DNA from: Terrabacter sp. Root85
Lineage (GTDB): Bacteria; Actinomycetota; Actinomycetes; Actinomycetales; Dermatophilaceae
DNA: 64,000 bases
Reading direction: 5' to 3'
NCBI RefSeq assembly: GCF_001429185.1
Contig: NZ_LMIW01000001.1
Span: 357,641-421,640, forward strand
Part shown: positions 1 through 64,000 of the stretch, one piece after another
Layout of the letters: every line of letters begins with the position of its first letter
Position numbering within the stretch: the first letter of the stretch is position 1
Notes under the pieces: generated by a model
Databases searched by the model: none
The model's input: the letters and a program-made list of their open reading frames with translations, nothing else
What the model was told of the DNA's origin: nothing
Program-made: the position numbers and the translations under genes

Positions 1-806
1 CCCGAAGCCCCCGCCACACCCTCGCGCCCACCGTCGCCGCCCTCGCCGCTGCCACCGCCCTGCTCCTCGCCGGCTGCGGCAGCTCCACCCCGTCCGCCGA
101 CGGCACCGGGCAACCGGGGAAGTCCGGTGCCTCGGCGGCCTCCCTCCAGGGCACCGTGACGGTCCTTGCCGCTGCGTCGCTGACCGAGTCGTTCGACCAG
201 CTGAAGAAGGACTTCGAGGCGGCCCACCCGGGGGTCACCGTCGAGACCTCCTACGGCTCCAGCGCGACCCTCGTGCAGCAGGTCGACAACGGCGCGCCCG
301 CGTCGGTCATCGCCCTCGCCGGCACGGCCGCGGCCAAGCCGCTCGACCAGGGCATGGTCAAGGACACGAAGACCTTTGCGACCAACGTCCTCGAGATCGC
401 CGTCCCCCCGAGCAACCCCGGCGCCGTCGCCTCGATCAACGACCTCGCGAAGCCGAGCGTCAAGGTCGTCCTCTGCGCCGACACCGTGCCGTGCGGCAAG
501 GCCGCGCAGGCCACCTTCGCCAAGGCCCGGATCGTGCCCAACGTCGTGAGCAAGGAGGTCGACGTCAAGGCGACCCTCTCCAAGGTCAAGCTCGCCGAGG
601 CCGACGCCGCCGTGGTCTACCACTCCGACGTCGTCGCTGCGAAGGACGCCGTCACGGGCGTCGAGATCCCCGCGCAGTTCAACACGAGCCTCTCCTACCC
701 CGTCATCACCCTCTCCGACGACACGGCGACCCAGGCCTTCGTCGCCTACCTGCTGAGCGCCGAGGGCCTGGCCACCGTGCAGTCGTTCGGCTTCGGCGCG
801 CCCTGA
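1..806 (+). CDS. modA: Molybdate-binding lipoprotein ModA (5' partial)
   Basis: This is the extracellular substrate-binding lipoprotein of a molybdate ABC transporter; it captures the oxyanion and passes it to ModB. The reading frame (codons from base 3) is open to the window edge, so the true start lies upstream. A hydrophobic stretch ends in a lipobox (LLLAGC) with the lipidated Cys at bases 75-77, followed by a Ser/Gly/Ala-rich linker. The mature domain opens with VTVLAAASLTESF, the typical ModA start, and GSSATLVQQV fits the oxyanion-binding region. modB begins 37 bases downstream, and the modA-modB-modC order supports the assignment. Tungstate or sulfate specificity cannot be excluded by eye. 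Confidence 0.9.
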   Translation, partial: RSPRHTLAPTVAALAAATALLLAGCGSSTPSADGTGQPGKSGASAASLQGTVTVLAAASLTESFDQLKKDFEAAHPGVTVETSYGSSATLVQQVDNGAPASVIALAGTAAAKPLDQGMVKDTKTFATNVLEIAVPPSNPGAVASINDLAKPSVKVVLCADTVPCGKAAQATFAKARIVPNVVSKEVDVKATLSKVKLAEADAAVVYHSDVVAAKDAVTGVEIPAQFNTSLSYPVITLSDDTATQAFVAYLLSAEGLATVQSFGFGAP

Positions 807-843
807 GCGGCGCCCCGTCCGGCCACCGGCAGGATGACCTGAC

Positions 844-1629
844 ATGAGGTATGCCGCCCGGTGGCGTTCGCGCGTCGCGCTCGGCGTGCCGGCGGCGCTC
901 GCACTGCTCCTGCTCGTCGTGCCGCTCGTTGCGCTGCTGCTCCGCGCGGACTGGGCCCGCATCCCGTCCGACCTCGCGACCCCGACCGTCCTGCCGGCGC
1001 TGCGGCTCTCGCTGACGACGACGTCGGTCACGGCCGTCCTGTGCCTGCTGCTCGGCACTCCCCTGGCCTGGTTCCTCGCCCGCTCCGAGCACCGGGCCAC
1101 GAGCTGGGTCCGCGCGCTGCTCACCGTGCCCCTGGTCCTGCCCCCCGTCGTCGGTGGCGTCGCCCTGCTCATGACGTGGGGGCGCAACGGCCTCATCGGC
1201 CAGTACCTGACGCCCTTCGGCATCCAGATCCCGTTCACGACGGTGGCCGTCGTGCTCGCCGAGACCTTCGTGGCGATGCCCTACTACGTCCTTGCCGTCG
1301 AGGGTGCGATGCGCGGACTCGACCCCCGGCTCGAGTCCGTGGCCCGCACGCTCGGGGCGAGCGACGTGCGCTACCTGCGCACCGTGGGGATCCCGCTCGT
1401 GCTGCCCGGCATCGCGAGCGGACTCGCCCTCGCGTGGGCGCGGGCGCTCGGCGAGTTCGGCGCCACGATCACCTTCGCCGGCAACTTCCAGGGTCGCACC
1501 CAGACCCTGCCGCTGCTCGTCTACGTCGAGCTCGAGCGCGACCCGCAGGTGGCCGTCTCGATCAGCATCATGCTGCTCGCGGTCAGCGTGCTCGTGCTCG
1601 GCGTGCTGCGCGGACGTTGGCTCCGATGA
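844..1629 (+). CDS. modB: Molybdate ABC transporter permease ModB
   Basis: This is the inner-membrane permease of the molybdate transporter and is expected to work as a homodimer. The 261-residue protein has about six hydrophobic segments. Around residues 162-185 lies the cytoplasmic coupling helix with the EAA-type motif (VARTLGASDVRYLRTVGIPL), which docks on ModC. The next stretch, ARALGEFGATITFAGN, is characteristic of ModB. The ATG at 844 follows modA by 37 bases, and the TGA stop overlaps the modC start (ATGA), implying translational coupling. The gene contains one copy of the GTATGCCG octamer at its fourth codon. Confidence 0.93.
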   Translation: MRYAARWRSRVALGVPAALALLLLVVPLVALLLRADWARIPSDLATPTVLPALRLSLTTTSVTAVLCLLLGTPLAWFLARSEHRATSWVRALLTVPLVLPPVVGGVALLMTWGRNGLIGQYLTPFGIQIPFTTVAVVLAETFVAMPYYVLAVEGAMRGLDPRLESVARTLGASDVRYLRTVGIPLVLPGIASGLALAWARALGEFGATITFAGNFQGRTQTLPLLVYVELERDPQVAVSISIMLLAVSVLVLGVLRGRWLR

Positions 1630-2699
1630 GCGCCGCGAGCCGCGTCAGCGCCGGACTCGATGCGCGGATCCGCCTGTCCCGCGGCGAGATCGAGGTGGAC
1701 GTGGCCCTGACCGCCGAGCCCGGCCAGGTCATCGGCGTCCTCGGCCCCAACGGCGGCGGCAAGACCACCACGATCCTCGCACTCGCCGGCGTGCTGCACC
1801 TCGCCGAGGGCCACGTCCGGGTCGGCGGCCAGGTGTGGGACGACGGACGGCACCGCCTCGCCCCGGAGCAGCGCGCCGTCGGGCTCATGCTCGCCGACAG
1901 CCTGCTCTTCCCCCACCTGCGCGCCCTCGACAACGTCGCCTACGGCCCGCGCAGCCGTGGCGTCGGGCGGCACGAGGCGCGAGACCGCGCCCGCACCGAG
2001 CTCGAGCGCGTCGGCCTCTCCGACCGAGCCGCCTCGCGCCCCCGCGAGCTCTCGTCGGGACAGCAGGCGCGCGTGGCCCTCGCCCGCGCCCTGGCCACCG
2101 ACCCGGCGCTCCTCCTCCTCGACGAGCCGCTCGCGGCCCTCGACCCCGACACGCGCGCACGGACACGGAGCGACCTCGCAGCCCGCCTCACGGCATACGA
2201 CGGCGTCACGGTGCTCGTCACCCACGACCCGCTCGACGCGCTGACGCTCGCCGACCACCTCGTCTTCGTCGAGGACGGGCGGGTGACGCAGTTCGGCACG
2301 CCCGCCGAGGTGCTGAGCGAGCCACGGAGCGCCTACGTCGGCACCGTCGTCGGGCTCAACCTGTATGCCGCACAGGGCGATTCGCACGGTCACGTGCACA
2401 CCGCGGACGGTGGGCTGATCGTCACCACGAGCCCGACCGAAGGGGCCGTGTGGGCGACGGTCCCACCGAGCGCCGTGTCGCTGCACCGTCACCACCCGGA
2501 AGGGTCGCCGCGCAACGCCTGGCGGCTGCGCATCGCGTCCGTGACCATGCAGGGCCAGTCGGCCCGCATCGGTCTCGTGGGCGAGGTGCCGCTCACCGCC
2601 GAGGTGACGCTCGAGTCGGTCACGGCGCTGGGGCTGCAGGTCGGCCACGACGTCTGGGCGGCCGTCAAGGCCACCGAGGTGCGCACCTACCCGCGCTGA
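1626..2699 (+). CDS. modC: Molybdate ABC transporter ATP-binding protein ModC
   Basis: This ATPase drives molybdate import. The 357-residue protein has a Walker A motif (GPNGGGKTT, residues 40-48), an ABC signature (LSSGQQARVALARALA from about 142), Walker B (LLLLDEPLAALD, about 161-172), the H-switch (LVTHDPLDAL) and a C-terminal TOBE-like region (about 290-357) that usually senses the oxyanion. One oddity is visible: in the Q-loop, where relatives read about FQDARLFPHL, this protein reads LADSLLFPHL, so the conserved Gln appears to be Ala. The ATG overlaps the modB stop. The frame stays open upstream to 861, but those codons are a shadow of modB. Confidence 0.92.
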   Translation: MSAASRVSAGLDARIRLSRGEIEVDVALTAEPGQVIGVLGPNGGGKTTTILALAGVLHLAEGHVRVGGQVWDDGRHRLAPEQRAVGLMLADSLLFPHLRALDNVAYGPRSRGVGRHEARDRARTELERVGLSDRAASRPRELSSGQQARVALARALATDPALLLLDEPLAALDPDTRARTRSDLAARLTAYDGVTVLVTHDPLDALTLADHLVFVEDGRVTQFGTPAEVLSEPRSAYVGTVVGLNLYAAQGDSHGHVHTADGGLIVTTSPTEGAVWATVPPSAVSLHRHHPEGSPRNAWRLRIASVTMQGQSARIGLVGEVPLTAEVTLESVTALGLQVGHDVWAAVKATEVRTYPR

Positions 2700-2720
2700 G
2701 CCTGACCCTCCACCCTCTTT

Positions 2721-2795
2721 CACTCGAGTGGCCGCTGCGTCACTCTGGCCCCATGCCGGGGGTGGTACGCGTGGGGCCGGGAGGCCACTCGAGTG
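2721..2795. repeat. CACTCGAGTG inverted repeat pair between convergent genes
   Basis: Two arms, CACTCGAGTGGCC (2721-2733) and GGCCACTCGAGTG (2783-2795), form a perfect 13-bp inverted repeat about 49 bases apart; each arm also contains the 10-bp palindrome CACTCGAGTG. The pair lies between the modC stop and the end of the convergent MFS gene, and the second arm is read as part of the MFS C-terminus. A role as a bidirectional terminator is plausible, although no T-tract follows. Confidence 0.6.
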
Positions 2796-4056
2796 TGACG
2801 GACCGCACACTCGACGGTGTTGTGGTGCGGCGGACGCGGAGGAAGGCCAGCACGGACGGCAGCTGCACGACCGCCGCCACGAGGAGCGCGACGGGGATCG
2901 ACGTCCGCGTCGCGAGCGCCCCGAGCGGCGGCCCGCCCGCGACCTGGCCGATCGCGTTGGCCTGGCTGTTCATCGACAGCACCGTCGCCCGCGACGACGA
3001 CTCGAGGTTGCGGTTGAGCCATGTCGCCTGGATCGGCGCGCTGAAGGCGCTGCTCGCGTTGTGCAGCCACAGCGCCGCGAGGACGAGCCACAGGTTGCCG
3101 AGCAGCGCGACCCCGACGACGGCGACGACCTGCGCCGCGGCAGCGAGGGCGACCGGCAGTCCCGGGTTCTCCTCGACCACCCGGGCGGGGAGCCAGCGGC
3201 TGCTCGCACCGGACGCGAGCAGCGAGATGACCGACCCGATGAGCGCGAACACGGTGAACGCCACGGCGGGATCGCTGCCGAGGAACGACGGCATCGCGAA
3301 GGTGTCGAGCACACGCACCTGCCAGAGCCGGTCGAAGACCTCGCTCGACAGGCCGACGAGCACGCTGACGAGGAGGAAGACGCGCACGACCCGCCGCCCG
3401 CGAGCGACGGCGAGACCCGCGACGAACTGGTCCTTGAGGTGTCCGAAGGTCTCACGGTCACCGCGGGGCGTCGGGTGGAAGTGGCGCTCGGGCATCGCCA
3501 CCGCGAGGCCCACGGCGAGGAGCACGAGCGTCACGCCGGCCACGACGATCGGCACCCGGAGGGCGATGAGACCGAGACCGCCCGCGGCCAGCGTGCCGAG
3601 GAAGCCGAAGGCGAGGTCGAGCTGGGTCTCGCGCGTGAAGACAGGAGCGACGTGCTCCTCACCCACCTCGTCGGTGATCCACGCCTGCAGCGCACCGGAC
3701 GTGAAGGTGTAGCCGATGCCCCAGATGACGTTGCCGACGACCGCGGCGGCGAAGGTGGCGAGGACGCCCTCGACGGCGAAGCCGACCCCGACGAGGAAGA
3801 AGCCGATGATCACCGAGACGCGGCGGCTGTGCAGGTCGGCGACGATCCCCGTCGGCACCTCGAAGACGAAGCACGTCGCCTCGAGGACCGTGCCGACGAG
3901 GACCATCTGGAACGGGTCGAGGTCGACGACGCGGTACTGGAACACGAGGTTGAGGGTGAAGCACGCCGCGAAGGCGAAGGCCGCCACGGCCGTCAGCACG
4001 TAGAAGGTGGACGTCGCGTCCGCCTCGCGCAGCGGACGCCGCAGGAGCGTGAGCAC
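2740..4056 (-). CDS. MFS family transporter
   Basis: This is a 12-TM-type major facilitator permease of about 438 residues; the substrate is unknown, and drug or metabolite efflux is the usual guess. Hydrophobic segments begin at once (FYVLTAVAAFAFAACFTLNLVF), and VLEATCFVFEVPTGIVAD followed by a basic loop (LHSRRVSVII) matches the MFS TM2-TM3 signature region. The frame is open to 4179, but the extra N-terminus is Pro/Arg-rich and crosses an intergenic hairpin, so I prefer the GTG at 4056 just before the first basic and TM region; this start is uncertain. The C-terminal tail (TLEWPPG) is encoded by an intergenic palindrome repeat, suggesting that the repeat extended the gene. Confidence 0.8.
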   Translation of the reverse strand: MLTLLRRPLREADATSTFYVLTAVAAFAFAACFTLNLVFQYRVVDLDPFQMVLVGTVLEATCFVFEVPTGIVADLHSRRVSVIIGFFLVGVGFAVEGVLATFAAAVVGNVIWGIGYTFTSGALQAWITDEVGEEHVAPVFTRETQLDLAFGFLGTLAAGGLGLIALRVPIVVAGVTLVLLAVGLAVAMPERHFHPTPRGDRETFGHLKDQFVAGLAVARGRRVVRVFLLVSVLVGLSSEVFDRLWQVRVLDTFAMPSFLGSDPAVAFTVFALIGSVISLLASGASSRWLPARVVEENPGLPVALAAAAQVVAVVGVALLGNLWLVLAALWLHNASSAFSAPIQATWLNRNLESSSRATVLSMNSQANAIGQVAGGPPLGALATRTSIPVALLVAAVVQLPSVLAFLRVRRTTTPSSVRSVTLEWPPGPTRTTPGMGPE

Positions 4057-4106
4057 CCTTCGACGGTAGGGCCCACGCGGTGCCCGCGTCGCCGGGGTTT
4101 CCACGG

Positions 4107-4138
4107 CGTATGCCGCGGGGCCGGCCGGGCGGCATACG
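4107..4138. terminator. Hairpin built from two inverted GTATGCCG octamers
   Basis: Perfect 10-bp arms CGTATGCCGC (4107-4116) and GCGGCATACG (4129-4138) flank a 12-base GC loop. The hairpin lies about 94 bases downstream of the stop of the minus-strand M23 gene and upstream of the MFS start. There is no T-tract, as is common for actinobacterial terminators. The arms are copies of the octamer that is over-represented across the window. Confidence 0.6.
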
Positions 4139-4231
4139 TGGGCTCCGTCGGTGGTGGCTCCGCAGACGACCCGGGCCAACCGGGCACGGCGATGGCCGGG
4201 ACCTCAGCGGTCCCGGCCACCGGTCGGGCGC

Positions 4232-5128
4232 TCAGGGGAGCGCGAGGAAGGCGTTGCGCAGCAGGGGCTGGTTGTTGACGAAGCCGTAGCTCGCGCACGC
4301 GGCCGCGCTGCACGAGACGCGCGAGTCGACGCCGACCCGCATGTCGATGTGCAGGTGGGAGTCGGTGCAGAGGGCGTGGTACTTCGTGCCGACGTAGCCG
4401 ATGCGCTGGCCCTTGGTCACCGACTGCCCGACCGAGACCACCGGCGCGGGGCTGTCGTCCATGTGGGCGAAGTACCAGAGTCGGCCGAAGCCGTCCTTGA
4501 CCGTGACGGTGCTGCCGACGCTGTCGCAGCCGGTGCTGCCCGCGCGGATGTTCTTCGTCATGACCGTCCCGTTGACCGGCGAGAGGACCGAGGTGCCGGT
4601 CGCGGCGAAGATGTCGGCAGCGTTGTAGTCGTGGTGGCAGTTGACCTTGCTGTCCCAGCACCAGTGCGGCGTGCGGTTCTTGATGTCGGCCTGGTTGACC
4701 GAGAGCGGGAAGCGCAGCGACGCGTCGCCGATGATCTGCGAGGCGTTGTTGTTCTTGACGTTGGCGTTGAGGTCGACCTGGGCGCCGTTGGGCACCTCGT
4801 CGTAGACGCCGCCGAAGTCGCTGTTGTAGAAGACGAAGACCGACGTCCCGGTGCGGTTCCAGACCGACGCCGTGTTGTTCTTGACGCACTGGCCCTGGCC
4901 CGAGCCGCTGCTGACGAACTCGATGCACCCCGAGCCGGTGCCGTAGTCGCGCTGCGAGTTGACGAGGTCGACGCGCGACCCGGCGTTGCCGCTGTTGTAG
5001 TAGAGACAGAACTCGCCGGACTCGCACACCCCGTTGCGGGCCGTGGCGTTGGCGTTCGGCGCGGTGCCGACGAGGGCGGCTGCGACGCCGAGTACGGCGA
5101 CCAGTCCGACTGCGAATCTCCTGAACAT
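4232..5128 (-). CDS. Secreted I36-like / M23 peptidase fusion protein
   Basis: This is a 298-residue exported protein with a signal peptide (about residues 1-28, ending ANA). Residues about 31-130 (NGVCESGEFCLYYNSG...) resemble the peptidase inhibitor I36 / beta-gamma-crystallin-like fold common in Streptomyces. Residues about 160-265 form an M23 (LytM/peptidoglycan endopeptidase-like) domain with HHDYNAADIFA and HLHID providing the likely zinc ligands (His165 or 166, Asp172, His258/His260) and a further His in WYFAHMDD. Six or more Cys in the mature part suggest disulfides. It probably acts on cell-wall peptides outside the cell; whether the I36-like part inhibits, binds wall or binds calcium is unknown. 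It is divergent from the acyl-CoA dehydrogenase gene. Confidence 0.82.
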   Translation of the reverse strand: MFRRFAVGLVAVLGVAAALVGTAPNANATARNGVCESGEFCLYYNSGNAGSRVDLVNSQRDYGTGSGCIEFVSSGSGQGQCVKNNTASVWNRTGTSVFVFYNSDFGGVYDEVPNGAQVDLNANVKNNNASQIIGDASLRFPLSVNQADIKNRTPHWCWDSKVNCHHDYNAADIFAATGTSVLSPVNGTVMTKNIRAGSTGCDSVGSTVTVKDGFGRLWYFAHMDDSPAPVVSVGQSVTKGQRIGYVGTKYHALCTDSHLHIDMRVGVDSRVSCSAAACASYGFVNNQPLLRNAFLALP

Positions 5129-5230
5129 CTCGTGTCCTTCCGAGCGGTGAGGTGGTGCCCTGTACGAGCCACTGAACCGACGCGGCCTAACAAGCGGCTA
5201 ACCCCTCGACCACCGGGTCCGTCTCACACT

Positions 5231-5259
5231 TTGGACGAAATGCTCGGACGTCCTAGTAT
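5231..5259 (+). promoter_or_regulatory. Candidate sigma-70-type promoter of the acyl-CoA dehydrogenase gene
   Basis: TTGGAC (5231-5236), a 17-base spacer and TAGTAT (5254-5259) make a strong match to the vegetative consensus in otherwise very GC-rich DNA. The predicted transcription start, about 7 bases past the -10 box, coincides with the ATG at 5266, so the mRNA is probably leaderless. No Shine-Dalgarno sequence precedes that ATG. Confidence 0.6.
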
Positions 5260-5265
5260 CGATCC

Positions 5266-6411
5266 ATGCCAGCGACGAGGCTGATGCCGACCGACGAAGC
5301 CACCGACCTGATCGAGCTGACGCGAGAGATCTGCCGCAAGGACCTCGCGCCGAAGGTCGACGACGCCGAACGCGCCCGCACCTTTCCCGAGGAGACCTTC
5401 CGCACCCTGGGCCGGGCGGGCCTGCTGTCGCTGCCCTACCCCGAGGAGTTCGGTGGGGCCGACCAGCCCTACGAGGTCTATCTCCAGGTCGTCGAGGAGA
5501 TCGCGTCCGTCTGGATGAGCGTGGCCGTCGGCGTCAGCGTGCACAGCCTCACGGCCTACCCCGTCGCGACCTTCGGCACCCGCGAGCAGCAGGAGGCCCT
5601 GCTGCCCGGGATGCTCTCGGGCGAGCAGCTCGGTGCCTACTGCCTCTCCGAGCCCCTGGCCGGCTCCGACATCGCCTCGATGACGACGCGGGCGACCCGC
5701 ACCGACGACGGCTGGTCGCTCAAGGGCACCAAGGCGTGGATCTCGCACGCCGGGCACGCCGACTACTACACGACCTTCGCCCGCACGTCCGACGACGGCG
5801 GCAAGGGCCTGTCGACCTTCATCGTCCCCGGTGACGCCGCAGGCCTGACCTTCGCCGAGCCCGAGCGCAAGATGGGCCTGCACTGCGACCCCGTCGCCCA
5901 GGTCATGTTCGACGGCGTCCCCGTCGACGGCGCGCGGCTGGTCGGCCGCGAGGGCGACGGCATGAAGATGGCCCTGTCGGCCCTCGACGCGGGACGCCTC
6001 GGCATCGCCGCTGCCGCCACGGGCCTGGCCCAGGCCGCCCTCGACGCCGCCGCCGACTACGCGACCGAGCGCCAGCAGTTCGGCCGACGCATCGCCGACT
6101 TCCAGGGACTCGCCTTCCTCATCGCCGACATGGAGGCCGCGGTCACCTCGGCCCGTGCCACCTACCTCCACGCGGCCCGCCTCAAGGACGCCGGCCGCGG
6201 CTTCGGCAAGGAGGCCGCCGTCGCCAAGCTCATCGCCACCGACGCGGCCATGAAGGTGACCACCGACGCCGTCCAGGTGCTCGGCGGCGCCGGCTACACC
6301 GAGGACTTCCCGCTCGAGCGCTACATGCGCGAGGCGAAGGTGACCCAGATCTTCGAGGGCACCAACCAGATCCAGCGCCTCGTCATCTCGCGCCAGCTCC
6401 TCGCCCGTTGA
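5266..6411 (+). CDS. Acyl-CoA dehydrogenase
   Basis: This FAD-dependent acyl-CoA dehydrogenase carries out the first oxidation of beta-oxidation or branched-chain amino-acid breakdown in the cytoplasm. Its 381 residues match the family's usual 380-390. It shows the FAD/substrate motif YCLSEPLAGSDIASM and the C-terminal signature VLGGAGYTEDFPLERYMREA followed by IFEGTNQIQRL, where the Glu of FEGT is the usual catalytic base of the short/medium-chain and isovaleryl branches. The ATG at 5266 fits a leaderless transcript from the promoter just upstream; an in-frame ATG at 5284 is a less likely start. The SDR gene 50 bases downstream probably shares the operon. Chain-length specificity cannot be read by eye. 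Confidence 0.93.
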   Translation: MPATRLMPTDEATDLIELTREICRKDLAPKVDDAERARTFPEETFRTLGRAGLLSLPYPEEFGGADQPYEVYLQVVEEIASVWMSVAVGVSVHSLTAYPVATFGTREQQEALLPGMLSGEQLGAYCLSEPLAGSDIASMTTRATRTDDGWSLKGTKAWISHAGHADYYTTFARTSDDGGKGLSTFIVPGDAAGLTFAEPERKMGLHCDPVAQVMFDGVPVDGARLVGREGDGMKMALSALDAGRLGIAAAATGLAQAALDAAADYATERQQFGRRIADFQGLAFLIADMEAAVTSARATYLHAARLKDAGRGFGKEAAVAKLIATDAAMKVTTDAVQVLGGAGYTEDFPLERYMREAKVTQIFEGTNQIQRLVISRQLLAR

Positions 6412-6462
6412 CGCCGACCGGCATCTGCTCCCGCTGACCTCCCGACGCCCGAAAGGCCTGTC

Positions 6463-7239
6463 ATGCAGCTGAACTCGTCCACCGTCGCCGTCGTCACCGG
6501 TGGTGGCTCCGGCCTCGGCGGTGCCACCGCTCGCCGCCTCGTCGCCGACGGCGCCACCGTCGTCATCATCGACCTCGAGGGCTCCACGGCCCCGGCGCTC
6601 GTCGACGAGCTCAACGCGCAGCGCGAAGGCAGCGCCGTCTTCGTCGCGGCCGACGTGCGCGACGAGGCCCAGGTGCAGGCCGCGATCGACCGGGCCACCG
6701 CGCTCGGCGAGCTGCGCATCGCCGTCAACTGTGCGGGGGTGGCGACACCGGGCCGCGTCGTCGGGCGGGGTGGGCCGCTCTCGCTCGACACGTTCAAGAC
6801 GGTCATCGACATCAACCTTGTCGGCTCGTTCAACGTGCTCCGTCTCGCGGCAGCGGCGATGCTCGGCAACGAGGCCGTCGACGGCGACCGAGGCGTCATC
6901 GTCAACACGGCGAGCATCGCCGCCTTCGACGGCCAGATCGGCCAGGCTGCGTACGCCGCGAGCAAGGGCGGCATCGTCGGCCTCACCCTGTCGGCGGCTC
7001 GAGACCTCGCGGACAAGGCGATCCGCGTCATGACCGTCGCTCCCGGCACCTTCGAGACGCCGATGCTCGCCGGCCTGCCGGGCGAGGTCAAGGAGGTCCT
7101 CGAGAAGCAGGTGCCGCACCCGTCGCGCCTCGGCCGCCCCGAGGAGTACGCCAACCTCGTGCGCCACATCGTCGACAACCCGATGCTCAACGGTGAGGTC
7201 ATCCGCCTCGACGGCGCCCTGCGTATGCCGCCGCGCTGA
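6463..7239 (+). CDS. Short-chain 3-hydroxyacyl-CoA dehydrogenase (HSD10-like SDR)
   Basis: This NAD-dependent short-chain dehydrogenase of 258 residues most resembles type 2 3-hydroxyacyl-CoA dehydrogenase. The nucleotide motif is TGGGSGLG near residue 14. Asn sits in NCAG, Ser in [14 protein letters not shown], and the catalytic pair in YAASKGG. The C-terminal [13 protein letters not shown] and [14 protein letters not shown] are typical of the HSD10 group. Coupled to the preceding acyl-CoA dehydrogenase, it would oxidise the 3-hydroxyacyl-CoA formed after hydration; no hydratase or thiolase is in view. A purine-rich stretch (cgaaagg) precedes the ATG. The last codons contain a GTATGCCG copy. 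Confidence 0.9.
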
Positions 7240-7267
7240 GTCGCCCACGCCGCTCCACCCTCCCAGT

Positions 7268-7278
7268 CGAGTGAGCGC
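7268..7278 (+). repeat. Solitary CGAGTGAGCGC repeat unit
   Basis: This 11-mer is identical to the four units found at 53527-53636. Here it stands alone in the intergenic space after the SDR gene and is extended by TC to include the palindrome GAGCGCTC. Confidence 0.5.
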
Positions 7279-7340
7279 TCGAACGGGCACGACCTCACAC
7301 GTGTGGACGCCGAGCCGGCCAGCGCTGGGACACTGGGGGT

Positions 7341-7796
7341 GTGAACGAGCCCGGCGGTGACCTCGTGATCGCAGCCGGTCCCGGCCTGCGGCGCGGTCTC
7401 GTCATCCCCGCCGGCGAGCTCGTCGAGCGCTTCAGCCGGTCCTCCGGCCCCGGCGGTCAGGGCGTCAACACGACGGACAGCCGGGTCGAGCTCGTCTTCG
7501 ACCCGGAGACCTCGACCGCCCTGACGCCGGCCCAGCGCGAGCGCCTCGTCACCGCCCTCGACGGTCGGCTCGTCGCCGGACGGCTCACGATCGTGGCCTC
7601 CGAGCAGCGCTCACAGCTGCGCAACCGGGCCGCGGCCCGCGAGCGTCTCGTCGACCTGCTGCGCGACGGCCTGGCTCCCCCGCCGCCGGCCCGACGGGCC
7701 ACGAAACCGACGCGCGGCTCGCAGCGGCGGCGGATCGAGGGCAAGAAGCGCCGCTCCGAGGTCAAGTCGGGTCGTGGCCGCATCCGACCCGACTGA
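7341..7796 (+). CDS. arfB: Alternative ribosome-rescue factor ArfB (peptidyl-tRNA hydrolase)
   Basis: This codon-independent release factor hydrolyses peptidyl-tRNA on ribosomes stalled at the end of non-stop mRNAs. The 151-residue protein carries the catalytic GGQ in RSSGPGGQGVNTTDSRVEL (about residues 33-51). It ends in a long Arg/Lys-rich tail (RRRIEGKKRRSEVKSGRGR) that in ArfB enters the empty mRNA channel. It lacks the codon-recognition domain of RF1/RF2, and its length matches the family. The start is GTG at 7341. It is convergent with the DUF952 gene and appears to be a single-gene unit. Confidence 0.92.
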   Translation: MNEPGGDLVIAAGPGLRRGLVIPAGELVERFSRSSGPGGQGVNTTDSRVELVFDPETSTALTPAQRERLVTALDGRLVAGRLTIVASEQRSQLRNRAAARERLVDLLRDGLAPPPPARRATKPTRGSQRRRIEGKKRRSEVKSGRGRIRPD

Positions 7797-7857
7797 CGGA
7801 GCGCATGACGGGAGCACTCGACGTACGGAACCGACCGGGCGTGGCCTTCTCGACACG

Positions 7858-8184
7858 TCAGGCGTGCGGAGGCTCGAGCAGCGTCGTGTCGACGACCGCG
7901 TCGACGTCGACGGGGCCGTAGACGTGCGGGAACGTCTCACCCGTCGCCGGGTCCCCGACCTCGCGGACCACGCGCGACAACAGCCGCGACTCGTCGATGT
8001 GCAGCAGCACGAGGGGTTCCGTGACGTCGGCGTAGAAGCGCGACCGCACGACGGGCCACTGCTCCGCCGACGAGGCATGGACGAAGCCTTCCTCGGCGAG
8101 CGAGCGGCCGCGCGTCGAACGCGCATAGGTGCCGTCCCGGAGAGCCTGCTGCCAGTGGGCCTGCTCGGCCAGGTGGTAGATCAT
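7858..8184 (-). CDS. DUF952 family protein
   Basis: This small cytoplasmic protein of about 108 residues matches the DUF952 pattern: it starts IYHLAEQAHWQQAL, has an EEGFVHASSAEQ segment, a VLLHIDESRL strand and a PHVYGPVD segment near the C-terminus. The biochemical role of DUF952 is not established. I chose the ATG at 8184 because homologues begin directly at IYHLA; the frame is open to 8202. It is convergent with arfB and has no obvious operon partner. Confidence 0.8.
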   Translation of the reverse strand: MIYHLAEQAHWQQALRDGTYARSTRGRSLAEEGFVHASSAEQWPVVRSRFYADVTEPLVLLHIDESRLLSRVVREVGDPATGETFPHVYGPVDVDAVVDTTLLEPPHA

Positions 8185-8331
8185 GCGCCGCGACGCTACC
8201 AAGCAGGCCCGCGAGCGGTGACGTGTATCTCAGGCAGCGCCCACGCCCCCTGAGGAGAGAGAGGCTGGGGGTGTGGATCGCGGTCGACCGCAGTCCCCGG
8301 CCGCACGCACCTGCTGGGAGGACGGCGCACC

Positions 8332-9207
8332 ATGACCAGGACGCAGGACCCTCGGGACGAGGCCGAGCTGAGATACCCGCCGAGCGTGGCGAACCTCGGC
8401 GGCCACGACCTCTCCTACGTCGACACCGGCCACGGCTCCGCGATCCTCTTCATCCACGGCCTGCTCGGCTCGCACGAGAACTGGACCCACCTCGTCGACC
8501 GCCTCGACACCGAGCACCGGGTCGTCATCCCCGACCTCTTCGGGCACGGCGCCTCGGCCAAGCCCGTCGGCGACTACTCGCTCGGGTCGCACGCCGCGAT
8601 CCTGCGCGACCTCATCGACCGGCTCGGCATCGCGAAGGTCACGCTCGTGGGCCACTCCCTCGGTGGGGGCATCGCCATGCAGTTCTGCTACCTCTTCCCC
8701 GAGCGCGTCGAAGCCCTCGTCCTCGTCTCCAGCGGAGGCCTCGGGAGATCTGTCAGCCCACTGCTGCGCTCGGCGACCCTCCCCGGTGCCGAGCTCGTGC
8801 TGCCGGTCATCGCCTCGGCCTGGGTGCGCGGCCGCGTCGAGACCGTCGGGCGCGCCGTTCGCGGCCTCGGCTGGCGACCGAGCGCCGACGTCTCGGCCGC
8901 GTGGAAGGGCTTCACGTCCCTCTCGGACGCCGAGAGCCGTCGGGCCTTCCTGGCCACGACCCGCGGCGTCATCGACCCCGGCGGCCAGACGGTCAACGCG
9001 CACGGGCAGCTGACGACCGCAGACCACATCCGCACCCTCGTCATCTGGGGCACCCGGGACCGGATGATCCCCGTCGGCCACGCGGAGCGCGCCCACGAGG
9101 TGTTCCCCGGCGCCGAGGTCGTGCTGTTCGAGGGCGCCGGCCACTTCCCGCACCTCGAGCAGCCGGACCGCTTCGCGAGCGTCCTCGAGCGGTTCATCCA
9201 CGGCTGA
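8332..9207 (+). CDS. Alpha/beta-fold hydrolase
   Basis: This 291-residue alpha/beta hydrolase is of the epoxide hydrolase / C-C bond hydrolase type. HGLLGSHENW forms the oxyanion-hole loop, GHSLGGG carries the nucleophilic Ser, and GAGHFPHLEQP carries the catalytic His; an Asp in LVIWGTRDRMIPV completes the triad. The nucleophile is Ser rather than Asp, so esterase, lipase or meta-cleavage hydrolase chemistry is more likely than haloalkane or epoxide hydrolysis. The true substrate is unknown. It has no signal peptide. It faces the Crp-family gene across a short terminator. Confidence 0.88.
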   Translation: MTRTQDPRDEAELRYPPSVANLGGHDLSYVDTGHGSAILFIHGLLGSHENWTHLVDRLDTEHRVVIPDLFGHGASAKPVGDYSLGSHAAILRDLIDRLGIAKVTLVGHSLGGGIAMQFCYLFPERVEALVLVSSGGLGRSVSPLLRSATLPGAELVLPVIASAWVRGRVETVGRAVRGLGWRPSADVSAAWKGFTSLSDAESRRAFLATTRGVIDPGGQTVNAHGQLTTADHIRTLVIWGTRDRMIPVGHAERAHEVFPGAEVVLFEGAGHFPHLEQPDRFASVLERFIHG

Positions 9208-9226
9208 CGTCGGTTTGGCCGCGACC

Positions 9227-9246
9227 CGAGACACCATCGTGTCTCG
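9227..9246. terminator. Bidirectional hairpin between convergent genes
   Basis: A perfect 8-bp stem, CGAGACAC/GTGTCTCG, with a CATC loop fills the 47-base gap between the hydrolase stop and the Crp-family stop. It lacks a T-tract on either side. Confidence 0.6.
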
Positions 9247-9254
9247 TGCGGAGG

Positions 9255-9947
9255 TCAGGCCGGCCCGGGCCCGAGGGCGTGGGTCCCCGACCGGCGCAGG
9301 GCCTGCGGGTCGACGACGGTGACGCGGCCACGGTCGAGGACCACGGCCCCGGCCGACTCGAGGCGACGCAGGACGCGGTTGGCCGTCGGCCGGGTGACCC
9401 CCGCCAGCTCGGCCAGCTCGGACTGGTTGAGGTGCACCGTCACCGGGGAGCGTGACGGTGCGGCAACGGCATACACCCCACACAAGGACACGAGGCTGCG
9501 CACCACACGGAGCTCGGCGGGCGTGTGCAAGGCCTCCATGAGCGCGTCGGTCAGTCGGCTGACCCGGGCTGCGAGGAGGCGCACGAGGAGACGGTTGACC
9601 TCAGGGTGGCGGTCGCACAGCCGCTCGAAGTCCGCGAAGGACAGCGACAGGGTCACGGTCCGCTCGACCGCCTCGATCGTCGCCGTCCGCCGGCCGGCGC
9701 GCACGATCATCGCGAGCTCGCCGAAGGCCTGGCCCGGGCCCATGACGGCGTAGGCCAGCCGGTCCCCCTGCTCCGACGACCGGCGGGCGACGACCCGGCC
9801 CTCGACGACGAAGTGCACGGTGTCGGCGGCGTCCCCCTCGTGGAAGACCACGTCGCCCGCGTCGTACGTGTGGCGGTGCATCGACGCCACGACCTCCCGA
9901 CGCTCGGCCGGCGCGAGGTCGGACAGCAGCCCGAGGTCGAGGGTCAC
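9255..9947 (-). CDS. Crp/Fnr family transcriptional regulator
   Basis: This is a cytoplasmic DNA-binding regulator of about 230 residues. The N-terminal half is a cyclic-nucleotide-binding beta-roll (VVFHEGDAADTVHFVVEGRV; phosphate-binding cassette FGELAMIVRAGRRTATIEA). A long dimer helix follows, then a Crp-type winged helix with the recognition segment LAELAGVTRPTANRVLRRLE. There is no Cys cluster, so it is not an FNR-type iron-sulfur sensor. I chose the GTG at 9947 (VTLDLGLLSDLAP) because the upstream extension is Pro/Arg-rich. The ligand is not shown; a class III cyclase is encoded 2 kb away, which makes cAMP a reasonable guess. A 174-base gap separates it from the divergent small gene. 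Confidence 0.88.
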   Translation of the reverse strand: MTLDLGLLSDLAPAERREVVASMHRHTYDAGDVVFHEGDAADTVHFVVEGRVVARRSSEQGDRLAYAVMGPGQAFGELAMIVRAGRRTATIEAVERTVTLSLSFADFERLCDRHPEVNRLLVRLLAARVSRLTDALMEALHTPAELRVVRSLVSLCGVYAVAAPSRSPVTVHLNQSELAELAGVTRPTANRVLRRLESAGAVVLDRGRVTVVDPQALRRSGTHALGPGPA

Positions 9948-10121
9948 GGCCGCCCTGCCGTCCGGTCCCGGTGCCGGCGAGCACTGCCGGGGTGTCGCCG
10001 CGCGCACAGACAGCGGCCGGCGGCGGCGGGACCGTCGTGGGAGACGACACCAGAACGTGACCGCACCGGGACATCTGCAGCACGAGGGGCAGCGAACCCC
10101 TCACCGAGGGAAGGCACTTCC

Positions 10122-10319
10122 ATGACGACGACAACGGCACGACGACGGGTCCACCCGGACCTCGCGCACCACCACCCCCGGGTGACGCGCCTGCCCCGAG
10201 GCGGGTGGACGTGGGAGTGCGACTGCGGCGGCGCCTCGGCCCGCTCCGTCGTGGCCCGCCTGACGTGGCACCAGGCGTTCGTGGGTGCCCTCATCCACTC
10301 GGCCTCGATCGCTCCCTGA
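10122..10319 (+). CDS. Small histidine-rich protein of unknown function
   Basis: This small ORF of 65 residues begins MTTTTARRRVHPDLAHHHPR and has a short CDCGG motif in the middle (WTWECDCGGASAR). A good ribosome-binding site (GGGAAGG) lies 8-10 bases before the ATG. The His cluster plus CxC could bind a metal, but I do not recognise the family. It is transcribed divergently from the Crp/Fnr gene, so the two could share regulation, and it converges on the ATP-grasp gene with only 4 bases between stops. Codon use looks like that of its neighbours. Confidence 0.55.
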   Translation: MTTTTARRRVHPDLAHHHPRVTRLPRGGWTWECDCGGASARSVVARLTWHQAFVGALIHSASIAP

Positions 10320-10323
10320 ACGG

Positions 10324-11988
10324 TCACCGCAGACCCTCGCCGAGGCGCCCCCGCAGGGGCACGGGGAGCGGCGCCAGCGACGCACGCGCCTCGGCGAGCA
10401 ACGCCGACTCCGCCCGGTCGAACACATCCTGGGCGGAGTCTGGCGTGTCCCCGATGGCGGTCATGCCGACGCGGCCGCACTCGGTGATCGAGCTGATCAT
10501 GTGGAAGACGACGCCCGTCTGGCGCGACTGGTCGAAGTGGAGGCCGGCGCGCGCCACGAGGTCGAAGAGGTCGTCGACACCCATGCCCCGGAGCGTCTCG
10601 TCCTCGAGGTGGTCGGTCGCCACGAGGTGGCGTTCGGCGCCGGACGGGGTGACGAAGCGCCCCTCCTCGTGGACATAGGTGCCGTCGGTCAGGAACTGCA
10701 GCGTGAGGAACGGGTGCGTCGTACCGCCCCTGCGCAGGTTGATCTCGATGGCGTGGGTCTGCCATTGCTTGCCCTGGCGGACGACGACGAAGTCGAGGGC
10801 GAACCGCCCGAGCACCCCTTTGTCCGCGAGGATGCGACCCACCTTCTCCGCCTCCCTCGTGATCGTCGTCGCGTAGGCCGGGTCAGCCGGGAACCGCGCA
10901 CCGAGGTACATCTGGCCCGTCGGGCCACCGAGGACCTGGTCGTGGGTCGAGAGGATCTCCAGCTCCCCCAGGGGCGTCACGCGCAGCTGCACGCTCGGAC
11001 TGCGCACCTCGTCACCGACGATGCGCTCCTCGACGATGCCACCGCGCTCGTCCAGCCGCCCGAGGTAGGCACCGGTCTCGATGCGTGCGTCCTCGAGCTG
11101 CATGCCCAGCACCCGTTCGGTGACGACCGCACGCAGCGCGTCTGTCTCGCCGCCCGGATCCGCGGCCGCCGCGGCCGCCTCGGCCGCCTCGGCCGCCGCG
11201 TCCACGGCGGTCAGGTCGACGAGGGCGTTGCCGGAGCCCGAGACACCCTCGTCGAGCTTGACCATCGCCCACTGCGCGCCGGGCCGCGACGCGTGCAGCT
11301 CGAGCACGGCGTCGACGACGTCGTCGACGGAGTGGACGTCCTCGGCGCCGAAGGGATGGTCGACGCCGGCCTCGGCGAAGATCCGTCGGCAGCCGGTCTT
11401 GGTGCCCAGCGGATAGAGGCGCGGGTCCGCGGCATACATGGGAATGCCGAGCATCAGCGCCAGGTCACGCTCGCGCGTCGTGCTCGTGTACGGGACGATG
11501 TGCGACCTTGCCGGGTCCGTCACGAGGGAGGCGATGCGGGACAGGACCCGGGGGCGGGCCAGCAGCTTGTCGGTCAGAGGTCGAGGGGAGGAGTCACCCA
11601 CCGAAACCAGGTCGAGTCGGGCCCGGGCATGGCTCGGGATGACCCCGGGGAGCAGCGACAGGTAGTACTCGATGATGTGCTCGTTGATCGGCATCGACGT
11701 CACGTAGACCATCCGGAGGCGCGGCTGACGCAGCAGCAGCAGCATGAAGAGGAAACGCTCCTCCATGGCCTGGTTCATGGCGCCCGCCGACTGCGTGAGG
11801 TTGTCGACGCTCATCGACGGCACGACGACCACCGACTCCCGTGGGTCGGCTTGACCGAAGCGGCGCCAGACCTCGGGCAGGGCCTGCTGCAGATCGTCGA
11901 ACAGTCGGCCGCGCGCCGCCTCGTCGAGCGCGTCGAGGCCACCGCCGTCCACCGTCGGGACGATCGGGGCCTGGGTCGTCGCATTCAT
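10324..11988 (-). CDS. PGM1-like pre-ATP-grasp peptide/amine ligase
   Basis: This is a 554-residue protein of the type annotated as PGM1-related peptide ligase (PGM1 is the ATP-grasp ligase of pheganomycin synthesis). The N-terminal pre-ATP-grasp part includes VVVPSMSVDNL, FLFMLLLLRQPRLRMVYVTS and RPLTDKLLARPRVLSRI. A central segment with GTKTGCRRIFAEAGVDHPFG, WAMVKLDEGVSGSGNALVDL and FALDFVVVRQGKQWQTHAIEINLR supplies the nucleotide and Mg sites of an ATP-grasp enzyme. It probably forms an amide between a carboxylate and an amine; the substrates are unknown. The ATG overlaps the stop of the cyclase gene (ATGA), making it the last gene of a four-gene signalling operon. An Ala-rich insertion (about residues 260-275) is unusual. 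Confidence 0.75.
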   Translation of the reverse strand: MNATTQAPIVPTVDGGGLDALDEAARGRLFDDLQQALPEVWRRFGQADPRESVVVVPSMSVDNLTQSAGAMNQAMEERFLFMLLLLRQPRLRMVYVTSMPINEHIIEYYLSLLPGVIPSHARARLDLVSVGDSSPRPLTDKLLARPRVLSRIASLVTDPARSHIVPYTSTTRERDLALMLGIPMYAADPRLYPLGTKTGCRRIFAEAGVDHPFGAEDVHSVDDVVDAVLELHASRPGAQWAMVKLDEGVSGSGNALVDLTAVDAAAEAAEAAAAAADPGGETDALRAVVTERVLGMQLEDARIETGAYLGRLDERGGIVEERIVGDEVRSPSVQLRVTPLGELEILSTHDQVLGGPTGQMYLGARFPADPAYATTITREAEKVGRILADKGVLGRFALDFVVVRQGKQWQTHAIEINLRRGGTTHPFLTLQFLTDGTYVHEEGRFVTPSGAERHLVATDHLEDETLRGMGVDDLFDLVARAGLHFDQSRQTGVVFHMISSITECGRVGMTAIGDTPDSAQDVFDRAESALLAEARASLAPLPVPLRGRLGEGLR

Positions 11989-13145
11989 GGGTCGTCCTCC
12001 CGGTCGGTGGTGCCGATGACCTCGTGGACCTCGAGGGGCCGCGAGATGCCGCGCAGCTCCACCGGCCCGAGCGAGCGCGTCTCGAAGCGCTCGTCGATCC
12101 CGGCACGCACGCGGGGGCTGATGAGGATCTGACGGGCGGCGGCGGCCGCGCAGAGGCGGGCCGCGACGTTGGTGACGGTCCCGATCGCCGCGTAGTCCCA
12201 GCGTCCTTCGAAGCCGACCCGACCGAGCGTCGCGTAGCCCTGCGCGATGCCGACCCCGAAGCCGAGCTGGTGCCCCTGCCGGGACCACCCGGACGCGAGG
12301 TCGTCGACGCGGTCGCGCATGTCGAGCGCCATCCGCACGGCCCGCTCGGGTGCGTCCGGACACGGTGGGGGGTCGTTGAAGAACACCATGAGCCCGTCGC
12401 CGGCGAAGTGCTCCAACGTGCCCTCGTAGGCGAAGACGAGCTCCCCGAGGGCGCCGTGGTACTCGCGCAGCACTGACATCGTCTCCTCCGGCTCGGCGGT
12501 CTCCGCGAACGCGGTGAAACCCCGGAGGTCGGTGAAGACGGTGGTGATGTCGCGTCGGTGGCTCTCGAGGAACGACTCGTCGCCGGACTCGACGATGAGG
12601 CCCGCGATCTGCGGAGACAGGAACCGGCGCAGGCGGCCCAGCCGGTCGAGGTCGTCCACCTGCTCGGCCACCCGGGTCTCGAGCTCGGCGTTCCAGCGCT
12701 CGAGCGCGACGGTCTGCTCGAGCACCGTGTCGTGCAGTCGTTTGACGCGCGCCAGCGACCGGACCCGCGCCACGAGCTCGGCCTGGTCGAACGGCTTGGT
12801 GACGAAGTCGTCGGCGCCCACCTCGAGGGCGCGCAGTCGCTGCTGGGTCCCGCTCGCCGTCACCATGACGACCGGCAGCATCGCCGTGCGGGGGTCGGCC
12901 TTGATGCGCTCGCACGTCTCGTAGCCGTCCATGACCGGCATGAGCACGTCGAGCAGGACGACGTCGACCTCGCACTCGGCGAGCGCCTCGAGGGCAGCCT
13001 GCCCCGACGCCTCCGAGCGCACGACGAAGCCCCGCGGCTCGAGGACGGCGTGCATGAGCTTGCGGTTCTGCTCGAGGTCGTCGACGACGAGGACCCGCAC
13101 GCCCGTGAGCGGCCGGACCCTCGCATCGCCGTCGAGGGGCGTCAC
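11985..13145 (-). CDS. Response regulator fused to class III adenylate/guanylate cyclase
   Basis: This is a 386-residue cytoplasmic signalling enzyme. Residues about 17-135 are a receiver domain (VRVLVVDDLEQN; phospho-acceptor Asp66 in LLDVLMPVMDG; Lys117 in TKPFD). A coiled-coil-like linker (about 136-175) joins it to a class III nucleotide cyclase domain (about 190-350) with both metal-binding Asp residues (Asp206 in FTDLRGF, Asp250 in AGDGLMVFF) and the NVAARL motif with its catalytic Asn and Arg, so it looks active. Phosphorylation by the adjacent hybrid kinase would be expected to control cAMP (or cGMP) output. The GTG start overlaps the stop of the preceding regulator gene (GTGA). Confidence 0.92.
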   Translation of the reverse strand: MTPLDGDARVRPLTGVRVLVVDDLEQNRKLMHAVLEPRGFVVRSEASGQAALEALAECEVDVVLLDVLMPVMDGYETCERIKADPRTAMLPVVMVTASGTQQRLRALEVGADDFVTKPFDQAELVARVRSLARVKRLHDTVLEQTVALERWNAELETRVAEQVDDLDRLGRLRRFLSPQIAGLIVESGDESFLESHRRDITTVFTDLRGFTAFAETAEPEETMSVLREYHGALGELVFAYEGTLEHFAGDGLMVFFNDPPPCPDAPERAVRMALDMRDRVDDLASGWSRQGHQLGFGVGIAQGYATLGRVGFEGRWDYAAIGTVTNVAARLCAAAAARQILISPRVRAGIDERFETRSLGPVELRGISRPLEVHEVIGTTDREDDP

Positions 13146-13534
13146 GGCTCCGGGGCCTCCCGTCGGGGCAGGTGACGGCGCACCTGCGCCGGGAACTCAC
13201 GGACGCTGATCGGCTTCTCGAGGTAGCCCGCGAAGCCCGAGACGAGGGCCCGCTCGCGGTCGCGGTGCATCGCGAACGCCGTGAGCGCGACGATCGGGAT
13301 GTGCGCGGTCGGCTCGTGGTCCCGGATCAGCTCGAGGGCGGCGAAACCGTCGATGCCGGGCAGCTGGAGATCCATGAGGATGACGTCCGGCAGGCTGGTC
13401 CTCGCCTGCTCGACCGCCTCCTCACCGGTGGTGGCCACGAGGACGCAGAAGCCGGCATACTCCAGCACGTCCCGCGCGAGCTTGAGGTTGCGCGGGTTGT
13501 CCTCGACGATGAGCACGACAGGCAGCTCGCTCAC
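13142..13534 (-). CDS. Single-domain response regulator
   Basis: This 130-residue protein consists of a lone receiver domain of the DivK/CheY type. It has the acidic pocket (VVLIVEDNPRN), the phospho-acceptor Asp55 in LMDLQLPGIDG, Thr in VALTAFA and Lys in YLEKPIS. Lacking an output domain, it most likely acts as a phosphate shuttle or connector between the hybrid kinase encoded upstream and the cyclase regulator encoded downstream. Its GTG start overlaps the kinase stop and its own stop overlaps the cyclase GTG, so the genes are probably translated in coupled fashion. Confidence 0.92.
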   Translation of the reverse strand: MSELPVVLIVEDNPRNLKLARDVLEYAGFCVLVATTGEEAVEQARTSLPDVILMDLQLPGIDGFAALELIRDHEPTAHIPIVALTAFAMHRDRERALVSGFAGYLEKPISVREFPAQVRRHLPRREAPEP

Positions 13535-16200
13535 GGCCCCTCCCCCTCCCGCACGTGCTCGGCGGCGACCGTCGCGAGCCGGCGCGCGAGCCCCGGCAGG
13601 TCGATGCCGGCCTTCTCGGCGACGAACGCGATGCGCCCCTCGAGACGCGAGCGGTCTTGTGGTGTCAGGGACTTCGCGGTGAGCACGACGATCGGCGGCC
13701 CATCGGAGTCGCGGTGCGGCCGCAGCTCGTCGATGACGGCGAAGCCGTCGACGTGGGGCATGAGCAGGTCGATGACGACGACGGACGGGGCGACCGCACG
13801 CACGAGGTCCGCCGCCTGCTGGCCGCCCGCGCACGTGTGCACCTCCCAACCCAGCGGCTCGAGCGTGCTGCGCACGAGCTTGAGGGCGAGGGGGTCGTCG
13901 TCGACGACGACGACGCGCAGCCGAGGACTCTGCTCGTCCGCGCGCGGCGGTGGCAGCAGCCGCGTCACGGCGGCGAGGAGGTGCTCACCGCTCACGGGCT
14001 TCACGAGGTACTCCGTGGCCCCCAAGGCGAAGCCACGGCCGCGCTCGGGCTCGACGCTGACCACGACCACGGGCACGTCGGCCGTGGCCGGGTCGTTCTT
14101 GAGCTCGGTGAGGACCTCCCACCCGTCCATCCCGGGCAGGTGGATGTCGAGGACGACCGCCACCGGGTCCTGGGCCCGGACGAGGTCGAGTCCCTGCTCG
14201 CCCGTCGACGCGGCGACGGGGCGGAGACCGGCTGCACGCAGGTGCAGCTCGACGAGCTCGGCCGAGCGCGGGTCGTCCTCGATGACGACCACGGTCGGAC
14301 CGTCGACGTCCTCGACGTCGATCGTCCACACGTCACCGCCGGCCTCCCGGTCGGCGTCGGGCTGCGGGACCGAGATCCCGAAGGTGCTCCCCTCGCCCGG
14401 TGTGCTCGTGAGCCAGAGTCGCCCGCCGTGCAGCTCGACGATGCGGCGGCTCAGGGTGAGACCGAGGCCGGTGCCCTCGCTCGACGACGCCGTCCGCTCG
14501 CCCTGCTGGAACGAGTCGAAGATGCGCTCCTGGTCCGCCGGCGCGATGCCGATGCCCGTGTCGGTGACCGTGACGCCGACCTCCTCACCGTCGCGCCAGG
14601 CCCGGACGACGATGCTGCCGCCGTCCGGCGTGAACTTCACGGCGTTGCTCAGCAGGTTGAGCAGGACCTGCTTGAGACGCAGCTCGTCCGCCGTGACGAG
14701 GCCGAGCCCGTCCGATGCCTCCAGCGTCAGGCGTATGCCGTGCAGCGCCGCACGCTCGCGCACGAGCGAGAGCGCCTGGACGAGGATGTCGTCGATGGGG
14801 AAGGTCGTGAGGTCGAGCTCCATGCGTCCGGCTTCGATCTTGGACAGGTCGAGGATGTCGCCGAGGAGGGCGAGCAGGTGGCGCCCGGCCGAGTGGATGT
14901 CCTGGAGGTAGTCCTCCTGCCGCTCGTTGAGGTCGCCGAACATCCGCTCGAGGAGCACCTCGGAGAAGCCGATGACGGCGTTGAGCGGTGTCCGCAGCTC
15001 GTGCGACATGCTCGCGAGGAACTCCGACTTGTGCTGGCTGGCCTCAGCGAGCGCGACGCTCTGCTGCTCGAGCTGCTGGTAGAGGCGGGCGTTGGTCAGC
15101 GCGACGGCCGACTGGCTCGCGAAAGCCGCGAGCAGCTCGCACGTCTCGTCGCTGAACGAGCCCGTCGACTTGCGCCGCACGACGAGCGCCCCCACGACCC
15201 GGTCGGGACGCACGAGCGGGATGGCAACGAGCGAGCGCCAGCCCGACCCGTGGAGCACGGCGAGGTGCGGGTCGAGCGGCCCGGGCGCGGCGTCGAGGTC
15301 GGGGATCTGGAGCACCCGCCGACCGCGCGCGGCCCGGCCCACCCAGGTGCGGTCGATGTGGATCTCCGCGGCCCGCAGCGCATCGATGACGTACTCGCTC
15401 GTGCCGTAGGCCGTGCGCACCCGGAAGAGTCCCGTCGCCTCGTCGAACTCCATGAGCGAGCCGCCGTCGGTGTCCGACAGCTCGACCGCGTGGCTGACGA
15501 TCGTCGTCAGCACCTCGTCCGCGACGAGCGTCGAGCTGATCGCCTCCCCCACCTCGGCGAGCGCCTCGAGCTGGTCGACCTTGCGGGCGAGCTCGGCCGA
15601 CCTGCTCTCGAGCGCCGAGAAGAGCTCGACGTGCCGAAGGGCGAGCGCCGCCTGCTCGGCGAACGTCGACAGGAGCTCCTCGGCGGCCTCGTCGAAGGGC
15701 GCAACCTGCGTGCGCCACACGTTGAGGGCGCCGACGACCTGGTCGCCGACCACCATCGGTGCGCCCATCATCGTCCGGTAGCCACCGACCCGCTGGAAGT
15801 CGGTGCGACGGTAGTCCGGATCGGCGAGGACGTCCTCGATCTGGTGCACCCTCCGGTCGATGGTGACCCGTCCGACCAACGTCGCGCGGTCGCGGACGAT
15901 CGGGTGCTGCGAGACGAAGGCGACGAACTCCGGCGTCAGTCCGCTCGACCGCGCGAGCACGAACGAGTCATCCTGCACGAGGTAGATCTGCGCGACCTGC
16001 GCGCCGAGGAGCCGCCGGGCGCTGTCGACGACCGCGTCGAAGACCTCGTCACGGCTGGCGGCGCCGCCCGTCGTCGAGGCCGTGAGGACCTTGAGGATGT
16101 CGCTCGTGGCCCGCAGCTGCTCCTGCGTCGTCGCCAGCCGGTCGGCGAGCTGGTGGGCACCCCCGACCGCCTCGTCGCCCGTCTCTTCGAACCCGCTCAT
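13531..16200 (-). CDS. Hybrid histidine kinase (GAF-GAF-HisKA-HATPase-REC-REC)
   Basis: This is a large soluble sensor kinase of 889 residues with no membrane segment. Two GAF-type sensor regions (about residues 50-200 and 220-385) precede a HisKA dimerisation domain with the phospho-acceptor His400 in MSHELRTPLNAVIGFSE. A HATPase with N box (LLNLLSNAVKFTPDG) and G boxes (DTGIGIA, GTGLGLTLS) follows. Two receiver domains end the protein, with Asp685 in LDIHLPGMDG and Asp811 in IDLLMPHVDG. The ATG at 16200 was preferred over upstream codons because the extension is Arg/Trp-rich and non-homologous. It heads the operon with two regulators and the ATP-grasp ligase. The cytosolic ligand of the GAF domains is unknown. 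Confidence 0.93.
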   Translation of the reverse strand: MSGFEETGDEAVGGAHQLADRLATTQEQLRATSDILKVLTASTTGGAASRDEVFDAVVDSARRLLGAQVAQIYLVQDDSFVLARSSGLTPEFVAFVSQHPIVRDRATLVGRVTIDRRVHQIEDVLADPDYRRTDFQRVGGYRTMMGAPMVVGDQVVGALNVWRTQVAPFDEAAEELLSTFAEQAALALRHVELFSALESRSAELARKVDQLEALAEVGEAISSTLVADEVLTTIVSHAVELSDTDGGSLMEFDEATGLFRVRTAYGTSEYVIDALRAAEIHIDRTWVGRAARGRRVLQIPDLDAAPGPLDPHLAVLHGSGWRSLVAIPLVRPDRVVGALVVRRKSTGSFSDETCELLAAFASQSAVALTNARLYQQLEQQSVALAEASQHKSEFLASMSHELRTPLNAVIGFSEVLLERMFGDLNERQEDYLQDIHSAGRHLLALLGDILDLSKIEAGRMELDLTTFPIDDILVQALSLVRERAALHGIRLTLEASDGLGLVTADELRLKQVLLNLLSNAVKFTPDGGSIVVRAWRDGEEVGVTVTDTGIGIAPADQERIFDSFQQGERTASSSEGTGLGLTLSRRIVELHGGRLWLTSTPGEGSTFGISVPQPDADREAGGDVWTIDVEDVDGPTVVVIEDDPRSAELVELHLRAAGLRPVAASTGEQGLDLVRAQDPVAVVLDIHLPGMDGWEVLTELKNDPATADVPVVVVSVEPERGRGFALGATEYLVKPVSGEHLLAAVTRLLPPPRADEQSPRLRVVVVDDDPLALKLVRSTLEPLGWEVHTCAGGQQAADLVRAVAPSVVVIDLLMPHVDGFAVIDELRPHRDSDGPPIVVLTAKSLTPQDRSRLEGRIAFVAEKAGIDLPGLARRLATVAAEHVREGEGP

Positions 16201-16420
16201 GCGAGTCCCCCATCGACCTGTGAGTCCCTGTGGTCCCCCACCGAGTGTCCTCCCCGAACGGTCGGCGCACCATGGGAATCCGAAGAGCTCGACGCCGGGG
16301 TCCAGCCGGCGCCCCGCGAGGCGGCGCGCAGATGACTGCACCCGGCACCGCCTCACCCCTACTCTGAAGACGAGCGCCCCGGGGGAACGGGCCCGCTCGC
16401 CCTGCTACGGAAGGACTTTC

Positions 16421-17170
16421 ATGCCTGACTCCAGCACCGTTGCCGGCCCGACTCCTGACCTCACGCGCAAGGCCGTGGCCGAAGCCGTCGGAACGTTCAT
16501 CCTCGTCTTCTTCGCCGTGGGCGCCGCCGTCGTCGGCCTCGAGACGATGAGCAGGCTCGCCGTCGCCGTGGCCTTCGGCTTCGTGCTGCTCGCACTGGCG
16601 TACGCCATCGGCCCCGTCTCGGGCTGCCACGTCAACCCCGCCGTCACCCTCGGCGTGCTCATGCGCAAGGGCATCACGACGACCGAGGCGATCTACTACT
16701 GGATCGCCCAGCTCGTCGGTGCGATCCTCGGCGCGGCCCTGCTCAAGCTCATGGTCTCGAGCTTCGGTGGCGTCAAGGACGAGACCGGCGCCCTCGGGAC
16801 CAACAACTGGGGCGCGACGATCACCGCGGGTGGCACCTTCGTGCTCGAGGTCGTCCTCACCTTCCTCCTCGTCCTCGTCGTCCTGCTCGTGACGAGCCGG
16901 GCCGCGGCACCGGGCTTCGCCGGACTCGCGATCGGACTCGTGCTCACCGTGATCCACATCGTCGGCATCCCGCTCGACGGCACCTCCGTCAACCCGGCCC
17001 GGTCCATCGGGCCTGCCCTGCTCAACGGCGGCGAGCCGCTGGCTCACGTGTGGATGTTCATCGTCGCGCCGCTCATCGGCGGTGCCATCGCGGCCCTCGC
17101 CTCCCCGTACTTCGAGACGGCAGTCTCGAAGACCGACACCGACCCGACGGGCGCCGACGTGCCCGCCTGA
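16421..17170 (+). CDS. aqpZ: Aquaporin (AqpZ-like MIP channel)
   Basis: This is a 249-residue six-helix major intrinsic protein forming a membrane water channel. Both half-helix NPA boxes are present: SGCHVNPAVT (Asn72) and TSVNPARSIG (Asn191). The His in VIHIVGIP together with Thr and Arg in TSVNPAR match the narrow, water-selective AqpZ filter rather than the wider GlpF filter. A ribosome-binding site (GGAAGG) lies upstream of the ATG at 16421. It is divergent from the hybrid kinase operon across 220 bases and might respond to the same stress signals; that link is inference. Confidence 0.92.
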   Translation: MPDSSTVAGPTPDLTRKAVAEAVGTFILVFFAVGAAVVGLETMSRLAVAVAFGFVLLALAYAIGPVSGCHVNPAVTLGVLMRKGITTTEAIYYWIAQLVGAILGAALLKLMVSSFGGVKDETGALGTNNWGATITAGGTFVLEVVLTFLLVLVVLLVTSRAAAPGFAGLAIGLVLTVIHIVGIPLDGTSVNPARSIGPALLNGGEPLAHVWMFIVAPLIGGAIAALASPYFETAVSKTDTDPTGADVPA

Positions 17171-17225
17171 CCGTGCTTCGCCGACTGTCCAACCTTGTGG
17201 CGCGCGCCTGCCCCATGATGAGTCC

Positions 17226-19490
17226 ATGAGCGACGCATCCGGGGGCAGGCACGGGTCGAGCAGGCCGAAGGGCCGTGCCGCGGTCCGGTGGGTGGCCGCC
17301 CTGGCGGTGCTGGCCTGGCTCGCCATCGGGGGCGTCGGTGGTCCCCTCGTGGGGCGGCTGTCCGAGGTCGCCACCAACGACAACGCGAACTTCCTTCCCC
17401 CGTCGGCGGAGTCGACGTCGGTGAGCAAGCTCGTGGGCCGCACGACCGACACCCAGACACTCCCCTACCTCGTCGTGGTCGAGCGGCAGAGCGGGCTGAC
17501 CCCGGCGGACCTCGCGGCCGTCCAGCGATACGTCGACGGCATCCCCGGCCTGAAGCTCGCCGACCCCGGACGCACGGTCGGCGAGTTCCTGCAGTCGCCC
17601 CCGACCCTCGCGATCCCCAGCCAGGACAAGCAGGCTGCGCTCGTCCCCGTCGCCTTCCTCGCCGACAAGGCCGAGGACACCATCGCCGGGAACACCGCGT
17701 TGTATGCCGTCGCGCAGGCCCTGCGCGAGTCCGCTGCGTCGACGTTGGGTGCGTCCGGCCTGACCGTCCACGTCACGGGTGCCGGCGGCTTCTTCGCCGA
17801 CTTCATCATCGCCTTCGGCGGCATCGACGGCATCCTTCTGCTCGTCGCCCTCGGCGTCGTCTTCCTCATCCTGCTCATCGTCTACCGCAGCCCGATCCTG
17901 CCCTTCGCCGTGCTCATCTCGGCCGTGTTCGGCCTGTCCCTCGCGGCGCTCGTCGTCTTCCCCCTCGCCAAGAACGGCACGATCAGCCTGAGCGGCCAGA
18001 GCCAGGGCATCCTGTCGATCCTCGTCGTCGGCGCCGCGACCGACTACGCCCTGCTCCTCGTCGCGCGCTTCAAGGAGGAGCTGCACGACGAGGAGTCGAC
18101 GTGGGCGGCGATGAAGATCGCGTGGCGGGCCTCGCTCGAGCCGATCGCCGCGAGCGCTGCCACCGTCGTCCTCGGCCTGCTCTGCCTGCGCCTGTCGGAT
18201 CTCGGCAGCACCAAGGGTCTCGGCCCCGTCGGCGCGCTGGGCATCGTCGGCGCCTTCGTCGCGTCCCTGACCTTCCTGCCCGCGCTCCTGCTCCTCATCG
18301 GCCGACGCGTCTTCTGGCCGCAGGTGCCCCACGTCGACCACGTGCACAGCGCGGACGCGGTGGGCACCCGCGGCATCTGGGGCCGGGTCGCCGGCATGGT
18401 CGGGCGCCACCCCCGGCGCACCTGGGTGGTCACCCTCCTCGCCCTCGCGACCTGCGCGGCGTTCCTGCCGACGCTCAACGCGCGGGGCATCGCCCAGTCC
18501 GACCTCTTCCTCACCCAGGTGGACTCCGTCACCGGGCAGGAGGTGCTCGCGCGCCACTTCCCCGCCGGGTCCGGCTCCCCCGTCCAGATCGCCGCCCCCG
18601 AGGCCCAGGCCGATGCCGTGGTCGCGGTGCTCGAGTCGACCGACGGGGTCAGCAGCCCACAGGTGGGGCTCGTCCCCGGCCAGCCGCCGAAGGTCGTCGA
18701 CGGCCAGGTCATCGTGCAGGCCACGCTCGACGCCGCCGCCGACAGCGTCGCGGCCGAGGACACCATCGAGACGCTGCGCGCCTCCCTCGACCGGGTCGGC
18801 TCCGACGTGCTCGTGGGAGGGACCACCGCGACGAACCTCGACGTGCGCCTCGCCAGCGAGCGCGACCTCAAGGTCATCATCCCGACGATCCTCGCCGTCA
18901 TCTTCGTCGTGCTCATGCTGCTGCTGCGCTCGATCGTGGCGCCGCTCGTCCTCGTCGCCGCGAACGTCCTGTCGTTCGCCGCGACGATGGGCGTCTCCGC
19001 GATCGCCTTCAACCACGTCTTCGGGTTCCCGGGCTCCGACCCGTCGACGCCGCTCTACGGCTTCGTCTTCCTCGTCGCACTCGGCATCGACTACTCGATC
19101 TTCCTCATGACGCGCGTCCGTGAGGAGTCGCGCACCCGTGGCACGCGGCCCGGCATCCTCGTGGGCCTCGCGGTGACGGGCGGTGTCATCACGAGTGCGG
19201 GCATCGTGCTCGCGGCGACCTTCTCGGCCCTCGCGGTGCTGCCGATACTCTTCCTCGTCCAGATCGCCTTCATCGTCGCCTTCGGCGTCCTGCTCGACAC
19301 GCTCATCGTGCGCAGCCTGCTCGTCCCGGCGGTGTCCTACGACCTCGGCGACCGCATCTGGTGGCCCATCGGCCTCCGGCGGGCGTCGAGCGGGGCGTCC
19401 GGTCCGGAAGGGGGCGACGACGACGTGGACGGCGAGGGATCTCGTGCGCCGCGGACTAGTGCGGCTTCAGGACGATCTGCAGAGCGATGA
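17226..19490 (+). CDS. MMPL (RND-superfamily) transporter
   Basis: This is a 754-residue membrane protein with the MmpL arrangement: TM1, a large extracytoplasmic loop, TM2-6, a second loop and TM7-12. The conserved transmembrane proton-relay Asp-Tyr pairs appear twice (GAATDYALLLVARFKEE and ALGIDYSIFLMTRVREE). Such proteins export lipids, siderophores or drugs using the proton gradient; the substrate here is unknown. The ATG at 17226 was chosen because upstream codons overlap the aquaporin. The hydrophilic C-terminal tail is rich in Gly, Ser and Asp and its last 35 bases overlap the end of the convergent minus-strand gene. Confidence 0.9.
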   Translation: MSDASGGRHGSSRPKGRAAVRWVAALAVLAWLAIGGVGGPLVGRLSEVATNDNANFLPPSAESTSVSKLVGRTTDTQTLPYLVVVERQSGLTPADLAAVQRYVDGIPGLKLADPGRTVGEFLQSPPTLAIPSQDKQAALVPVAFLADKAEDTIAGNTALYAVAQALRESAASTLGASGLTVHVTGAGGFFADFIIAFGGIDGILLLVALGVVFLILLIVYRSPILPFAVLISAVFGLSLAALVVFPLAKNGTISLSGQSQGILSILVVGAATDYALLLVARFKEELHDEESTWAAMKIAWRASLEPIAASAATVVLGLLCLRLSDLGSTKGLGPVGALGIVGAFVASLTFLPALLLLIGRRVFWPQVPHVDHVHSADAVGTRGIWGRVAGMVGRHPRRTWVVTLLALATCAAFLPTLNARGIAQSDLFLTQVDSVTGQEVLARHFPAGSGSPVQIAAPEAQADAVVAVLESTDGVSSPQVGLVPGQPPKVVDGQVIVQATLDAAADSVAAEDTIETLRASLDRVGSDVLVGGTTATNLDVRLASERDLKVIIPTILAVIFVVLMLLLRSIVAPLVLVAANVLSFAATMGVSAIAFNHVFGFPGSDPSTPLYGFVFLVALGIDYSIFLMTRVREESRTRGTRPGILVGLAVTGGVITSAGIVLAATFSALAVLPILFLVQIAFIVAFGVLLDTLIVRSLLVPAVSYDLGDRIWWPIGLRRASSGASGPEGGDDDVDGEGSRAPRTSAASGRSAER

Positions 19491-19968
19491 CCGTGAGCCC
19501 GACCAAGCCCCCGGCGAGCGATCCGACGACCAGCCACGGTCCCCGGAGGCCGGCCCGCCTGCTCGCGATCGCCGACAGGAAGGCCAGGGTCAGCATCCCG
19601 GTGATCTCCACGACGGGAAGGGTGTCGGCGGTCCTGAGAGATGTCGCCCGACCGATGGCCAGGACGGCGAGCGGGGGGATGGCTGCCAGCAGCAGATGCA
19701 CCTGCCGGCGCGCCACGCCGAGCCATTCCGAGGTCGCCAGTCCCCGCTGCACCGCAGCGTGCTCCTGGAGCAGCTCCGAGAACGCGTGCGCCAGGCACAC
19801 GGCCACCACGGGAGAGACGACGACGACGGCAGCGGCCGGGAACGACAGGTCGGACCAGCCGGAGTAGGCGGAGAGAACGGCCATCACGACGATGGTTGCG
19901 TACGTCAGGCGCTCGAGGTCCAGGGCGACCCCGGCGACGCGCACCGAATGCGGATCTTGACTCGTCAC
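19456..19968 (-). CDS. Hypothetical four-helix membrane protein
   Basis: I do not recognise a named family. The protein (about 170 residues from the GTG at 19968) has four or five hydrophobic stretches (YATIVVMAVLSAYSG, FPAAAVVVVSPVVAVCLAHAF, LLLAAIPPLAVLAIG, and a final GPWLVVGSLAGGLVGLTVIALQ). Between TM2 and TM3 lies an amphipathic stretch (ELLQEHAAVQRGLATSEWLGVARRQVH). The frame is open upstream to 20040, so the start is uncertain. It is convergent with and slightly overlaps the MMPL gene and is divergent from the P-type ATPase gene, which may share its promoter region. Confidence 0.65.
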   Translation of the reverse strand: MTSQDPHSVRVAGVALDLERLTYATIVVMAVLSAYSGWSDLSFPAAAVVVVSPVVAVCLAHAFSELLQEHAAVQRGLATSEWLGVARRQVHLLLAAIPPLAVLAIGRATSLRTADTLPVVEITGMLTLAFLSAIASRRAGLRGPWLVVGSLAGGLVGLTVIALQIVLKPH

Positions 19969-20109
19969 GCGGTCAAGGCTCGCACGGAAGGCATGGCCTC
20001 TGGCGGATCGTCGCACGGATGGAGCATCGCAGACCTCCACGCAGGCGGCTGGTTGGTACTAGCGTGACAGACGCTGACGTTGAGGCACCCGAGGCTGAGG
20101 GGACGACCC

Positions 20110-22893
20110 ATGAGCGAGACCGGCACGCCGGCGTCGACTGCGGACGCCGAGATCCCACCCTTCGCGCTGGACGCCGACGAGGTCGTGGCCGCGGCCGGCT
20201 CAGACACGGACTCCGGTTTGACCGGGGCGCAGGTCGCGAGTCGCCGAGCAGCCTTCGGCCCCAACGCGATCGCCGCCGAGAGACCGCCGTCCGTCTGGGC
20301 CGTCGCCGCGAGCCAGCTGCGCGATCCGATGAACATCATGCTGGTGGCCGTCGTGGTCGTGAGCCTTGCCATCGGCCAGGTGTCGACCGGAGTGATCGTC
20401 GGTCTGCTCATCGTCCTCAACCTCGCCCTCGGCACCCGGCAGGAGCTGACGGCCCGCGCCAGCGTCGACGCCCTCGCCAAGATGCAGACACCGCAGGCGC
20501 GGGTCGTCCGTGACGGCGCCCTATCCCTCGTCCCCGCCACCGAGATCGTGCCCGGGGACGTGGTGCAGGTCGAGGCAGGCGACATCGTCCCGGCGGACGG
20601 ACGCATCGTCCGTTCCGCCACCCTCGAGGCCCAGGAAGCCGCGCTGACCGGGGAGAGCGTGCCGATAGCCAAGGACCACTCCGCGCTGGGATCCGTGGAC
20701 GTCGCTCTCGGCGACCGGACCAACATGCTCTTCCAGAACACGTCCGTCACACGCGGCACCGGCACCATCGTGGTCACGGCGACCGGGCAGCGGACGCAGA
20801 TGGGCCAGATCGCGACCATGCTCAGCTCGGTCACGCGAAAGCGTTCACCGCTGCAGAAGGAGCTCGACACCCTCACCAAGGTGCTGGGCGTCATCGCCTG
20901 GGGAGCGGTCGCCGTCATCGTCGTCGTCGGTCTCGTCCGCGGGACGCCGGCCAAGGACCTGCTGCTGCTGGGCACGGCGATGGCCGTCTCCGCGATCCCC
21001 ACGGGAATGCCGGCCTTCGTCTCCGGACTCCTGTCGATGGGCGCCAAGCAGCTGGCTGCGTCCAAGGCCGTGGTCAAGAACCTCACCGACGTCGAGACAC
21101 TCGGGTCGACGAGCGCGATCAACACCGACAAGACGGGCACGCTGACCCTCAACGAGATGATGGTGTCCACGCTGTACGCGAGCGGGTCGTGGTTCACCGT
21201 CGACGGCGAGGGCTACCGCAAGAGCGGGGCGATCCGGGCCGTGGCCGGCACGCCGGTCCCGGACTTCACGCGTCTGGGCCTCGGGTTGTGCCTCGACAGC
21301 GACGCAGTGGTCGGCGACGACGGCTCGGTGATCGGAGACCCCACCGAGGCGGCGCTGGTGGTGCTCGCCGCGAAGCTCGGGATCGACGCCGAGGAGACCC
21401 GCCGAACCTACCCGCGCCTGGCCGAGGTGCCCTTCGACTCCGAGTACAAGTTCATGGCCACGTTCCACCGGGTGACCCTCGAGGGGGCCGAGCACCTCAT
21501 CGAGCTCGTCAAGGGCGCCCCCGACGTCGTCATCGCCCGCTGCACCCTGGCGGGTGGTCCGCTGAGTGGCTCGCAGGTCCCCATCGGGCAGGCGCTCGAC
21601 GGCCTCCTGGAGGCCAACGAGCGGATGGGCGGCAAGGGACTGCGCGTGCTCGCGTTCGCGGCTCGCCTCGTCGCCGACGACGAGGTGGCGACCATGGACG
21701 CCGACCCCATGGCTCTGACGCAGGACCTGTCCTTCGTTGGGCTCGCCGGGATCATCGACCCCCTGCGCACCGAGGCGAGGAGCGCTGTCGCGACGGCCCT
21801 GACGGCCGGGATCGACGTGCGGATGATCACCGGTGACCACGCCGTCACGGCTCAGGCGATCGGCCAGGAGCTGGGGCTGGGTCCGGGGGCCATCAGCGGC
21901 GCCGATCTGCAGGCGCTGAGCGACGAGGAGCTGAAGCAGCAGCTGCCGATGCTGCACGTGTTCGGCCGCGTCACGCCCGAGGACAAGCTCCGGCTGGCTC
22001 GGGCGATGCAGGAGGAGGGGATGATCGTCGCGATGACCGGTGACGCCGTCAACGACGCCGCCGCCCTCAAGCAGGCAGACATCGGCGTCGCGATGGGGAG
22101 CGGCAGCGAGGTGACCAAGCAGGCCGCACGCATGGTGCTCACGGACGACAACTTCGGGACGCTCGTCCATGCCGTCGAGATCGGGAGGCGCGCGTACGAC
22201 AAGGTCGTCTCGTACGTGCGCTACCAGATGACCCAGCTGCTCTCGCTGGTGTTCCTCTTCCTCGCGGCAACCGTGTTCGACGTCAACCGGGGTGTCGCGA
22301 TGACCCCGACCATGGTGCTCTTCCTGCTGTTCTTCGCGACGGCCGTCGGTGTCATCGTCATCGCCGTCGACCCGGGTGACCCCGACGTCATGAGCCGGCC
22401 GCCCCGCGACCCCGGCCTCACCATCACGAACCGGTCGGCCGTCGTCATGTGGCTGGCCTACGCGGCGGTCCTGTTCGTCGCCGCCTTCTTGCCGTTGGTG
22501 CTCGGGCCGGACGAGCCGAGCCCCACGCGAGCATCCGTGTCGATGACGATGACGTTCGTGGTGATGGGCCTGGGCACCGCGTTCAACGCGGTGGTCAACC
22601 GGCGCGACCCCACCAGCGGACTCACGCCCCCGATCCTCAGGGCGCTGGCGATCGCCCTGATTCCGGTCGGGATGCTCCTCCTGGCGACCCAGCTGCCGAC
22701 GTTGCAGCAGGCACTGCTGACCTCCGAGCTCACGCCGGGCCAGTGGCTCGTCTGCGCAGCCCTGGCAGCCGCGCTCCCCGCCGTCGTCGAGCTCGGCAAG
22801 CTGGTCAGGCGGCGCCGGCACGCGCCGGCGGACGCCCTCGACCCGCAGTCGGCGGTCGCGCCTGCCCGCGCCCTGACGACGCCGCGCGCCTGA
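20110..22893 (+). CDS. Cation-transporting P-type ATPase with atypical M4 motif
   Basis: This is a 927-residue P2-like ATPase of the CtpF/SERCA-type layout. The N-terminal cation-ATPase domain carries LTGAQVASRRAAFGPNAI, the actuator loop TGES is at 180-183, the phosphorylated Asp340 lies in NTDKTGTLT, and the hinge motif is MTGDAVNDAAALKQADIGVAMG. Membrane helices M1-M6 and a long C-terminal membrane domain are present. M4 reads IPTGMPAFVSG where Ca2+ and Na+/K+ pumps read PEGLP, so the metal-coordinating Glu is missing, and the M6 region (FATAVGVIVIAVDPGDPD) is also divergent. The transported ion is therefore uncertain; a proton, Mg2+ or polyamine is conceivable. The ATG at 20110 is preferred over 20080. 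Confidence 0.9.
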   Translation: MSETGTPASTADAEIPPFALDADEVVAAAGSDTDSGLTGAQVASRRAAFGPNAIAAERPPSVWAVAASQLRDPMNIMLVAVVVVSLAIGQVSTGVIVGLLIVLNLALGTRQELTARASVDALAKMQTPQARVVRDGALSLVPATEIVPGDVVQVEAGDIVPADGRIVRSATLEAQEAALTGESVPIAKDHSALGSVDVALGDRTNMLFQNTSVTRGTGTIVVTATGQRTQMGQIATMLSSVTRKRSPLQKELDTLTKVLGVIAWGAVAVIVVVGLVRGTPAKDLLLLGTAMAVSAIPTGMPAFVSGLLSMGAKQLAASKAVVKNLTDVETLGSTSAINTDKTGTLTLNEMMVSTLYASGSWFTVDGEGYRKSGAIRAVAGTPVPDFTRLGLGLCLDSDAVVGDDGSVIGDPTEAALVVLAAKLGIDAEETRRTYPRLAEVPFDSEYKFMATFHRVTLEGAEHLIELVKGAPDVVIARCTLAGGPLSGSQVPIGQALDGLLEANERMGGKGLRVLAFAARLVADDEVATMDADPMALTQDLSFVGLAGIIDPLRTEARSAVATALTAGIDVRMITGDHAVTAQAIGQELGLGPGAISGADLQALSDEELKQQLPMLHVFGRVTPEDKLRLARAMQEEGMIVAMTGDAVNDAAALKQADIGVAMGSGSEVTKQAARMVLTDDNFGTLVHAVEIGRRAYDKVVSYVRYQMTQLLSLVFLFLAATVFDVNRGVAMTPTMVLFLLFFATAVGVIVIAVDPGDPDVMSRPPRDPGLTITNRSAVVMWLAYAAVLFVAAFLPLVLGPDEPSPTRASVSMTMTFVVMGLGTAFNAVVNRRDPTSGLTPPILRALAIALIPVGMLLLATQLPTLQQALLTSELTPGQWLVCAALAAALPAVVELGKLVRRRRHAPADALDPQSAVAPARALTTPRA

Positions 22894-22911
22894 GCGCCGA
22901 CCCGAGAGCTT

Positions 22912-23958
22912 TCAGGTCGCCCCGCCCACCGGCGAAACCTCGACGTCGTCCTTCCTCGTCAGCTCACCGGCGATGTCGCGTTGCATCATGTCGGCGACGA
23001 CGCCGGTGTCGAGGCCCTGGCCGAGCAGGACCGCGAGCTTGGTGAGCGCGGCCTCGCACGTCATGTCGTAGCCCGGCACGGCGCCGGCCCGCATCAGTGC
23101 CGACCCGGTCGCGTACGCCCCCGGCTGCACCGATCCGCGGACGCACTGGGTGACGACGACCACGACGATGTCCTCGGCCGTGGCGGCCTCGACGACGGCC
23201 ATGAACTCCCGGTCGTTCGAGGGTCCGTTGCCCGCCCCGTAGGCCTCGATGACGAGTCCCTGCAGCGGGGGTCGGCACAGGTTCGCGAGGATCGAGGCCG
23301 AGAACCCGGGAAAGAGCCGCACCGCTGCCACCTCCCCCAGCCGTCCGGCCCGGAGCTCGGGTTCGCCGTCGGCGGGGCGCACCAGGGTGTGCCGGACGTC
23401 GATGTCGATGCCGATCGCGGCGAGCGGTGGGAAGCGTGGCGAGTCGAAGGCGTCGAGGCCCGAGGCGTCGACCTTCGTCGCCCGGTTGCCTCGCAGCAGC
23501 ACCTCGCCGAAGAGCAGCGTGCTCTCCGGGACGTCGGACCGCGCCGCGACCTGGAGCGCCCCGATGAGGTTCTGCCGCCCGTCGCTTCGGGTGCGGGCGA
23601 CGGGGATCTGCGAGCCGGTGACGATGACCGGCTTGCCGAACGACGGAAGCAGGAACGAGAGCGCGGACGCCGTGTAGGCCATCGTGTCCGTCCCGTGCAG
23701 GACGACGAACCCCCGGTGACGGCTGCGGCGCTCGTGGAGGACTCGCGCGATGGCGCACCAGTCGTCGGGCGTCGCGTTGGCGGAGTCGATGGGTGGGTCG
23801 AGCTCCTCGAAGACGATCGGGGGCAGCTCCCCTCTCGAGTTCTCCACGATCCAGTCGACATAGGGAGCGAGCGCACCCGCCACGGGCGCGTAGCCGTCCG
23901 GGGTGTCGACCATCCCGATGGTCCCACCGGTGTGAAGCACGAACACGCTGTCGCTCAC
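22912..23958 (-). CDS. ansA: L-asparaginase, type I-like (cytoplasmic)
   Basis: This asparaginase of 348 residues hydrolyses asparagine to aspartate and ammonia. The first catalytic Thr lies in HTGGTIGM and the second catalytic segment is VVLHGTDTMAYTASAL. RSDGRQNLIGAL and VIEAYGAGNGP are typical of the bacterial AnsA/asparaginase family. There is no signal peptide, so it should act in the cytosol. The start is GTG at 23958 with a good site (AAGGGAG) upstream; further upstream codons are Arg-rich. It sits convergent to the P-type ATPase with only 18 bases between stops. Confidence 0.9.
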   Translation of the reverse strand: MSDSVFVLHTGGTIGMVDTPDGYAPVAGALAPYVDWIVENSRGELPPIVFEELDPPIDSANATPDDWCAIARVLHERRSRHRGFVVLHGTDTMAYTASALSFLLPSFGKPVIVTGSQIPVARTRSDGRQNLIGALQVAARSDVPESTLLFGEVLLRGNRATKVDASGLDAFDSPRFPPLAAIGIDIDVRHTLVRPADGEPELRAGRLGEVAAVRLFPGFSASILANLCRPPLQGLVIEAYGAGNGPSNDREFMAVVEAATAEDIVVVVVTQCVRGSVQPGAYATGSALMRAGAVPGYDMTCEAALTKLAVLLGQGLDTGVVADMMQRDIAGELTRKDDVEVSPVGGAT

Positions 23959-24239
23959 GTGTCTCCCTTGGTCGGATCCCGGACTCTCGCGAGTCGACGC
24001 CCCAGGCCGCCGGTCCCGGCGGCCTGTGCCGCTCACCGTGGCACCGGACGCTCCGCCGTGTCCAGAGCCTCGCCAGGACGCGCTCGGCGGACGGCCACCA
24101 CTCCCGTGAGCGGGCCACCGTACGCGGTGCACTCACCCCGTCCGGATGATCCGCAGCAGCCTGCTCGGTGTCACGCTCGGGGGGTGTCGATCATGAGGCG
24201 GAGGTCCGGGGATGGCTGCCCCTCGGCCGTCGACGGTGG

Positions 24240-25637
24240 GTGACGGTGGCCCCGGCCCCGGCTCCTGACGGGCGGACAGCTGCCGCGGCGCCCCTGACGG
24301 CCTCGCGGTCCTTCCACGTCATGTCCAAGCCCACCGGCGCTGTCTGCAACCTCGACTGCGAGTACTGCTTCTTCCTGTCCAAGGACGAGCTCTACCCGGG
24401 CAGCACCTTCCGGATGGACCCGCAGGTCCACGAGGCGTACATCGGCCAGCTCCTCGCGGCCCAGCGCGGCGCCGACGAGGTGGTGGTGGCGTTCCAGGGC
24501 GGCGAGCCGACCCTCATGGGTCTCGACTTCTTCCGACGAACGCTCGAGCTGGAGGAACGTCTCGCCGCGCCGGGTCAGCGCATCCTCAACACCCTGCAGA
24601 CCAACGCCACGCTCCTCGACGACGAGTGGTGCGCCTTCCTGCGCGACCACCACTTCCTCGTCGGCGTCTCGATCGACGGACCACGCGAGATGCATGACGC
24701 CTACCGCGTCGACAAGGGCGGCAAACCCACCTTCGACCGGGTCATCCGCGGTCTCGAGGCGCTCAAGCGCAACGGGGTCGAGTGGAACGCCCTCACCACG
24801 GTGAACGCCGCCAACGGCGACCACGGCCGGGAGGTCTACGGCTTCCTGCGCGACGAGCTCGGGGCCACGTTCGTGCAGCTCATCCCCATCGTGGAGCGGG
24901 TGACGGCCGAGCTGCTCCCGCTTGCCGAGTCGGGGTGGGGCGCCCGGTCCGGTGACCGGCCGCTCTACGTGCAGGACGGCAGCCTCGTCACCCACCGCAC
25001 GGTCAGTGCACACCAGTACGGCCGCTTCCTCGTCGACGTCTTCGAGGAGTGGGCCCGCCACGACGTCGGCGACGTCTTCGTCTCGATGTTCGACACCGCC
25101 CTCGCCCACTGGATGGGCATGGACCAGGCCGGCCTGTGCGTCCATGCCCGCACGTGTGGGGACGCCGTCGCGCTCGAGCACAACGGCGACCTCTACTCCT
25201 GCGACCACTACGTGGAGCCGGGCTACCTCCTCGGTAACATCAGGCAGGGACGAACGCTGCTCCAGCTCGTCGACTCGCCCCAGCAGCGCGCCTTCGGACA
25301 GGCCAAGCTCGACACGCTGCCGGCCTACTGCCGATCGTGCGACGTCCGGTTCGCCTGCAACGGCGGCTGCCCCAAGGACCGCTTCCTCACCGCCCCCGAC
25401 GGCGAGGCCGGCCTGCACTACCTCTGTGAGGGCTACCAGCTCTTCTTCCGACACGTCGACGCACCCATGCGCGTCATGGCGTCCTTGTTGCGTCGAGGCC
25501 GGGACGCCACGGGGCTGAGGGAGTGGTATGCCGTCCGCGACGCCGAGCGCCGCCCGGGTGACCCCTGCTCATGCCTCGGTGGCGCCGTGTGGGCGGACTG
25601 CCATGGGGCCGGCACGAGCCATGACGCGCGCCCCTGA
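24240..25637 (+). CDS. Radical SAM anaerobic sulfatase-maturating enzyme
   Basis: This enzyme oxidises the active-site Cys or Ser of sulfatases to formylglycine using S-adenosylmethionine and iron-sulfur clusters. The radical-SAM cluster motif is CNLDCEYC (Cys36, Cys40, Cys43 from the GTG start), followed by FQGGEPTLMGLDFF. The C-terminal SPASM region carries the expected Cys set (CVHARTC, YSCDHYVEPGYLLGN, YCRSCDVRFACNGGCPKDRF). Its target is almost certainly the sulfatase encoded 162 bases downstream. The start is uncertain: GTG at 24240 was chosen, and the frame is open to 24168. The C-terminal tail has extra Cys (CSCLGGAVWADCHG) beyond the usual end of the family. Confidence 0.9.
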   Translation: MTVAPAPAPDGRTAAAAPLTASRSFHVMSKPTGAVCNLDCEYCFFLSKDELYPGSTFRMDPQVHEAYIGQLLAAQRGADEVVVAFQGGEPTLMGLDFFRRTLELEERLAAPGQRILNTLQTNATLLDDEWCAFLRDHHFLVGVSIDGPREMHDAYRVDKGGKPTFDRVIRGLEALKRNGVEWNALTTVNAANGDHGREVYGFLRDELGATFVQLIPIVERVTAELLPLAESGWGARSGDRPLYVQDGSLVTHRTVSAHQYGRFLVDVFEEWARHDVGDVFVSMFDTALAHWMGMDQAGLCVHARTCGDAVALEHNGDLYSCDHYVEPGYLLGNIRQGRTLLQLVDSPQQRAFGQAKLDTLPAYCRSCDVRFACNGGCPKDRFLTAPDGEAGLHYLCEGYQLFFRHVDAPMRVMASLLRRGRDATGLREWYAVRDAERRPGDPCSCLGGAVWADCHGAGTSHDARP

Positions 25638-25799
25638 CCACGGCTCGCGTGAGCGCCGACCTTCTCATCCGCCGAGGGTGAGGCACAGGGCACCGTCCCC
25701 GTCACATGCTGGGCAGAGCCCCGCCTGAGGAGCACCCGTCCCTTCGTCGGATCCGCGAGCGCCGACGATCGTGAGCAGTCGCGAGCAAGGAGTCATGAC

Positions 25800-28157
25800 A
25801 TGGCGCAACCGTTTCGTGGTGTGGTCAACGTCGACATCAGGGACTCGGTGGAGGACTGGGCCCCGTTCGCCCCGCCGAAGGCACCCGAAGGGTCGCCCAA
25901 CGTCGTGTACATCGTGCTCGACGATGTCGGGTTCTCCGCCATGAGCTGCTACGGCGGCCCCATCGAGACCCCGAACATCGACAAGATCGCCGGCGACGGG
26001 GTGCGCTACACCCAGTGGCACACGACGGCCCTGTGCTCGCCCACCCGGTCGTGCCTGCTCACCGGACGCAACCACACCCGGAACTCCATGGCGTGCATCA
26101 CGGAAGGGGCCAGTGGCTTCGCCAACGCCAGCGGCACCATCCCGCCCGAGAACGGGATGCTTCCGGAGATCCTCGGCGAGCGGGGCTGGAACACCTACAT
26201 GGTCGGCAAGTGGCACCTGTGCCCCACGGTCGAGATGAACCTCGCCTCGACGCGTCGCAACTGGCCGACCGGGCGCGGCTTCGAGCGCTGGTACGGGTTC
26301 CTCGGGGCCGAGACCAGCCAGTGGTACCCGGAGATCACCTACGACAACCACCCGGTCGACCAGCCGAGATCGCCCGAGGAGGGCTACCACTTCGGTGAGG
26401 ACATCACCGACAAGGCCATCGAGTTCATCATGGACGCCAAGGCCGTCGCGCCGGACAAGCCCTTCTTCCTCTACTACGCACCGGGTGCCGCGCACGCGCC
26501 GCACCACGCGCCCAAGGCGTGGATCGAGAAGTACGCCGGGCGCTTCGACGCGGGCTACGAGGCGATGCGTGAGGCCACCCTGGCCCGTCAGGTCGAGATG
26601 GGCATCGTCCCGGCGAACACCGAGCTCCCACCGATGAACCCGATCGGCACGCCGGAGACGCGCACCGGCCCGGACGGCCAGCCGTTCTCGGCCGTCGACA
26701 CCACGCGGCCGTGGGACTCGCTGTCCGAGCAGGAGCGGCGCCTCTTCGCCCGGATGGCGGAGGTGTACGCCGGTTTCCTGTCCCATGCCGACGCCCAGAT
26801 CGGTCGGTTGCTCGACTACCTCGAGGAGACGGGCCAGCGGGAGAACACCATGGTCATCCTCGTCTCGGACAACGGTGCGAGTGGTGAGGGCGGCCCGGAC
26901 GGGTCGGTCAACGAGATGTTGTTCATGAACGGCATCCCCGACGACATCGACGTCAACCTCGCCATGCTCGACGAGCTGGGCGGGCCCAAGACGTACAACC
27001 ACTACCCGAACGGGTGGGCGATGGCGTTCAACACGCCCTTCAAGATGTGGAAGCGCTACGAGTTCAACGGAGGCACCTCCGACCCGTGCGTCATCTCGTG
27101 GCCGGCCGGCATGACCTCCAAGGGTGAGATCCGGGAGCAGTACCACCACGCCATCGACCTGGTGCCCACCGTCCTCGACGCCCTCGGCATCGAGGCCCCG
27201 GAGACCATCAAGGGCCACACACAGAGCCACTTCGACGGCGTCAGCATGCGCTACAGCTTCGACGACCCCGAGGCCCCCGGGCGGCGGCAGACGCAGTTCT
27301 ACTCGATGCTGGGCTCGCGGGGCATCTGGCACGACGGCTGGAAGGCCATCACCACGCACCCGACGATCAGCGGTTGGTCGCACTTCAACGACGACGAGTG
27401 GGAGCTCTACCACGTCGAGGTCGACCGCTCCGAGCTGCACAACCTGGCGGCGGAGCAGCCCGACAAGCTCCGTGAGATGGTCAACCTCTGGTACGCCCAG
27501 GCCGGCGCCAACGAGGGGTTCCCCCTCGATGACCGTTCGGCGCTGGAGATCCTCGTGTCCCCCCGGCCCCAGCTGTCGGCCCCGCGCGACCGGTACGTCT
27601 ACTACCCCAACCACGCCGAGGTGCCCGAGGCCCAGGCCGTCGTGGTGCGCGGCCGGTCCTTCGTCATCGGCGCACTGGTCGACATCCCCGAGCCGGGCGC
27701 CCAGGGCGTGCTCTTCGCCCAGGGGTCGCGGTTCGGCGGACACAGCCTCTACGTCAAGGACAACCGGCTGCACTACGTCAACAGCTTCGTGGGCCTGTTC
27801 GAGCAGAAGGTCGTCGCGACCGAGGACCTGCCCACCGGCGAGAACCTCATCCTGTCGGCGTCGTTCGTCAAGGACGGCACGGAGCAGACCCCCGTCGCCA
27901 CCGGCACCCTGTCGCTCTACCACGGCGACACCCTGGTCGGAGAAGGCCAGATCAAGCTCCAGCCCGGCAGCTACATGATCGCCGGGGAGGGACTGGCGGT
28001 GGGCCGCGACATGGGCGACCCGGTCACACAGGACTACCCCGGCGAGCGCCCGTACCGGTTCACGGGAGGCACCATCAGGCGCGTCGCCGTCGACGTGAGC
28101 GGCGAGCCCTACGTCGACCTGGAACGTGAAGCGCAGGGCATGTTGATGCGTGAGTGA
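25800..28157 (+). CDS. Large cytosolic arylsulfatase
   Basis: This is a type I sulfatase of 785 residues. The metal and active-site region opens with VVYIVLDDVGFSAMSCYGG, and the modification motif is CSPTRSCLLTGR with Cys79 as the formylglycine precursor. GKWHLCP and VSDNGASGEGGPDGSVNE supply further active-site and calcium residues. About 170 C-terminal residues (from VVVRGRSFVIGALVDIP on) form the beta-sandwich extension found in long AtsA-like arylsulfatases. No signal peptide is visible, so the enzyme is probably cytoplasmic, consistent with maturation by the adjacent radical-SAM enzyme. The natural substrate is unknown. The Cys-type motif could also be processed by aerobic FGE, but none is encoded in this window. 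Confidence 0.92.
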   Translation: MAQPFRGVVNVDIRDSVEDWAPFAPPKAPEGSPNVVYIVLDDVGFSAMSCYGGPIETPNIDKIAGDGVRYTQWHTTALCSPTRSCLLTGRNHTRNSMACITEGASGFANASGTIPPENGMLPEILGERGWNTYMVGKWHLCPTVEMNLASTRRNWPTGRGFERWYGFLGAETSQWYPEITYDNHPVDQPRSPEEGYHFGEDITDKAIEFIMDAKAVAPDKPFFLYYAPGAAHAPHHAPKAWIEKYAGRFDAGYEAMREATLARQVEMGIVPANTELPPMNPIGTPETRTGPDGQPFSAVDTTRPWDSLSEQERRLFARMAEVYAGFLSHADAQIGRLLDYLEETGQRENTMVILVSDNGASGEGGPDGSVNEMLFMNGIPDDIDVNLAMLDELGGPKTYNHYPNGWAMAFNTPFKMWKRYEFNGGTSDPCVISWPAGMTSKGEIREQYHHAIDLVPTVLDALGIEAPETIKGHTQSHFDGVSMRYSFDDPEAPGRRQTQFYSMLGSRGIWHDGWKAITTHPTISGWSHFNDDEWELYHVEVDRSELHNLAAEQPDKLREMVNLWYAQAGANEGFPLDDRSALEILVSPRPQLSAPRDRYVYYPNHAEVPEAQAVVVRGRSFVIGALVDIPEPGAQGVLFAQGSRFGGHSLYVKDNRLHYVNSFVGLFEQKVVATEDLPTGENLILSASFVKDGTEQTPVATGTLSLYHGDTLVGEGQIKLQPGSYMIAGEGLAVGRDMGDPVTQDYPGERPYRFTGGTIRRVAVDVSGEPYVDLEREAQGMLMRE

Positions 28158-28229
28158 ACCGCCACCGACCCCCGCAGGGTCGTCACACGATCGGTCCCGA
28201 CGAAGGCCGCACGGGCCCACGGCTGGAGC

Positions 28230-28937
28230 ATGAGCATGCATGAGGACGAGCGTGGTCGGGCCGAGTCACCGGCCGACCTCGCACCACGGGGGCGGGTGCT
28301 CGACGAGATCCGCACACCGCGGGCGGCGGCCATCGCCGGGATCGCCTTCGCCGTGCTCCTGGGGGCGGTCGTCATCCTCATGTACCTGGCGCTCCCGGGC
28401 ACCGGCGGCCGCTCGACGTGGATCACCGATGCGGAGCGCCGCGGCAGGGTCACGCTGGCGACGCAGCTCACCCCGTACGCGGGCATCGCCTTCCTGTGGT
28501 TCATCGGGGTGATCCGTTCCCGTCTCGGGCACCGCGAGGACAAGCTCTTCGCGACAGCCTTCCTCGGGTCGGGCCTGCTCTTCGTCGCCATGCTCTTCGC
28601 CGCATCTGCAGACGTCGGAGCGCTGCTCGCCCTCTACGACGGGCCCGACAGCGTCTCGCCGGAGTACGTCCGGCAGGTGGGGGCGGTCAGCACGGCCCTC
28701 CTGACGACGTTCGGCATCCGCATGGCAGCGGTCTTCACGATGGTCGTCACGAACCTCGGCCGTCGCACCGGGATCGTGCCACGCTGGCTCGTGGCCGTGG
28801 GGTTCGTCGTCGCGCTGGTCCTGCTCCTCGCACCACCGCGGACGGTCTGGGCCGTCCTGCTCTTCCCGTTGTGGGTCGTGCTCCTCAGCCTGCACCTGCT
28901 GGTCACGTCGTTCCGACCGGAGCCGGCGACGGCGTAG
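28230..28937 (+). CDS. Hypothetical membrane protein next to the sulfatase
   Basis: I do not recognise a named family. The 235-residue protein has a charged N-terminus followed by about six hydrophobic segments (AAIAGIAFAVLLGAVVILMY, YAGIAFLWFIGVI, FLGSGLLFVAMLFAASA, STALLTTFGIRMAAVFTMVV, LVAVGFVVALVLLLA, and a last one near residue 210). IRSRLGHREDKLFATAF and VTNLGRRTGIVPRWLV are its most distinctive loops. It starts 73 bases after the sulfatase stop on the same strand, so it is probably in the same transcription unit. Two near in-frame ATGs (28230, 28236) are possible starts. Confidence 0.7.
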   Translation: MSMHEDERGRAESPADLAPRGRVLDEIRTPRAAAIAGIAFAVLLGAVVILMYLALPGTGGRSTWITDAERRGRVTLATQLTPYAGIAFLWFIGVIRSRLGHREDKLFATAFLGSGLLFVAMLFAASADVGALLALYDGPDSVSPEYVRQVGAVSTALLTTFGIRMAAVFTMVVTNLGRRTGIVPRWLVAVGFVVALVLLLAPPRTVWAVLLFPLWVVLLSLHLLVTSFRPEPATA

Positions 28938-28991
28938 GGCAGCGCAAGGAGCCGTGGAGCCCTGAGCGGGCCCCACGGCCCGAGTCACGCG

Positions 28992-29123
28992 TCAGCGGCG
29001 ATCGCGGCGATCGTCGCGCCGGTCCTCACGGCGTTCACCGCGCCGGTGAATCCCGTGCGCGACGACGACGGCGCCGCCGACGGCGGCCACTGTCCTTCTC
29101 CTGCGCCTGGCTGCGAGTGGCAT
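28992..29123 (-). CDS. Small basic protein downstream of DUF6325 gene
   Basis: This short ORF of 43 residues begins MPLAARRRRRTVAAVGGAVVV and ends in repeated Arg/Asp. Its ATG lies one base past the stop of the DUF6325 gene, which implies coupled translation. Small proteins with a basic start and one hydrophobic helix are often found after DUF6325 genes, but this one is shorter than I would expect. It may be a degraded remnant. Confidence 0.4.
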   Translation of the reverse strand: MPLAARRRRRTVAAVGGAVVVAHGIHRRGERREDRRDDRRDRR

Positions 29124-29124
29124 G

Positions 29125-29571
29125 TCAGGCTCCTTCCTCTTCGTCGGACTCGATGGCGGCGATGACGGCCTGGATCGGGATGCGCCCGCTGGCCACGAGC
29201 TGGCCGCCGGCGTGACGCACCGCCGCGCCGAAGGGAGCCGCCCACAGGTTCTCCCAGACCAGGACGGCCGCTGAGCTGCCGGGCTCGATGGTGTCGGCCA
29301 GGTCGGCGACGTCCTGCTCGCTGAGCAGCATGGCCAGCTCGGTCTCGTACGCACGGAGCTCGCCGATCTCCGAGTCCTCCAGGTCGGTCGCCTCGAAGGC
29401 CTCGAAGCTGCCGTCCTCCGCCTTCTTGAAGAACAGCAGGTCCAGGACCCGGATGAGCTCGCGATCCACGTAGTCCTTGAGGATCGGGGCGATCTTGCCG
29501 TTGAGGGTGCTGCCCTCGAACTCCACGACGATCCAGTCCACCGGACCGAGCTCGTCGACGTTGAGAGTCAT
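29125..29571 (-). CDS. DUF6325 family protein
   Basis: This is a 148-residue acidic cytoplasmic protein matching the DUF6325 pattern: it starts with PVDWIVVEFEGSTLNGKIAPIL, then IRVLDLLFFKKAEDGSF, a central LLSEQDVADLADTIEPGSSAAVLVWENLW and a final GGQLVASGRIP. The family's function is unknown; members are often found near stress-response genes. A clear ribosome-binding site (AAGGAG) precedes the ATG at 29571. It converges on the sulfatase/membrane-protein unit. Confidence 0.82.
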   Translation of the reverse strand: MTLNVDELGPVDWIVVEFEGSTLNGKIAPILKDYVDRELIRVLDLLFFKKAEDGSFEAFEATDLEDSEIGELRAYETELAMLLSEQDVADLADTIEPGSSAAVLVWENLWAAPFGAAVRHAGGQLVASGRIPIQAVIAAIESDEEEGA

Positions 29572-29732
29572 GTCATCTTCTCCTTGAGGTGCGTCCGATG
29601 GATCGGTGCGTCCGATGGGGGACCGATCCCAACGCTAGGAGCCGCTCGTCCGTCCCGCGTCATCCGCCGGGGATGAGCCTCTCGCCGTGAGCACGCAGAT
29701 GCGGGCCCGTCAGCCGGACTCGCACGTCACGG

Positions 29733-29808
29733 TGGAGCTGGCGAGGGGACTCGAACCCCTAACCGCCTGTTTACAAGACAGGTGCGCTACCAATTGCGCC
29801 ACGCCAGC
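29733..29808 (-). tRNA. tRNA-Thr (TGT anticodon), CCA encoded
   Basis: Read on the minus strand, the sequence folds into a full cloverleaf. The acceptor stem is GCTGGCG/CGCCAGC, the anticodon loop is CTTGTAA with anticodon TGT between paired CCTGT/ACAGG arms, and the T-arm is AGGGG-TTCGAGT-CCCCT. The 3' TCCA shows that CCA is encoded. It stands alone between the DUF6325 gene and the Rpf-like gene. Confidence 0.95.
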
Positions 29809-29969
29809 ACGTCTCGGCGCGAGCGCCGCGGACGGGCGAAAGCGTAACCGAGCGGGACGGCATACGCCCAAACACCGGGCGCGAGCCGACGCCGGACATG
29901 AGAAGGACGGCCCCGCGCAAACCCAGGGGTTGGTCGCGCGAGGCCGTCCGGCTCAGTTGTATCAGGAAC

Positions 29970-30722
<753 letters not shown>

Positions 30723-30744
30723 CTTGACATGCGCTTCGACACAC

Positions 30745-31130
30745 ATGCACTCACTGGCCACACTGGGTCCCCCGTCCTCGCCCGGCCCACGGGTGTGGGC
30801 TACATCCCTGGCTGGCGAGGCTCGGCGCGCTCAGGGAACGGATAAATGGGTGTCCATGTGAAGTTGTGGGAGCGTTCGTGTGGAGCCGGACGCGACGAAG
30901 CGACCCGGGAGCCGAGTGGTGCTGCTCCCGTTCGACCCGAAAGTCGAGGCCGCCGAGCACTGACGGTACGGGAGGTTTCCGCAGCGCACAAGGCACGTCG
31001 AGACACTTCCGTGATCTTTTTTCAGCCCCAGATGCAGGTCGATGCGCTATGCACACAGGCCCCGCACAGAGGCCGCCCGGACGCCCCACAGGCCCCGCCC
31101 CGCACGCTCACCGTCTCGTGCGCCGAGCCG
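30745..31130. other. Intergenic stretch without a recognisable gene
   Basis: This roughly 385-base stretch separates the Rpf riboswitch from the kinase stop. Short open frames on both strands have no family features. The rpf promoter must lie in or near its left part, and a relatively AT-rich spot (GGATAAATGG near 30841) is the only visible candidate. A GATCTTTTTTCAG run near 31014 could terminate plus-strand transcription. I see no convincing RNA fold or gene. Confidence 0.5.
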
Positions 31131-33023
31131 TCACTTCCCGAAAGGGTTCGTCGTGAACGGGTCCCACGTGAGGCTCGACCCGTGCTGCAGGGCCACGAGC
31201 GCAGCCGCGACGCCGAAGACGGCGAGCAGCCCGGACACGATCTGCGCGGCCAGGCCGGCCGGCACGAGGAGCCGCGCCATCGAGCGCGAACCGCGTCGCA
31301 GTGAGGCGCCGCCGGGGCCCCACCACAGCATGAGCAGGCCGAGGACACCGCCGATCGCGAGCGTGATCGGTGTGCCCGGGCCGAGGTCGGTCCCCTGCGT
31401 GCCGGCGAGGAGCAGGGCGGCCGCGAAGACGCCGGCGAGCGCCACCGCCACGGGCAGGAGCAGCCCGACCCCCGTTGCGATGATGCCGACGACGAGGTGC
31501 CACGGGCTCGACACGACGGCGAAGGGCACGTCGCTGCGCCGGCGGCCGAAGTCGTAGCGGCGCAGCACGAGCGCCGTCACCGAGCGGTCGGTGGCCCGGG
31601 CGAGCGCCGACAGGACGACGAGCACGACGAGGGCGATGCCCGGCCACGCCATGAGGGCACCGACCCAGGCGATCGCGACGGCGGCGAGCAGGCCGGTGCG
31701 CATCGGCAGTCCGATGCGCGGGTCGCCCTCGCGCTGGGCGGGCTCGTCGTCCTCGTCCCACTCGTCGTCGGGCCAGTAGCCGTCCTGCGGAGCCGGTTCG
31801 ACGTCCTGGCCGCCGCGCCCGTGTCGGGCATCGTAGGCCTGGGCGCCACCCCAGTCGTCCGGCGACGTGGGCTCGTCGTCCCAGCCGTGGTCGTATGCCG
31901 CCGGGCCGGGATCGGGCGACCGTGGACCGGTCGGGGGCGGGGCCCACCGCACCGGGTTCCCCGCGGCCGCACCAGCGCCCACGGCGCCTGCCGTGCCTGC
32001 CGTGCCTGCTGTGCTTGCCGTGCCGACGGGCGGCATGACGGCGGTGCTGCCGTGCTGCACGACCTGGGTGTCTCCGGGGGGCGCGCCGACGCGGCCGTCG
32101 TCCCACGGGTTGCCGCTCGGCGTCGGCACGGTCGCCGCGCGGCCGGCGGCGTAGAGCTCGAGCGCCGCGATGACCTCGTCGGCGTGGGGGCGAAGCCGCG
32201 GGTCGGGAGAGAGGGACGCGCGCAGCAGCGGCACGAGGCGCGGGTCGACGCCCTCGAGGTCGACGTCACCGGCACGGACGCGGGTGAGCACGGCGTCCAT
32301 GCGGGCGCGGCCGAACGGCGGACGGCCCGACGCGGCATACGTGATCGTGGCGGCCCAGCCCCACCAGTCGGTGGCGTCCGTGATGGCGGCACCCTCGACG
32401 AGCTCGGGCGAGAGGTAGCCGGGCGTGCCCATGACCAGCCCGCCGACGGTGTGGCGCACGTCGTCCTGCAGGTGCGCGATGCCGAAGTCGATGAGGACCG
32501 GGTCGCCGTCCTCGATGAGGACGTTGCCCGGCTTGATGTCGCGGTGGACGACCCCGCACGCGTGGATGGCGCGGATCGCCTCGGCGATCCCGCGGGCCAG
32601 GCGGAGCAGGTCCGCCGGGGCCAGCGGGCCGTGGTCCTCGACGACCTCGTCGAGGGCCGGGCCGGGCACGTAGCGGGTCACGATGTACGGGCGGGGCGCC
32701 ATGACGTCGGCGTCGATGACGCTCGCGACCCGCGCGTCGCGGATGCGCGAGAGGGTGTCGACCTCACGGGACAGGCGCTGCCGGGCGTCGGCGTCGTGCG
32801 CGACGTGGGCGCGCAGGACCTTGATCGCGACGGCACGGCCGCGCGGGTCGAGGGCGAGGTGGACCACGCCCATGCCGCCCTCGCCGATCTCCTCGATGAG
32901 GCGGTACGGGCCGATCCGCTGCGGGGACCCCGGCCCGCCGGGGCGCGCTGCCACGGGCACGCCACCGGTGCGCGCGCCGGGCCGCGGGTTGGGCACCCGC
33001 TCGGTCCGGTCGTACGCAGTCAT
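31131..33023 (-). CDS. Membrane-anchored Ser/Thr protein kinase (PknB-like, no PASTA)
   Basis: This is a 630-residue Hanks-type kinase. The kinase domain (about residues 38-300) shows the Gly loop GEGGMGVVHLA, Lys in VAIKVLRAH, catalytic loop HRDIKPGNVL, DFGIA and GTPGYLSPE. A Pro/Thr/Gly/Asp-rich linker follows, including a TAGTAGTAG run encoded by 9-base tandem repeats near 31986-32022. The C-terminus has about six hydrophobic segments instead of an extracellular PASTA sensor. It would phosphorylate cytoplasmic targets; the signal sensed by the multi-pass C-terminus is unknown. TTCCTG-17-CATACC upstream of the ATG at 33023 is a weak promoter candidate. It contains two GTATGCCG copies. Confidence 0.92.
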   Translation of the reverse strand: MTAYDRTERVPNPRPGARTGGVPVAARPGGPGSPQRIGPYRLIEEIGEGGMGVVHLALDPRGRAVAIKVLRAHVAHDADARQRLSREVDTLSRIRDARVASVIDADVMAPRPYIVTRYVPGPALDEVVEDHGPLAPADLLRLARGIAEAIRAIHACGVVHRDIKPGNVLIEDGDPVLIDFGIAHLQDDVRHTVGGLVMGTPGYLSPELVEGAAITDATDWWGWAATITYAASGRPPFGRARMDAVLTRVRAGDVDLEGVDPRLVPLLRASLSPDPRLRPHADEVIAALELYAAGRAATVPTPSGNPWDDGRVGAPPGDTQVVQHGSTAVMPPVGTASTAGTAGTAGAVGAGAAAGNPVRWAPPPTGPRSPDPGPAAYDHGWDDEPTSPDDWGGAQAYDARHGRGGQDVEPAPQDGYWPDDEWDEDDEPAQREGDPRIGLPMRTGLLAAVAIAWVGALMAWPGIALVVLVVLSALARATDRSVTALVLRRYDFGRRRSDVPFAVVSSPWHLVVGIIATGVGLLLPVAVALAGVFAAALLLAGTQGTDLGPGTPITLAIGGVLGLLMLWWGPGGASLRRGSRSMARLLVPAGLAAQIVSGLLAVFGVAAALVALQHGSSLTWDPFTTNPFGK

Positions 33024-33122
33024 ACCCCTACGGTATGCGACGGGGGCGCCACGGCAGGAACCCCGCGGCAGCGAGCCTCGGAGTGTCCTCGTTCGTCGGT
33101 TCTGTCCGGTTTCTCCGGAGCG

Positions 33123-33554
33123 TCAGCTGCTGATGTAGTCGCGCAGCTGGTCGCGCTCGGACTGGAGCTCGGAGAGCCGGTGCTTGACGATGTCGCCGAT
33201 GCTGACGATGGCGGCGAGCTTGCCGTCGGCGTCGACGATCGGCACGTGGCGCACCCGCATCTCCGTCATCGTCCCCGCGAGGTCGGCGATGTTGTCGTCG
33301 GCCGAACCGGTGGTGACCTCGCTCGTCATGATCTGCGACACCGGCGCCTCGAGCACGCTCGTGCCGGTGCTGTGGAGGTGCCGGACGATGTCGCGCTCGC
33401 TGACGATCCCGTCGACGCTCGAGCCGTCCGTGCTCACCACGACCGCGCCGATGCGGTGCTCGGCCAGCAGGCCGAGCAGGCCTGCGACCGTCTCGTCGGG
33501 CTTGATGGTGATGACCTCGCTGCCCTTCTTGCGCAGCACGTCAGAAATCTTCAC
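33123..33554 (-). CDS. Tandem CBS-domain protein
   Basis: This is a 143-residue cytoplasmic protein made of two CBS motifs: residues about 8-60 (VITIKPDETVAGLLGLLAEHRIGAVVV, then IVSERDIVRHL) and 75-130 (EVTTGSADDNIADLAGTMTEMRVRHVPIV, then IVSIGDIVKHRL). Such pairs bind adenine nucleotides or S-adenosylmethionine and act as energy sensors. A short coiled C-terminal tail (ELQSERDQLRDYISS) may mediate dimerisation. It is transcribed towards the kinase gene with about 100 bases between them and may be co-transcribed with it. Confidence 0.9.
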   Translation of the reverse strand: MKISDVLRKKGSEVITIKPDETVAGLLGLLAEHRIGAVVVSTDGSSVDGIVSERDIVRHLHSTGTSVLEAPVSQIMTSEVTTGSADDNIADLAGTMTEMRVRHVPIVDADGKLAAIVSIGDIVKHRLSELQSERDQLRDYISS

Positions 33555-33758
33555 GGCGACTCCTTCACCTCGGCGCGATGCCCTCAGGCGGCCACCCGCT
33601 CCACCAGAGATGCCCTGTCTCGACCCTAGAGCGGGACCGCACCGGGCGCCACCGTTCGCTCGTTAGAGTGAGACCGATCGCGCCCCGCGGCGCCCCTCCC
33701 CCCGGGTCTGGGTACGTCGAGGGCCGTGCCCTCCCCTCGAGCAGCAGGAGCTGATTGC

Positions 33759-35321
33759 GTGTCGACCCCTCGGCCGACCTACGACCTCGTCATCGCCGCG
33801 AACCGCCTGCCCGTCGACAAGGTCATCACCGACGACGGCGAGGTCGAGTGGCGACGCAGCCCCGGCGGCCTCGTCACCGCGATGGAGTCGGTGATGCGCA
33901 CGCAGCCCGGCGCCTGGGTCGGCTGGGCCGGAGACGCCGGTGAGGCACCCGAGCCGTTCGACGAGGACGGCATCCACCTGCACCCCGTGCCGCTGTCGAC
34001 CGACGAGGTCCGGGACTACTACGAGGGCTTCTCCAACGACACCCTGTGGCCGATCTACCACGATGTCATCGTGCCCGCGACCTTCCACCGCGAGTGGTGG
34101 TCGAGCTACCAGACGGTCAACCGACGCTTCGCCGAGGCCGTTGCCGAGGTCGCGGCCGAGGGCGCCACCGTGTGGGTGCAGGACTACCAACTCCAGCTCG
34201 TCCCGGCCCTCGTGCGCCAGCTGCGACCCGACGTGCGCATCGGGTGGTTCAACCACATCCCCTTCCCGCCCGTCGAGCTCTTCGCCCAGCTGCCGTGGCG
34301 GGCCCAGCTGCTCGAGGGCCTGCTCGGGGCCGACTTCCTCGGCTTCCAGCGCCAGGCCGACGCCCGCAACTTCGTGCGCGCCTGCCGCCAGCTGATCGGC
34401 GCCCAGACCAAGCGCGACCGCGTCACCGTCGAGGGCGCCCACCGCCAGGTCCGGGCGGCGGCCATCCCGATCTCCGTCGACTTCCGGGGACTCGAGGAGC
34501 TGGCGAAGCGCCCCGACGTCATGGAGCGCGCCCGCGAGATCCGCGAGAGCCTCGGCAACCCCAAGGTCCTCATGCTCGGCGTCGACCGGCTCGACTACAC
34601 CAAGGGCATCCGGCACCGGCTCAAGGCCTACGAGGAGCTGCTGAGCGAGCGTCGCATCGGGCCGCCCGACGTCACGCTCGTGCAGGTCGCGACCCCGAGC
34701 CGTGAGCGCGTCGACGCCTACCGCAACCTCAAGAACGAGATCGAGCAGACCGTCGGCCGCATCAACGGCGAGCTCGGCAAGATCGGCGCCCCGGCCGTCC
34801 ACTACCTGCACCACTCCTACCCGCGCGAGGAGATGGCGGCCCTCTTCCAGGCCGCCGACGTCATGCTCGTCACCCCGCTCCGAGACGGCATGAACCTCGT
34901 CGCCAAGGAGTACGTCACGTGCCGCCATGACCTCGGGGGCGCCCTCGTGCTGTCGGAGTTCACCGGCGCGTGGCACGAGCTGCACCAGGCCTTCGCGTGC
35001 AACCCGCACGACATCGAGGGGCTCAAGCAGACGATCCTGCGCGCCATCAACACCCCGGCCAAGGACAAGCAGCGGATCATGAAGGCGCTGCGCCGCCGCG
35101 TGTCCGACCACGACGTCCAGCGCTGGGCGGCTCGCTACCTCGCCGCGCTCGCCGCGGCGCCCGAGATGCCGGGGGCCGAGTCGCGCCCGCGGCCCACACC
35201 GCACGCTGAGGAGACACCGCTCATGCCGGCGCCCAGCGAGTCGTCCGGCACGTCGTCCGACAGTTCGGGCAGCGACTCCCGCGACGAATCCCACAGCGCG
35301 ACGGACGGGACGCGGTCGTGA
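33759..35321 (+). CDS. otsA: Trehalose-6-phosphate synthase OtsA
   Basis: This GT20 glycosyltransferase joins a nucleotide-glucose to glucose-6-phosphate to make trehalose-6-phosphate. The 520-residue protein has the N-terminal loop IAANRLPVD, WVQDYQLQLVP, WFNHIPFPPVELF and LLGADFLGFQ. In the second half, VDRLDYTKGI and LRDGMNLVAKEYV are the donor-binding residues. The GTG at 33759 is preferred because AGGAG lies 8 bases upstream and the protein then begins just before the first strand. The last 50 residues are a Ser/Asp-rich hydrophilic tail absent from most OtsA proteins. The stop overlaps the otsB start (GTGA). Confidence 0.95.
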   Translation: MSTPRPTYDLVIAANRLPVDKVITDDGEVEWRRSPGGLVTAMESVMRTQPGAWVGWAGDAGEAPEPFDEDGIHLHPVPLSTDEVRDYYEGFSNDTLWPIYHDVIVPATFHREWWSSYQTVNRRFAEAVAEVAAEGATVWVQDYQLQLVPALVRQLRPDVRIGWFNHIPFPPVELFAQLPWRAQLLEGLLGADFLGFQRQADARNFVRACRQLIGAQTKRDRVTVEGAHRQVRAAAIPISVDFRGLEELAKRPDVMERAREIRESLGNPKVLMLGVDRLDYTKGIRHRLKAYEELLSERRIGPPDVTLVQVATPSRERVDAYRNLKNEIEQTVGRINGELGKIGAPAVHYLHHSYPREEMAALFQAADVMLVTPLRDGMNLVAKEYVTCRHDLGGALVLSEFTGAWHELHQAFACNPHDIEGLKQTILRAINTPAKDKQRIMKALRRRVSDHDVQRWAARYLAALAAAPEMPGAESRPRPTPHAEETPLMPAPSESSGTSSDSSGSDSRDESHSATDGTRS

Positions 35322-36121
35322 GCACCGGCGCACCGCCCACCGAGGCCCTCGAGGCCGCGGCCTCCGCGGACGTCCTGCTCGTCGCGACCGACTTCGACGG
35401 GGTGCTCGCGCCGTTCGACGCCGACCCGATGCAGGCCACTCCCGTCGAGGGCACCGTCGAGACGCTCCGGTCGCTCGCGAGCCTGCCCGGCGTGCACGTC
35501 GCCGTCGTCTCGGGCCGCGACCTCGGCACGCTGCGTGAGCTCACCGGCATCACCGAGGACGAGCCGATCGTCCTCATCGGCAGCCACGGCGCCGAGTCGT
35601 CGAGCCCGGCCGTGCGCGAGGCCATGGAGGCGGCCGCGGTCACCCCCGACGACGAGGTGACGCTCGCCGAGCTGCGCACCGACATCGAGGCCCTCGTCAA
35701 GGAGCACCACCCCGAGGCCGGCATCGAGTACAAGTCGGCCGCCGTCGTCGTCCACGTCCGGGGCATCCCGCGCGAGACCGGCGACGCCGCGATCGCCGAC
35801 GCCCGGCGGGTCGCCCTCGACCACCCCGGTGTCAAGGTGCTCAAGGGCAAGTCGGTGCTCGAGCTGTCGGTCTCCCACGCGGACAAGGGATCCGCGGTCA
35901 CTGCCCTCGGCCGCCACGTCGGCGCCGTCGCACGCGTCTACCTCGGCGACGACGTCACTGATGAGGACGCGTTCATGCGGATGCGTCGACCCGAGGACAT
36001 CACGGTCAAGGTCGGCACCGGCTCCACGGCCGCCCGCTACCGCGTCGACGACGAGCAGGCGGTGGCCGCACTGCTGACGCGTCTCGAGCAGCTCAGCTCC
36101 GCCGCCCACACTCCGACCTGA
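35318..36121 (+). CDS. otsB: Trehalose-6-phosphate phosphatase OtsB
   Basis: This HAD-superfamily phosphatase releases free trehalose from trehalose-6-phosphate. The 267-residue protein has motif I ATDFDGVLAPF (nucleophile Asp and acid/base Asp), motif II VVSGRDLGTL, the cap region, and the final GDDVTDEDAFMRM that binds Mg2+. It is translationally coupled to otsA by a 4-base overlap, completing the OtsAB pathway for a compatible solute. It ends in front of a convergent LacI-family gene, and the space between holds two GTATGCCG octamers facing each other. Confidence 0.95.
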   Translation: MSTGAPPTEALEAAASADVLLVATDFDGVLAPFDADPMQATPVEGTVETLRSLASLPGVHVAVVSGRDLGTLRELTGITEDEPIVLIGSHGAESSSPAVREAMEAAAVTPDDEVTLAELRTDIEALVKEHHPEAGIEYKSAAVVVHVRGIPRETGDAAIADARRVALDHPGVKVLKGKSVLELSVSHADKGSAVTALGRHVGAVARVYLGDDVTDEDAFMRMRRPEDITVKVGTGSTAARYRVDDEQAVAALLTRLEQLSSAAHTPT

Positions 36122-36290
36122 CCGACGCGACCGGGCCACCCGGCATACGCCCGCCACCGCAACCCCACCCGGGCGGACGTGTGGCGGCCCCTCGCCGCTG
36201 ATCTACCGTCACAACTCCGCCGGGGCGGGGTTCGTCGGGTGGCCGGCGGTCAGGGCAGGTATGCCGTCCGCTGGCGTCCGGTGACGCCCC

Positions 36291-37304
36291 TCAGTGGCGT
36301 CGGACGGCGCCGGTCGAGCCGCGGACGACCAGCTCGGGTCGGAAGACGTACTCCGCTCGGGGAGAAGGCTGCCCGGCGATCTCGTCGAGCAGGGCGCGCA
36401 CGGTCGCAGCACTCATCGCGTTGACGCTCTGGCGAACCGTCGTCAGGGGTGGGTCGGTGAAGGCGATGAGCGTCGAGTCGTCGTAGCCGACGACCGAGAA
36501 GTCGCGCGGCACGTTGAGACCGCGCTTGCGGGCCTCGCGGATCGCACCGAGCGCCATCAGGTCCGAGCCGCACACGACGGCCGTGGCGCCGCGGTCGAGG
36601 AGGCGGCCGGCCGCGGTCGCGCCGCCCTCGACGCTGAACAGCGAGCGCTCGATGAGGTCGTCGACGTCGGAGCGACCCGTCAGCTCCTGCATCGAGTGGC
36701 GGAACCCGGCGATCTTGCGGATGACCGGCACGTAGCGGTCGGGTCCGACCGCGAGGCCGATCTCGCGGTGCCCGAGGCTCACGAGGTGCTCGAGCGCGAG
36801 CCCCATCGAGGCGACGTCGTCGTTGCTGATGAAGGGCGCGTCGACCCCCTCGATGTAGCCGTTGACGAGCACGAGCGGCAGGTTGCGGTCACGCAGCGCG
36901 ACGTAGCGGGCCGAGTCGGTCGTCGTGTCGGCGTGCAGGCCGGAGATGAAGATGATGCCGGCGACGCCGCGCTCGAGGAGCATCTGGACGTAGTCGTCCT
37001 CGTGGACTCCCCCGGCGACCTGGGTGCACAGCACCGGGGTGTAGCCGTTCTGCGCGAGGGAGTTCTCGATGATCTGCGCGAACGCGGGGAAGATCGGGTT
37101 GGTCAGCTCGGGGACGATGAGCCCCACCAGCCCGGCGCTCTTGCGCCGCAGGCGACTCGGCCGGTCGTAGCCGAGGACGTCGAGCGCCGTCAGCACGGCC
37201 TGGCGGGTCGACTCGGCCACCCCGGGCTTGCCGTTGAGCACCCGTGACACGGTGGCCTCCGACACGCTCGCCTGATCGGCGATGTCACGCAGTCTTGCCT
37301 TCAT
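36291..37304 (-). CDS. LacI-family transcriptional repressor of the maltose-type operon
   Basis: This 337-residue repressor has an N-terminal LacI helix-turn-helix (LRDIADQASVSEATVSRVLNG), the hinge helix region (YDRPSRLRRKSAG) and a periplasmic-binding-protein-like effector domain (LVGLIVPELTNPIFPAFAQIIE, then VCGSDLMALGAIREARKRG). It lies last in the malE-malF-malG-GH13 operon, its start being next to the GH13 stop, so it probably controls that operon through the paired GCAA-N4-TTGC operators near 43203-43252. The effector is likely maltose or a maltodextrin-derived sugar, which is inference. Confidence 0.93.
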   Translation of the reverse strand: MKARLRDIADQASVSEATVSRVLNGKPGVAESTRQAVLTALDVLGYDRPSRLRRKSAGLVGLIVPELTNPIFPAFAQIIENSLAQNGYTPVLCTQVAGGVHEDDYVQMLLERGVAGIIFISGLHADTTTDSARYVALRDRNLPLVLVNGYIEGVDAPFISNDDVASMGLALEHLVSLGHREIGLAVGPDRYVPVIRKIAGFRHSMQELTGRSDVDDLIERSLFSVEGGATAAGRLLDRGATAVVCGSDLMALGAIREARKRGLNVPRDFSVVGYDDSTLIAFTDPPLTTVRQSVNAMSAATVRALLDEIAGQPSPRAEYVFRPELVVRGSTGAVRRH

Positions 37305-37305
37305 C

Positions 37306-39192
37306 TCACCTCCCCCTTCGTCGCACGTGTCGTGGACCGTCGTCGGTCGGGCGCCACGTCCAGATGCTGACCCCGGGCCCGCTGGCGCTCAGTGTGACAG
37401 CACGCTTGCCGACCTTCGGAGCGAGTCCGTATGCCGGTGTGCCGGACTCGATGCCCGCGAGGTGTCGCGGGTCGAGGACGACGGGCTCGTGCGCCGCTCG
37501 CGCCACGTGCACGAGGGCCACCTCGTCGAGCGTCTCGCGGAGGTAGACCATGGCATCCCCCTCGGCGTGCACCCAGCGCAGGCCTCCGCGTCGCAACGCG
37601 ACCGAGCGCTGGCGTGCTTGGATCAGGCCCCGATAGACCGCGAGCACGTCTGCGTCCCAAGCGTTCTCGTCCCACGGCATCGGACGGCGACCGTCCTCGC
37701 CGAAGGTTCCCTCCATGCCGATCTCGTCGCCGTAGGTCATCATCGGCATCGACGGGAAGGTCATGAGCAGGCCGACCGCCGTCTCGACGGAGTCGGGGCC
37801 GACGAGGGTGCGGATCCGCGGCACGTCGTGGGACCCGACGAGGTTGAAAGAATGGACGAGCGACTGCCAGGCGATCCGTGACGTGAAGTCACGCATCGTC
37901 TCGACGACCGCACCGGCTTCGAGGAGCGGCAGCGGCACGGGGGCACCGAGGAAGCGCGGGTCCTTCGGCTCCTCTCGCAGCCACGTCCACGTCGGCTTGC
38001 AGAAGCCGGCGTAGTTCATGACGCCGTGCCAGCCGTCGCCGGGCATGTCGGGCGTGTAGTCGTGAAAGTGCTCCCCGACGAGCAGGGCGTCCGGCGCGAC
38101 CCGGCCCATGACGTCACGCATCTGTCGGGCGACGTCGTGGTTGACGTCGGTGGCACGCCAGCGACCGGTCATGTTCGCGACGTCGACGCGCCATCCGTCG
38201 AGCCCGCCCGAGCGGCCCAGCCACTTGCGTACGACCCCCTGGGGGTCCTCGAAGATGCGGTGGCGCAGGGCGGCGTTCAGGTGGTTCAGCTTCGGCAGGG
38301 ACGGGACGCCGAGCCAGGCGACGTAGGTCCCGTCCTCCCAGATGTAGTAGTCCCGCTCAGGCGTGTTCTTCCCGCCCGGACCGGCCGCCTTGAGGAACCA
38401 CTCGTGGGCGTTGCCCGTGTGGTTCGTCGTGAAGTCGCCCATCACCTTCATGCCGCGATCGTGGGCTGCCTTGGTGAGCCGGCGCAGGGCAGGGGCCCCA
38501 CCGAGGAGCGAGTCGATCTGCTCGAACGACGACGCGTCGTAGCGGTGGTTGGAGCGCGCCGGGAAGAAGGGCGTCATGTAGACGACGTCGACGCCGAGCG
38601 ACTCGAGGTGGTCGAGGTGCTCGGTGATGCCGTCGAGGTCGCCGCCGTAGAGCTGGTGGCCGACGCCCTTCGGGCTGAGGTCGACCGGGTCGGACCAGGC
38701 CGCGGCGACGGCCCAGTCGGGCGTCTCGTGCTTGTCGGCACCCTTCGAGCGCGCGAAGCGGTCGGGGAAGATCTGGTAGACGACCGACCCCAGTGCCCAC
38801 TCGGGCGGCGGGGTGGCGTGCGCCACGAGCCGGAAGTCGCTCGCGTCGGGGACGTCCCGCTCGTGGACGCCGGTCCCGTTGAGCCACGCGTACTTCGTCG
38901 GGCCGGCCGTGAGCAGGAAGCGGTAGTTCGTGACCGGGTTGTGGCAGGTCAGGGTGGCACGCCACCAGTCGTCGGCGCCCGTGGTGCGCACCTTGCGCGC
39001 CACCGTGAACGTCGCCTCGCCGTCGGGCGAGGTGCGCACGTGGACGGCCTCGACCCCGGCCTCGAGCGGGACGCGCACGAGCACGTCGACGCGGTCGCCG
39101 AGGCGGGGCGCCTGGTTGGAGACGTACCGCCCCGACCCGTCGTGGTGCGGCTGGCTCAGCCACGTCAGCTGGCGGGTCGGGGCAGGCGTCAC
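37306..39192 (-). CDS. GH13 alpha-glucosidase / neopullulanase-like amylase
   Basis: This cytosolic glycoside hydrolase of 628 residues degrades imported maltodextrins. An N-terminal beta-sandwich (about residues 1-130, CBM34-like) precedes the catalytic barrel, which opens VVYQIFPDRFARS. The barrel has the four GH13 regions: GDFTTNH, DGWRVDVAN with nucleophile Asp337, LLVGEHFHD with acid/base Glu374, and NLVGSHDVPR with Asp456. No signal peptide is present. The GTG start overlaps the malG stop (GTGA), so it belongs to the uptake operon. Exact specificity (maltodextrin, pullulan, cyclodextrin) cannot be told by eye. Confidence 0.93.
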   Translation of the reverse strand: MTPAPTRQLTWLSQPHHDGSGRYVSNQAPRLGDRVDVLVRVPLEAGVEAVHVRTSPDGEATFTVARKVRTTGADDWWRATLTCHNPVTNYRFLLTAGPTKYAWLNGTGVHERDVPDASDFRLVAHATPPPEWALGSVVYQIFPDRFARSKGADKHETPDWAVAAAWSDPVDLSPKGVGHQLYGGDLDGITEHLDHLESLGVDVVYMTPFFPARSNHRYDASSFEQIDSLLGGAPALRRLTKAAHDRGMKVMGDFTTNHTGNAHEWFLKAAGPGGKNTPERDYYIWEDGTYVAWLGVPSLPKLNHLNAALRHRIFEDPQGVVRKWLGRSGGLDGWRVDVANMTGRWRATDVNHDVARQMRDVMGRVAPDALLVGEHFHDYTPDMPGDGWHGVMNYAGFCKPTWTWLREEPKDPRFLGAPVPLPLLEAGAVVETMRDFTSRIAWQSLVHSFNLVGSHDVPRIRTLVGPDSVETAVGLLMTFPSMPMMTYGDEIGMEGTFGEDGRRPMPWDENAWDADVLAVYRGLIQARQRSVALRRGGLRWVHAEGDAMVYLRETLDEVALVHVARAAHEPVVLDPRHLAGIESGTPAYGLAPKVGKRAVTLSASGPGVSIWTWRPTDDGPRHVRRRGR

Positions 39193-40132
39193 TTCACGGA
39201 TCCCGTGGTCAGGCCACCGACCAGCTGGCGCTGGAAGGCGAGGTAGAGCAGCATGACGGGGATCGAGCCGAGCAAGGCACCGGCCGTGAACCGCCCGAAG
39301 AGGGTGTTCGCGTCGTTGCCGAGCGTCATGCCGTAGAGGCCGACACCGAGCGTCTGGTTGTCGACGTCGGTGAGGAACACGCTCGCCAGCATGAACTCGC
39401 CGTAGAGGCCGACGAAGACGAGCATGAAGACCGTCACGAGGATCGGCATGACCAGGCGCAGCGTCATCGTGAAGAAGATGCGAACGTGGCTCGCGCCGTC
39501 GACGATCGCTGCCTCGTCGAGCTCGCGCGGCACGGTGTCGAAGTAGCCCTTGAGGAGCCACACGTTGGCCCCGAGCGCCCCACCGAGGTAGGCGAGGGTG
39601 AGGCCGGCCACCGTGTTGAGCCCGAGGGCCGGCAGCACGTCACCGATGCCCGCGAAGATGATGTACAGCGCGACGATGGCGAGCAGCGCCGGGAAGAACG
39701 TCGTCAGCAGCAGGAACATCATGCCGCCCCGGCGGCCCTTGAACCGCAGGCGCGAGAAGGCGAAGGCCGCGCACGCGCCGATGAAGACCGCGCCCAGCGC
39801 CCCCGAGAGCGAGATGATCATCGAGTTCTTGTACCAGGTCCAGAACGGGCGCGAGCTGTCGGTGAAGAGGTCGGCGAAGTTCTTCGTCGAGAAGCCCGAG
39901 GGCCACAGGCTCGCCGTGTTGAGCGTGCCGCTGGGGTTCGTCGCGGCCGAGTAGATGAAGAGGATCGGGAAGAGCGCCCACATCAGGGCGAGGATGCCCA
40001 GGGCGTGGCGCCACCACACCGAGCCGCCGAGACCGCCACGCTTGGGCGAGGCCGGCGTGCTGGCACCGGTCTCCTCCGCGATGCGGGTGTCCATGCGCGG
40101 GTCGGCAGGGACGGGAGCGTTGACGGTCGCCA

Positions 40133-40133
<1 letters not shown>
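39189..40133 (-). CDS. malG: Maltose-type ABC transporter permease MalG
   Basis: This is one of the two permease subunits of a carbohydrate ABC importer (314 residues, about six TM helices). The coupling-helix EAA motif reads ELDEAAIVDGASHVRIFFTMTL. The N-terminal 35 residues are hydrophilic and Pro-rich. It ends MLLYLAFQRQLVGGLTTGSVK, a typical MalG/CUT1 permease end. The ATG shares one base with the malF stop (TGATG), and the stop overlaps the GH13 start. Confidence 0.93.
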
Positions 40134-41677
<1,544 letters not shown>

Positions 41678-41775
41678 GTGACACGTCCTTTTGCGCCGAC
41701 CCGGCGCCGTTGCCGTAGGTGCACGAAGGGGAGCCCTCGCGGAGCTCCCCGATGGCCCGTGCCCGGGCCGGGATC

Positions 41776-41804
41776 CCGGGGTCCGCCCTCAGGACGGACC
41801 CCGG
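41776..41804 (-). terminator. Intercistronic hairpin between malE and malF
   Basis: Perfect 10-bp arms CCGGGGTCCG (41776-41785) and CGGACCCCGG (41795-41804) enclose a 9-base loop. Located just past the malE stop inside the operon, it probably acts as a partial terminator or 3' stabiliser that keeps the binding protein in excess over the permeases. Confidence 0.65.
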
Positions 41805-41827
41805 AAACCCTTGTCAGACTAAGGAGC

Positions 41828-43150
41828 TCAGCCCTTGGCGATGTTCGCCGTGATCTCCTTGGCAGCAGCGTCGAGACGCTCCTTGGCGCCGGCCTTGCCG
41901 GCGATGATGTCGGCGGTCGCCTGGCCGAAGGGGCCCCAGACCGAGTTCATCGCGGGGATGTTCGGCATCGGCGAGCCGTCGATGCCGGCCTCGTACCACG
42001 CCTTGACGTCGGGGTCGCTCGCGGCGACCTCGGCGTAGGCCTCCTTGAGGGCCGGCGGACGCTTGCCGACCTCGAAGAGGGCCAGCTGGACGTCCTTGCG
42101 CGGGATGTAGTTCGTGACGAACTCCTGCGCGAGAGCGGCGTTCTTGGCCTTGCTCGAGACGTAGAACATCTGGACACCGAGGAACGGACGCATGGCGCCG
42201 CCACCGGTGAGGCTCGGCAGCGGGGCGATGCCGTAGTTGATGCCGGCTTCCTTCGCCTTGGCGACGCTCCACGGACCGGAGATCATGAACGGCGCGGCCT
42301 TCGTGTCGAAGAGCGCGTCCTGGTTCGTGTCGTCGACGTTGGTCGAGAGGACCTTCTTCTTGCCGAGCGCGGCGAGGGCGTCGCCACCCTTGATCGAGTC
42401 AGGGGTGTTGACGATGACCTTGTTCGGGTCGTAGTCGCCGTTGGGCTTGATCGCGAAGATGCCGCCCTCGGGGAAGGCCGAGAGGTACGGGTAGGCGAAG
42501 TACGCGTTGCCGACCTTGGAGACGAACTGGCTGAGGACCTGCTTGGCCTTGCCCTCCTTGACGAGCTTCTCGCCGGTGGCGACGAGCTCGTCCATGGTCT
42601 TGGGCGGGTTCGGGACGAGGTCCTTGTTGTACATGAGGCCGATGTTCTCGACGGCGTAGGGCACGCCGTAGGACTGACCGTTGAACTTCGTCGCCTCGAT
42701 CGCCTTCGGCAGGAACTTCGCCGCGACGTCGGAGCTGAGGTTGACCGGCGCGACCGTCGAGTTCTGGACGAGCTCGCCGAGCCAGTCGTGGGCGCCGACG
42801 ATGACGTCGGGGCCCTTGCCGACCTTGGTCGCGTCCTTGAACTGGGCGCGGGTGTCGGTCGAGATCTGGACCTTGACGGTCACACCGTTCTCGGCGGCGA
42901 ACTGGTCGGCATACTTCTGCACGGCCTTCGAGCGGTCGGCGTCGGTCCAGATGACGAGGTCGACGTTGGCGTCACGGACGGGAGCAGCGGTGCCGCTCGG
43001 CGTCTCCGGGACACCGGTGGTCGTCGCCGCCTTGCTCGAGCCGGCGGCGCCGGTGTCGGACGGGGTGGTGGGGCTGGACCCACCGCAGGCGCTGAGGGCC
43101 AGGGCGGCAACACCCGTGACGGCAGCAGCGCCGAGCGCACGCTTGTGCAT
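41828..43150 (-). CDS. malE: Maltose/maltodextrin-binding lipoprotein MalE
   Basis: This is the solute-binding lipoprotein of the maltose-type importer, 440 residues. The signal peptide ends in lipobox LALSACGG, followed by a Ser/Thr/Ala linker. The mature part starts VDLVIWTDADRSKAVQKYAD and includes PDVIVGAHDWLGELVQNS and GVPYAVENIGLMYNKDLVP, both typical of MalE. A strong site (AAAGGAG) precedes the ATG at 43150. It is the first gene of the operon and is divergent from the ABC ATPase gene. Maltose versus longer maltodextrin specificity is not decidable by eye. Confidence 0.93.
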   Translation of the reverse strand: MHKRALGAAAVTGVAALALSACGGSSPTTPSDTGAAGSSKAATTTGVPETPSGTAAPVRDANVDLVIWTDADRSKAVQKYADQFAAENGVTVKVQISTDTRAQFKDATKVGKGPDVIVGAHDWLGELVQNSTVAPVNLSSDVAAKFLPKAIEATKFNGQSYGVPYAVENIGLMYNKDLVPNPPKTMDELVATGEKLVKEGKAKQVLSQFVSKVGNAYFAYPYLSAFPEGGIFAIKPNGDYDPNKVIVNTPDSIKGGDALAALGKKKVLSTNVDDTNQDALFDTKAAPFMISGPWSVAKAKEAGINYGIAPLPSLTGGGAMRPFLGVQMFYVSSKAKNAALAQEFVTNYIPRKDVQLALFEVGKRPPALKEAYAEVAASDPDVKAWYEAGIDGSPMPNIPAMNSVWGPFGQATADIIAGKAGAKERLDAAAKEITANIAKG

Positions 43151-43202
43151 GGATTCTCCTTTGAAGCCAGGTGGCACACGCCGCCACCGGTGCCCCGGAA
43201 TC

Positions 43203-43252
43203 TAGCAAGAAGTTGCAGACAGCGGGAACCCGCTTGCTGCAATTTTTTGCAA
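43203..43252. promoter_or_regulatory. Paired LacI-type operator candidates between malE and the ABC ATPase gene
   Basis: Two related sites lie in opposite orientation: TAGCAAGAAGTTGCAG (43203-43218) and, on the minus strand, TTGCAAAAAATTGCAG (43237-43252). Each contains the inverted pair GCAA-N4-TTGC, the half-site type bound by LacI-family repressors such as MalR. Their place in the divergent 270-base region suggests joint control of malE and the ATPase by the operon's own LacI protein. Confidence 0.65.
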
Positions 43253-43419
43253 CGTTCTGGACACAACACGAATCCGCAGGTCAGAGGGGTGCAGATGGAC
43301 CAGGGGTGGCCTTCGGGGCGGGCATGGGTCATGATGACGAGGCCTGCTCACCCGGGCAGGCACACCTTTACAACGGATCGTCCGGCACGTTCCTGCCGGT
43401 GAAGGAAGGCAAAGAAGCC

Positions 43420-44523
43420 ATGGCAACAGTGACGTTCGACAACGCGACGAGGCAGTACCCCGGGAACCCGATTCCCTCCGTCGACAAGCTCAACATCGAG
43501 ATCGCGGACGGGGAGTTCCTCGTCCTGGTCGGCCCCTCCGGGTGTGGCAAGTCCACCTCCCTGCGCATGCTCGCCGGCCTCGAGGAGGTCAACGGCGGAC
43601 GCATCCTCATCGGTGACCGCGACGTGACGAACCTGTCCCCCAAGGACCGCGACGTCGCGATGGTCTTCCAGAACTACGCGCTCTACCCGCACATGACGGT
43701 CGCCGACAACATGGGCTTCGCGCTCAAGATCGCCGGCGTCGACAAGGCGGAGATCCGCAAGCGCGTCGAGGAGGCCGCCAAGATCCTCGACCTGACGCCG
43801 TACCTCGACCGCAAGCCGAAGGCCCTCTCCGGTGGCCAGCGCCAGCGCGTCGCGATGGGTCGTGCGATCGTGCGCTCCCCCCAGGTGTTCCTCATGGACG
43901 AGCCGCTGTCCAACCTCGACGCCAAGCTCCGCGTCCAGACCCGCACGCAGATCGCCTCGCTCCAGCGCCGCCTCGGCGTCACGACGGTCTACGTCACGCA
44001 CGACCAGGTCGAGGCCATGACGATGGGTGACCGCGTCGCGGTGCTCAAGGACGGCATCCTCCAGCAGTGCGACAGCCCGCGCCGCATGTACGACCACCCG
44101 GCCAACGTCTTCGTCGCCGGCTTCATCGGCTCGCCCGCCATGAACCTCATGGAGGTGCCGGTCACCGACGGCGGCGTCGACCTGCACGGCCACACGGTCC
44201 CGGTGGCGCGTGAGGACCTCGCCAACGTCGGCAAGAACGTCACGCTCGGTGTCCGTCCCGAGGACCTCGAGCTGTCGTCCGACCAGTCGGGCATCCCCGT
44301 CACGGTCGACGTCGTCGAGGAGCTCGGCGCCGACGCCTACATCTACGGCTCCACCGAGCAGAAGCTGCTCGAGGCCACCGGCGAGAACGCCGGCGCCGTG
44401 CCGTTCATCGCCCGCGTCGACGGTCGCCGCCCCCCGGAGAAGGGCGACAAGATCTACCTCAAGCCCAAGTCCGGCCACGTGCACGTCTTCAACGCCGAGT
44501 CAGGGCTGCGCGTCGGCGACTGA
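43420..44523 (+). CDS. Carbohydrate ABC transporter ATP-binding protein (MsmK/UgpC/MalK type)
   Basis: This ATPase of 367 residues energises CUT1 sugar importers. Walker A is GPSGCGKST, the Q-loop is VFQNYALYPHM, the signature LSGGQRQRVAMGRAIVRSP, Walker B VFLMDEPLSNLD, and the H-switch YVTHDQVEAMTMG. The C-terminal MalK-type regulatory/TOBE region starts near residue 240. The uptake operon lacks its own ATPase, so this divergent gene probably supplies it; such ATPases often serve several sugar systems (as MsiK does in Streptomyces). A purine-rich site (GAAGGAAGG) precedes the ATG at 43420. Confidence 0.92.
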   Translation: MATVTFDNATRQYPGNPIPSVDKLNIEIADGEFLVLVGPSGCGKSTSLRMLAGLEEVNGGRILIGDRDVTNLSPKDRDVAMVFQNYALYPHMTVADNMGFALKIAGVDKAEIRKRVEEAAKILDLTPYLDRKPKALSGGQRQRVAMGRAIVRSPQVFLMDEPLSNLDAKLRVQTRTQIASLQRRLGVTTVYVTHDQVEAMTMGDRVAVLKDGILQQCDSPRRMYDHPANVFVAGFIGSPAMNLMEVPVTDGGVDLHGHTVPVAREDLANVGKNVTLGVRPEDLELSSDQSGIPVTVDVVEELGADAYIYGSTEQKLLEATGENAGAVPFIARVDGRRPPEKGDKIYLKPKSGHVHVFNAESGLRVGD

Positions 44524-44553
44524 GCCACTCGCGTACCACCACATCACGCCGCT

Positions 44554-44582
44554 GGGCCGGCACCCTTCCTGGGTGCCGGCCC
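44554..44582 (+). terminator. Strong hairpin terminator after the sugar ABC ATPase gene
   Basis: A perfect 12-bp stem (GGGCCGGCACCC / GGGTGCCGGCCC) closes a TTCCT loop about 30 bases after the stop codon. A T-tract is absent. Confidence 0.75.
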
Positions 44583-44650
44583 GGCGCCGTTGTGGCGCAA
44601 CGCTGGACAACATCCGGCACCGGCACCTCGGCAAGCCCTAGGCTCCGCGT

Positions 44651-45310
44651 GTGACCAAGTCGACGATCGGGCGGTACTGGCACGTCGCGACGCTCGTCGT
44701 CGCGGTCTTCGCGCTCGCCTTCCAGCTCTACCTCGTGGCGACCGGCGACAACATCCTCGACTCGAGCGCGGTGACGACCACCCGGCCCGAGCAGGTGCGG
44801 CGCTTCTTCTCCTACTTCACGATCCAGGCGAACTTCCTCGTCGCGGTCTCGACGTTCCTCATCGTGCGCGGACGCATCGAGTCGCAGGTCTTCCGGGTCG
44901 TCCGCCTCGCGTCGCTGGTCGGGATCACGGTGACCGGGATCGTCGCGGCCATCGCACTCCCCCCGTCGCCGAACTACACGACGGGCTCTCTCGTCTGCGA
45001 CCGGCTCCTCCACATCGTCGTGCCGGTCCTCACCTTCGTCGGGTGGGCCGTCTTCGGCCCGCGCGGCAAGGTCACGCGCGAGGACCTGCTGCCCTCGCTC
45101 ATCTGGCCGGTCCTCTGGCTCGTGGCCACCCTCGCCCTCGGACCGCTGGTCGACTGGTACCCCTACCCCTTCCTCAACGTCGGCTCCATCGGCCTGGGCC
45201 GAACCCTGCTCAACTGCGCCCTCATCGCCGCCCTCTTCCTGGCGCTGGCCGCCCTTGCGCTCTGGGCTGATCGACGCCTGTCGCGCGACCGTGCCACGAT
45301 GAACGCGTGA
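44651..45310 (+). CDS. Pr6Pr family membrane protein
   Basis: This is a 219-residue integral membrane protein with about six helices, of the Pr6Pr family common in actinobacteria. Diagnostic stretches are RRFFSYFTIQANFLVAVSTFLI and LVCDRLLHIVVPVLTFVGW, with a WPVLWLVATLALGPLVDWYPYPFLNV segment near the end. The function is unknown. A -10-like TAGGCT (44639-44644) ends 6 bases before the GTG at 44651, suggesting a leaderless mRNA. Its stop overlaps the GTG of the DUF4032 gene. Confidence 0.87.
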   Translation: MTKSTIGRYWHVATLVVAVFALAFQLYLVATGDNILDSSAVTTTRPEQVRRFFSYFTIQANFLVAVSTFLIVRGRIESQVFRVVRLASLVGITVTGIVAAIALPPSPNYTTGSLVCDRLLHIVVPVLTFVGWAVFGPRGKVTREDLLPSLIWPVLWLVATLALGPLVDWYPYPFLNVGSIGLGRTLLNCALIAALFLALAALALWADRRLSRDRATMNA

Positions 45311-46551
45311 CGCTCGAGATCACCACCGCCAGGCCCGAGTCCGCCCTGCTCGACCTGCCGTGGTCGACACCGCTGGAGGAGTGGCCCGAGAGCCACCTCG
45401 CCGCGCTGCCCCGTGGCATCTCGCGACACGTCGTGCGCTTCGTCAAGCTCGGGCCGCGCGTCCTCGCCGTCAAGGAGATCAAGGACGACATCGCCGACCG
45501 CGAGTACGCCATGCTGCGCAACCTGCGTCGCCTCGACGTGCCGTCGGTCGAGCCGTTCGGTGTCGTCCACGGTCGCACGACGGCCGACGGGGAGCCTCTC
45601 GACGCCTGCCTCATCACGCGCCACCTGCAGTTCTCCCTGCCCTACCGCGCGCTCTACAGCCAGAACCTCCGGCCCGACACGGCAGTGCGTCTCATGGACG
45701 CGCTGGCGGTCCTGCTCGTGCGCCTGCACCTCGAAGGCTTCTGGTGGGGCGACGTCTCGCTCTCCAACACGCTCTTCCGTCGTGACGCGGGCGCCTTCGC
45801 CGCCTACCTCGTCGACGCCGAGACCGGTGAGCTGCACGCACGGCTGTCCAACGGCCAGCGCGAGCACGACCTCGACATCGCCCGGGTCAACATCGCCGGC
45901 GAGCTCATGGACCTCGCGGCCGGGGGCTTCCTCGAGGAGCACGCCGACCCCTTCGAGGTGTCTGCATCGGTCATCGAGCGCTACCACACGCTCTGGGACG
46001 CCCTCACCGGCACGGAGCGCTTCGAGGTCGGTGACCGCTGGCGGGTCGACGAGCGCATCCGGCGCCTCAACGAGCTCGGCTTCGACGTCGACGAGCTGTC
46101 GATGACGACCGACATCGGCGGCACCGAGATCGTCATCACCCCGAAGGTCGTCGACGCGGGCCACCACTCCCGCCGCCTGTTGCGCCTGACCGGCCTCGAC
46201 GTCGGCGAGAACCAGGCCCGCCGCCTGCTCAACGACCTCGACGCGTACGCCGCCGCGACCGACCGCCAGGGTGACGACGAGGAGATCGTCGCGCACGACT
46301 GGCTCGCCAAGATCTACGAGCCGGTGACGCGTGCCGTGCCTCGAGAGCTGACCGGCCGCCTCGAGCCGGCCGAGATCTTCCACGAGGTGCTCGAGCACCG
46401 CTGGTACATGAGCGAGCGCGCCGGGCACGACACCCCCATCGAGGACGCGCTGCGCGACTACGTCGCGACGGTCCTGCCGGCCAAGCCGGAGGAGAAGGCG
46501 GTGCTCGGCGTCGACACCGAGGAGATGCCCGTCATCAGCCGCTTCGACTGA
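45307..46551 (+). CDS. DUF4032 domain protein (kinase-like fold)
   Basis: This is a 414-residue cytoplasmic protein of the actinobacterial DUF4032 family. The N-terminal half looks like a lipopolysaccharide-kinase-type fold: VLAVKEIKDDIADREYAMLRNL would hold the Lys-Glu pair, and EGFWWGDVSLSNTLF resembles a catalytic loop, followed by AAYLVDAETGEL for the metal site. The C-terminal DUF4032 part includes DRQGDDEEIVAHDWLAKIYEPV and a conserved HRWYMSERAGHD. The substrate is unknown. The GTG start overlaps the preceding stop (GTGA), so the two are co-translated. Confidence 0.88.
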   Translation: MTLEITTARPESALLDLPWSTPLEEWPESHLAALPRGISRHVVRFVKLGPRVLAVKEIKDDIADREYAMLRNLRRLDVPSVEPFGVVHGRTTADGEPLDACLITRHLQFSLPYRALYSQNLRPDTAVRLMDALAVLLVRLHLEGFWWGDVSLSNTLFRRDAGAFAAYLVDAETGELHARLSNGQREHDLDIARVNIAGELMDLAAGGFLEEHADPFEVSASVIERYHTLWDALTGTERFEVGDRWRVDERIRRLNELGFDVDELSMTTDIGGTEIVITPKVVDAGHHSRRLLRLTGLDVGENQARRLLNDLDAYAAATDRQGDDEEIVAHDWLAKIYEPVTRAVPRELTGRLEPAEIFHEVLEHRWYMSERAGHDTPIEDALRDYVATVLPAKPEEKAVLGVDTEEMPVISRFD

Positions 46552-46611
46552 GGACGTATGCCGTCCGGCTGGATCGAGGTGGTTCGTCGCCGCCCGGCCC
46601 GGCGGGACACC

Positions 46612-47151
46612 TCAACCCGCCACAGCGTCCTCGTCGGTGCCCATCGCGAGGTCGTCAGCCGGTCCCGAGAGGATCTGGCCGAAGAGGACGACGATCCAGA
46701 GCAGGAACGTCACGACGTGGACGGCCGTGCACCACAGGCAGATCGCGTGGATCCGGTAGAGCTCGGCCCACACGAGGTAGAGCGCCATGCCGAGGCCGAT
46801 CGTGAGCCAGGCGAGGCGGACGGCGTCGAGCCAGGGCTCCGGCCGCCGCCAGACCGACGGGAGGCAGAGGCCCAGGGCGACGACGAAGAAGACGAGGCCG
46901 AGCAGCGCGACGGGCACGCCCATGAAGGTGCTCCACGCGCTCGTCGTCACCTTCGCGCAGTCGACGACGCCGCCGATGCTGCAGGCGAGGGTCGCGTTGG
47001 CGGTGAAGTGCTCGAACGTCAGGTAGACCGAGACGATCAGCCCGACGACGACGAGGCCGACGGACACCGGGGCGAGCCACCCGGGTCGGACTCGCCCGGC
47101 ACCGACCGGGATGTCGTCGGCCGTCGTCACGTCGTCACGCTGCGGGCTCAC
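46612..47151 (-). CDS. Vitamin K epoxide reductase (VKOR) family protein
   Basis: This inner-membrane quinone-linked thiol oxidase of 179 residues re-oxidises the periplasmic disulfide donor. About five hydrophobic helices are seen. The redox Cys pairs are the loop Cys in CSIGGVVDCAKV and the quinone-facing CxxC in HAICLWCTAVH. In actinobacteria VKOR replaces DsbB. The partner is the thioredoxin-fold protein encoded just upstream on the same strand, 7 bases away. The start is GTG at 47151. Confidence 0.93.
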   Translation of the reverse strand: MSPQRDDVTTADDIPVGAGRVRPGWLAPVSVGLVVVGLIVSVYLTFEHFTANATLACSIGGVVDCAKVTTSAWSTFMGVPVALLGLVFFVVALGLCLPSVWRRPEPWLDAVRLAWLTIGLGMALYLVWAELYRIHAICLWCTAVHVVTFLLWIVVLFGQILSGPADDLAMGTDEDAVAG

Positions 47152-47158
47152 GCCGACG

Positions 47159-48010
47159 TCACCGCTTGAGCAGCACGGACGCGGCCGCCACGCCCTGGCT
47201 CGTGCAGACGTCGGCGGGCTTGCCCTTGGTCTGGTCGCAGATCTGGGCGGTGATCATGTTGATGGCCGGCGTCACGGTCTTGCCGATGTCGGACGTCGGG
47301 TCCTGGATGCCGGCGATGATCTGGTCGTAGGTCTTGCCCTCGAAGGCGTTGGCGTCGACCGTCGCGCCGTCGGTGGCGTGGGTGCCGCCGTAGGTGATCC
47401 ACGGGATGCCGCCACCGGGGTTGAACTTCTGGAAGAGCGCGAGGTTCTCGCCGTCCAGGGTCTGCAGCGGCTGCTTGTTGCGATCCTGGGTCTCGACGGC
47501 CTCGAACGCGACGACGTCGCTGGTGTACTTCGCGTCCTTGAAGGAGAACGTCGGGGTGTTCGGGTGGACGTCGTCGCTCGAGCTCGTCGTCTCGGTGACA
47601 CCGGTGAACGTGCCGAAACGGGACAGCGCCCCGATGAGCGCCCAGCGCTCCATCGCGCAGAACGGGCAGTACTCGGCGCCGATGTAGAGCACCTTCGGCT
47701 TGCCGTCCTGGGTCAGCGCCGTGCCGCCCTGGAGCTTGGCGGGGGCCTGCTCCGGCGTCGGCGCCGGAGCCTGGTCGAAGAGGGAGGCGGGCAGCTTCTC
47801 GAGGGTGGCGAGCGCGGCCGCCCCGCCGCTGGCCGCGGGGGCATCCTTGGGCCGGTTGGAGATGACGATCCCCAGGACGACGGCGATCACGATGACGACC
47901 ACCGCGACCGACGCGGCAATGACCTGCGTGCGCTGACGGTCCTTGCGGGCGGCCTCGGCGCGCAGCTGCGCTGCCCTGGCGGCCGTCTCGGCACGGTTGC
48001 TCTTCGCCAC
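47159..48010 (-). CDS. Membrane-anchored thioredoxin-fold protein (DUF929/DsbA-like)
   Basis: This is a 283-residue exported protein: a basic N-terminus (RAETAARAAQLRAEAARKDRQR), one transmembrane anchor (VIAASVAVVVIVIAVVLGIVI), a Pro/Ala linker and a thioredoxin-like DUF929 domain with the redox motif EYCPFCAMERW. A second Cys pair (QICDQTKGKPADVC) lies near the C-terminus. With the VKOR gene it forms a DsbA/VKOR-type oxidative folding pair acting outside the membrane. The GTG at 48010 is supported by AAGGA upstream; longer N-termini are Arg-rich shadow. Confidence 0.9.
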   Translation of the reverse strand: MAKSNRAETAARAAQLRAEAARKDRQRTQVIAASVAVVVIVIAVVLGIVISNRPKDAPAASGGAAALATLEKLPASLFDQAPAPTPEQAPAKLQGGTALTQDGKPKVLYIGAEYCPFCAMERWALIGALSRFGTFTGVTETTSSSDDVHPNTPTFSFKDAKYTSDVVAFEAVETQDRNKQPLQTLDGENLALFQKFNPGGGIPWITYGGTHATDGATVDANAFEGKTYDQIIAGIQDPTSDIGKTVTPAINMITAQICDQTKGKPADVCTSQGVAAASVLLKR

Positions 48011-48209
48011 GAATCTTGTCCTTCGGTCGGTCCCGCTGCGGTGCCGCAGCGCTCGGTTGCGCGCCCTCAGCGGCACGTCACGGCGTACTACAGGGCGTAG
48101 TGGAGGTCGACAGCACTCTATCGAGCACCACCTGACCAGCGTCGGGCGGGCCGTCGGAGTTCCCTGAGCGTATGCCGGACGGTCGCCAGTGGCCGGATCG
48201 TGACCTGGG

Positions 48210-48253
48210 CCGCTGACCCCGCCGGCCACCGGCCGGCCGGCCGGGGTCAGCGG
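48210..48253 (-). terminator. Hairpin terminator after rlmB
   Basis: The perfect 11-bp arms CCGCTGACCCC (48210-48220) and GGGGTCAGCGG (48243-48253) enclose a GC-rich 22-base loop that can itself pair. It begins 7 bases past the rlmB stop on the minus strand. Confidence 0.75.
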
Positions 48254-48259
48254 CGAGAG

Positions 48260-49231
48260 TCAGCGGCGGCGCTGGCGGGCGATCTCGTAGAGCGTGACGC
48301 CCGTGGCGAGGCCGGCGTTGAGCGACTCGACGGCAGAGCTCATCGGGATCGACACGATCTGGTCGCACGTCTCGCGGACGAGGCGCGAGAGGCCCTTGCC
48401 CTCCGACCCGGTCACGATGACGAGCGGCTCCGTCGCGAGGGAGAGGTCGGGCAGCTCGACATCGCCGTCCATGTCGAGGCCGAGGATGAAGAAGCCGGCC
48501 TTCTTGAACTCCTCGAGGGCGCGGGTCAGGTTGCTCGCGCGCGCCACGGGGATGCGGGCCGCAGCACCGGCCGAGGTCTTCCACGCCGACGCGGTCATCC
48601 CGACCGAGCGACGCTCGGGCACGACGACGCCGTGGCCGCCGAAGGCCGCCACGGAGCGCACGATGGCGCCGAGGTTGCGCGGGTCGGTGATGCCGTCGAG
48701 CGCCACGACGAGCGGGATGCCGGGCATCTCGGGGTCGATGAGGTCGTTCGGGTGGGCGTACTCGTAGGGCGGCACCTGCAGCGCCATGCCCTGGTGCACG
48801 CCGCCGTCGGTGAGGCGGTCGAGCTCGCCGCGCGGCGTCTCGAGGATCGCGAGGCCACGCTCGGTCGCGATCTTGAGCGCCTCGCGCACGCGGTCGTCGG
48901 TGTCGATGCGGGTGGCGATGTACATCGTCGCCACCGGCACGTCGGCTCGCAGCGCCTCGACGACGGAGTTGCGGCCGTAGACCATCTCGCTCGAGGCCTT
49001 GCTGCGGCTCTTCGAGCGGGCCTGGCCGCGTCCGCCCGGTCCGGGGGCACCGGAGCCGGACCGCTTCGCCGCCGCCTTGGCGCGCTTGTGGGCGGGGTGG
49101 TACTCGCGCTCGGAGGCCTTGGGCGTGGGGCCCTTGCCCTCGAGTCCGCGGCGGCGCTGGCCGCCGGAGCCCACGGTCGCGCCCTTGCTGTTCTTGCGGA
49201 TGGCGCCGCGCCGCTGGGAGTTGCCTGGCAT
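48260..49231 (-). CDS. rlmB: 23S rRNA (guanosine-2'-O)-methyltransferase RlmB (TrmH/SpoU family)
   Basis: This SPOUT-class methyltransferase of 323 residues is expected to methylate the 2'-OH of G2251 in 23S rRNA. An about 85-residue Lys/Arg/Gly-rich N-terminal tail precedes the substrate-binding domain ([19 protein letters not shown]). The knot domain has [20 protein letters not shown] (motif I), [13 protein letters not shown] (motif II) and [23 protein letters not shown] (motif III). It is transcribed with cysS, its ATG one base past the cysS stop, an order conserved in actinobacteria. Confidence 0.94.
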
Positions 49232-49232
49232 G

Positions 49233-50738
49233 TCAGCCCTGTGCCTTCTCGGCCCGGGGGGCCGCGGTGGGGTGGTCGGTGGTGGTGTCGGTGGCGGTCT
49301 CGGCGTCGCCGCGCGCCGGGCGGGCGAGCGACCACTGGGCGCCGGACGGGGTGTCGGTGATCTCGATGCCGACCGCCGTGAGCGTGTCGCGGATCTCGTC
49401 GGCCCGCTCGAAGTCGCGCTCCTGGCGGGCGACCTGGCGGGCGTCGAGCTGGGCCCGCACGAGGGCGTCGAGGGCCAGCTCCGAGGCGGCGTCCTCGCGG
49501 CTGCCGCCGGAGCCCCAGTGCGCAGCGAGCGGGTTGATGCCGAGCACCTCGGTCATGGCGACGACGGCGGCCGCCGCCTCGAGGGCCGCCTCGTCGTCGT
49601 CCTCGTCGAGGGCGCTGTTGCCGGCGCGCACCGTGTCGTGCACGACGGCGAGCGCCCCGCTGACGCCGAGGTCGTCGTCCATCGAGGCGACGAAGGCGGC
49701 CGGGAGCGCGGCGGCCACCAGGGGCACGATCGTGCCGCGTCGTGCCGCGCGTTCGAGGAAGCCCTCGATGCGCTCGACGGCGGCCGCGGCCTCCTCGAGG
49801 GAGCCGGGGTGGTACTCGATCATCGAGCGGTAGTGCGCGGCCGTGAGGTAGTAGCGCAGCACGATCGGCCGCGTCTGCTCGAGCAGGTGACGCACCTCGA
49901 GGGCGTTGCCGAGGGACTTGCCCATCTTCTGGCCCTTGACCGTGACCCACGCGTTGTGGAGCCAGTAGCGGGCGAAGCCGAGCCCGGCCGCGCGCGACTG
50001 CGCCTGCTCGTTCTCGTGGTGCGGGAAGCGCAGGTCGATGCCACCGCCGTGGATGTCGAACTCGTCGCCGAGCCAGCGTCGGGCCATGGCCGAGCACTCG
50101 AGGTGCCAGCCCGGACGACCGGCGCCGAAGGGCGTCGGCCACGACGCGCTCTCGGGCTCGTCGGACTTGTGGCCCTTCCAGAGCGCGAAGTCCCGCGGGT
50201 CGCGCTTGCCGCGGGGGTCGGCGTCGTCGGCGCCCACCATGTCGTCGAGCGACTGGCCCGTCAGCGAGCCGTACTCGGGCCACGAGCGCACGTCGAAGTA
50301 CACGTCGCCGCTGCCGTCGGGGGCGGCATACGCGTGGCCCTTCTCGATGAGCGTCTCCATGAGGGTCACCATGTCGGGGACGTGACCGGTCGCCCGCGGC
50401 TCGTAGGTGGCCGGCTCGACGCCGAGCGCGTCGAGCGCCTGCGAGGTGAGGCGCTCGTTGCGGTAGGTCAGGGCGAACCAGTCCTCACCGGCGTCGGCGG
50501 CCCTGCGCAGGACCTTGTCGTCGATGTCGGTGACGTTGCGCACGAGCGTGACGTCGTAGCCGTGACCGACCTCGAGCCAGCGGCGCAGCACGTCGAACGC
50601 GACGGCGAACCGGATGTGCCCGATGTGCGGCGCACCCTGCGTCGTGAGGCCACAGATGTACATGCCGACCTTGCCCGCCTCGCGCGGCGTGAAGTCGCGC
50701 AGCTCCCGGGTCGCGGTGTCGAACAGTCGTAGGCTCAC
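49233..50738 (-). CDS. cysS: Cysteinyl-tRNA synthetase
   Basis: This class I aminoacyl-tRNA synthetase of 501 residues charges tRNA-Cys. It has the HIGH motif in [10 protein letters not shown], the zinc and Cys-binding region ([38 protein letters not shown]), and KMSKS as KMGKSLGN. The C-terminal region has the anticodon-binding helix [23 protein letters not shown]. The GTG at 50738 was chosen because homologues begin at SLRLFDT. It is upstream of rlmB in the conserved ispF-cysS-rlmB neighbourhood, here interrupted by the mscR unit and a divergent gene. Confidence 0.96.
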
Positions 50739-50863
50739 CCGCCGAAGTCTATCGGCGCGTCGCCGCGCACCCGACCACGCACGTACGAGCACGTATGCCG
50801 TCCGGCCGGCCCGGCCGGCCCACGATCGCGACCTCGCCGGCGCCCCGCGGCTACGCTCGGGCC

Positions 50864-51613
50864 ATGGCGCAACCGCGGCTCACGAGCTACGAGCGGCTCG
50901 ACGGTTCCGAGGTGCGCGCCGTCATCAGCTACCTCGGCGAACGCATCGACACCTACCTGCCCCGCCACCCCGGGCTGCGTGCCGCCACCGAGGAGCTCGG
51001 CAAGGTCGTCGACGCCCTCCTCGACCGCCGCCGCCGCGCCCCCGCCCAGCGGGCCGGCCTCCTGTGGACCTCGCGGGCCCTCATCGTCGTCGTACTCGCC
51101 GTGTCGCTCGTCGCGGTCGGCATCGCGGTGCGTGACGCCGTCGCCCGGGCCGGGTCCGTCGCCGCGTTCGAGTGGCTGCCCGTCGTCGAGAGCCTCATCA
51201 ACGACCTCGTCTTCGCCGGCATCGCGATCTGGTTCCTCCTGTCGCTCGCCGACCGGGTCGTGCGCAACGACCTCATCCGCCGGCTGCACCGCCTCCGCTC
51301 GCTCGCCCACATCATCGACATGCACCAGATGAGCAAGGACCCGGCGGCGCTGCTGCCCGACACCCGGCTCGGCACGGTGGCGGGCGACGAGGTCGTCAGC
51401 CCGCGCACGATGTCGGTGCGCGACTACGCCCTCTACCTCGAGTACTGCTCCGAGCTGCTGTCGCTGACGTCCAAGGCCGCCGCCCTGTGCGCCGAGGAGT
51501 CGACCGACGCCCTCGTCCTCGACACCGTGAGCGAGATCGAGAACCTCACGACCGGTATGGGCCGCAAGATCTGGCAGAAGATCAGCCTGCTGCGCGACGC
51601 GCCCCGCGCCTGA
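50864..51613 (+). CDS. Hypothetical two-helix membrane protein
   Basis: I do not recognise a named family. The 249-residue protein has two hydrophobic helices ([18 protein letters not shown] and [18 protein letters not shown], about residues 70-130) between an N-terminal cytosolic part ([25 protein letters not shown]) and a helical C-terminal domain ([50 protein letters not shown]). A -10-like TACGCT ends 6 bases before the ATG at 50864, so the mRNA may be leaderless. It is divergent from cysS and convergent with the metallo-hydrolase gene across a strong hairpin. Confidence 0.75.
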
Positions 51614-51637
51614 GCGAGCGGGGACCGCCGACCCGGG

Positions 51638-51671
51638 CACCCGGCATACGCCCGCTTGCGTATGCCGGGTG
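51638..51671. terminator. Bidirectional hairpin formed by two inverted GTATGCCG octamers
   Basis: A perfect 14-bp stem runs from CACCCGGCATACGC (51638-51651) to GCGTATGCCGGGTG (51658-51671) with a CCGCTT loop. It fills the gap between the stops of two convergent genes. The arms contain the octamer that is over-represented across the window, an arrangement like uptake-sequence terminators in Pasteurellaceae and Neisseriaceae. Confidence 0.8.
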
Positions 51672-51685
51672 GCTCGGCAGGTGGG

Positions 51686-52360
51686 TCAGTGACCCCGGCG
51701 GATCCACTCCTCGACATCCGGCTTCTCGTCGCCGATGGTCGTCGCTCGGCCGTGCCCGGTGAGGACGACCGTCTCGGGTGGGAGGGAGAGCAGCTGGTCC
51801 TTGATCGACTCGACGATGGTCGGGAAGTCGGAGTAGGACCGACCGGTCGCGCCGGGGCCGCCCTGGAAGAGCGTGTCACCGGTGAAGACGACCCCGAGGT
51901 CGCGGGCATGGAAGCAGCAGGCTCCCGGCGCGTGGCCGGGGGTGTGCAGCACGAAGAGCTCGACGTCGCCGACCTGCACCACGTCGCCGTCGGCGAGGTC
52001 CAGCGACGGGGCGAGGTCGGGGTGGCTCTGGTCCCACAGGACGCGGTCGTCGGGGTGGAGCGCGACCTTCGCCCCGGGATGGGCGGCGAGTAGCTCGGGC
52101 ACGACCGTGACGTGGTCGTCGTGCGCGTGCGTCAGCAGGACGTGGGTCAGGCGGCGGTCACCGACGAACTCGAGGATCGGGCCGGCGTCGTGCGGGGCGT
52201 CGATGACGACGCACTCCGTGTCGTCGCCGATCACCCAGACGTTGTTCTCGACCTCCCACGTGCCGCCGTCGAGGCTGAAGGTGCCCGCGGTCGTCGTGTG
52301 GTCGATGCGGACGCCGCCCTGCGAGGGCGTGACCCGGTCGCCCGCCGCGTCGGCGCTCAC
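51686..52360 (-). CDS. MBL-fold metallo-hydrolase partner of MscR
   Basis: This is a 224-residue metallo-beta-lactamase-fold hydrolase of the glyoxalase II type, with the metal motif THAHDDHV, a distal His in [13 protein letters not shown], the bridging Asp in [10 protein letters not shown] and the last His in [13 protein letters not shown]. Its GTG start overlaps the mscR stop (GTGA), and the same gene pair is found in Mycobacterium, so it probably hydrolyses S-formylmycothiol formed by MscR or a related thioester. That reaction is inference from context. Confidence 0.88.
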
Positions 52361-53439
52361 AGCTCGACCACCGATCGCAGGACCTCACCGGCGTGCATCT
52401 TGTCGAACGCCGCCTCGATGTCTGCGAGGCCGATCCGCTCGGAGACGAAGGCGTCGAGGTCGAAACGGCCCTGCTTGTAGAGGTCGACGAGCATCGGGAA
52501 GTCCCGGCTCGGGAGGCAGTCGCCGTACCAGCTGGACTTGAGGCTGCCCCCACGGCCGAAGATCTCGATCATCGGCAGGGTGACCTGCTGGTCCGGCGTG
52601 GGCACGCCGACGAGGACGACGGTGCCGGCGAGGTCTCGCGCGTAGAAGGCCTGCTCGTAGGTCTCGGGGCGTCCGACCGCCTCGACGACGACGTCGGCGC
52701 CGTTGCCGTCGGTGAGGCTGCGGATCGCCTCGACGGCGTCGGTGTCCGTGCTGTTGACGGTGTGCGTCGCGCCGAAGTGCTTGGCCTGCTCGAGCTTCGC
52801 GTCGCTGACGTCGACGGCGATGATCGTCGTCGCGCCGGCCACCTTGGCACCGGCGATCGCCGCGTTGCCGACGCCTCCGCAGCCGATGACGGCGATCGAG
52901 TCGCCGCGTCCCACGCCGCCCGTGTTGACGGCCGCACCGAAGCCGGCCATGACGCCGCAGCCGAGCAGACCGACGGCAGCGGCGTCGGCCTCGGGCACCT
53001 TGGTGCACTGGCCGGCGGCGACGAGCGTCTTCTCGATGAAGGCTCCGATGCCCAGGGCGGGGGTCAGCTCGGTCCCGTCGGTCAGCGTCATCTTCTGCGT
53101 GGCGTTGTGCGTGTTGAAGCAGTACCAGGGCTTGCCCTTGGCGCAGGCCCGGCACTGGCCGCACACGGCGCGCCAGTTGAGGATGACGAAGTCGCCCGGG
53201 GCGACGTCGGTGACGCCCTCGCCCACGGCCTCGACGTAGCCGGCGGCCTCGTGGCCGAGCAGGAAGGGGTAGTCGTCGTTGATGCCGCCCTCGCGGTAGT
53301 GGAGGTCGGTGTGGCACACCCCGCAGGTCTCGATCTTGACGACCGCCTCACCCGGGCCCGGGTCCGGCACGACGACGTCGACGACCTCGACGTCGGCCCC
53401 CTTGCTGCGGCTGATGACACCCTTGACGGTCTGCGGCAT
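52357..53439 (-). CDS. mscR: Mycothiol-dependent formaldehyde dehydrogenase / S-nitrosomycothiol reductase
   Basis: This zinc alcohol dehydrogenase of 360 residues oxidises the formaldehyde-mycothiol adduct and reduces S-nitrosomycothiol. The catalytic zinc site is [14 protein letters not shown] with [15 protein letters not shown], the structural zinc set is [15 protein letters not shown], and the NAD motif [39 protein letters not shown] is typical of the MscR branch. The presence of mshA in this window supports a mycothiol-using host. The ATG at 53439 is preceded by GAGGAG; the upstream frame is not homologous. Confidence 0.92.
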
Positions 53440-53526
53440 GTTGGCTCCTCGGCGTGCGTCCCTGCGGTCCCCTCGATCCTGACAGACCCTCCCCCCGCTC
53501 GATGCGGGCGGCCTCCCCGTCACCCT

Positions 53527-53636
53527 CGAGTGAGCGCCCAGCCACACACGAGTGAGCGCCCGGTCACGTCCGGTGCGTCCGCGCGTGCCCCGCCTGGGAC
53601 GGAGCGCTCACTCGACTGGTGCGGAGCGCTCACTCG
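53527..53636. repeat. Cluster of four CGAGTGAGCGC units (two direct, two inverted)
   Basis: CGAGTGAGCGC occurs at 53527-53537 and 53549-53559, and its complement GCGCTCACTCG at 53604-53614 and 53626-53636, giving nested inverted pairs between mscR and ispF. The last two units encode the C-terminal residues of IspF. A single identical unit occurs at 7268. Confidence 0.75.
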
Positions 53637-54126
53637 ACGGGGGGGTGGGGACGACGAGAGCCGTCGCGACGGCGGCGACGCCCTCGCCGCGGCCGGTCAG
53701 GCCCAGCCCGTCGGTCGTCGTGCCGCTCACCGACACGGGCGCTCCTGCGGCGGAGGTGAGCACCGCCTCGGCCTCTGCGCGGCGGGTGCCGACCTTGGGC
53801 CGGTTGCCGACGACCTGGACCGCGATGTTGCCGATCTCGTAGCCGGCCTCGCGCACGAGCCGTGCCGCCTCGGAGAGCAGCGTGACGCCGGAGGCTCCGG
53901 CGAGCTCGGGGCGCGACGTGCCGAAGTGCGCGCCCAGGTCACCGATCCCGGCCGCCGAGAAGATCGCGTCGCACGCCGCGTGGGCCGCGACGTCCGCGTC
54001 GGAGTGGCCGTCGAGACCCCGCTCCCCCGGCCAGTGCAGCCCGGCGACCCACAGCTCGCGGTCGGTCCCCTCGGGGGCGTACGCGTGGACGTCGACGCCC
54101 ACCCCGACGCGCGGGAGCGACGTCAT
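53608..54126 (-). CDS. ispF: 2-C-methyl-D-erythritol 2,4-cyclodiphosphate synthase
   Basis: This enzyme catalyses the cyclisation step of the MEP isoprenoid pathway. The 172-residue protein has the metal site [40 protein letters not shown], and the C-terminal [22 protein letters not shown]. Family members end about here; the extra 14 residues ([15 protein letters not shown] region) are read through the CGAGTGAGCGC repeat cluster, so the repeat has lengthened the protein. The ATG shares one base with the stop of the upstream SDR gene. ispD lies upstream beyond the SDR gene. Confidence 0.95.
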
Positions 54127-54923
54127 CAGGCGTCCTTCCAGTCGATCGGGCCGCGGTGGATCTTGTGGGGAGCGGCCTGCGCCACCGGCTTGATGACCAT
54201 CGTGTCGATGTTGACGTGCTGCGGCAGCCCGACGACGAAACCGACGCACTCCGCGACGTCGTCGGCGACGAGCGGACGGTCGACCCCGTCGTAGACCTTG
54301 TCGGCCGCGGCGCGGTCCCCGTGGAGCCGGGTCAGGGAGAACTCCTCGGTGTGGACCATGCCGGGCCGGATGTCGACGACGCGGATGTTCTCGCCGTTGA
54401 GCTCGAGGCGCAGGGTCTCGGAGACGACGGACGTGCCGTGCTTGGCCGCGACGTAGCCGGCGCCACCCTCGTAGACGCGCTCACCGGCGATCGAGCTGAT
54501 GTCGACGATCGTGGCCCGGGAGGAGCGTCGCAGCAGCGGCAGCACGGCCTGGGTGACGCGCAGGGTCCCCACGACGTTCGAGGCGAACATCCGCTCCCAC
54601 TCCTCGGGGTCACCGTCCTCGACGCGGGTCACCCCGAGCGCGCCGCCGGCGTTGTTGACGACGACGTCGCACCGACCGAGCGACGCGACGCCCTCGGTCA
54701 CCGTTGCCGGGTCGGTGACGTCCATGACGAGCGCACGGGCCGAGCGGCCGGCGCCCTGGATGTCGGCCACGACCTCGTCGAGCTTCTCGCGGCGACGGCC
54801 GGCGACGACGACGTCGAAGCCGTCGCGCGACAGCCGCCGCGCGATGGCCGCACCGATGCCGGTGCCACCACCGGTGATGAGAGCCGTCGGTCGGGACAGG
54901 GCGGTGCTGGGGTCGGTCGTCAC
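54126..54923 (-). CDS. SDR family oxidoreductase
   Basis: This classical short-chain dehydrogenase of 265 residues has the nucleotide motif [24 protein letters not shown], the catalytic Ser in [10 protein letters not shown] and Tyr-Lys in YVAAKHGT. The C-terminal end ([22 protein letters not shown]) resembles the serine/3-hydroxy acid dehydrogenase group. It lies between ispD and ispF, which are adjacent in most actinobacteria, and overlaps the ispF start by one base. Its substrate is unknown. The start is GTG at 54923, which sits 27 bases from a palindromic repeat. Confidence 0.88.
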
Positions 54924-54949
54924 GCTGCCGAGGATAGGCAACTCCCGGG

Positions 54950-54993
54950 TTCGATGTGTGCTGCGGTCACCCGTGACCGCGGAACACCTCGAA
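54950..54993. repeat. 44-bp imperfect palindrome, copy 1
   Basis: The 21-base arms at 54950-54970 and 54973-54993 match at 18 of 21 positions (core GCGGTCAC/GTGACCGC, outer TTCGA/TCGAA). A second, related copy lies at the right end of the window. Located after ispD and before the SDR start, it could be a terminator or a mobile palindromic element. Confidence 0.7.
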
Positions 54994-55035
54994 CGACGGT
55001 GGGGCCCGAGCTCGGGTCCGCGGTCGGGTCCGAGG

Positions 55036-55743
55036 TCAGGAGGCGCCGAGCAGGCGGGCCGCGGCCTCGAGGTCGCTCGGCGTCGTGACCTTGAGGGCCC
55101 GGGGGTCACCCTCGACGACGAGGACCCGCCCCCCCAGCCGCTCGACGAGCCCGGCGTCGTCGGTGGCGTCGCTCGACCCGGCGTGGGCGCGCTCGAGGAC
55201 GTCACGGCGGAAGCCCTGGGGCGTCTGCACCGCGCGCAGGCCCGAGCGGTCGGGGGTGGCGACGACGAACCCGTCGCCGTCGACCTGCTTGATCGTGTCG
55301 ACGACCGCGGTGCCGGGCACGACCGCCACGGCGCCTGCCGCGACGGCGGCGACCACCCGGTCGAAGACGTCGACCGGCGTCAGGCACCGGGCGGCGTCGT
55401 GGACGAGGACGATGTCGACGTCCCCGCCGAGCACCCGCAGACCGGCCGCGACGGAGTCGCCCCGCTCGGCCCCGCCCGGCACGACGGTCACCGGCGTCGC
55501 GGACCGGAGCTCACGGCATACGCCCTCGGCGAGCTCGTCGGCCTGCGCCCGGTGGGTGTCGGGGACGACGAGGACGACCTGGGCCACCGCGGCGCACGAC
55601 AGGACCCCCCGCAGGGCGTGCCCGAGCAGGGGCAGCCCGGCGAGGGGCACGAACGCCTTGGGCACACGTGCCCCCAGACGCGAGCCGGAGCCGGCCGCGA
55701 CGACGATGACGCCGACGCGACCGGCTCCGGTCTCGTTGTTCAG
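55036..55743 (-). CDS. ispD: 2-C-methyl-D-erythritol 4-phosphate cytidylyltransferase
   Basis: This enzyme transfers CMP to methylerythritol phosphate in the MEP pathway. The 235-residue protein shows VGVIVVAAGSGSRLGARVPKAFVPLAG (CTP site), VLVHDAARCLTP and LRAVQTPQGFRRDVL. There is no ATG, GTG or TTG at a sensible place after the carD stop. The best start is a CTG at 55743 with AGGG 7 bases before it; an alternative is a read-through or frameshift with carD, since the frame is open well into carD. It is followed by an SDR gene instead of directly by ispF. Confidence 0.9.
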   Translation of the reverse strand: MNNETGAGRVGVIVVAAGSGSRLGARVPKAFVPLAGLPLLGHALRGVLSCAAVAQVVLVVPDTHRAQADELAEGVCRELRSATPVTVVPGGAERGDSVAAGLRVLGGDVDIVLVHDAARCLTPVDVFDRVVAAVAAGAVAVVPGTAVVDTIKQVDGDGFVVATPDRSGLRAVQTPQGFRRDVLERAHAGSSDATDDAGLVERLGGRVLVVEGDPRALKVTTPSDLEAAARLLGAS

Positions 55744-55756
55744 TGTGCTGCCCTGA

Positions 55757-56239
55757 TCAGGAAGCGAGGACCTCGTCGAGGATGGTCTCTGCCTTCTCCT
55801 CGTTCGTCTTCTCCGCGAGCGCGAGCTCGGAGACGAGGATCTGGCGGGCCTTGGCGAGCATGCGCTTCTCGCCGGCCGACAGACCACGGTCCTGGTCACG
55901 ACGCCACAGGTCGCGCACGACCTCGGCGACCTTGATGACGTCACCCGACGCAAGCTTCTCGAGGTTCGCCTTGTAGCGACGCGACCAGTTGGTCGGCTCC
56001 TCGGTGTGCGGCGTGCGGAGCACCTCGAAAACGCGGTCGAGGCCTTCCTTGCCGACGACGTCGCGGACACCCACGAGGTCACAGTTCTCGGCGGGGACCT
56101 CGATCGTCAGGTCACCTTGGGCGACCTTGAGCTTGAGGTAGAGCTTGTCCTCTCCCTTGATCGTGCGTGTGTTGATCTCTTCGATGAGTGCAGCCCCGTG
56201 GTGGGGGTACACGACCGTCTCGCCGACCTTGAAAACCAT
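55757..56239 (-). CDS. carD: CarD family RNA-polymerase-binding transcription factor
   Basis: This global regulator of 160 residues stabilises open promoter complexes at rRNA and many other promoters. The N-terminal RNA-polymerase-interaction domain begins [20 protein letters not shown]. The helical DNA-binding part carries the conserved Trp in [13 protein letters not shown] and [11 protein letters not shown]-like helices, and it ends [21 protein letters not shown] site AAAGGGG precedes the ATG at 56239. The carD-ispD order is standard in actinobacteria. Confidence 0.95.
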
Positions 56240-56547
56240 CTGCTGTTTTCCCCTTTCGCGACCTCCAGATTATCACGAAGCTGTGCACATCGCGATCTCA
56301 GGATCCGGCATCTGTGCAGGTCAGAGCCACAGTCGAGGCCCGGGACGCGATATGTGACGTCTTGACAGAACGCCGTTCGGCATGCTTTGCGCCAGCCTCT
56401 CGGGGACGGATCAGGGCGGCCGAGGCGCCCGTCGGCGGCCGGTGGACATCGCGTCGGAGCCGCGGCCGACGTCGGCTCGGCGCGCCCGCCGAGCCGTGAC
56501 GGCGGGTGCACGGGTCCGACGAGTCGTACGCCGGTAGGCTGTCGCCC
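56240..56547. other. Divergent promoter region between carD and the lipoprotein gene
   Basis: In this 308-base gap a good -10 box for carD lies on the minus strand at 56269-56274 (GATAAT), placing the RNA start about 23 bases before the carD ATG. On the plus strand TAGGCT (56536-56541) ends about 6 bases before the lipoprotein GTG. TTGACA at 56362 has no well-placed -10 partner. I see no further gene or fold. Confidence 0.5.
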
Positions 56548-57069
56548 GTGAAGCGTCGATACCCCGCCCTGACCCCCGCGCGTCGCTCGTCCACCCGCCG
56601 GGTGTCGACGGTGCTCGCCGGTGTCGCCCTCGCCGTCGTGACGACCGGGTGCCAGGTCAACTCGCCCGTCCAGACCAACACGCCCTACGTCCCGGCCGAC
56701 GGCGTCCCCGCCGACGTGGGAGAGCTCGCCGTGCGCGACCTCGCGCTCGTCGGTGACGGCAGCGGGACGGTCGTGATCTCCGGCTCGGCCATCAACCTCG
56801 GCGAGCAGGACATGACCGTCCAGATCGCGCCCCAGGCCGACCCCAACGCCACGAGCGCGCCCAGCGGCTCGGAGGTGCAGCTCGGCCCGCGCGAGCAGGT
56901 GAACCTCGCCGGCAAGGGTCTGCAGCTGACCGACGTCAAGACCAAGCCGGGCGGCCTCGTCCCCGTCACCATCACGTCGAGCGCCGGTGGCACGACCGTC
57001 GTCAAGGTGCCCGTGCTCACGGCGAGCGGCTACTACGCCACGGTGACGCCCGCGCCCACCGGCAGCTGA
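56548..57069 (+). CDS. Small exported lipoprotein of unknown function
   Basis: This is a 173-residue lipoprotein with a basic start (VKRRYPALTPARRSSTRR), a hydrophobic core and lipobox VVTTGCQ. The mature part (VRDLALVGDGSGTVVISGSAINLGEQDMTVQI, then ending with VPVLTASGYYATVTPAPTGS) looks like an all-beta domain similar to DUF4307/SCO1-neighbour copper-chaperone-like lipoproteins of actinobacteria, but I cannot name the family with certainty. The start is GTG at 56548, probably leaderless. It is convergent with regX3. Confidence 0.78.
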   Translation: MKRRYPALTPARRSSTRRVSTVLAGVALAVVTTGCQVNSPVQTNTPYVPADGVPADVGELAVRDLALVGDGSGTVVISGSAINLGEQDMTVQIAPQADPNATSAPSGSEVQLGPREQVNLAGKGLQLTDVKTKPGGLVPVTITSSAGGTTVVKVPVLTASGYYATVTPAPTGS

Positions 57070-57147
57070 GCCCCACCGTCGGGGGCTGCTCCCGATCGTC
57101 AGACCGCAGCAGGTGTGCGGGGCACAGCCGCCGGCACACCGCTCGGC

Positions 57148-57831
57148 TCAGCCGGCCTCGAACTTGTAGCCGAGCCCGCGCACGGTGACGATGTGCACCG
57201 GGTTGGCCGGGTCGGGCTCGATCTTCGCGCGGAGGCGCTTCACGTGGACGTCGAGCGTCTTCGTGTCGCCGACGTAGTCGCTGCCCCAGACGCGGTCGAT
57301 GAGCTGCATGCGGGTCAGGACGCGACCGGAGTTGCGCAGCAGCATCTCGAGCAGCTCGAACTCCTTGAGCGGCAGCGACGCCGACCGCCCCTGGACGCTC
57401 ACGGTGTGGCGCTCGACGTCCATCCGGACCGGTCCCGACTCGAGCGTCGAGGGCAGCAGGTCCTCCGGCTCGGCGAGGCGACGCAGCACGGCCTTGACGC
57501 GCGCGAGCAGCTCACGGCTCGAGTAGGGCTTCGTGACGTAGTCGTCGGCACCGATCTCTAGGCCGACGACCTTGTCGATCTCGCTGTCCTTGGCGGTCAG
57601 CATGATGACCGGCACCGAGGAGCGCTGGCGCAGCGCGCGGCACACGTCGACCCCCGAGAGGCCGGGCAGCATGAGGTCGAGCAGGACGAGGTCGGCCCCG
57701 TTCTTGTCGAACTCGGCCAGGCCGTCGGGCCCGGTCTCGGCCACGGCGACGTCGTAGCCCTCCTTCTTCAACAGGTAGGACAACGGGTCGGAGAACGACA
57801 CCTCGTCCTCGACGATGAGAATGCGACTCAC
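57148..57831 (-). CDS. regX3: OmpR/PhoB-family response regulator RegX3
   Basis: This is a 227-residue DNA-binding regulator of phosphate and stress responses. The receiver domain has ILIVEDEVSFSD, phospho-acceptor Asp in LLDLMLPGLSG and Lys in VTKPYSSREL. A winged-helix output domain follows (LPLKEFELLEMLLRNSGRVLTR, then the recognition helix TKTLDVHVKRLRAKIEPDP). It is paired with the SenX3-type kinase encoded upstream on the same strand, 62 bases away. Its likely targets include phoU, whose promoter region carries a PHO-box-like repeat. Confidence 0.93.
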   Translation of the reverse strand: MSRILIVEDEVSFSDPLSYLLKKEGYDVAVAETGPDGLAEFDKNGADLVLLDLMLPGLSGVDVCRALRQRSSVPVIMLTAKDSEIDKVVGLEIGADDYVTKPYSSRELLARVKAVLRRLAEPEDLLPSTLESGPVRMDVERHTVSVQGRSASLPLKEFELLEMLLRNSGRVLTRMQLIDRVWGSDYVGDTKTLDVHVKRLRAKIEPDPANPVHIVTVRGLGYKFEAG

Positions 57832-57893
57832 TACGGGCCTCTCGGGGTCGGGCAGCGTGGGGCTGGTGGGCTGCTCAGGCAGTGGGGACGTGA

Positions 57894-59231
57894 CTAGGCG
57901 TTGACGGACGGGGTCGGGCCGGCGCCGCGGGACGGCTCGGCCTCAGGCGCGGCGCCGCGCCCGGCGTCGACCTCGGCCTCGGTCTGGGTCTCGGTCTGGG
58001 TCTCGGTCTGGGTCTCGGAGGGGACGTCGGGCTCGGACGGCGGGAGGGCGGCATACGTCGTCGGATCGGCGGGCGCGATCGCGGCGGAGGCGTTGGCGGC
58101 GGGCAGCTCGATGGTGAACGTCGACCCCCGACCCGGCTCGGACCACACCGACACGTTGCCGCCGTGGTTGTCGGCGACGTGCTTGACGATGGCCAGGCCC
58201 AGCCCGGTGCCGCCGGTGGCCCGCGACCGGGCCGTGTCGACGCGGTAGAAGCGCTCGAAGATGCGCTGCTGCTCGTCGGGCGCGATGCCGAGTCCCTGGT
58301 CGGTGACGGAGACGTCGATGACACCCGGGCGACCTCGACGCACCATGACGCCGACACGGGTGCCGCCGTCGGAGTAGGCGATGGCGTTGCCGACGAGGTT
58401 GCTGATGGCCGTGGTCACGAGCTCGGCGTCACCCCACACCTCACAGCCCTCGTCGATGGCCGTCACGATCTCGATGCGGTGCTCGTCGGCGATGAGTCGG
58501 CTGCGGTCGGCGGCGTCTCGCGCGCACGCACCGACGTCGATGACCGTCGGGTCCTTGATGACGTCGGCGCCCTGGAGGCGCGAGAGCTCGACGATCTCCT
58601 TGACGAGTCGCGTCAACCGCTCGGACTCGACGCTGATCCGCTTCGCGAAGCGCGCGACCGCCTCGGGGTCGTCGTGCGCGTCGAGCACGGCCTCGGCGAG
58701 CAGCGAGATGCCGCCGACCGGGGTCTTGAGCTCGTGGCTGACGTTGGCGAGGAAGTCGCGGCGGATCTCCTCGACGCGGGCCGCCTTGGAGCGGTCCTCG
58801 ACGAGGAGGAGCACGTGGTCGGCGCCGAGGGGCGCGACCCGGGCGGCGACGACGAGACGGCCGTCGCCGATGCCCTTCTGCAGGGTCAGCTCGGCCTCGC
58901 GGATGACACCGTCGCGGCGCACGGCGCGGGCGAGGTGGAGCAGCTCCGGGTGGACGAGCTCCTGGCCGCGCACCAGGCCCTGGGCGACGGCGGCGGGTGA
59001 GTTGTTGACGACCCGGTCGGACGAGTCGACGAGGATGCCGCTCGAGCGGAGCACGGCGATGACCTCACCGACGCCGGGGGGCAGCGGCGGAGCGGGCGGC
59101 GAGGGCGTCTCGGCCGCCGTCGAGCGGTCCGACAGGCGCACGGCGACCATCGCCACGCCGCCCAGGGCGAGGCCGGCGATGCCACCGAGCGTTGCCGCTG
59201 TCGTCGGGTCCACGACACTCAGCGTACGCAT
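57894..59231 (-). CDS. senX3: Phosphate-sensing histidine kinase SenX3
   Basis: This is a 445-residue membrane kinase with an N-terminal transmembrane segment (LGGIAGLALGGVAMVAV), a PAS-like domain (about residues 55-160), HisKA with the phospho-acceptor His in NVSHELKTPVGGISLL, and HATPase boxes (ISNLVGNAIAYSDGG, DQGLGIAPDEQ, GTGLGLAIVKHVADNHGG). The C-terminal tail is a low-complexity stretch with TQTE repeats encoded by 12-base tandem repeats near 57981-58018, an oddity that may vary in length. It works with RegX3 and PhoU in the phosphate response. The ATG at 59231 is chosen; a GTG slightly downstream is possible. Confidence 0.93.
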   Translation of the reverse strand: MRTLSVVDPTTAATLGGIAGLALGGVAMVAVRLSDRSTAAETPSPPAPPLPPGVGEVIAVLRSSGILVDSSDRVVNNSPAAVAQGLVRGQELVHPELLHLARAVRRDGVIREAELTLQKGIGDGRLVVAARVAPLGADHVLLLVEDRSKAARVEEIRRDFLANVSHELKTPVGGISLLAEAVLDAHDDPEAVARFAKRISVESERLTRLVKEIVELSRLQGADVIKDPTVIDVGACARDAADRSRLIADEHRIEIVTAIDEGCEVWGDAELVTTAISNLVGNAIAYSDGGTRVGVMVRRGRPGVIDVSVTDQGLGIAPDEQQRIFERFYRVDTARSRATGGTGLGLAIVKHVADNHGGNVSVWSEPGRGSTFTIELPAANASAAIAPADPTTYAALPPSEPDVPSETQTETQTETQTEAEVDAGRGAAPEAEPSRGAGPTPSVNA

Positions 59232-59286
59232 CACGCCGACAGACTCGGACCACGCGGGACACGCGCGTGCGGAGCGCGAACCCACT

Positions 59287-59319
59287 GTTCACCTTGGCGT
59301 CCCCACCCATTCACGAAGC
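59287..59319. promoter_or_regulatory. PHO-box-like direct repeat between senX3 and phoU
   Basis: Three consecutive 11-base units can be drawn: GTTCACCTTGG (59287-59297), CGTCCCCACCC and ATTCACGAAGC (59309-59319). The first and third keep the TTCAC core of actinobacterial PhoP/RegX3 direct-repeat units; the middle unit is degenerate. The site sits upstream of both divergent genes. Confidence 0.5.
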
Positions 59320-59491
59320 CCTGCCAACCTCTGCACCAGCGGGGGACGTGACACCGCGAACGTATGCCGTCCCGCGCGCGTCGCGAGTGGCAGGCTGGCT
59401 CCCGACACGGCGCCGCCGCACGTCACACCGGTGCAGACGGCAACGCACGACCACGCACGACCACGCACGACCGGCAACTGACAGGAAGACC

Positions 59492-60202
59492 ATGCGCGAC
59501 CAGTTCCACGAGGACCTCGACACGATCTCGGACCAGCTCGTCGAGCTGACCCGGCTCGCGGGGTCGGCCATCTCCCGCGCCACGACCGCGCTCCTCGACG
59601 CCGACGTCCACCTCGCGGAGTCGGTCATCGAGGCCGACCGAAAGCTCGACGACATCCGCATCGAGCTCGACGAGCTGTCGATCGACCTGCTGGCCCGCCA
59701 GCAGCCCGTGGCCACCGACCTGCGCATCGTCGTGACGGCGATGCACATGAGCTCGGACCTCGAGCGGATGGGCGACCTCGCCCGTCACGTCGCCAAGGTC
59801 GCCCGCCTGCGCACGCCCGACTCGGCGGTGCCTCCGGAGCTGCGCTCTCACATCCTGCAGATGGGCCAGGTCGCCGAGTCGATCGTCGCCAAGTGCGGGT
59901 CGATCATCGCGAGCAAGGACGTCGCTGCGGCCATCGCGCTCGAGAAGGACGACGACGCGATGGACGACCTCCACCGCGAGCTCTTCGCCGCCCTGCTCGA
60001 CGAGAACACGTCGTGGTCGCGCAGCTCGATCCTCGACCTGACGCTCGTCGGCCGGTACTACGAGCGCTTCGCCGACCACGCCGTGTCGGTCGCTCGCCGC
60101 GTCATCTACCTCGTCACGGGTGAGTACGACTCCGAGGTCAGCTACGACCACGAGGACGCCGAGGACGCCGACGTGCTCGAGGCCATCGAGCACGACGCCT
60201 GA
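59492..60202 (+). CDS. phoU: Phosphate-signalling protein PhoU
   Basis: This is a 236-residue helical-bundle protein that links the Pst phosphate transporter to the sensor kinase and keeps the regulon off when phosphate is plentiful. It contains two PhoU repeats, with the metal-binding motifs EADRKLDDIRIELDE, and MSSDLERMGDLARHVAK in the first and YYERFADHAVSVARR in the second. The acidic tail (HEDAEDADVLEAIEHDA) is typical. A site ACAGGAAGAC precedes the ATG at 59492. Three 10-base tandem units (CACGCACGAC type) lie just upstream at 59441-59472. Confidence 0.93.
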   Translation: MRDQFHEDLDTISDQLVELTRLAGSAISRATTALLDADVHLAESVIEADRKLDDIRIELDELSIDLLARQQPVATDLRIVVTAMHMSSDLERMGDLARHVAKVARLRTPDSAVPPELRSHILQMGQVAESIVAKCGSIIASKDVAAAIALEKDDDAMDDLHRELFAALLDENTSWSRSSILDLTLVGRYYERFADHAVSVARRVIYLVTGEYDSEVSYDHEDAEDADVLEAIEHDA

Positions 60203-60259
60203 CCCTGCTACAAGGCAAGCGGGGACAACCACGGCCAGCGGGCCCCGCCTACGGCGAGC

Positions 60260-61219
60260 ATGTGCGTCATGCAGCGCACCATTGCCGCCCACGCTGCGGC
60301 GCAGCTGGGCCTCGTCACACGCACCCAGGCCCTCGGGGCGGGCCTGACCGAGGCAGCGGTCAGATGGCGTGTCGAGTCCGGACGCTGGGTCGCCGTGCAG
60401 CGCGGCGTCTACTCCACGACGCCGGGCCGTGACGACTGGGAGTCGCGGGCCCTGGCCGCCCTGCTGAGGATCGGCATCCCCGCAGCCCTGTGCGGACCGA
60501 GCGCCGGTTTCCTCTGGGGACTCATCCCGCACCCGGGACCGGACATCCACGTCGCCGTCCCGGTCGACCGAAGGCCGGAGGCAACCGGAGGGATCGTCGT
60601 GACCCGGAGCCAGTACGCCTACCAACGTACCGACGAGCGTGCGTGGCCCCACCGCATCAGCCTCGACCACACGGTGTTTGACCTGGCCGCCGGCCGGCCT
60701 GTGGACCGCGCCGTCGGCCTCATCGCCAAGGCCGTCCAAACGCGCCGCACGACCCTGCGCAACCTCCGAAACGCGCTGGAGCAGCGGCCCGGCCAGGCGC
60801 ACAGGACCCTCTTGCTCGAGGTCTTGGGCGATGTCGAGGACGGGGCCGAGAGCCCCGCCGAACGTCGCTACACCCGCGACGTGGAGCAGGCGCACGGGCT
60901 CCCGTCAGCGCACCGACAGTCCGCCGGTCGCGGAGACACACGGTGCGACAACGACTACGAGCCGTTTCGCGTCAAGGTCGAGGTCGACGGCAGACTCGGT
61001 CACGCCGGCTGGGCGAACCAGCAGCGTGACGGCCGCCGGGACCGACGCAACGCCGCCGACGACTGGCTGACGGCTCGGGTCTACTGGACCGACGTCGCGG
61101 TGACGCCGTGCGAGACGGCACTCGAGCTCGAGGCGATCTTCCGCAGCCGCGGATGGTCCGGACGAGCGCGTCCATGCCGCCGTCGGGACTGCGCGGTCCG
61201 CCGGCGCATGGAGGGTTGA
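60260..61219 (+). CDS. Orphan AbiEi-antitoxin-like protein with DUF559-like C-terminus
   Basis: This is a 319-residue protein of the type annotated as AbiEi family antitoxin domain protein. The N-terminal winged helix (AAQLGLVTRTQALGAGLTEAAVRWRVESGRWVAVQRGVY) is followed by an AbiEi-like middle part (LCGPSAGFLWGL...IHVAVPVDRRPEATGG). The C-terminus (VKVEVDGRLGHAGWANQQRDGRRDRRNAADDW) resembles a Vsr/DUF559 nuclease fold. No AbiEii toxin gene lies next to it. It interrupts the usual senX3-gpmA neighbourhood. A role in DNA binding or defence is possible but unproven; such orphan genes are frequent in actinobacteria. Confidence 0.8.
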   Translation: MCVMQRTIAAHAAAQLGLVTRTQALGAGLTEAAVRWRVESGRWVAVQRGVYSTTPGRDDWESRALAALLRIGIPAALCGPSAGFLWGLIPHPGPDIHVAVPVDRRPEATGGIVVTRSQYAYQRTDERAWPHRISLDHTVFDLAAGRPVDRAVGLIAKAVQTRRTTLRNLRNALEQRPGQAHRTLLLEVLGDVEDGAESPAERRYTRDVEQAHGLPSAHRQSAGRGDTRCDNDYEPFRVKVEVDGRLGHAGWANQQRDGRRDRRNAADDWLTARVYWTDVAVTPCETALELEAIFRSRGWSGRARPCRRRDCAVRRRMEG

Positions 61220-61246
61220 CGTTGCCGGAGCAGCGCCAACCCTCCA
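61209..61246. terminator. Bidirectional hairpin between the AbiEi-like gene and gpmA
   Basis: The 10-bp arms TGGAGGGTTG (61209-61218) and CAACCCTCCA (61237-61246) flank an 18-base loop. The left arm overlaps the last codons of the AbiEi-like gene. It lies between two convergent stops. Confidence 0.65.
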
Positions 61247-61268
61247 GGCAGGCAGAGGCTTGGGCCGG

Positions 61269-62012
61269 TCAGCGGCCCTGGTTGGCGACGGCCTCCGCGG
61301 CGGCGCGAGCGGCCTCGGGGTCGAGATAGCGCCCACCCTGGGTGACGGGGCGGAACGACTCGTCGAGCTCGTAGACGAGCGGCATCCCGGTCGGGATGTT
61401 GAGGCCGGCGATGTCGTCGTCGGAGATGCCGTCGAGCGTCTTCACGAGGGCGCGCAGCGAGTTGCCGTGGGCGGCGACCATGACGGTCAGGCCGTCGGCG
61501 AGGTCGGTCTGGATCTCGTTCTCCCAGTAGGGCATCAGACGGGTCACGACGTCCTTGAGGCACTCGGTCGCGGGCATCGCGGCACCGAGGCCGGCGTAGC
61601 GCGCGTCACCATGCTGCGAGAACTCGTCGTCCTGCTCGATGGGCGGCGGCGGCACGTCGTAGGAGCGGCGCCACAGCATGAACTGCTCCTCGCCGTACTG
61701 CTCGAGGGTCTGCTTCTTGTCCTTGCCCTGGAGCGCGCCGTAGTGGCGCTCGTTGAGGCGCCAGTCACGCTTGACGGGGATCCAGTGGCGGTCCGCGGCG
61801 TCGAGCGAGAGGTTCGCGGTCGTGATGGCCCGGCGCAGGAGCGAGGTGTGCACGATGTCGGGCAGGATGCCGGCGGCCTTGAGCTGCTCGCCGGCGCGCA
61901 CGCCCTCGGCACGGCCCTTGTCGGTGAGGTCGACGTCGACCCACCCGGTGAAGAGGTTCTTGGCGTTCCAGTGGCTTTCGCCGTGGCGGACGAGGACGAG
62001 CGTGTAGGTCAT
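61269..62012 (-). CDS. gpmA: 2,3-bisphosphoglycerate-dependent phosphoglycerate mutase
   Basis: This glycolytic mutase of 247 residues interconverts 3- and 2-phosphoglycerate. The phosphohistidine motif is [10 protein letters not shown] at the N-terminus, followed by [28 protein letters not shown] and the second His in [15 protein letters not shown]. Length and motifs match bacterial dPGM. It is encoded in the conserved mshA-ybjN-gpmA neighbourhood on the same strand, separated from ybjN by 23 bases. Confidence 0.95.
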
Positions 62013-62035
62013 GGCGCCAGCCTAGCGACGGCCGA

Positions 62036-62578
62036 TCACGCGTCCGAGCCGTCGTCCAGCAGGTGACGGAAGGCGTCGAGGTTGCGCGTCGACTCGCCGC
62101 GTGAGACCCGCCAGGCCCACTCCTTGCGCATCGAGCCGAGGAAGCCGAGCGCGAGCAGCTCGTTGAAGACGTCGTCGCTCGCCGACAGGACGATCCCGAA
62201 GAGCTGGTCGAGGTGCTCGGGCTCCACCGCGACCGTCGGCACCTCGCCACGCAGGTAGACGTCGCCGTCGGTGTCGACGGCGTAGGCGACGCCCTGCAAC
62301 CGGAGGTTCTTGCGCAGGAGGGTGCGGTAGAACGCCTCGTGGTTCTCGTCCGGGTTGCGGATGACGAAGGCGCTGACGCTCGTCGTCCGGTCGCGCAGGA
62401 GCACCGACACGACAGTCTTGAGCTTCTTCTCGCCGGGCAGGGTGACGACGTACTCCCGCGGGCGCCCACCGAGCTCCCACTCGAGCCCGACGGAGTCGAG
62501 GTATGCCGTGAGGCGGGACTCGGCGGCCGCGCCCGGTGAGTCGTCGGCCGGGGTGGTCTCCTGCGGCTCGGCGCTCAC
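62036..62578 (-). CDS. YbjN domain protein
   Basis: This is a 180-residue cytoplasmic protein of the YbjN family, which has a secretion-chaperone-like fold. [47 protein letters not shown] and [16 protein letters not shown] are the matching strands. The function is unknown. Its GTG start overlaps the stop of mshA, as in other actinobacteria where the pair is conserved (Rv0486-Rv0487 in Mycobacterium tuberculosis). Confidence 0.9.
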
Positions 62579-63924
62579 GGGATCACCGCCGTCGGGACGC
62601 CGACGAGGCTCTGGCCCTCGTCGATGGGCGACTCGTTGCCGCCGGCGGCCCGTTCACGGATCGCCTGCCGGTAGACCTCGAGGAGCCGGTCGGTGGTCGC
62701 TCCCCAGCCGAACTGCGCCGCGTGCGCGACCGCCGCGGAGCCCAGCGCGAGACGGCGGTCGTCGTCGCGCAGCAGGGACTCGACGGCGTCGGTCCAGTCG
62801 GGGGTCGCGTGACCGTCGACGAGGACGCCGGCGTCTCCGACGGCGGTCGGGAGGCCGCCGACGTGCGCCGCGACAACGGGGGTGCCACAGGCCTGCGCCT
62901 CGATGGCGACGAGACCGAAGGACTCCGAGTGGCTCGGCACGAGGACGAGGTCGGCGGCGCGATACCACTGCGCCAGCACCTGGCGGTCGACCGGTGACAC
63001 GAAGCGGACGACGTCGTCGATGCCGAGCGAGCGGGCCAGCTCCTCGAGCTCGTGTGGCCGGGTGAGGCCGCTGCCGCTGGGGCCGCCGAGGACGGCGACC
63101 GTGAGGCGCTCGCGGCGGGAGGGGTCGCGGCGGAGCAGCTCGCCGGCGACCCGGAGCAGCACGTCGGGTGCCTTGAGCGGCTGGATGCGCCCCACGAACA
63201 GGAGCAGCTGACCCTCGACGGGCAGGCCCAGGGCGCGCCGGGCCTCGCTGCGGTCCCCGGGGGTGAAGGTCGTCAGGTCGACGCCCGGGGGGACGACGGA
63301 CACCTTGGCCGGCGGGGCGGCATACAACTCGATGAGCTCGCGGGCCTCGTCCTCGGTGTTGGCGATGAGGCGGTCGGCCGCCTCGACGACCTGGACCTCA
63401 CCGATCTCGCGGCCGCGGGGCTCCGGCGGGTCGCCCTCGGCGAGGTGGAGGTTCTTGACGCGCGCCATCGTGTGCATCGTGTGGACGAGCGCGACGCGCC
63501 AGCGGTCGGCCGCGAGCCAGCCGACCTGACCGGAGAGCCAGTAGTGCGAGTGGACGAGGTCGTAGTGGTCCTCGGGGACCGAGAGCCCGGCCTGCATGAT
63601 GCCGGCCGAGAAGGCGCAGAGCTGGCCCGGCAGGTCCTCCTTGGCGAGGCCCTCGTAGGGGCCCGCGGTCACGTGACGCACGCGCACGCCCGGCACGAGG
63701 TCGGACTCGATCGGCGTCGCGCCGGTGGTGCGGCGGGTGAAGATGTCGACCTCGATCCCGCGCGCGGCGAGCTCCTTCGCGGTCTCGGCGACGTAGACGT
63801 TGAGGCCCCCGGCGTCACCCGTACCGGGCTGCTCGAGGGGCGAGGTGTGCACGCTGATCATCGCCACCCGTCTCGGATCGGCCGCCATCGGCATCCCTTC
63901 GTCCTGCGCGTCGTTCGTCGTCAT
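62575..63924 (-). CDS. mshA: D-inositol-3-phosphate glycosyltransferase MshA
   Basis: This GT4 enzyme performs the first committed step of mycothiol synthesis, joining N-acetylglucosamine from UDP-GlcNAc to inositol-3-phosphate. The 449-residue protein has the acceptor region [38 protein letters not shown] and [12 protein letters not shown]. The donor domain carries [17 protein letters not shown] and the catalytic [22 protein letters not shown]. The ATG at 63924 has GAGGAAG upstream and is preferred over 63945. The stop overlaps the ybjN start (GTGA). Confidence 0.95.
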
Positions 63925-63953
63925 GGTCTTCCTCGACTCAACCACACGCGCGA

Positions 63954-64000
63954 TTCGATGTATTCCGCGGTCGCCGGTGACCCCGGAACACCTCCGACCG
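63954..64000. repeat. Imperfect palindrome, copy 2 (reaches window end)
   Basis: This copy begins TTCGATGTATTCCGCGGTC and continues with GGTGACCCCGGAACACCTC. It aligns with copy 1 at 54950 over about 46 bases with roughly 80% identity and the same dyad. It lies about 30 bases upstream of the mshA ATG. The right edge is cut by the window. Confidence 0.65.

Follow-up and report, generated by a model that had tools for sequence, protein, structure and literature searches.

The window analysed here is a stretch of 64,000 bases from Terrabacter that carries the octamer GTATGCCG, or its reverse complement CGGCATAC, 30 times on both strands (16 +, 14 −), in line with a preliminary description that had counted about 30. 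The outermost copies start at 849 and end at 63325. By our own gene calls, which leave 9.7% of the window non-coding, 11 of the 30 are intergenic; the description had likewise given about 11, in excess of the intergenic share.

On the plus strand, coding copies occur at 849–856 (gene 844–1629 +, in the TAT GCC frame), 2363–2370 (gene 1626–2699 +), 7223–7230 (close to the 3′ end of gene 6463–7239 +), 17702–17709 (gene 17292–19490 +) and 25526–25533 (gene 24321–25637 +), and antisense to minus-strand genes at 14733–14740 (gene 13531–16200), 31893–31900 (gene 31131–33023), 37429–37436 (gene 37306–39192) and 62501–62508 (gene 62036–62578). Coding copies on the minus strand lie within minus-strand genes at 9467–9474 (gene 9255–9947), 11430–11437 (gene 10324–11988), 13453–13460 (gene 13142–13534), 32333–32340 (gene 31131–33023), 42907–42914 (gene 41828–43150), 50324–50331 (gene 49233–50738), 55514–55521 (gene 55036–55665, an uncertain call), 58049–58056 (gene 57894–59231) and 63318–63325 (gene 62575–63924), and antisense to the plus-strand gene 1626–2699 at 2191–2198.

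Three intergenic pairs face each other, as had been described. The copies at 4108–4115 (+) and 4130–4137 (−), 22 bases apart from start to start, form a hairpin; that at 36141–36148 (−), 19 bases past a stop codon, is paired with 36259–36266 (+), 24 bases from the stop codon of a facing gene; and 51642–51649 (−) and 51660–51667 (+) are the two halves of a hairpin pair in a convergent gap. The other intergenic copies reside in a convergent gap 4 bases past a stop codon (46556–46563, +), in tandem gaps (29858–29865, −; 48170–48177, +) and in divergent gaps (50793–50800, +; 59362–59369, +).

Abundance and strictness of the word

In 100 dinucleotide-preserving shuffles of the window, GTATGCCG occurred 0.72 times on average and at most 3 times, placing the chance expectation at about 0.7 copies instead of the roughly two first supposed. 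Ranked by z-score, it comes first among 8-mers both in the window (order-2 model) and in a 421,640-base stretch (order-3 model), where 194 copies were found against 5–10 expected under Markov orders 1–3. Orders 4, 5 and 6 predict 52, 132 and 188 copies in the same stretch, absorbing the signal because the sub-words sit largely within the word. The preliminary description had allowed that a genome-wide count might fall near the Markov expectation; it lies far above the low-order models, and the order 6 suggested there is uninformative. The 4.87-Mb Terrabacter genome holds 2,300 copies (1,168 + 1,132 by strand) and 237 of the reversed word taken as control (112 + 125). The excess amounts to some 20- to 40-fold over low-order Markov models and about 10-fold over the word's own reversal.

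Its one-mismatch neighbours, 24 in number, together occur 271 times in 421 kb, with about 297 expected (order 2), and show no excess; GTATGCCG is a strict word, with all eight bases needed. Every GTATGCC in the window is followed by G (30/30), as first noted, and half of the TAT/ATA triplets (30/60) lie in the word, where nearly all TAT triplets had been placed. Flanking bases are preferentially G+C-rich, and TC follows directly in 62 of the 194 copies, giving an extended word, GTATGCCGTC.

Placement in genes, gaps and strands

Within the 421 kb, 124 of the 194 copies lie inside genes and 70 outside genes or across gene edges, the latter a 54-fold excess over the 1.3 expected. Density is 1.56/kb in non-coding and 0.33/kb in coding DNA, five times higher between genes. 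It reaches 3.7 per kb in convergent gaps, 1.5 in tandem and 0.6 in divergent ones, and 25 of 37 tandem-gap copies are closer to the 3′ end, with 11 closer to the 5′ end; intergenic copies are mostly near gene 3′ ends. The related word GGATGCCG, a dialect described below, is also denser in non-coding than in coding DNA (2.8 versus 0.7/kb in genome G178; 2.6 versus 1.5/kb in G042).

A codon-pair or mutational bias without function could draw on the TAT-GCC (Tyr-Ala) frame, which accounts for 71 of the 124 coding copies. Against it stand the non-coding excess and the choice of codons: of 2,417 Tyr codons 158 are TAT, whereas TAT supplies 71 of the 95 that stand in a word-making context; 9 of 16 ATA codons lie within the reverse word; and use of TAT, GCA and ATA, all rare codons, is specific to places where the word results. 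Coding copies occupy all six frame/strand settings, so that the outcome raised beforehand, a Tyr-Ala pair effect with no intergenic excess, did not occur. G+C is similar in word-less family members, in many of the stretches sampled, which argues against mutational bias. On the intergenic excess and rare-codon use we reject the codon-pair explanation, and a functionless bias is to us the least probable reading of all. The initial choice of an uptake- or HIP1-type word, made in preference to a codon effect, is supported by the density contrast, the function being what we infer. GTATGCCG is concentrated where its cost is least: in gaps between genes, chiefly towards 3′ ends, and in codon pairs that are tolerated.

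Intergenic copies cluster by stop codons, as would a transcription terminator or a 3′-end element employing a single word by chance. Among the 18 neighbouring pairs less than 150 bases apart, 13 are +/− and four −/+. In all 13 facing pairs that lie within 62 bases, the two words form the stem of a fold. For a terminator, however, a stem is required but its exact sequence is not; the 13 folded pairs in the 421 kb are followed by no T run, and most copies are unpaired. Termination as the prime function is rejected because copies are mostly single and inside genes, and we hold such an element to be very improbable.

Another possibility is a polar word of the Chi or KOPS kind, which a recombinase or a DNA translocase would recognise while travelling along the chromosome. 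The Chi word of E. coli, too, has eight bases and is distributed genome-wide, but words of this type are strand-biased, and neither a preference for gene 3′ ends nor facing pairs would be expected of them. The strand check that had been proposed gave no bias: the ratio is 93:101 in 421 kb, 10:15 at most in any 60-kb block and 101,176:101,512 over 108 word-rich genomes. We reject a polar word for want of strand bias, ranking it a shade below the terminator in probability. The spacing of copies in the 421 kb is more even than in 2,000 of 2,000 placements weighted by gene/intergenic density.

Distribution and dialects

In the suggested comparison with related genera, GTATGCCG reaches at least 100 copies per Mb in 108 of 186 family genomes and 31 of 53 genera, with dialects elsewhere in the family, and in 0 of 386 sampled class members outside it. 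The dialects GTACGCCG and GGATGCCG, each one base off GTATGCCG, follow lineages in the family, as read by genus label, at similar density: GTACGCCG attains a minimum of 200/Mb and of 5-fold its control in 11 of the 186 genomes, and GGATGCCG at least 400/Mb in seven. Two genomes, G044 and G045, contain two words each. In Nocardioides, GTACGCCG occurs 254 times over 361 kb (18 named loci), and it exceeds its reversed control 8- to 32-fold in 19 of 19 genomes of the class genus g104, probably Nocardioides.

Within Terrabacter, window copies were kept in 6/7, 7/7, 6/7 and 5/5 cases, compared with fractions of 0.55, 0.75, 0.54 and 0.53 for composition-matched 8-mers, and in 8/12 (versus 0.56) in one further pair, in a comparison with small n that reuses the same sites between pairs; G047 kept 5/6 (versus 0.46). 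A site-by-site dialect switch at conserved positions found little support, word positions being mostly unshared at about 80% identity. Among the top ten outcomes per pair, 0 of 10 aligned copies were kept or turned into GTACGCCG from G094 to G092; from G012 to G010, 2 of 4 turned into GTACGCCG and 1 of 4 was kept.

Uptake machinery and comparison with known systems

Predicted genes include those of an uptake machine of the Micrococcus type (ComEA/ComEC, tad pili): ComEA (SLBB + HHH) adjoins ComEC, and genome G000 has three tad clusters, Flp- and TadE-like genes being found as well. The com/tad-type search advised at the outset thus found its genes, in word-less relatives as well. ComEC is present in 179 of 184 family genomes, word-carrying and word-less alike, and ComEA/ComEC at 17 of 17 loci, including five that are word-less and one that has CGAAGGGG; both are rejected as discriminating genes because word-less genomes also have them. 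The second tad cluster, rejected as a discriminating feature since it occurs irrespective of the word, has TadA–C at 21 of 21 loci, Flp at 20 and TadE at 19, one of the 21 loci ending at 4.5 kb and TadE not being detected at that of G087. A PF00437 match of 224 bits at C10:320059, inside L243, is the ATPase of the third G000 tad cluster and not PilB; the word-rich genomes G057, G087, G133, G173 and G013 gave no PF00437 match above 210 bits, and the third cluster is rejected as a requirement for the word. Two regex screens for pilin genes gave almost no matches and missed the known G000 pilins too. With ComEA/ComEC and a tad cluster in every word-less genome examined, nothing tested tracks the word. 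Prophage-like regions (12-kb cores at 20 phage-capsid-gene loci) hold 62 copies of GTATGCCG against 123 expected, about half the genome rate. We know of no transformation of Terrabacter.

We propose, with a probability of about 60%, that GTATGCCG is a DNA-uptake-type (DUS-like) self-recognition word in Gram-positive actinobacteria. Because a putative protein at the cell surface, which might be a minor pilin of the tad/Flp type, would prefer word-bearing DNA, DNA released by kin would more often be taken up through ComEA/ComEC and recombined, and copies made by mutation would consequently accumulate through biased exchange to the point of filling the genome. If the receptor changed, a new word would be favoured, to which the genome would slowly be rewritten as a new dialect. 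A replication-guidance motif is less favoured than an uptake-type word in view of the dialects across the family, the symmetry between strands and the even spacing. Counted against the uptake reading are that no gene examined tracks the word, that Terrabacter is not known to be transformed, and two features unlike reported uptake words, the lack of a one-mismatch excess and the 3′-end preference of intergenic copies. The half rate in prophage-like regions, where a rate near zero would be looked for, may also count against it.

The main rival of the uptake reading is a methylation or repair mark resembling cyanobacterial HIP1. A DNA methyltransferase, or a repair or nicking system, would act on the word, biased repair would ratchet it up, and a change in enzyme specificity would change the dialect. 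The need for all eight bases would suit an enzyme site, and half-density words in prophage-like regions would fit a force acting on resident DNA. However, HIP1 is palindromic and GTATGCCG asymmetric, orphan methyltransferases seldom have so strict a non-palindromic octamer as their site, and two words per genome with one-base dialects between sister genera come closer to DUS. HIP1 is, like GTATGCCG, a dense and group-specific octamer; in the accessible portion of PMC4390886 it is tied to orphan methyltransferases, a biased-repair model is proposed and exceptional strains have alternative words, so that dialects alone do not decide. We consider such a mark unlikely.

A broader form of the uptake reading, which we advance tentatively and at less than even odds, is an old self-recognition code for genetic exchange common to Actinobacteria, in which GTACGCCG, also at high density in Nocardioides, was the root word and was rewritten to GTATGCCG, GGATGCCG and other dialects in Dermatophilaceae, and dialects set which species exchange DNA via a putative tad-type-pilus receptor. 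If the word does serve uptake, Gram-positive soil bacteria would have an independent, dialect-bearing uptake word, and sequence-checked DNA exchange would have evolved again, perhaps with a different pilus. The 186 genomes, with at least three words, would offer a large natural experiment for a receptor search by co-variation; in Pasteurellaceae, coevolution of orthogroups with the USS has already been analysed (PMC12616744). The word would also indicate, among actinobacteria yet to be studied, the ones open to transformation and the DNA to use, a practical gain given how hard many are to engineer.

Uptake words are known in two Gram-negative families, Pasteurellaceae and Neisseriaceae, according to the available part of PMC12616744. 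Among the matches listed in a search that most subscription journals and preprints lay outside, there was no earlier report for Gram-positives or actinobacteria, and none on bare GTATGCCG that concerned genome words by its title or abstract start; the class would therefore be new in Gram-positives. The Flp/tad competence system of Micrococcus luteus likewise combines comEA/comEC with tad clusters bearing Flp- and TadE-like genes. Transformation there requires comEC and tad genes (PMC4322843, accessible text), and no uptake word is mentioned, "uptake sequence" occurring 0 times in PMC4322843 and PMC12849477.

The USS of Pasteurellaceae is unrelated to GTATGCCG in sequence. It has nine bases and AT-rich flanks, whereas the flanks of GTATGCCG are G+C-rich. 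Both are abundant and strand-symmetric, with dialects (two in USS) and a non-coding excess, as far as the excerpts of PMC1939737 and PMC12616744 go. For known uptake words, the same portion of PMC1939737 gives no orientation bias, a non-coding excess, over-represented mutated forms, no bias to sites downstream of genes, which the 3′-end preference of GTATGCCG exceeds, and about 10% in inverted repeats. An excess of mutated forms is not strictly required of an uptake word. The 13 facing pairs here, 26 of 194 copies, are DUS-like in this respect.

GTATGCCG differs from the DUS of Neisseriaceae in its phylum and Gram-positive host, its length (8 versus 10–12 bases), the absence of the DUS core CTG, the lack of an identified ComP or a one-mismatch excess, and the leaning of intergenic copies to 3′ ends. 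By coincidence, ATGCCGTC is common to the extended word and the meningococcal AT-DUS (GCCGTCTGAA, PMC6370729, preceded by the AT of the dialect name). DUS, whose receptor is ComP, are also short and non-palindromic and occur in thousands of copies family-wide. The available text of PMC3630211 gives closely related lineage dialects and one genome holding two dialects in near-equal numbers. Overall, most features of GTATGCCG match DUS and USS and argue against Chi, KOPS, codon bias and terminators.

Abundance and strictness of the word

GTATGCCG is the top 8-mer of the window by z-score, with 30 copies against 0.78 expected under an order-2 Markov model. The excess reported in the preliminary description was borne out, with 100 shuffles giving 0.72 copies on both strands and a maximum of 3. 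As described there, GTATGCC is always followed by G (30/30 heptamers in the window), and 11 of the 30 copies are intergenic by our own gene calls, within 9.7% of the sequence. Only half of the TAT/ATA triplets (30/60) sit in the word, so the earlier "nearly all" was too strong. Across the genome (4,865,335 bases, 15 contigs), we counted 1,168 + 1,132 copies, a mean of one per 2.1 kb, against 112 + 125 for the backwards word.

In a 421,640-base test stretch, comprising the window and 357,640 bases upstream, there are 194 copies, with 5.2, 6.1 and 10.4 expected from Markov orders 1-3. Orders 4-6 expect 52, 132 and 188 and absorb the signal, because many sub-words come from GTATGCCG itself. The 24 neighbours at one mismatch sum to 271 over this stretch, no more than the roughly 297 expected under order 2, and therefore all eight bases count; among them, GGATGCCG exceeds its expectation (93 versus 43). 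Weaker preferences were observed in the flanks, mainly C ahead of the word, T or C and then C behind it, and G+C-rich positions some 11-16 bases from its start. These are also present in non-coding copies and so do not reflect codon structure alone. TC follows 62 of the 194 copies, compared with 10% after GCCG generally. The extended word GTATGCCGTC (e.g. window positions 46556-46565) has ATGCCGTC in common with the meningococcal AT-DUS, probably by coincidence.

Placement, codon use and turnover

A simple gene caller of our own placed 391 genes on the 421,640 bases (89% coding). Of the 194 copies, 124 are genic, 65 are intergenic and 5 straddle a gene boundary; density is 1.56/kb in non-genic versus 0.33/kb in genic DNA, and the 70 non-coding copies compare with 1.3 expected from composition. 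Density is 3.7/kb in convergent gaps, 1.5/kb in tandem gaps and 0.6/kb in divergent gaps; of the 37 tandem-gap copies, 25 are closer to the 3' end of the preceding gene and 11 to a 5' end. Neighbouring pairs at most 150 bases apart (n=18) are arranged +/- in 13 cases, -/+ in four and +/+ in one. On folding the 14 pairs within 62 bases, 13 facing pairs gave a word-with-word stem, and no T run follows any of the 14. A terminator reading does not account for the single copies within genes. The strands share the copies 93:101, the most uneven 60-kb block being 10:15, and a polar, strand-oriented word does not match the pattern. Spacing is more even than in 2,000 of 2,000 random placements weighted for gene/intergenic density (coefficient of variation 0.72 versus 0.94; variance/mean in 5-kb bins 0.51 versus 0.88); empty 5-kb bins are less striking (5 versus 9.1, with 6% of simulations equally low).

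Inside genes, the word is read mainly as Tyr-Ala (71 copies) or Ala-Tyr (33). TAT, a rare codon, makes up 158 of 2,417 Tyr codons overall, but 71 of 95 at sites where using it yields the word. GCA precedes TAC in 33 cases with xCG ahead of it and in 5 without, and 9 of all 16 ATA codons fall within the reverse word.

The window GpmA is 96-97% identical to GpmA of Terrabacter aerolatus, Terrabacter sp. Ter38 and T. tumescens, which suggests that the organism belongs to Terrabacter or lies very close to it. Between Terrabacter species, the window's aligned copies in the gpmA region were kept in 6/7, 7/7, 6/7 and 5/5 cases, with composition-matched 8-mers kept at 0.55, 0.75, 0.54 and 0.53; one other pair kept just 8/12 copies versus 0.56. 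Across dialects, at about 80% identity, word positions are mostly unshared. Any one copy is thus dispensable, and others arise at fresh positions; this would be expected if some genome-wide process favoured the word, and not of local elements. A HIP1-like methylation or repair drive, which finds a parallel in the alternative HIP words on record in PMC4390886, is the main rival to an uptake word, though less probable.

Distribution and dialects

All nine genomes of the window's genus are rich in GTATGCCG. Within its family, probably Dermatophilaceae (186 genomes, 53 genera), at least 100 copies per Mb occur in 108 genomes from 31 genera, 50-100 in nine and fewer than 50 in 69; word-poor members occur within word-rich genera (e.g. 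genomes G016, G092, G122). Read by eye, 0 of 386 class genomes outside the family reach 100 per Mb (maximum about 51, G216). Named loci with the word belong to Terrabacter, Intrasporangium, Arsenicicoccus, Metallococcus and Flexivirga endophytica; F. meconopsidis loci are weak (5 versus 6 for the reversed word), a 9-kb Mobilicoccus fragment lacks the word, and 0-1 copies were counted in Nocardioides loci. In Flexivirga loci L048 and L063 (41 kb), GTATGACG (23) outnumbers GTATGCCG (19) and GTATGGCG (18), which may be a dialect whose sixth base is free.

Counted genome-wide, GGATGCCG reaches at least 400/Mb in 7/186 family genomes (G025, G026, G042-G045, G178), and GTACGCCG at least 200/Mb and 5-fold the reversed control in 11/186 (G010, G011, G012, G020-G023, G092, G096-G098). 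G044 and G045 bear two words together, GTATGCCG at about 380-400/Mb and GGATGCCG at about 690-700/Mb; G152 and G155 give a weaker double signal, and G042 and G043 hold residual GTATGCCG (about 98/Mb, 9- to 10-fold control). In samples, densities outside versus inside genes are 2.8 versus 0.7/kb (G178) and 2.6 versus 1.5 (G042) for GGATGCCG, and merely 0.9 versus 0.7/kb for GTACGCCG (G097/G098).

By the cut-offs used (GTATGCCG <50/Mb; GGATGCCG and GTACGCCG <5-fold control), 52 family genomes have none of the three. Other words stand out in several of 20 word-poor genomes (20 kb sampled from each). CGAAGGGGG is in 13- to 17-fold excess in two genera without GTATGCCG, at 37 versus 2.2 in G064 (L104, L123-L126) and 32 versus 2.4 in G101 (L116, L134-L136; 80-100 kb samples). 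CGAAGGGG occurs between versus within genes at 3.2 versus 0.5/kb in G101 and 0.9 versus 0.5/kb in G064. In the word-poor genus of G091, CGATGCGG is about 6-fold in excess (95 versus 16 in 100 kb; L115, L143-L146), with no higher density between genes. No comparable word was seen in 80-100 kb samples of G169, G104, G009, G046 and G019. In G184, one 20-kb stretch (L106) contains about 15 copies of overlapping 9-mers from a CCGCACCTACTCGAC-like string, which three further stretches almost lack; this is probably an array of local repeats and not a word spread across the genome.

Outside the family, GTACGCCG and GTACGACG are over-represented in Nocardioides: 18 of 20 named loci (including L007, L012-L015; L006 and L026 left out) have 254 copies of GTACGCCG in 361 kb, alongside 170 of GTACGACG. 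Read by eye, GTACGCCG is 8- to 32-fold the reversed control in 19/19 genomes of class genus g104 and >10-fold in several class genomes of other families (e.g. G186, G194, G218, G219, G281), others not. As an ordinary codon pair, TAC-GCC gives GTACGCCG a high coding background, and its Nocardioides density is lower in non-coding (0.47/kb) than in coding DNA (0.74/kb); the wider claim is therefore weaker than that for GTATGCCG. In this non-coding DNA, GTACGCCG lies above most neighbour words, not all, and GTACGACG is higher (0.60/kb). Sanguibacter locus L056 has 13 copies of GAGTTCGGC versus 0.6 expected in 20 kb, and 11 of 14 copies of GAGTTCGG there are non-coding.

Candidate machinery and known uptake words

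In the window's genome, ComEA (SLBB + HHH_3 domains) adjoins ComEC, and by our reading of the translations Flp-like pilins are encoded in two of its three tad clusters. Transformation of M. luteus requires comEC and tad genes, and the authors propose likewise for other actinobacteria (PMC4322843). ComEC is present in 179/184 family genomes. No receptor for GTATGCCG was found among ComEA, ComEC and the second tad cluster, all of which also occur in word-less genomes (ComEA/ComEC in 17/17 loci; TadA-C of the second cluster in 21/21). In word-carrying genomes, 62 words were counted in the 12-kb cores surrounding 20 phage-capsid genes, where genome density predicts 123, and 121 in the full stretches, where it predicts 205, a clear but partial depletion. 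Word content varies widely among these loci, some of which may be old or domesticated.

The literature matches listed, a set with most subscription journals and preprints outside its scope, include no report of GTATGCCG or any actinobacterial uptake word, and the text of PMC12849477 has no uptake-word or family terms. PMC3630211 describes uptake words with copy numbers in the thousands (943 to 5,918 per genome), lineage dialects and one genome bearing two dialects; PMC1939737 describes no orientation bias and an excess in non-coding DNA. GTATGCCG resembles these words in such features. It differs from the words of PMC1939737 in that its mutated forms show no excess and gene 3' ends are preferred. 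The pattern matches much of the uptake-word description, and we infer from the word a probable role in DNA uptake.
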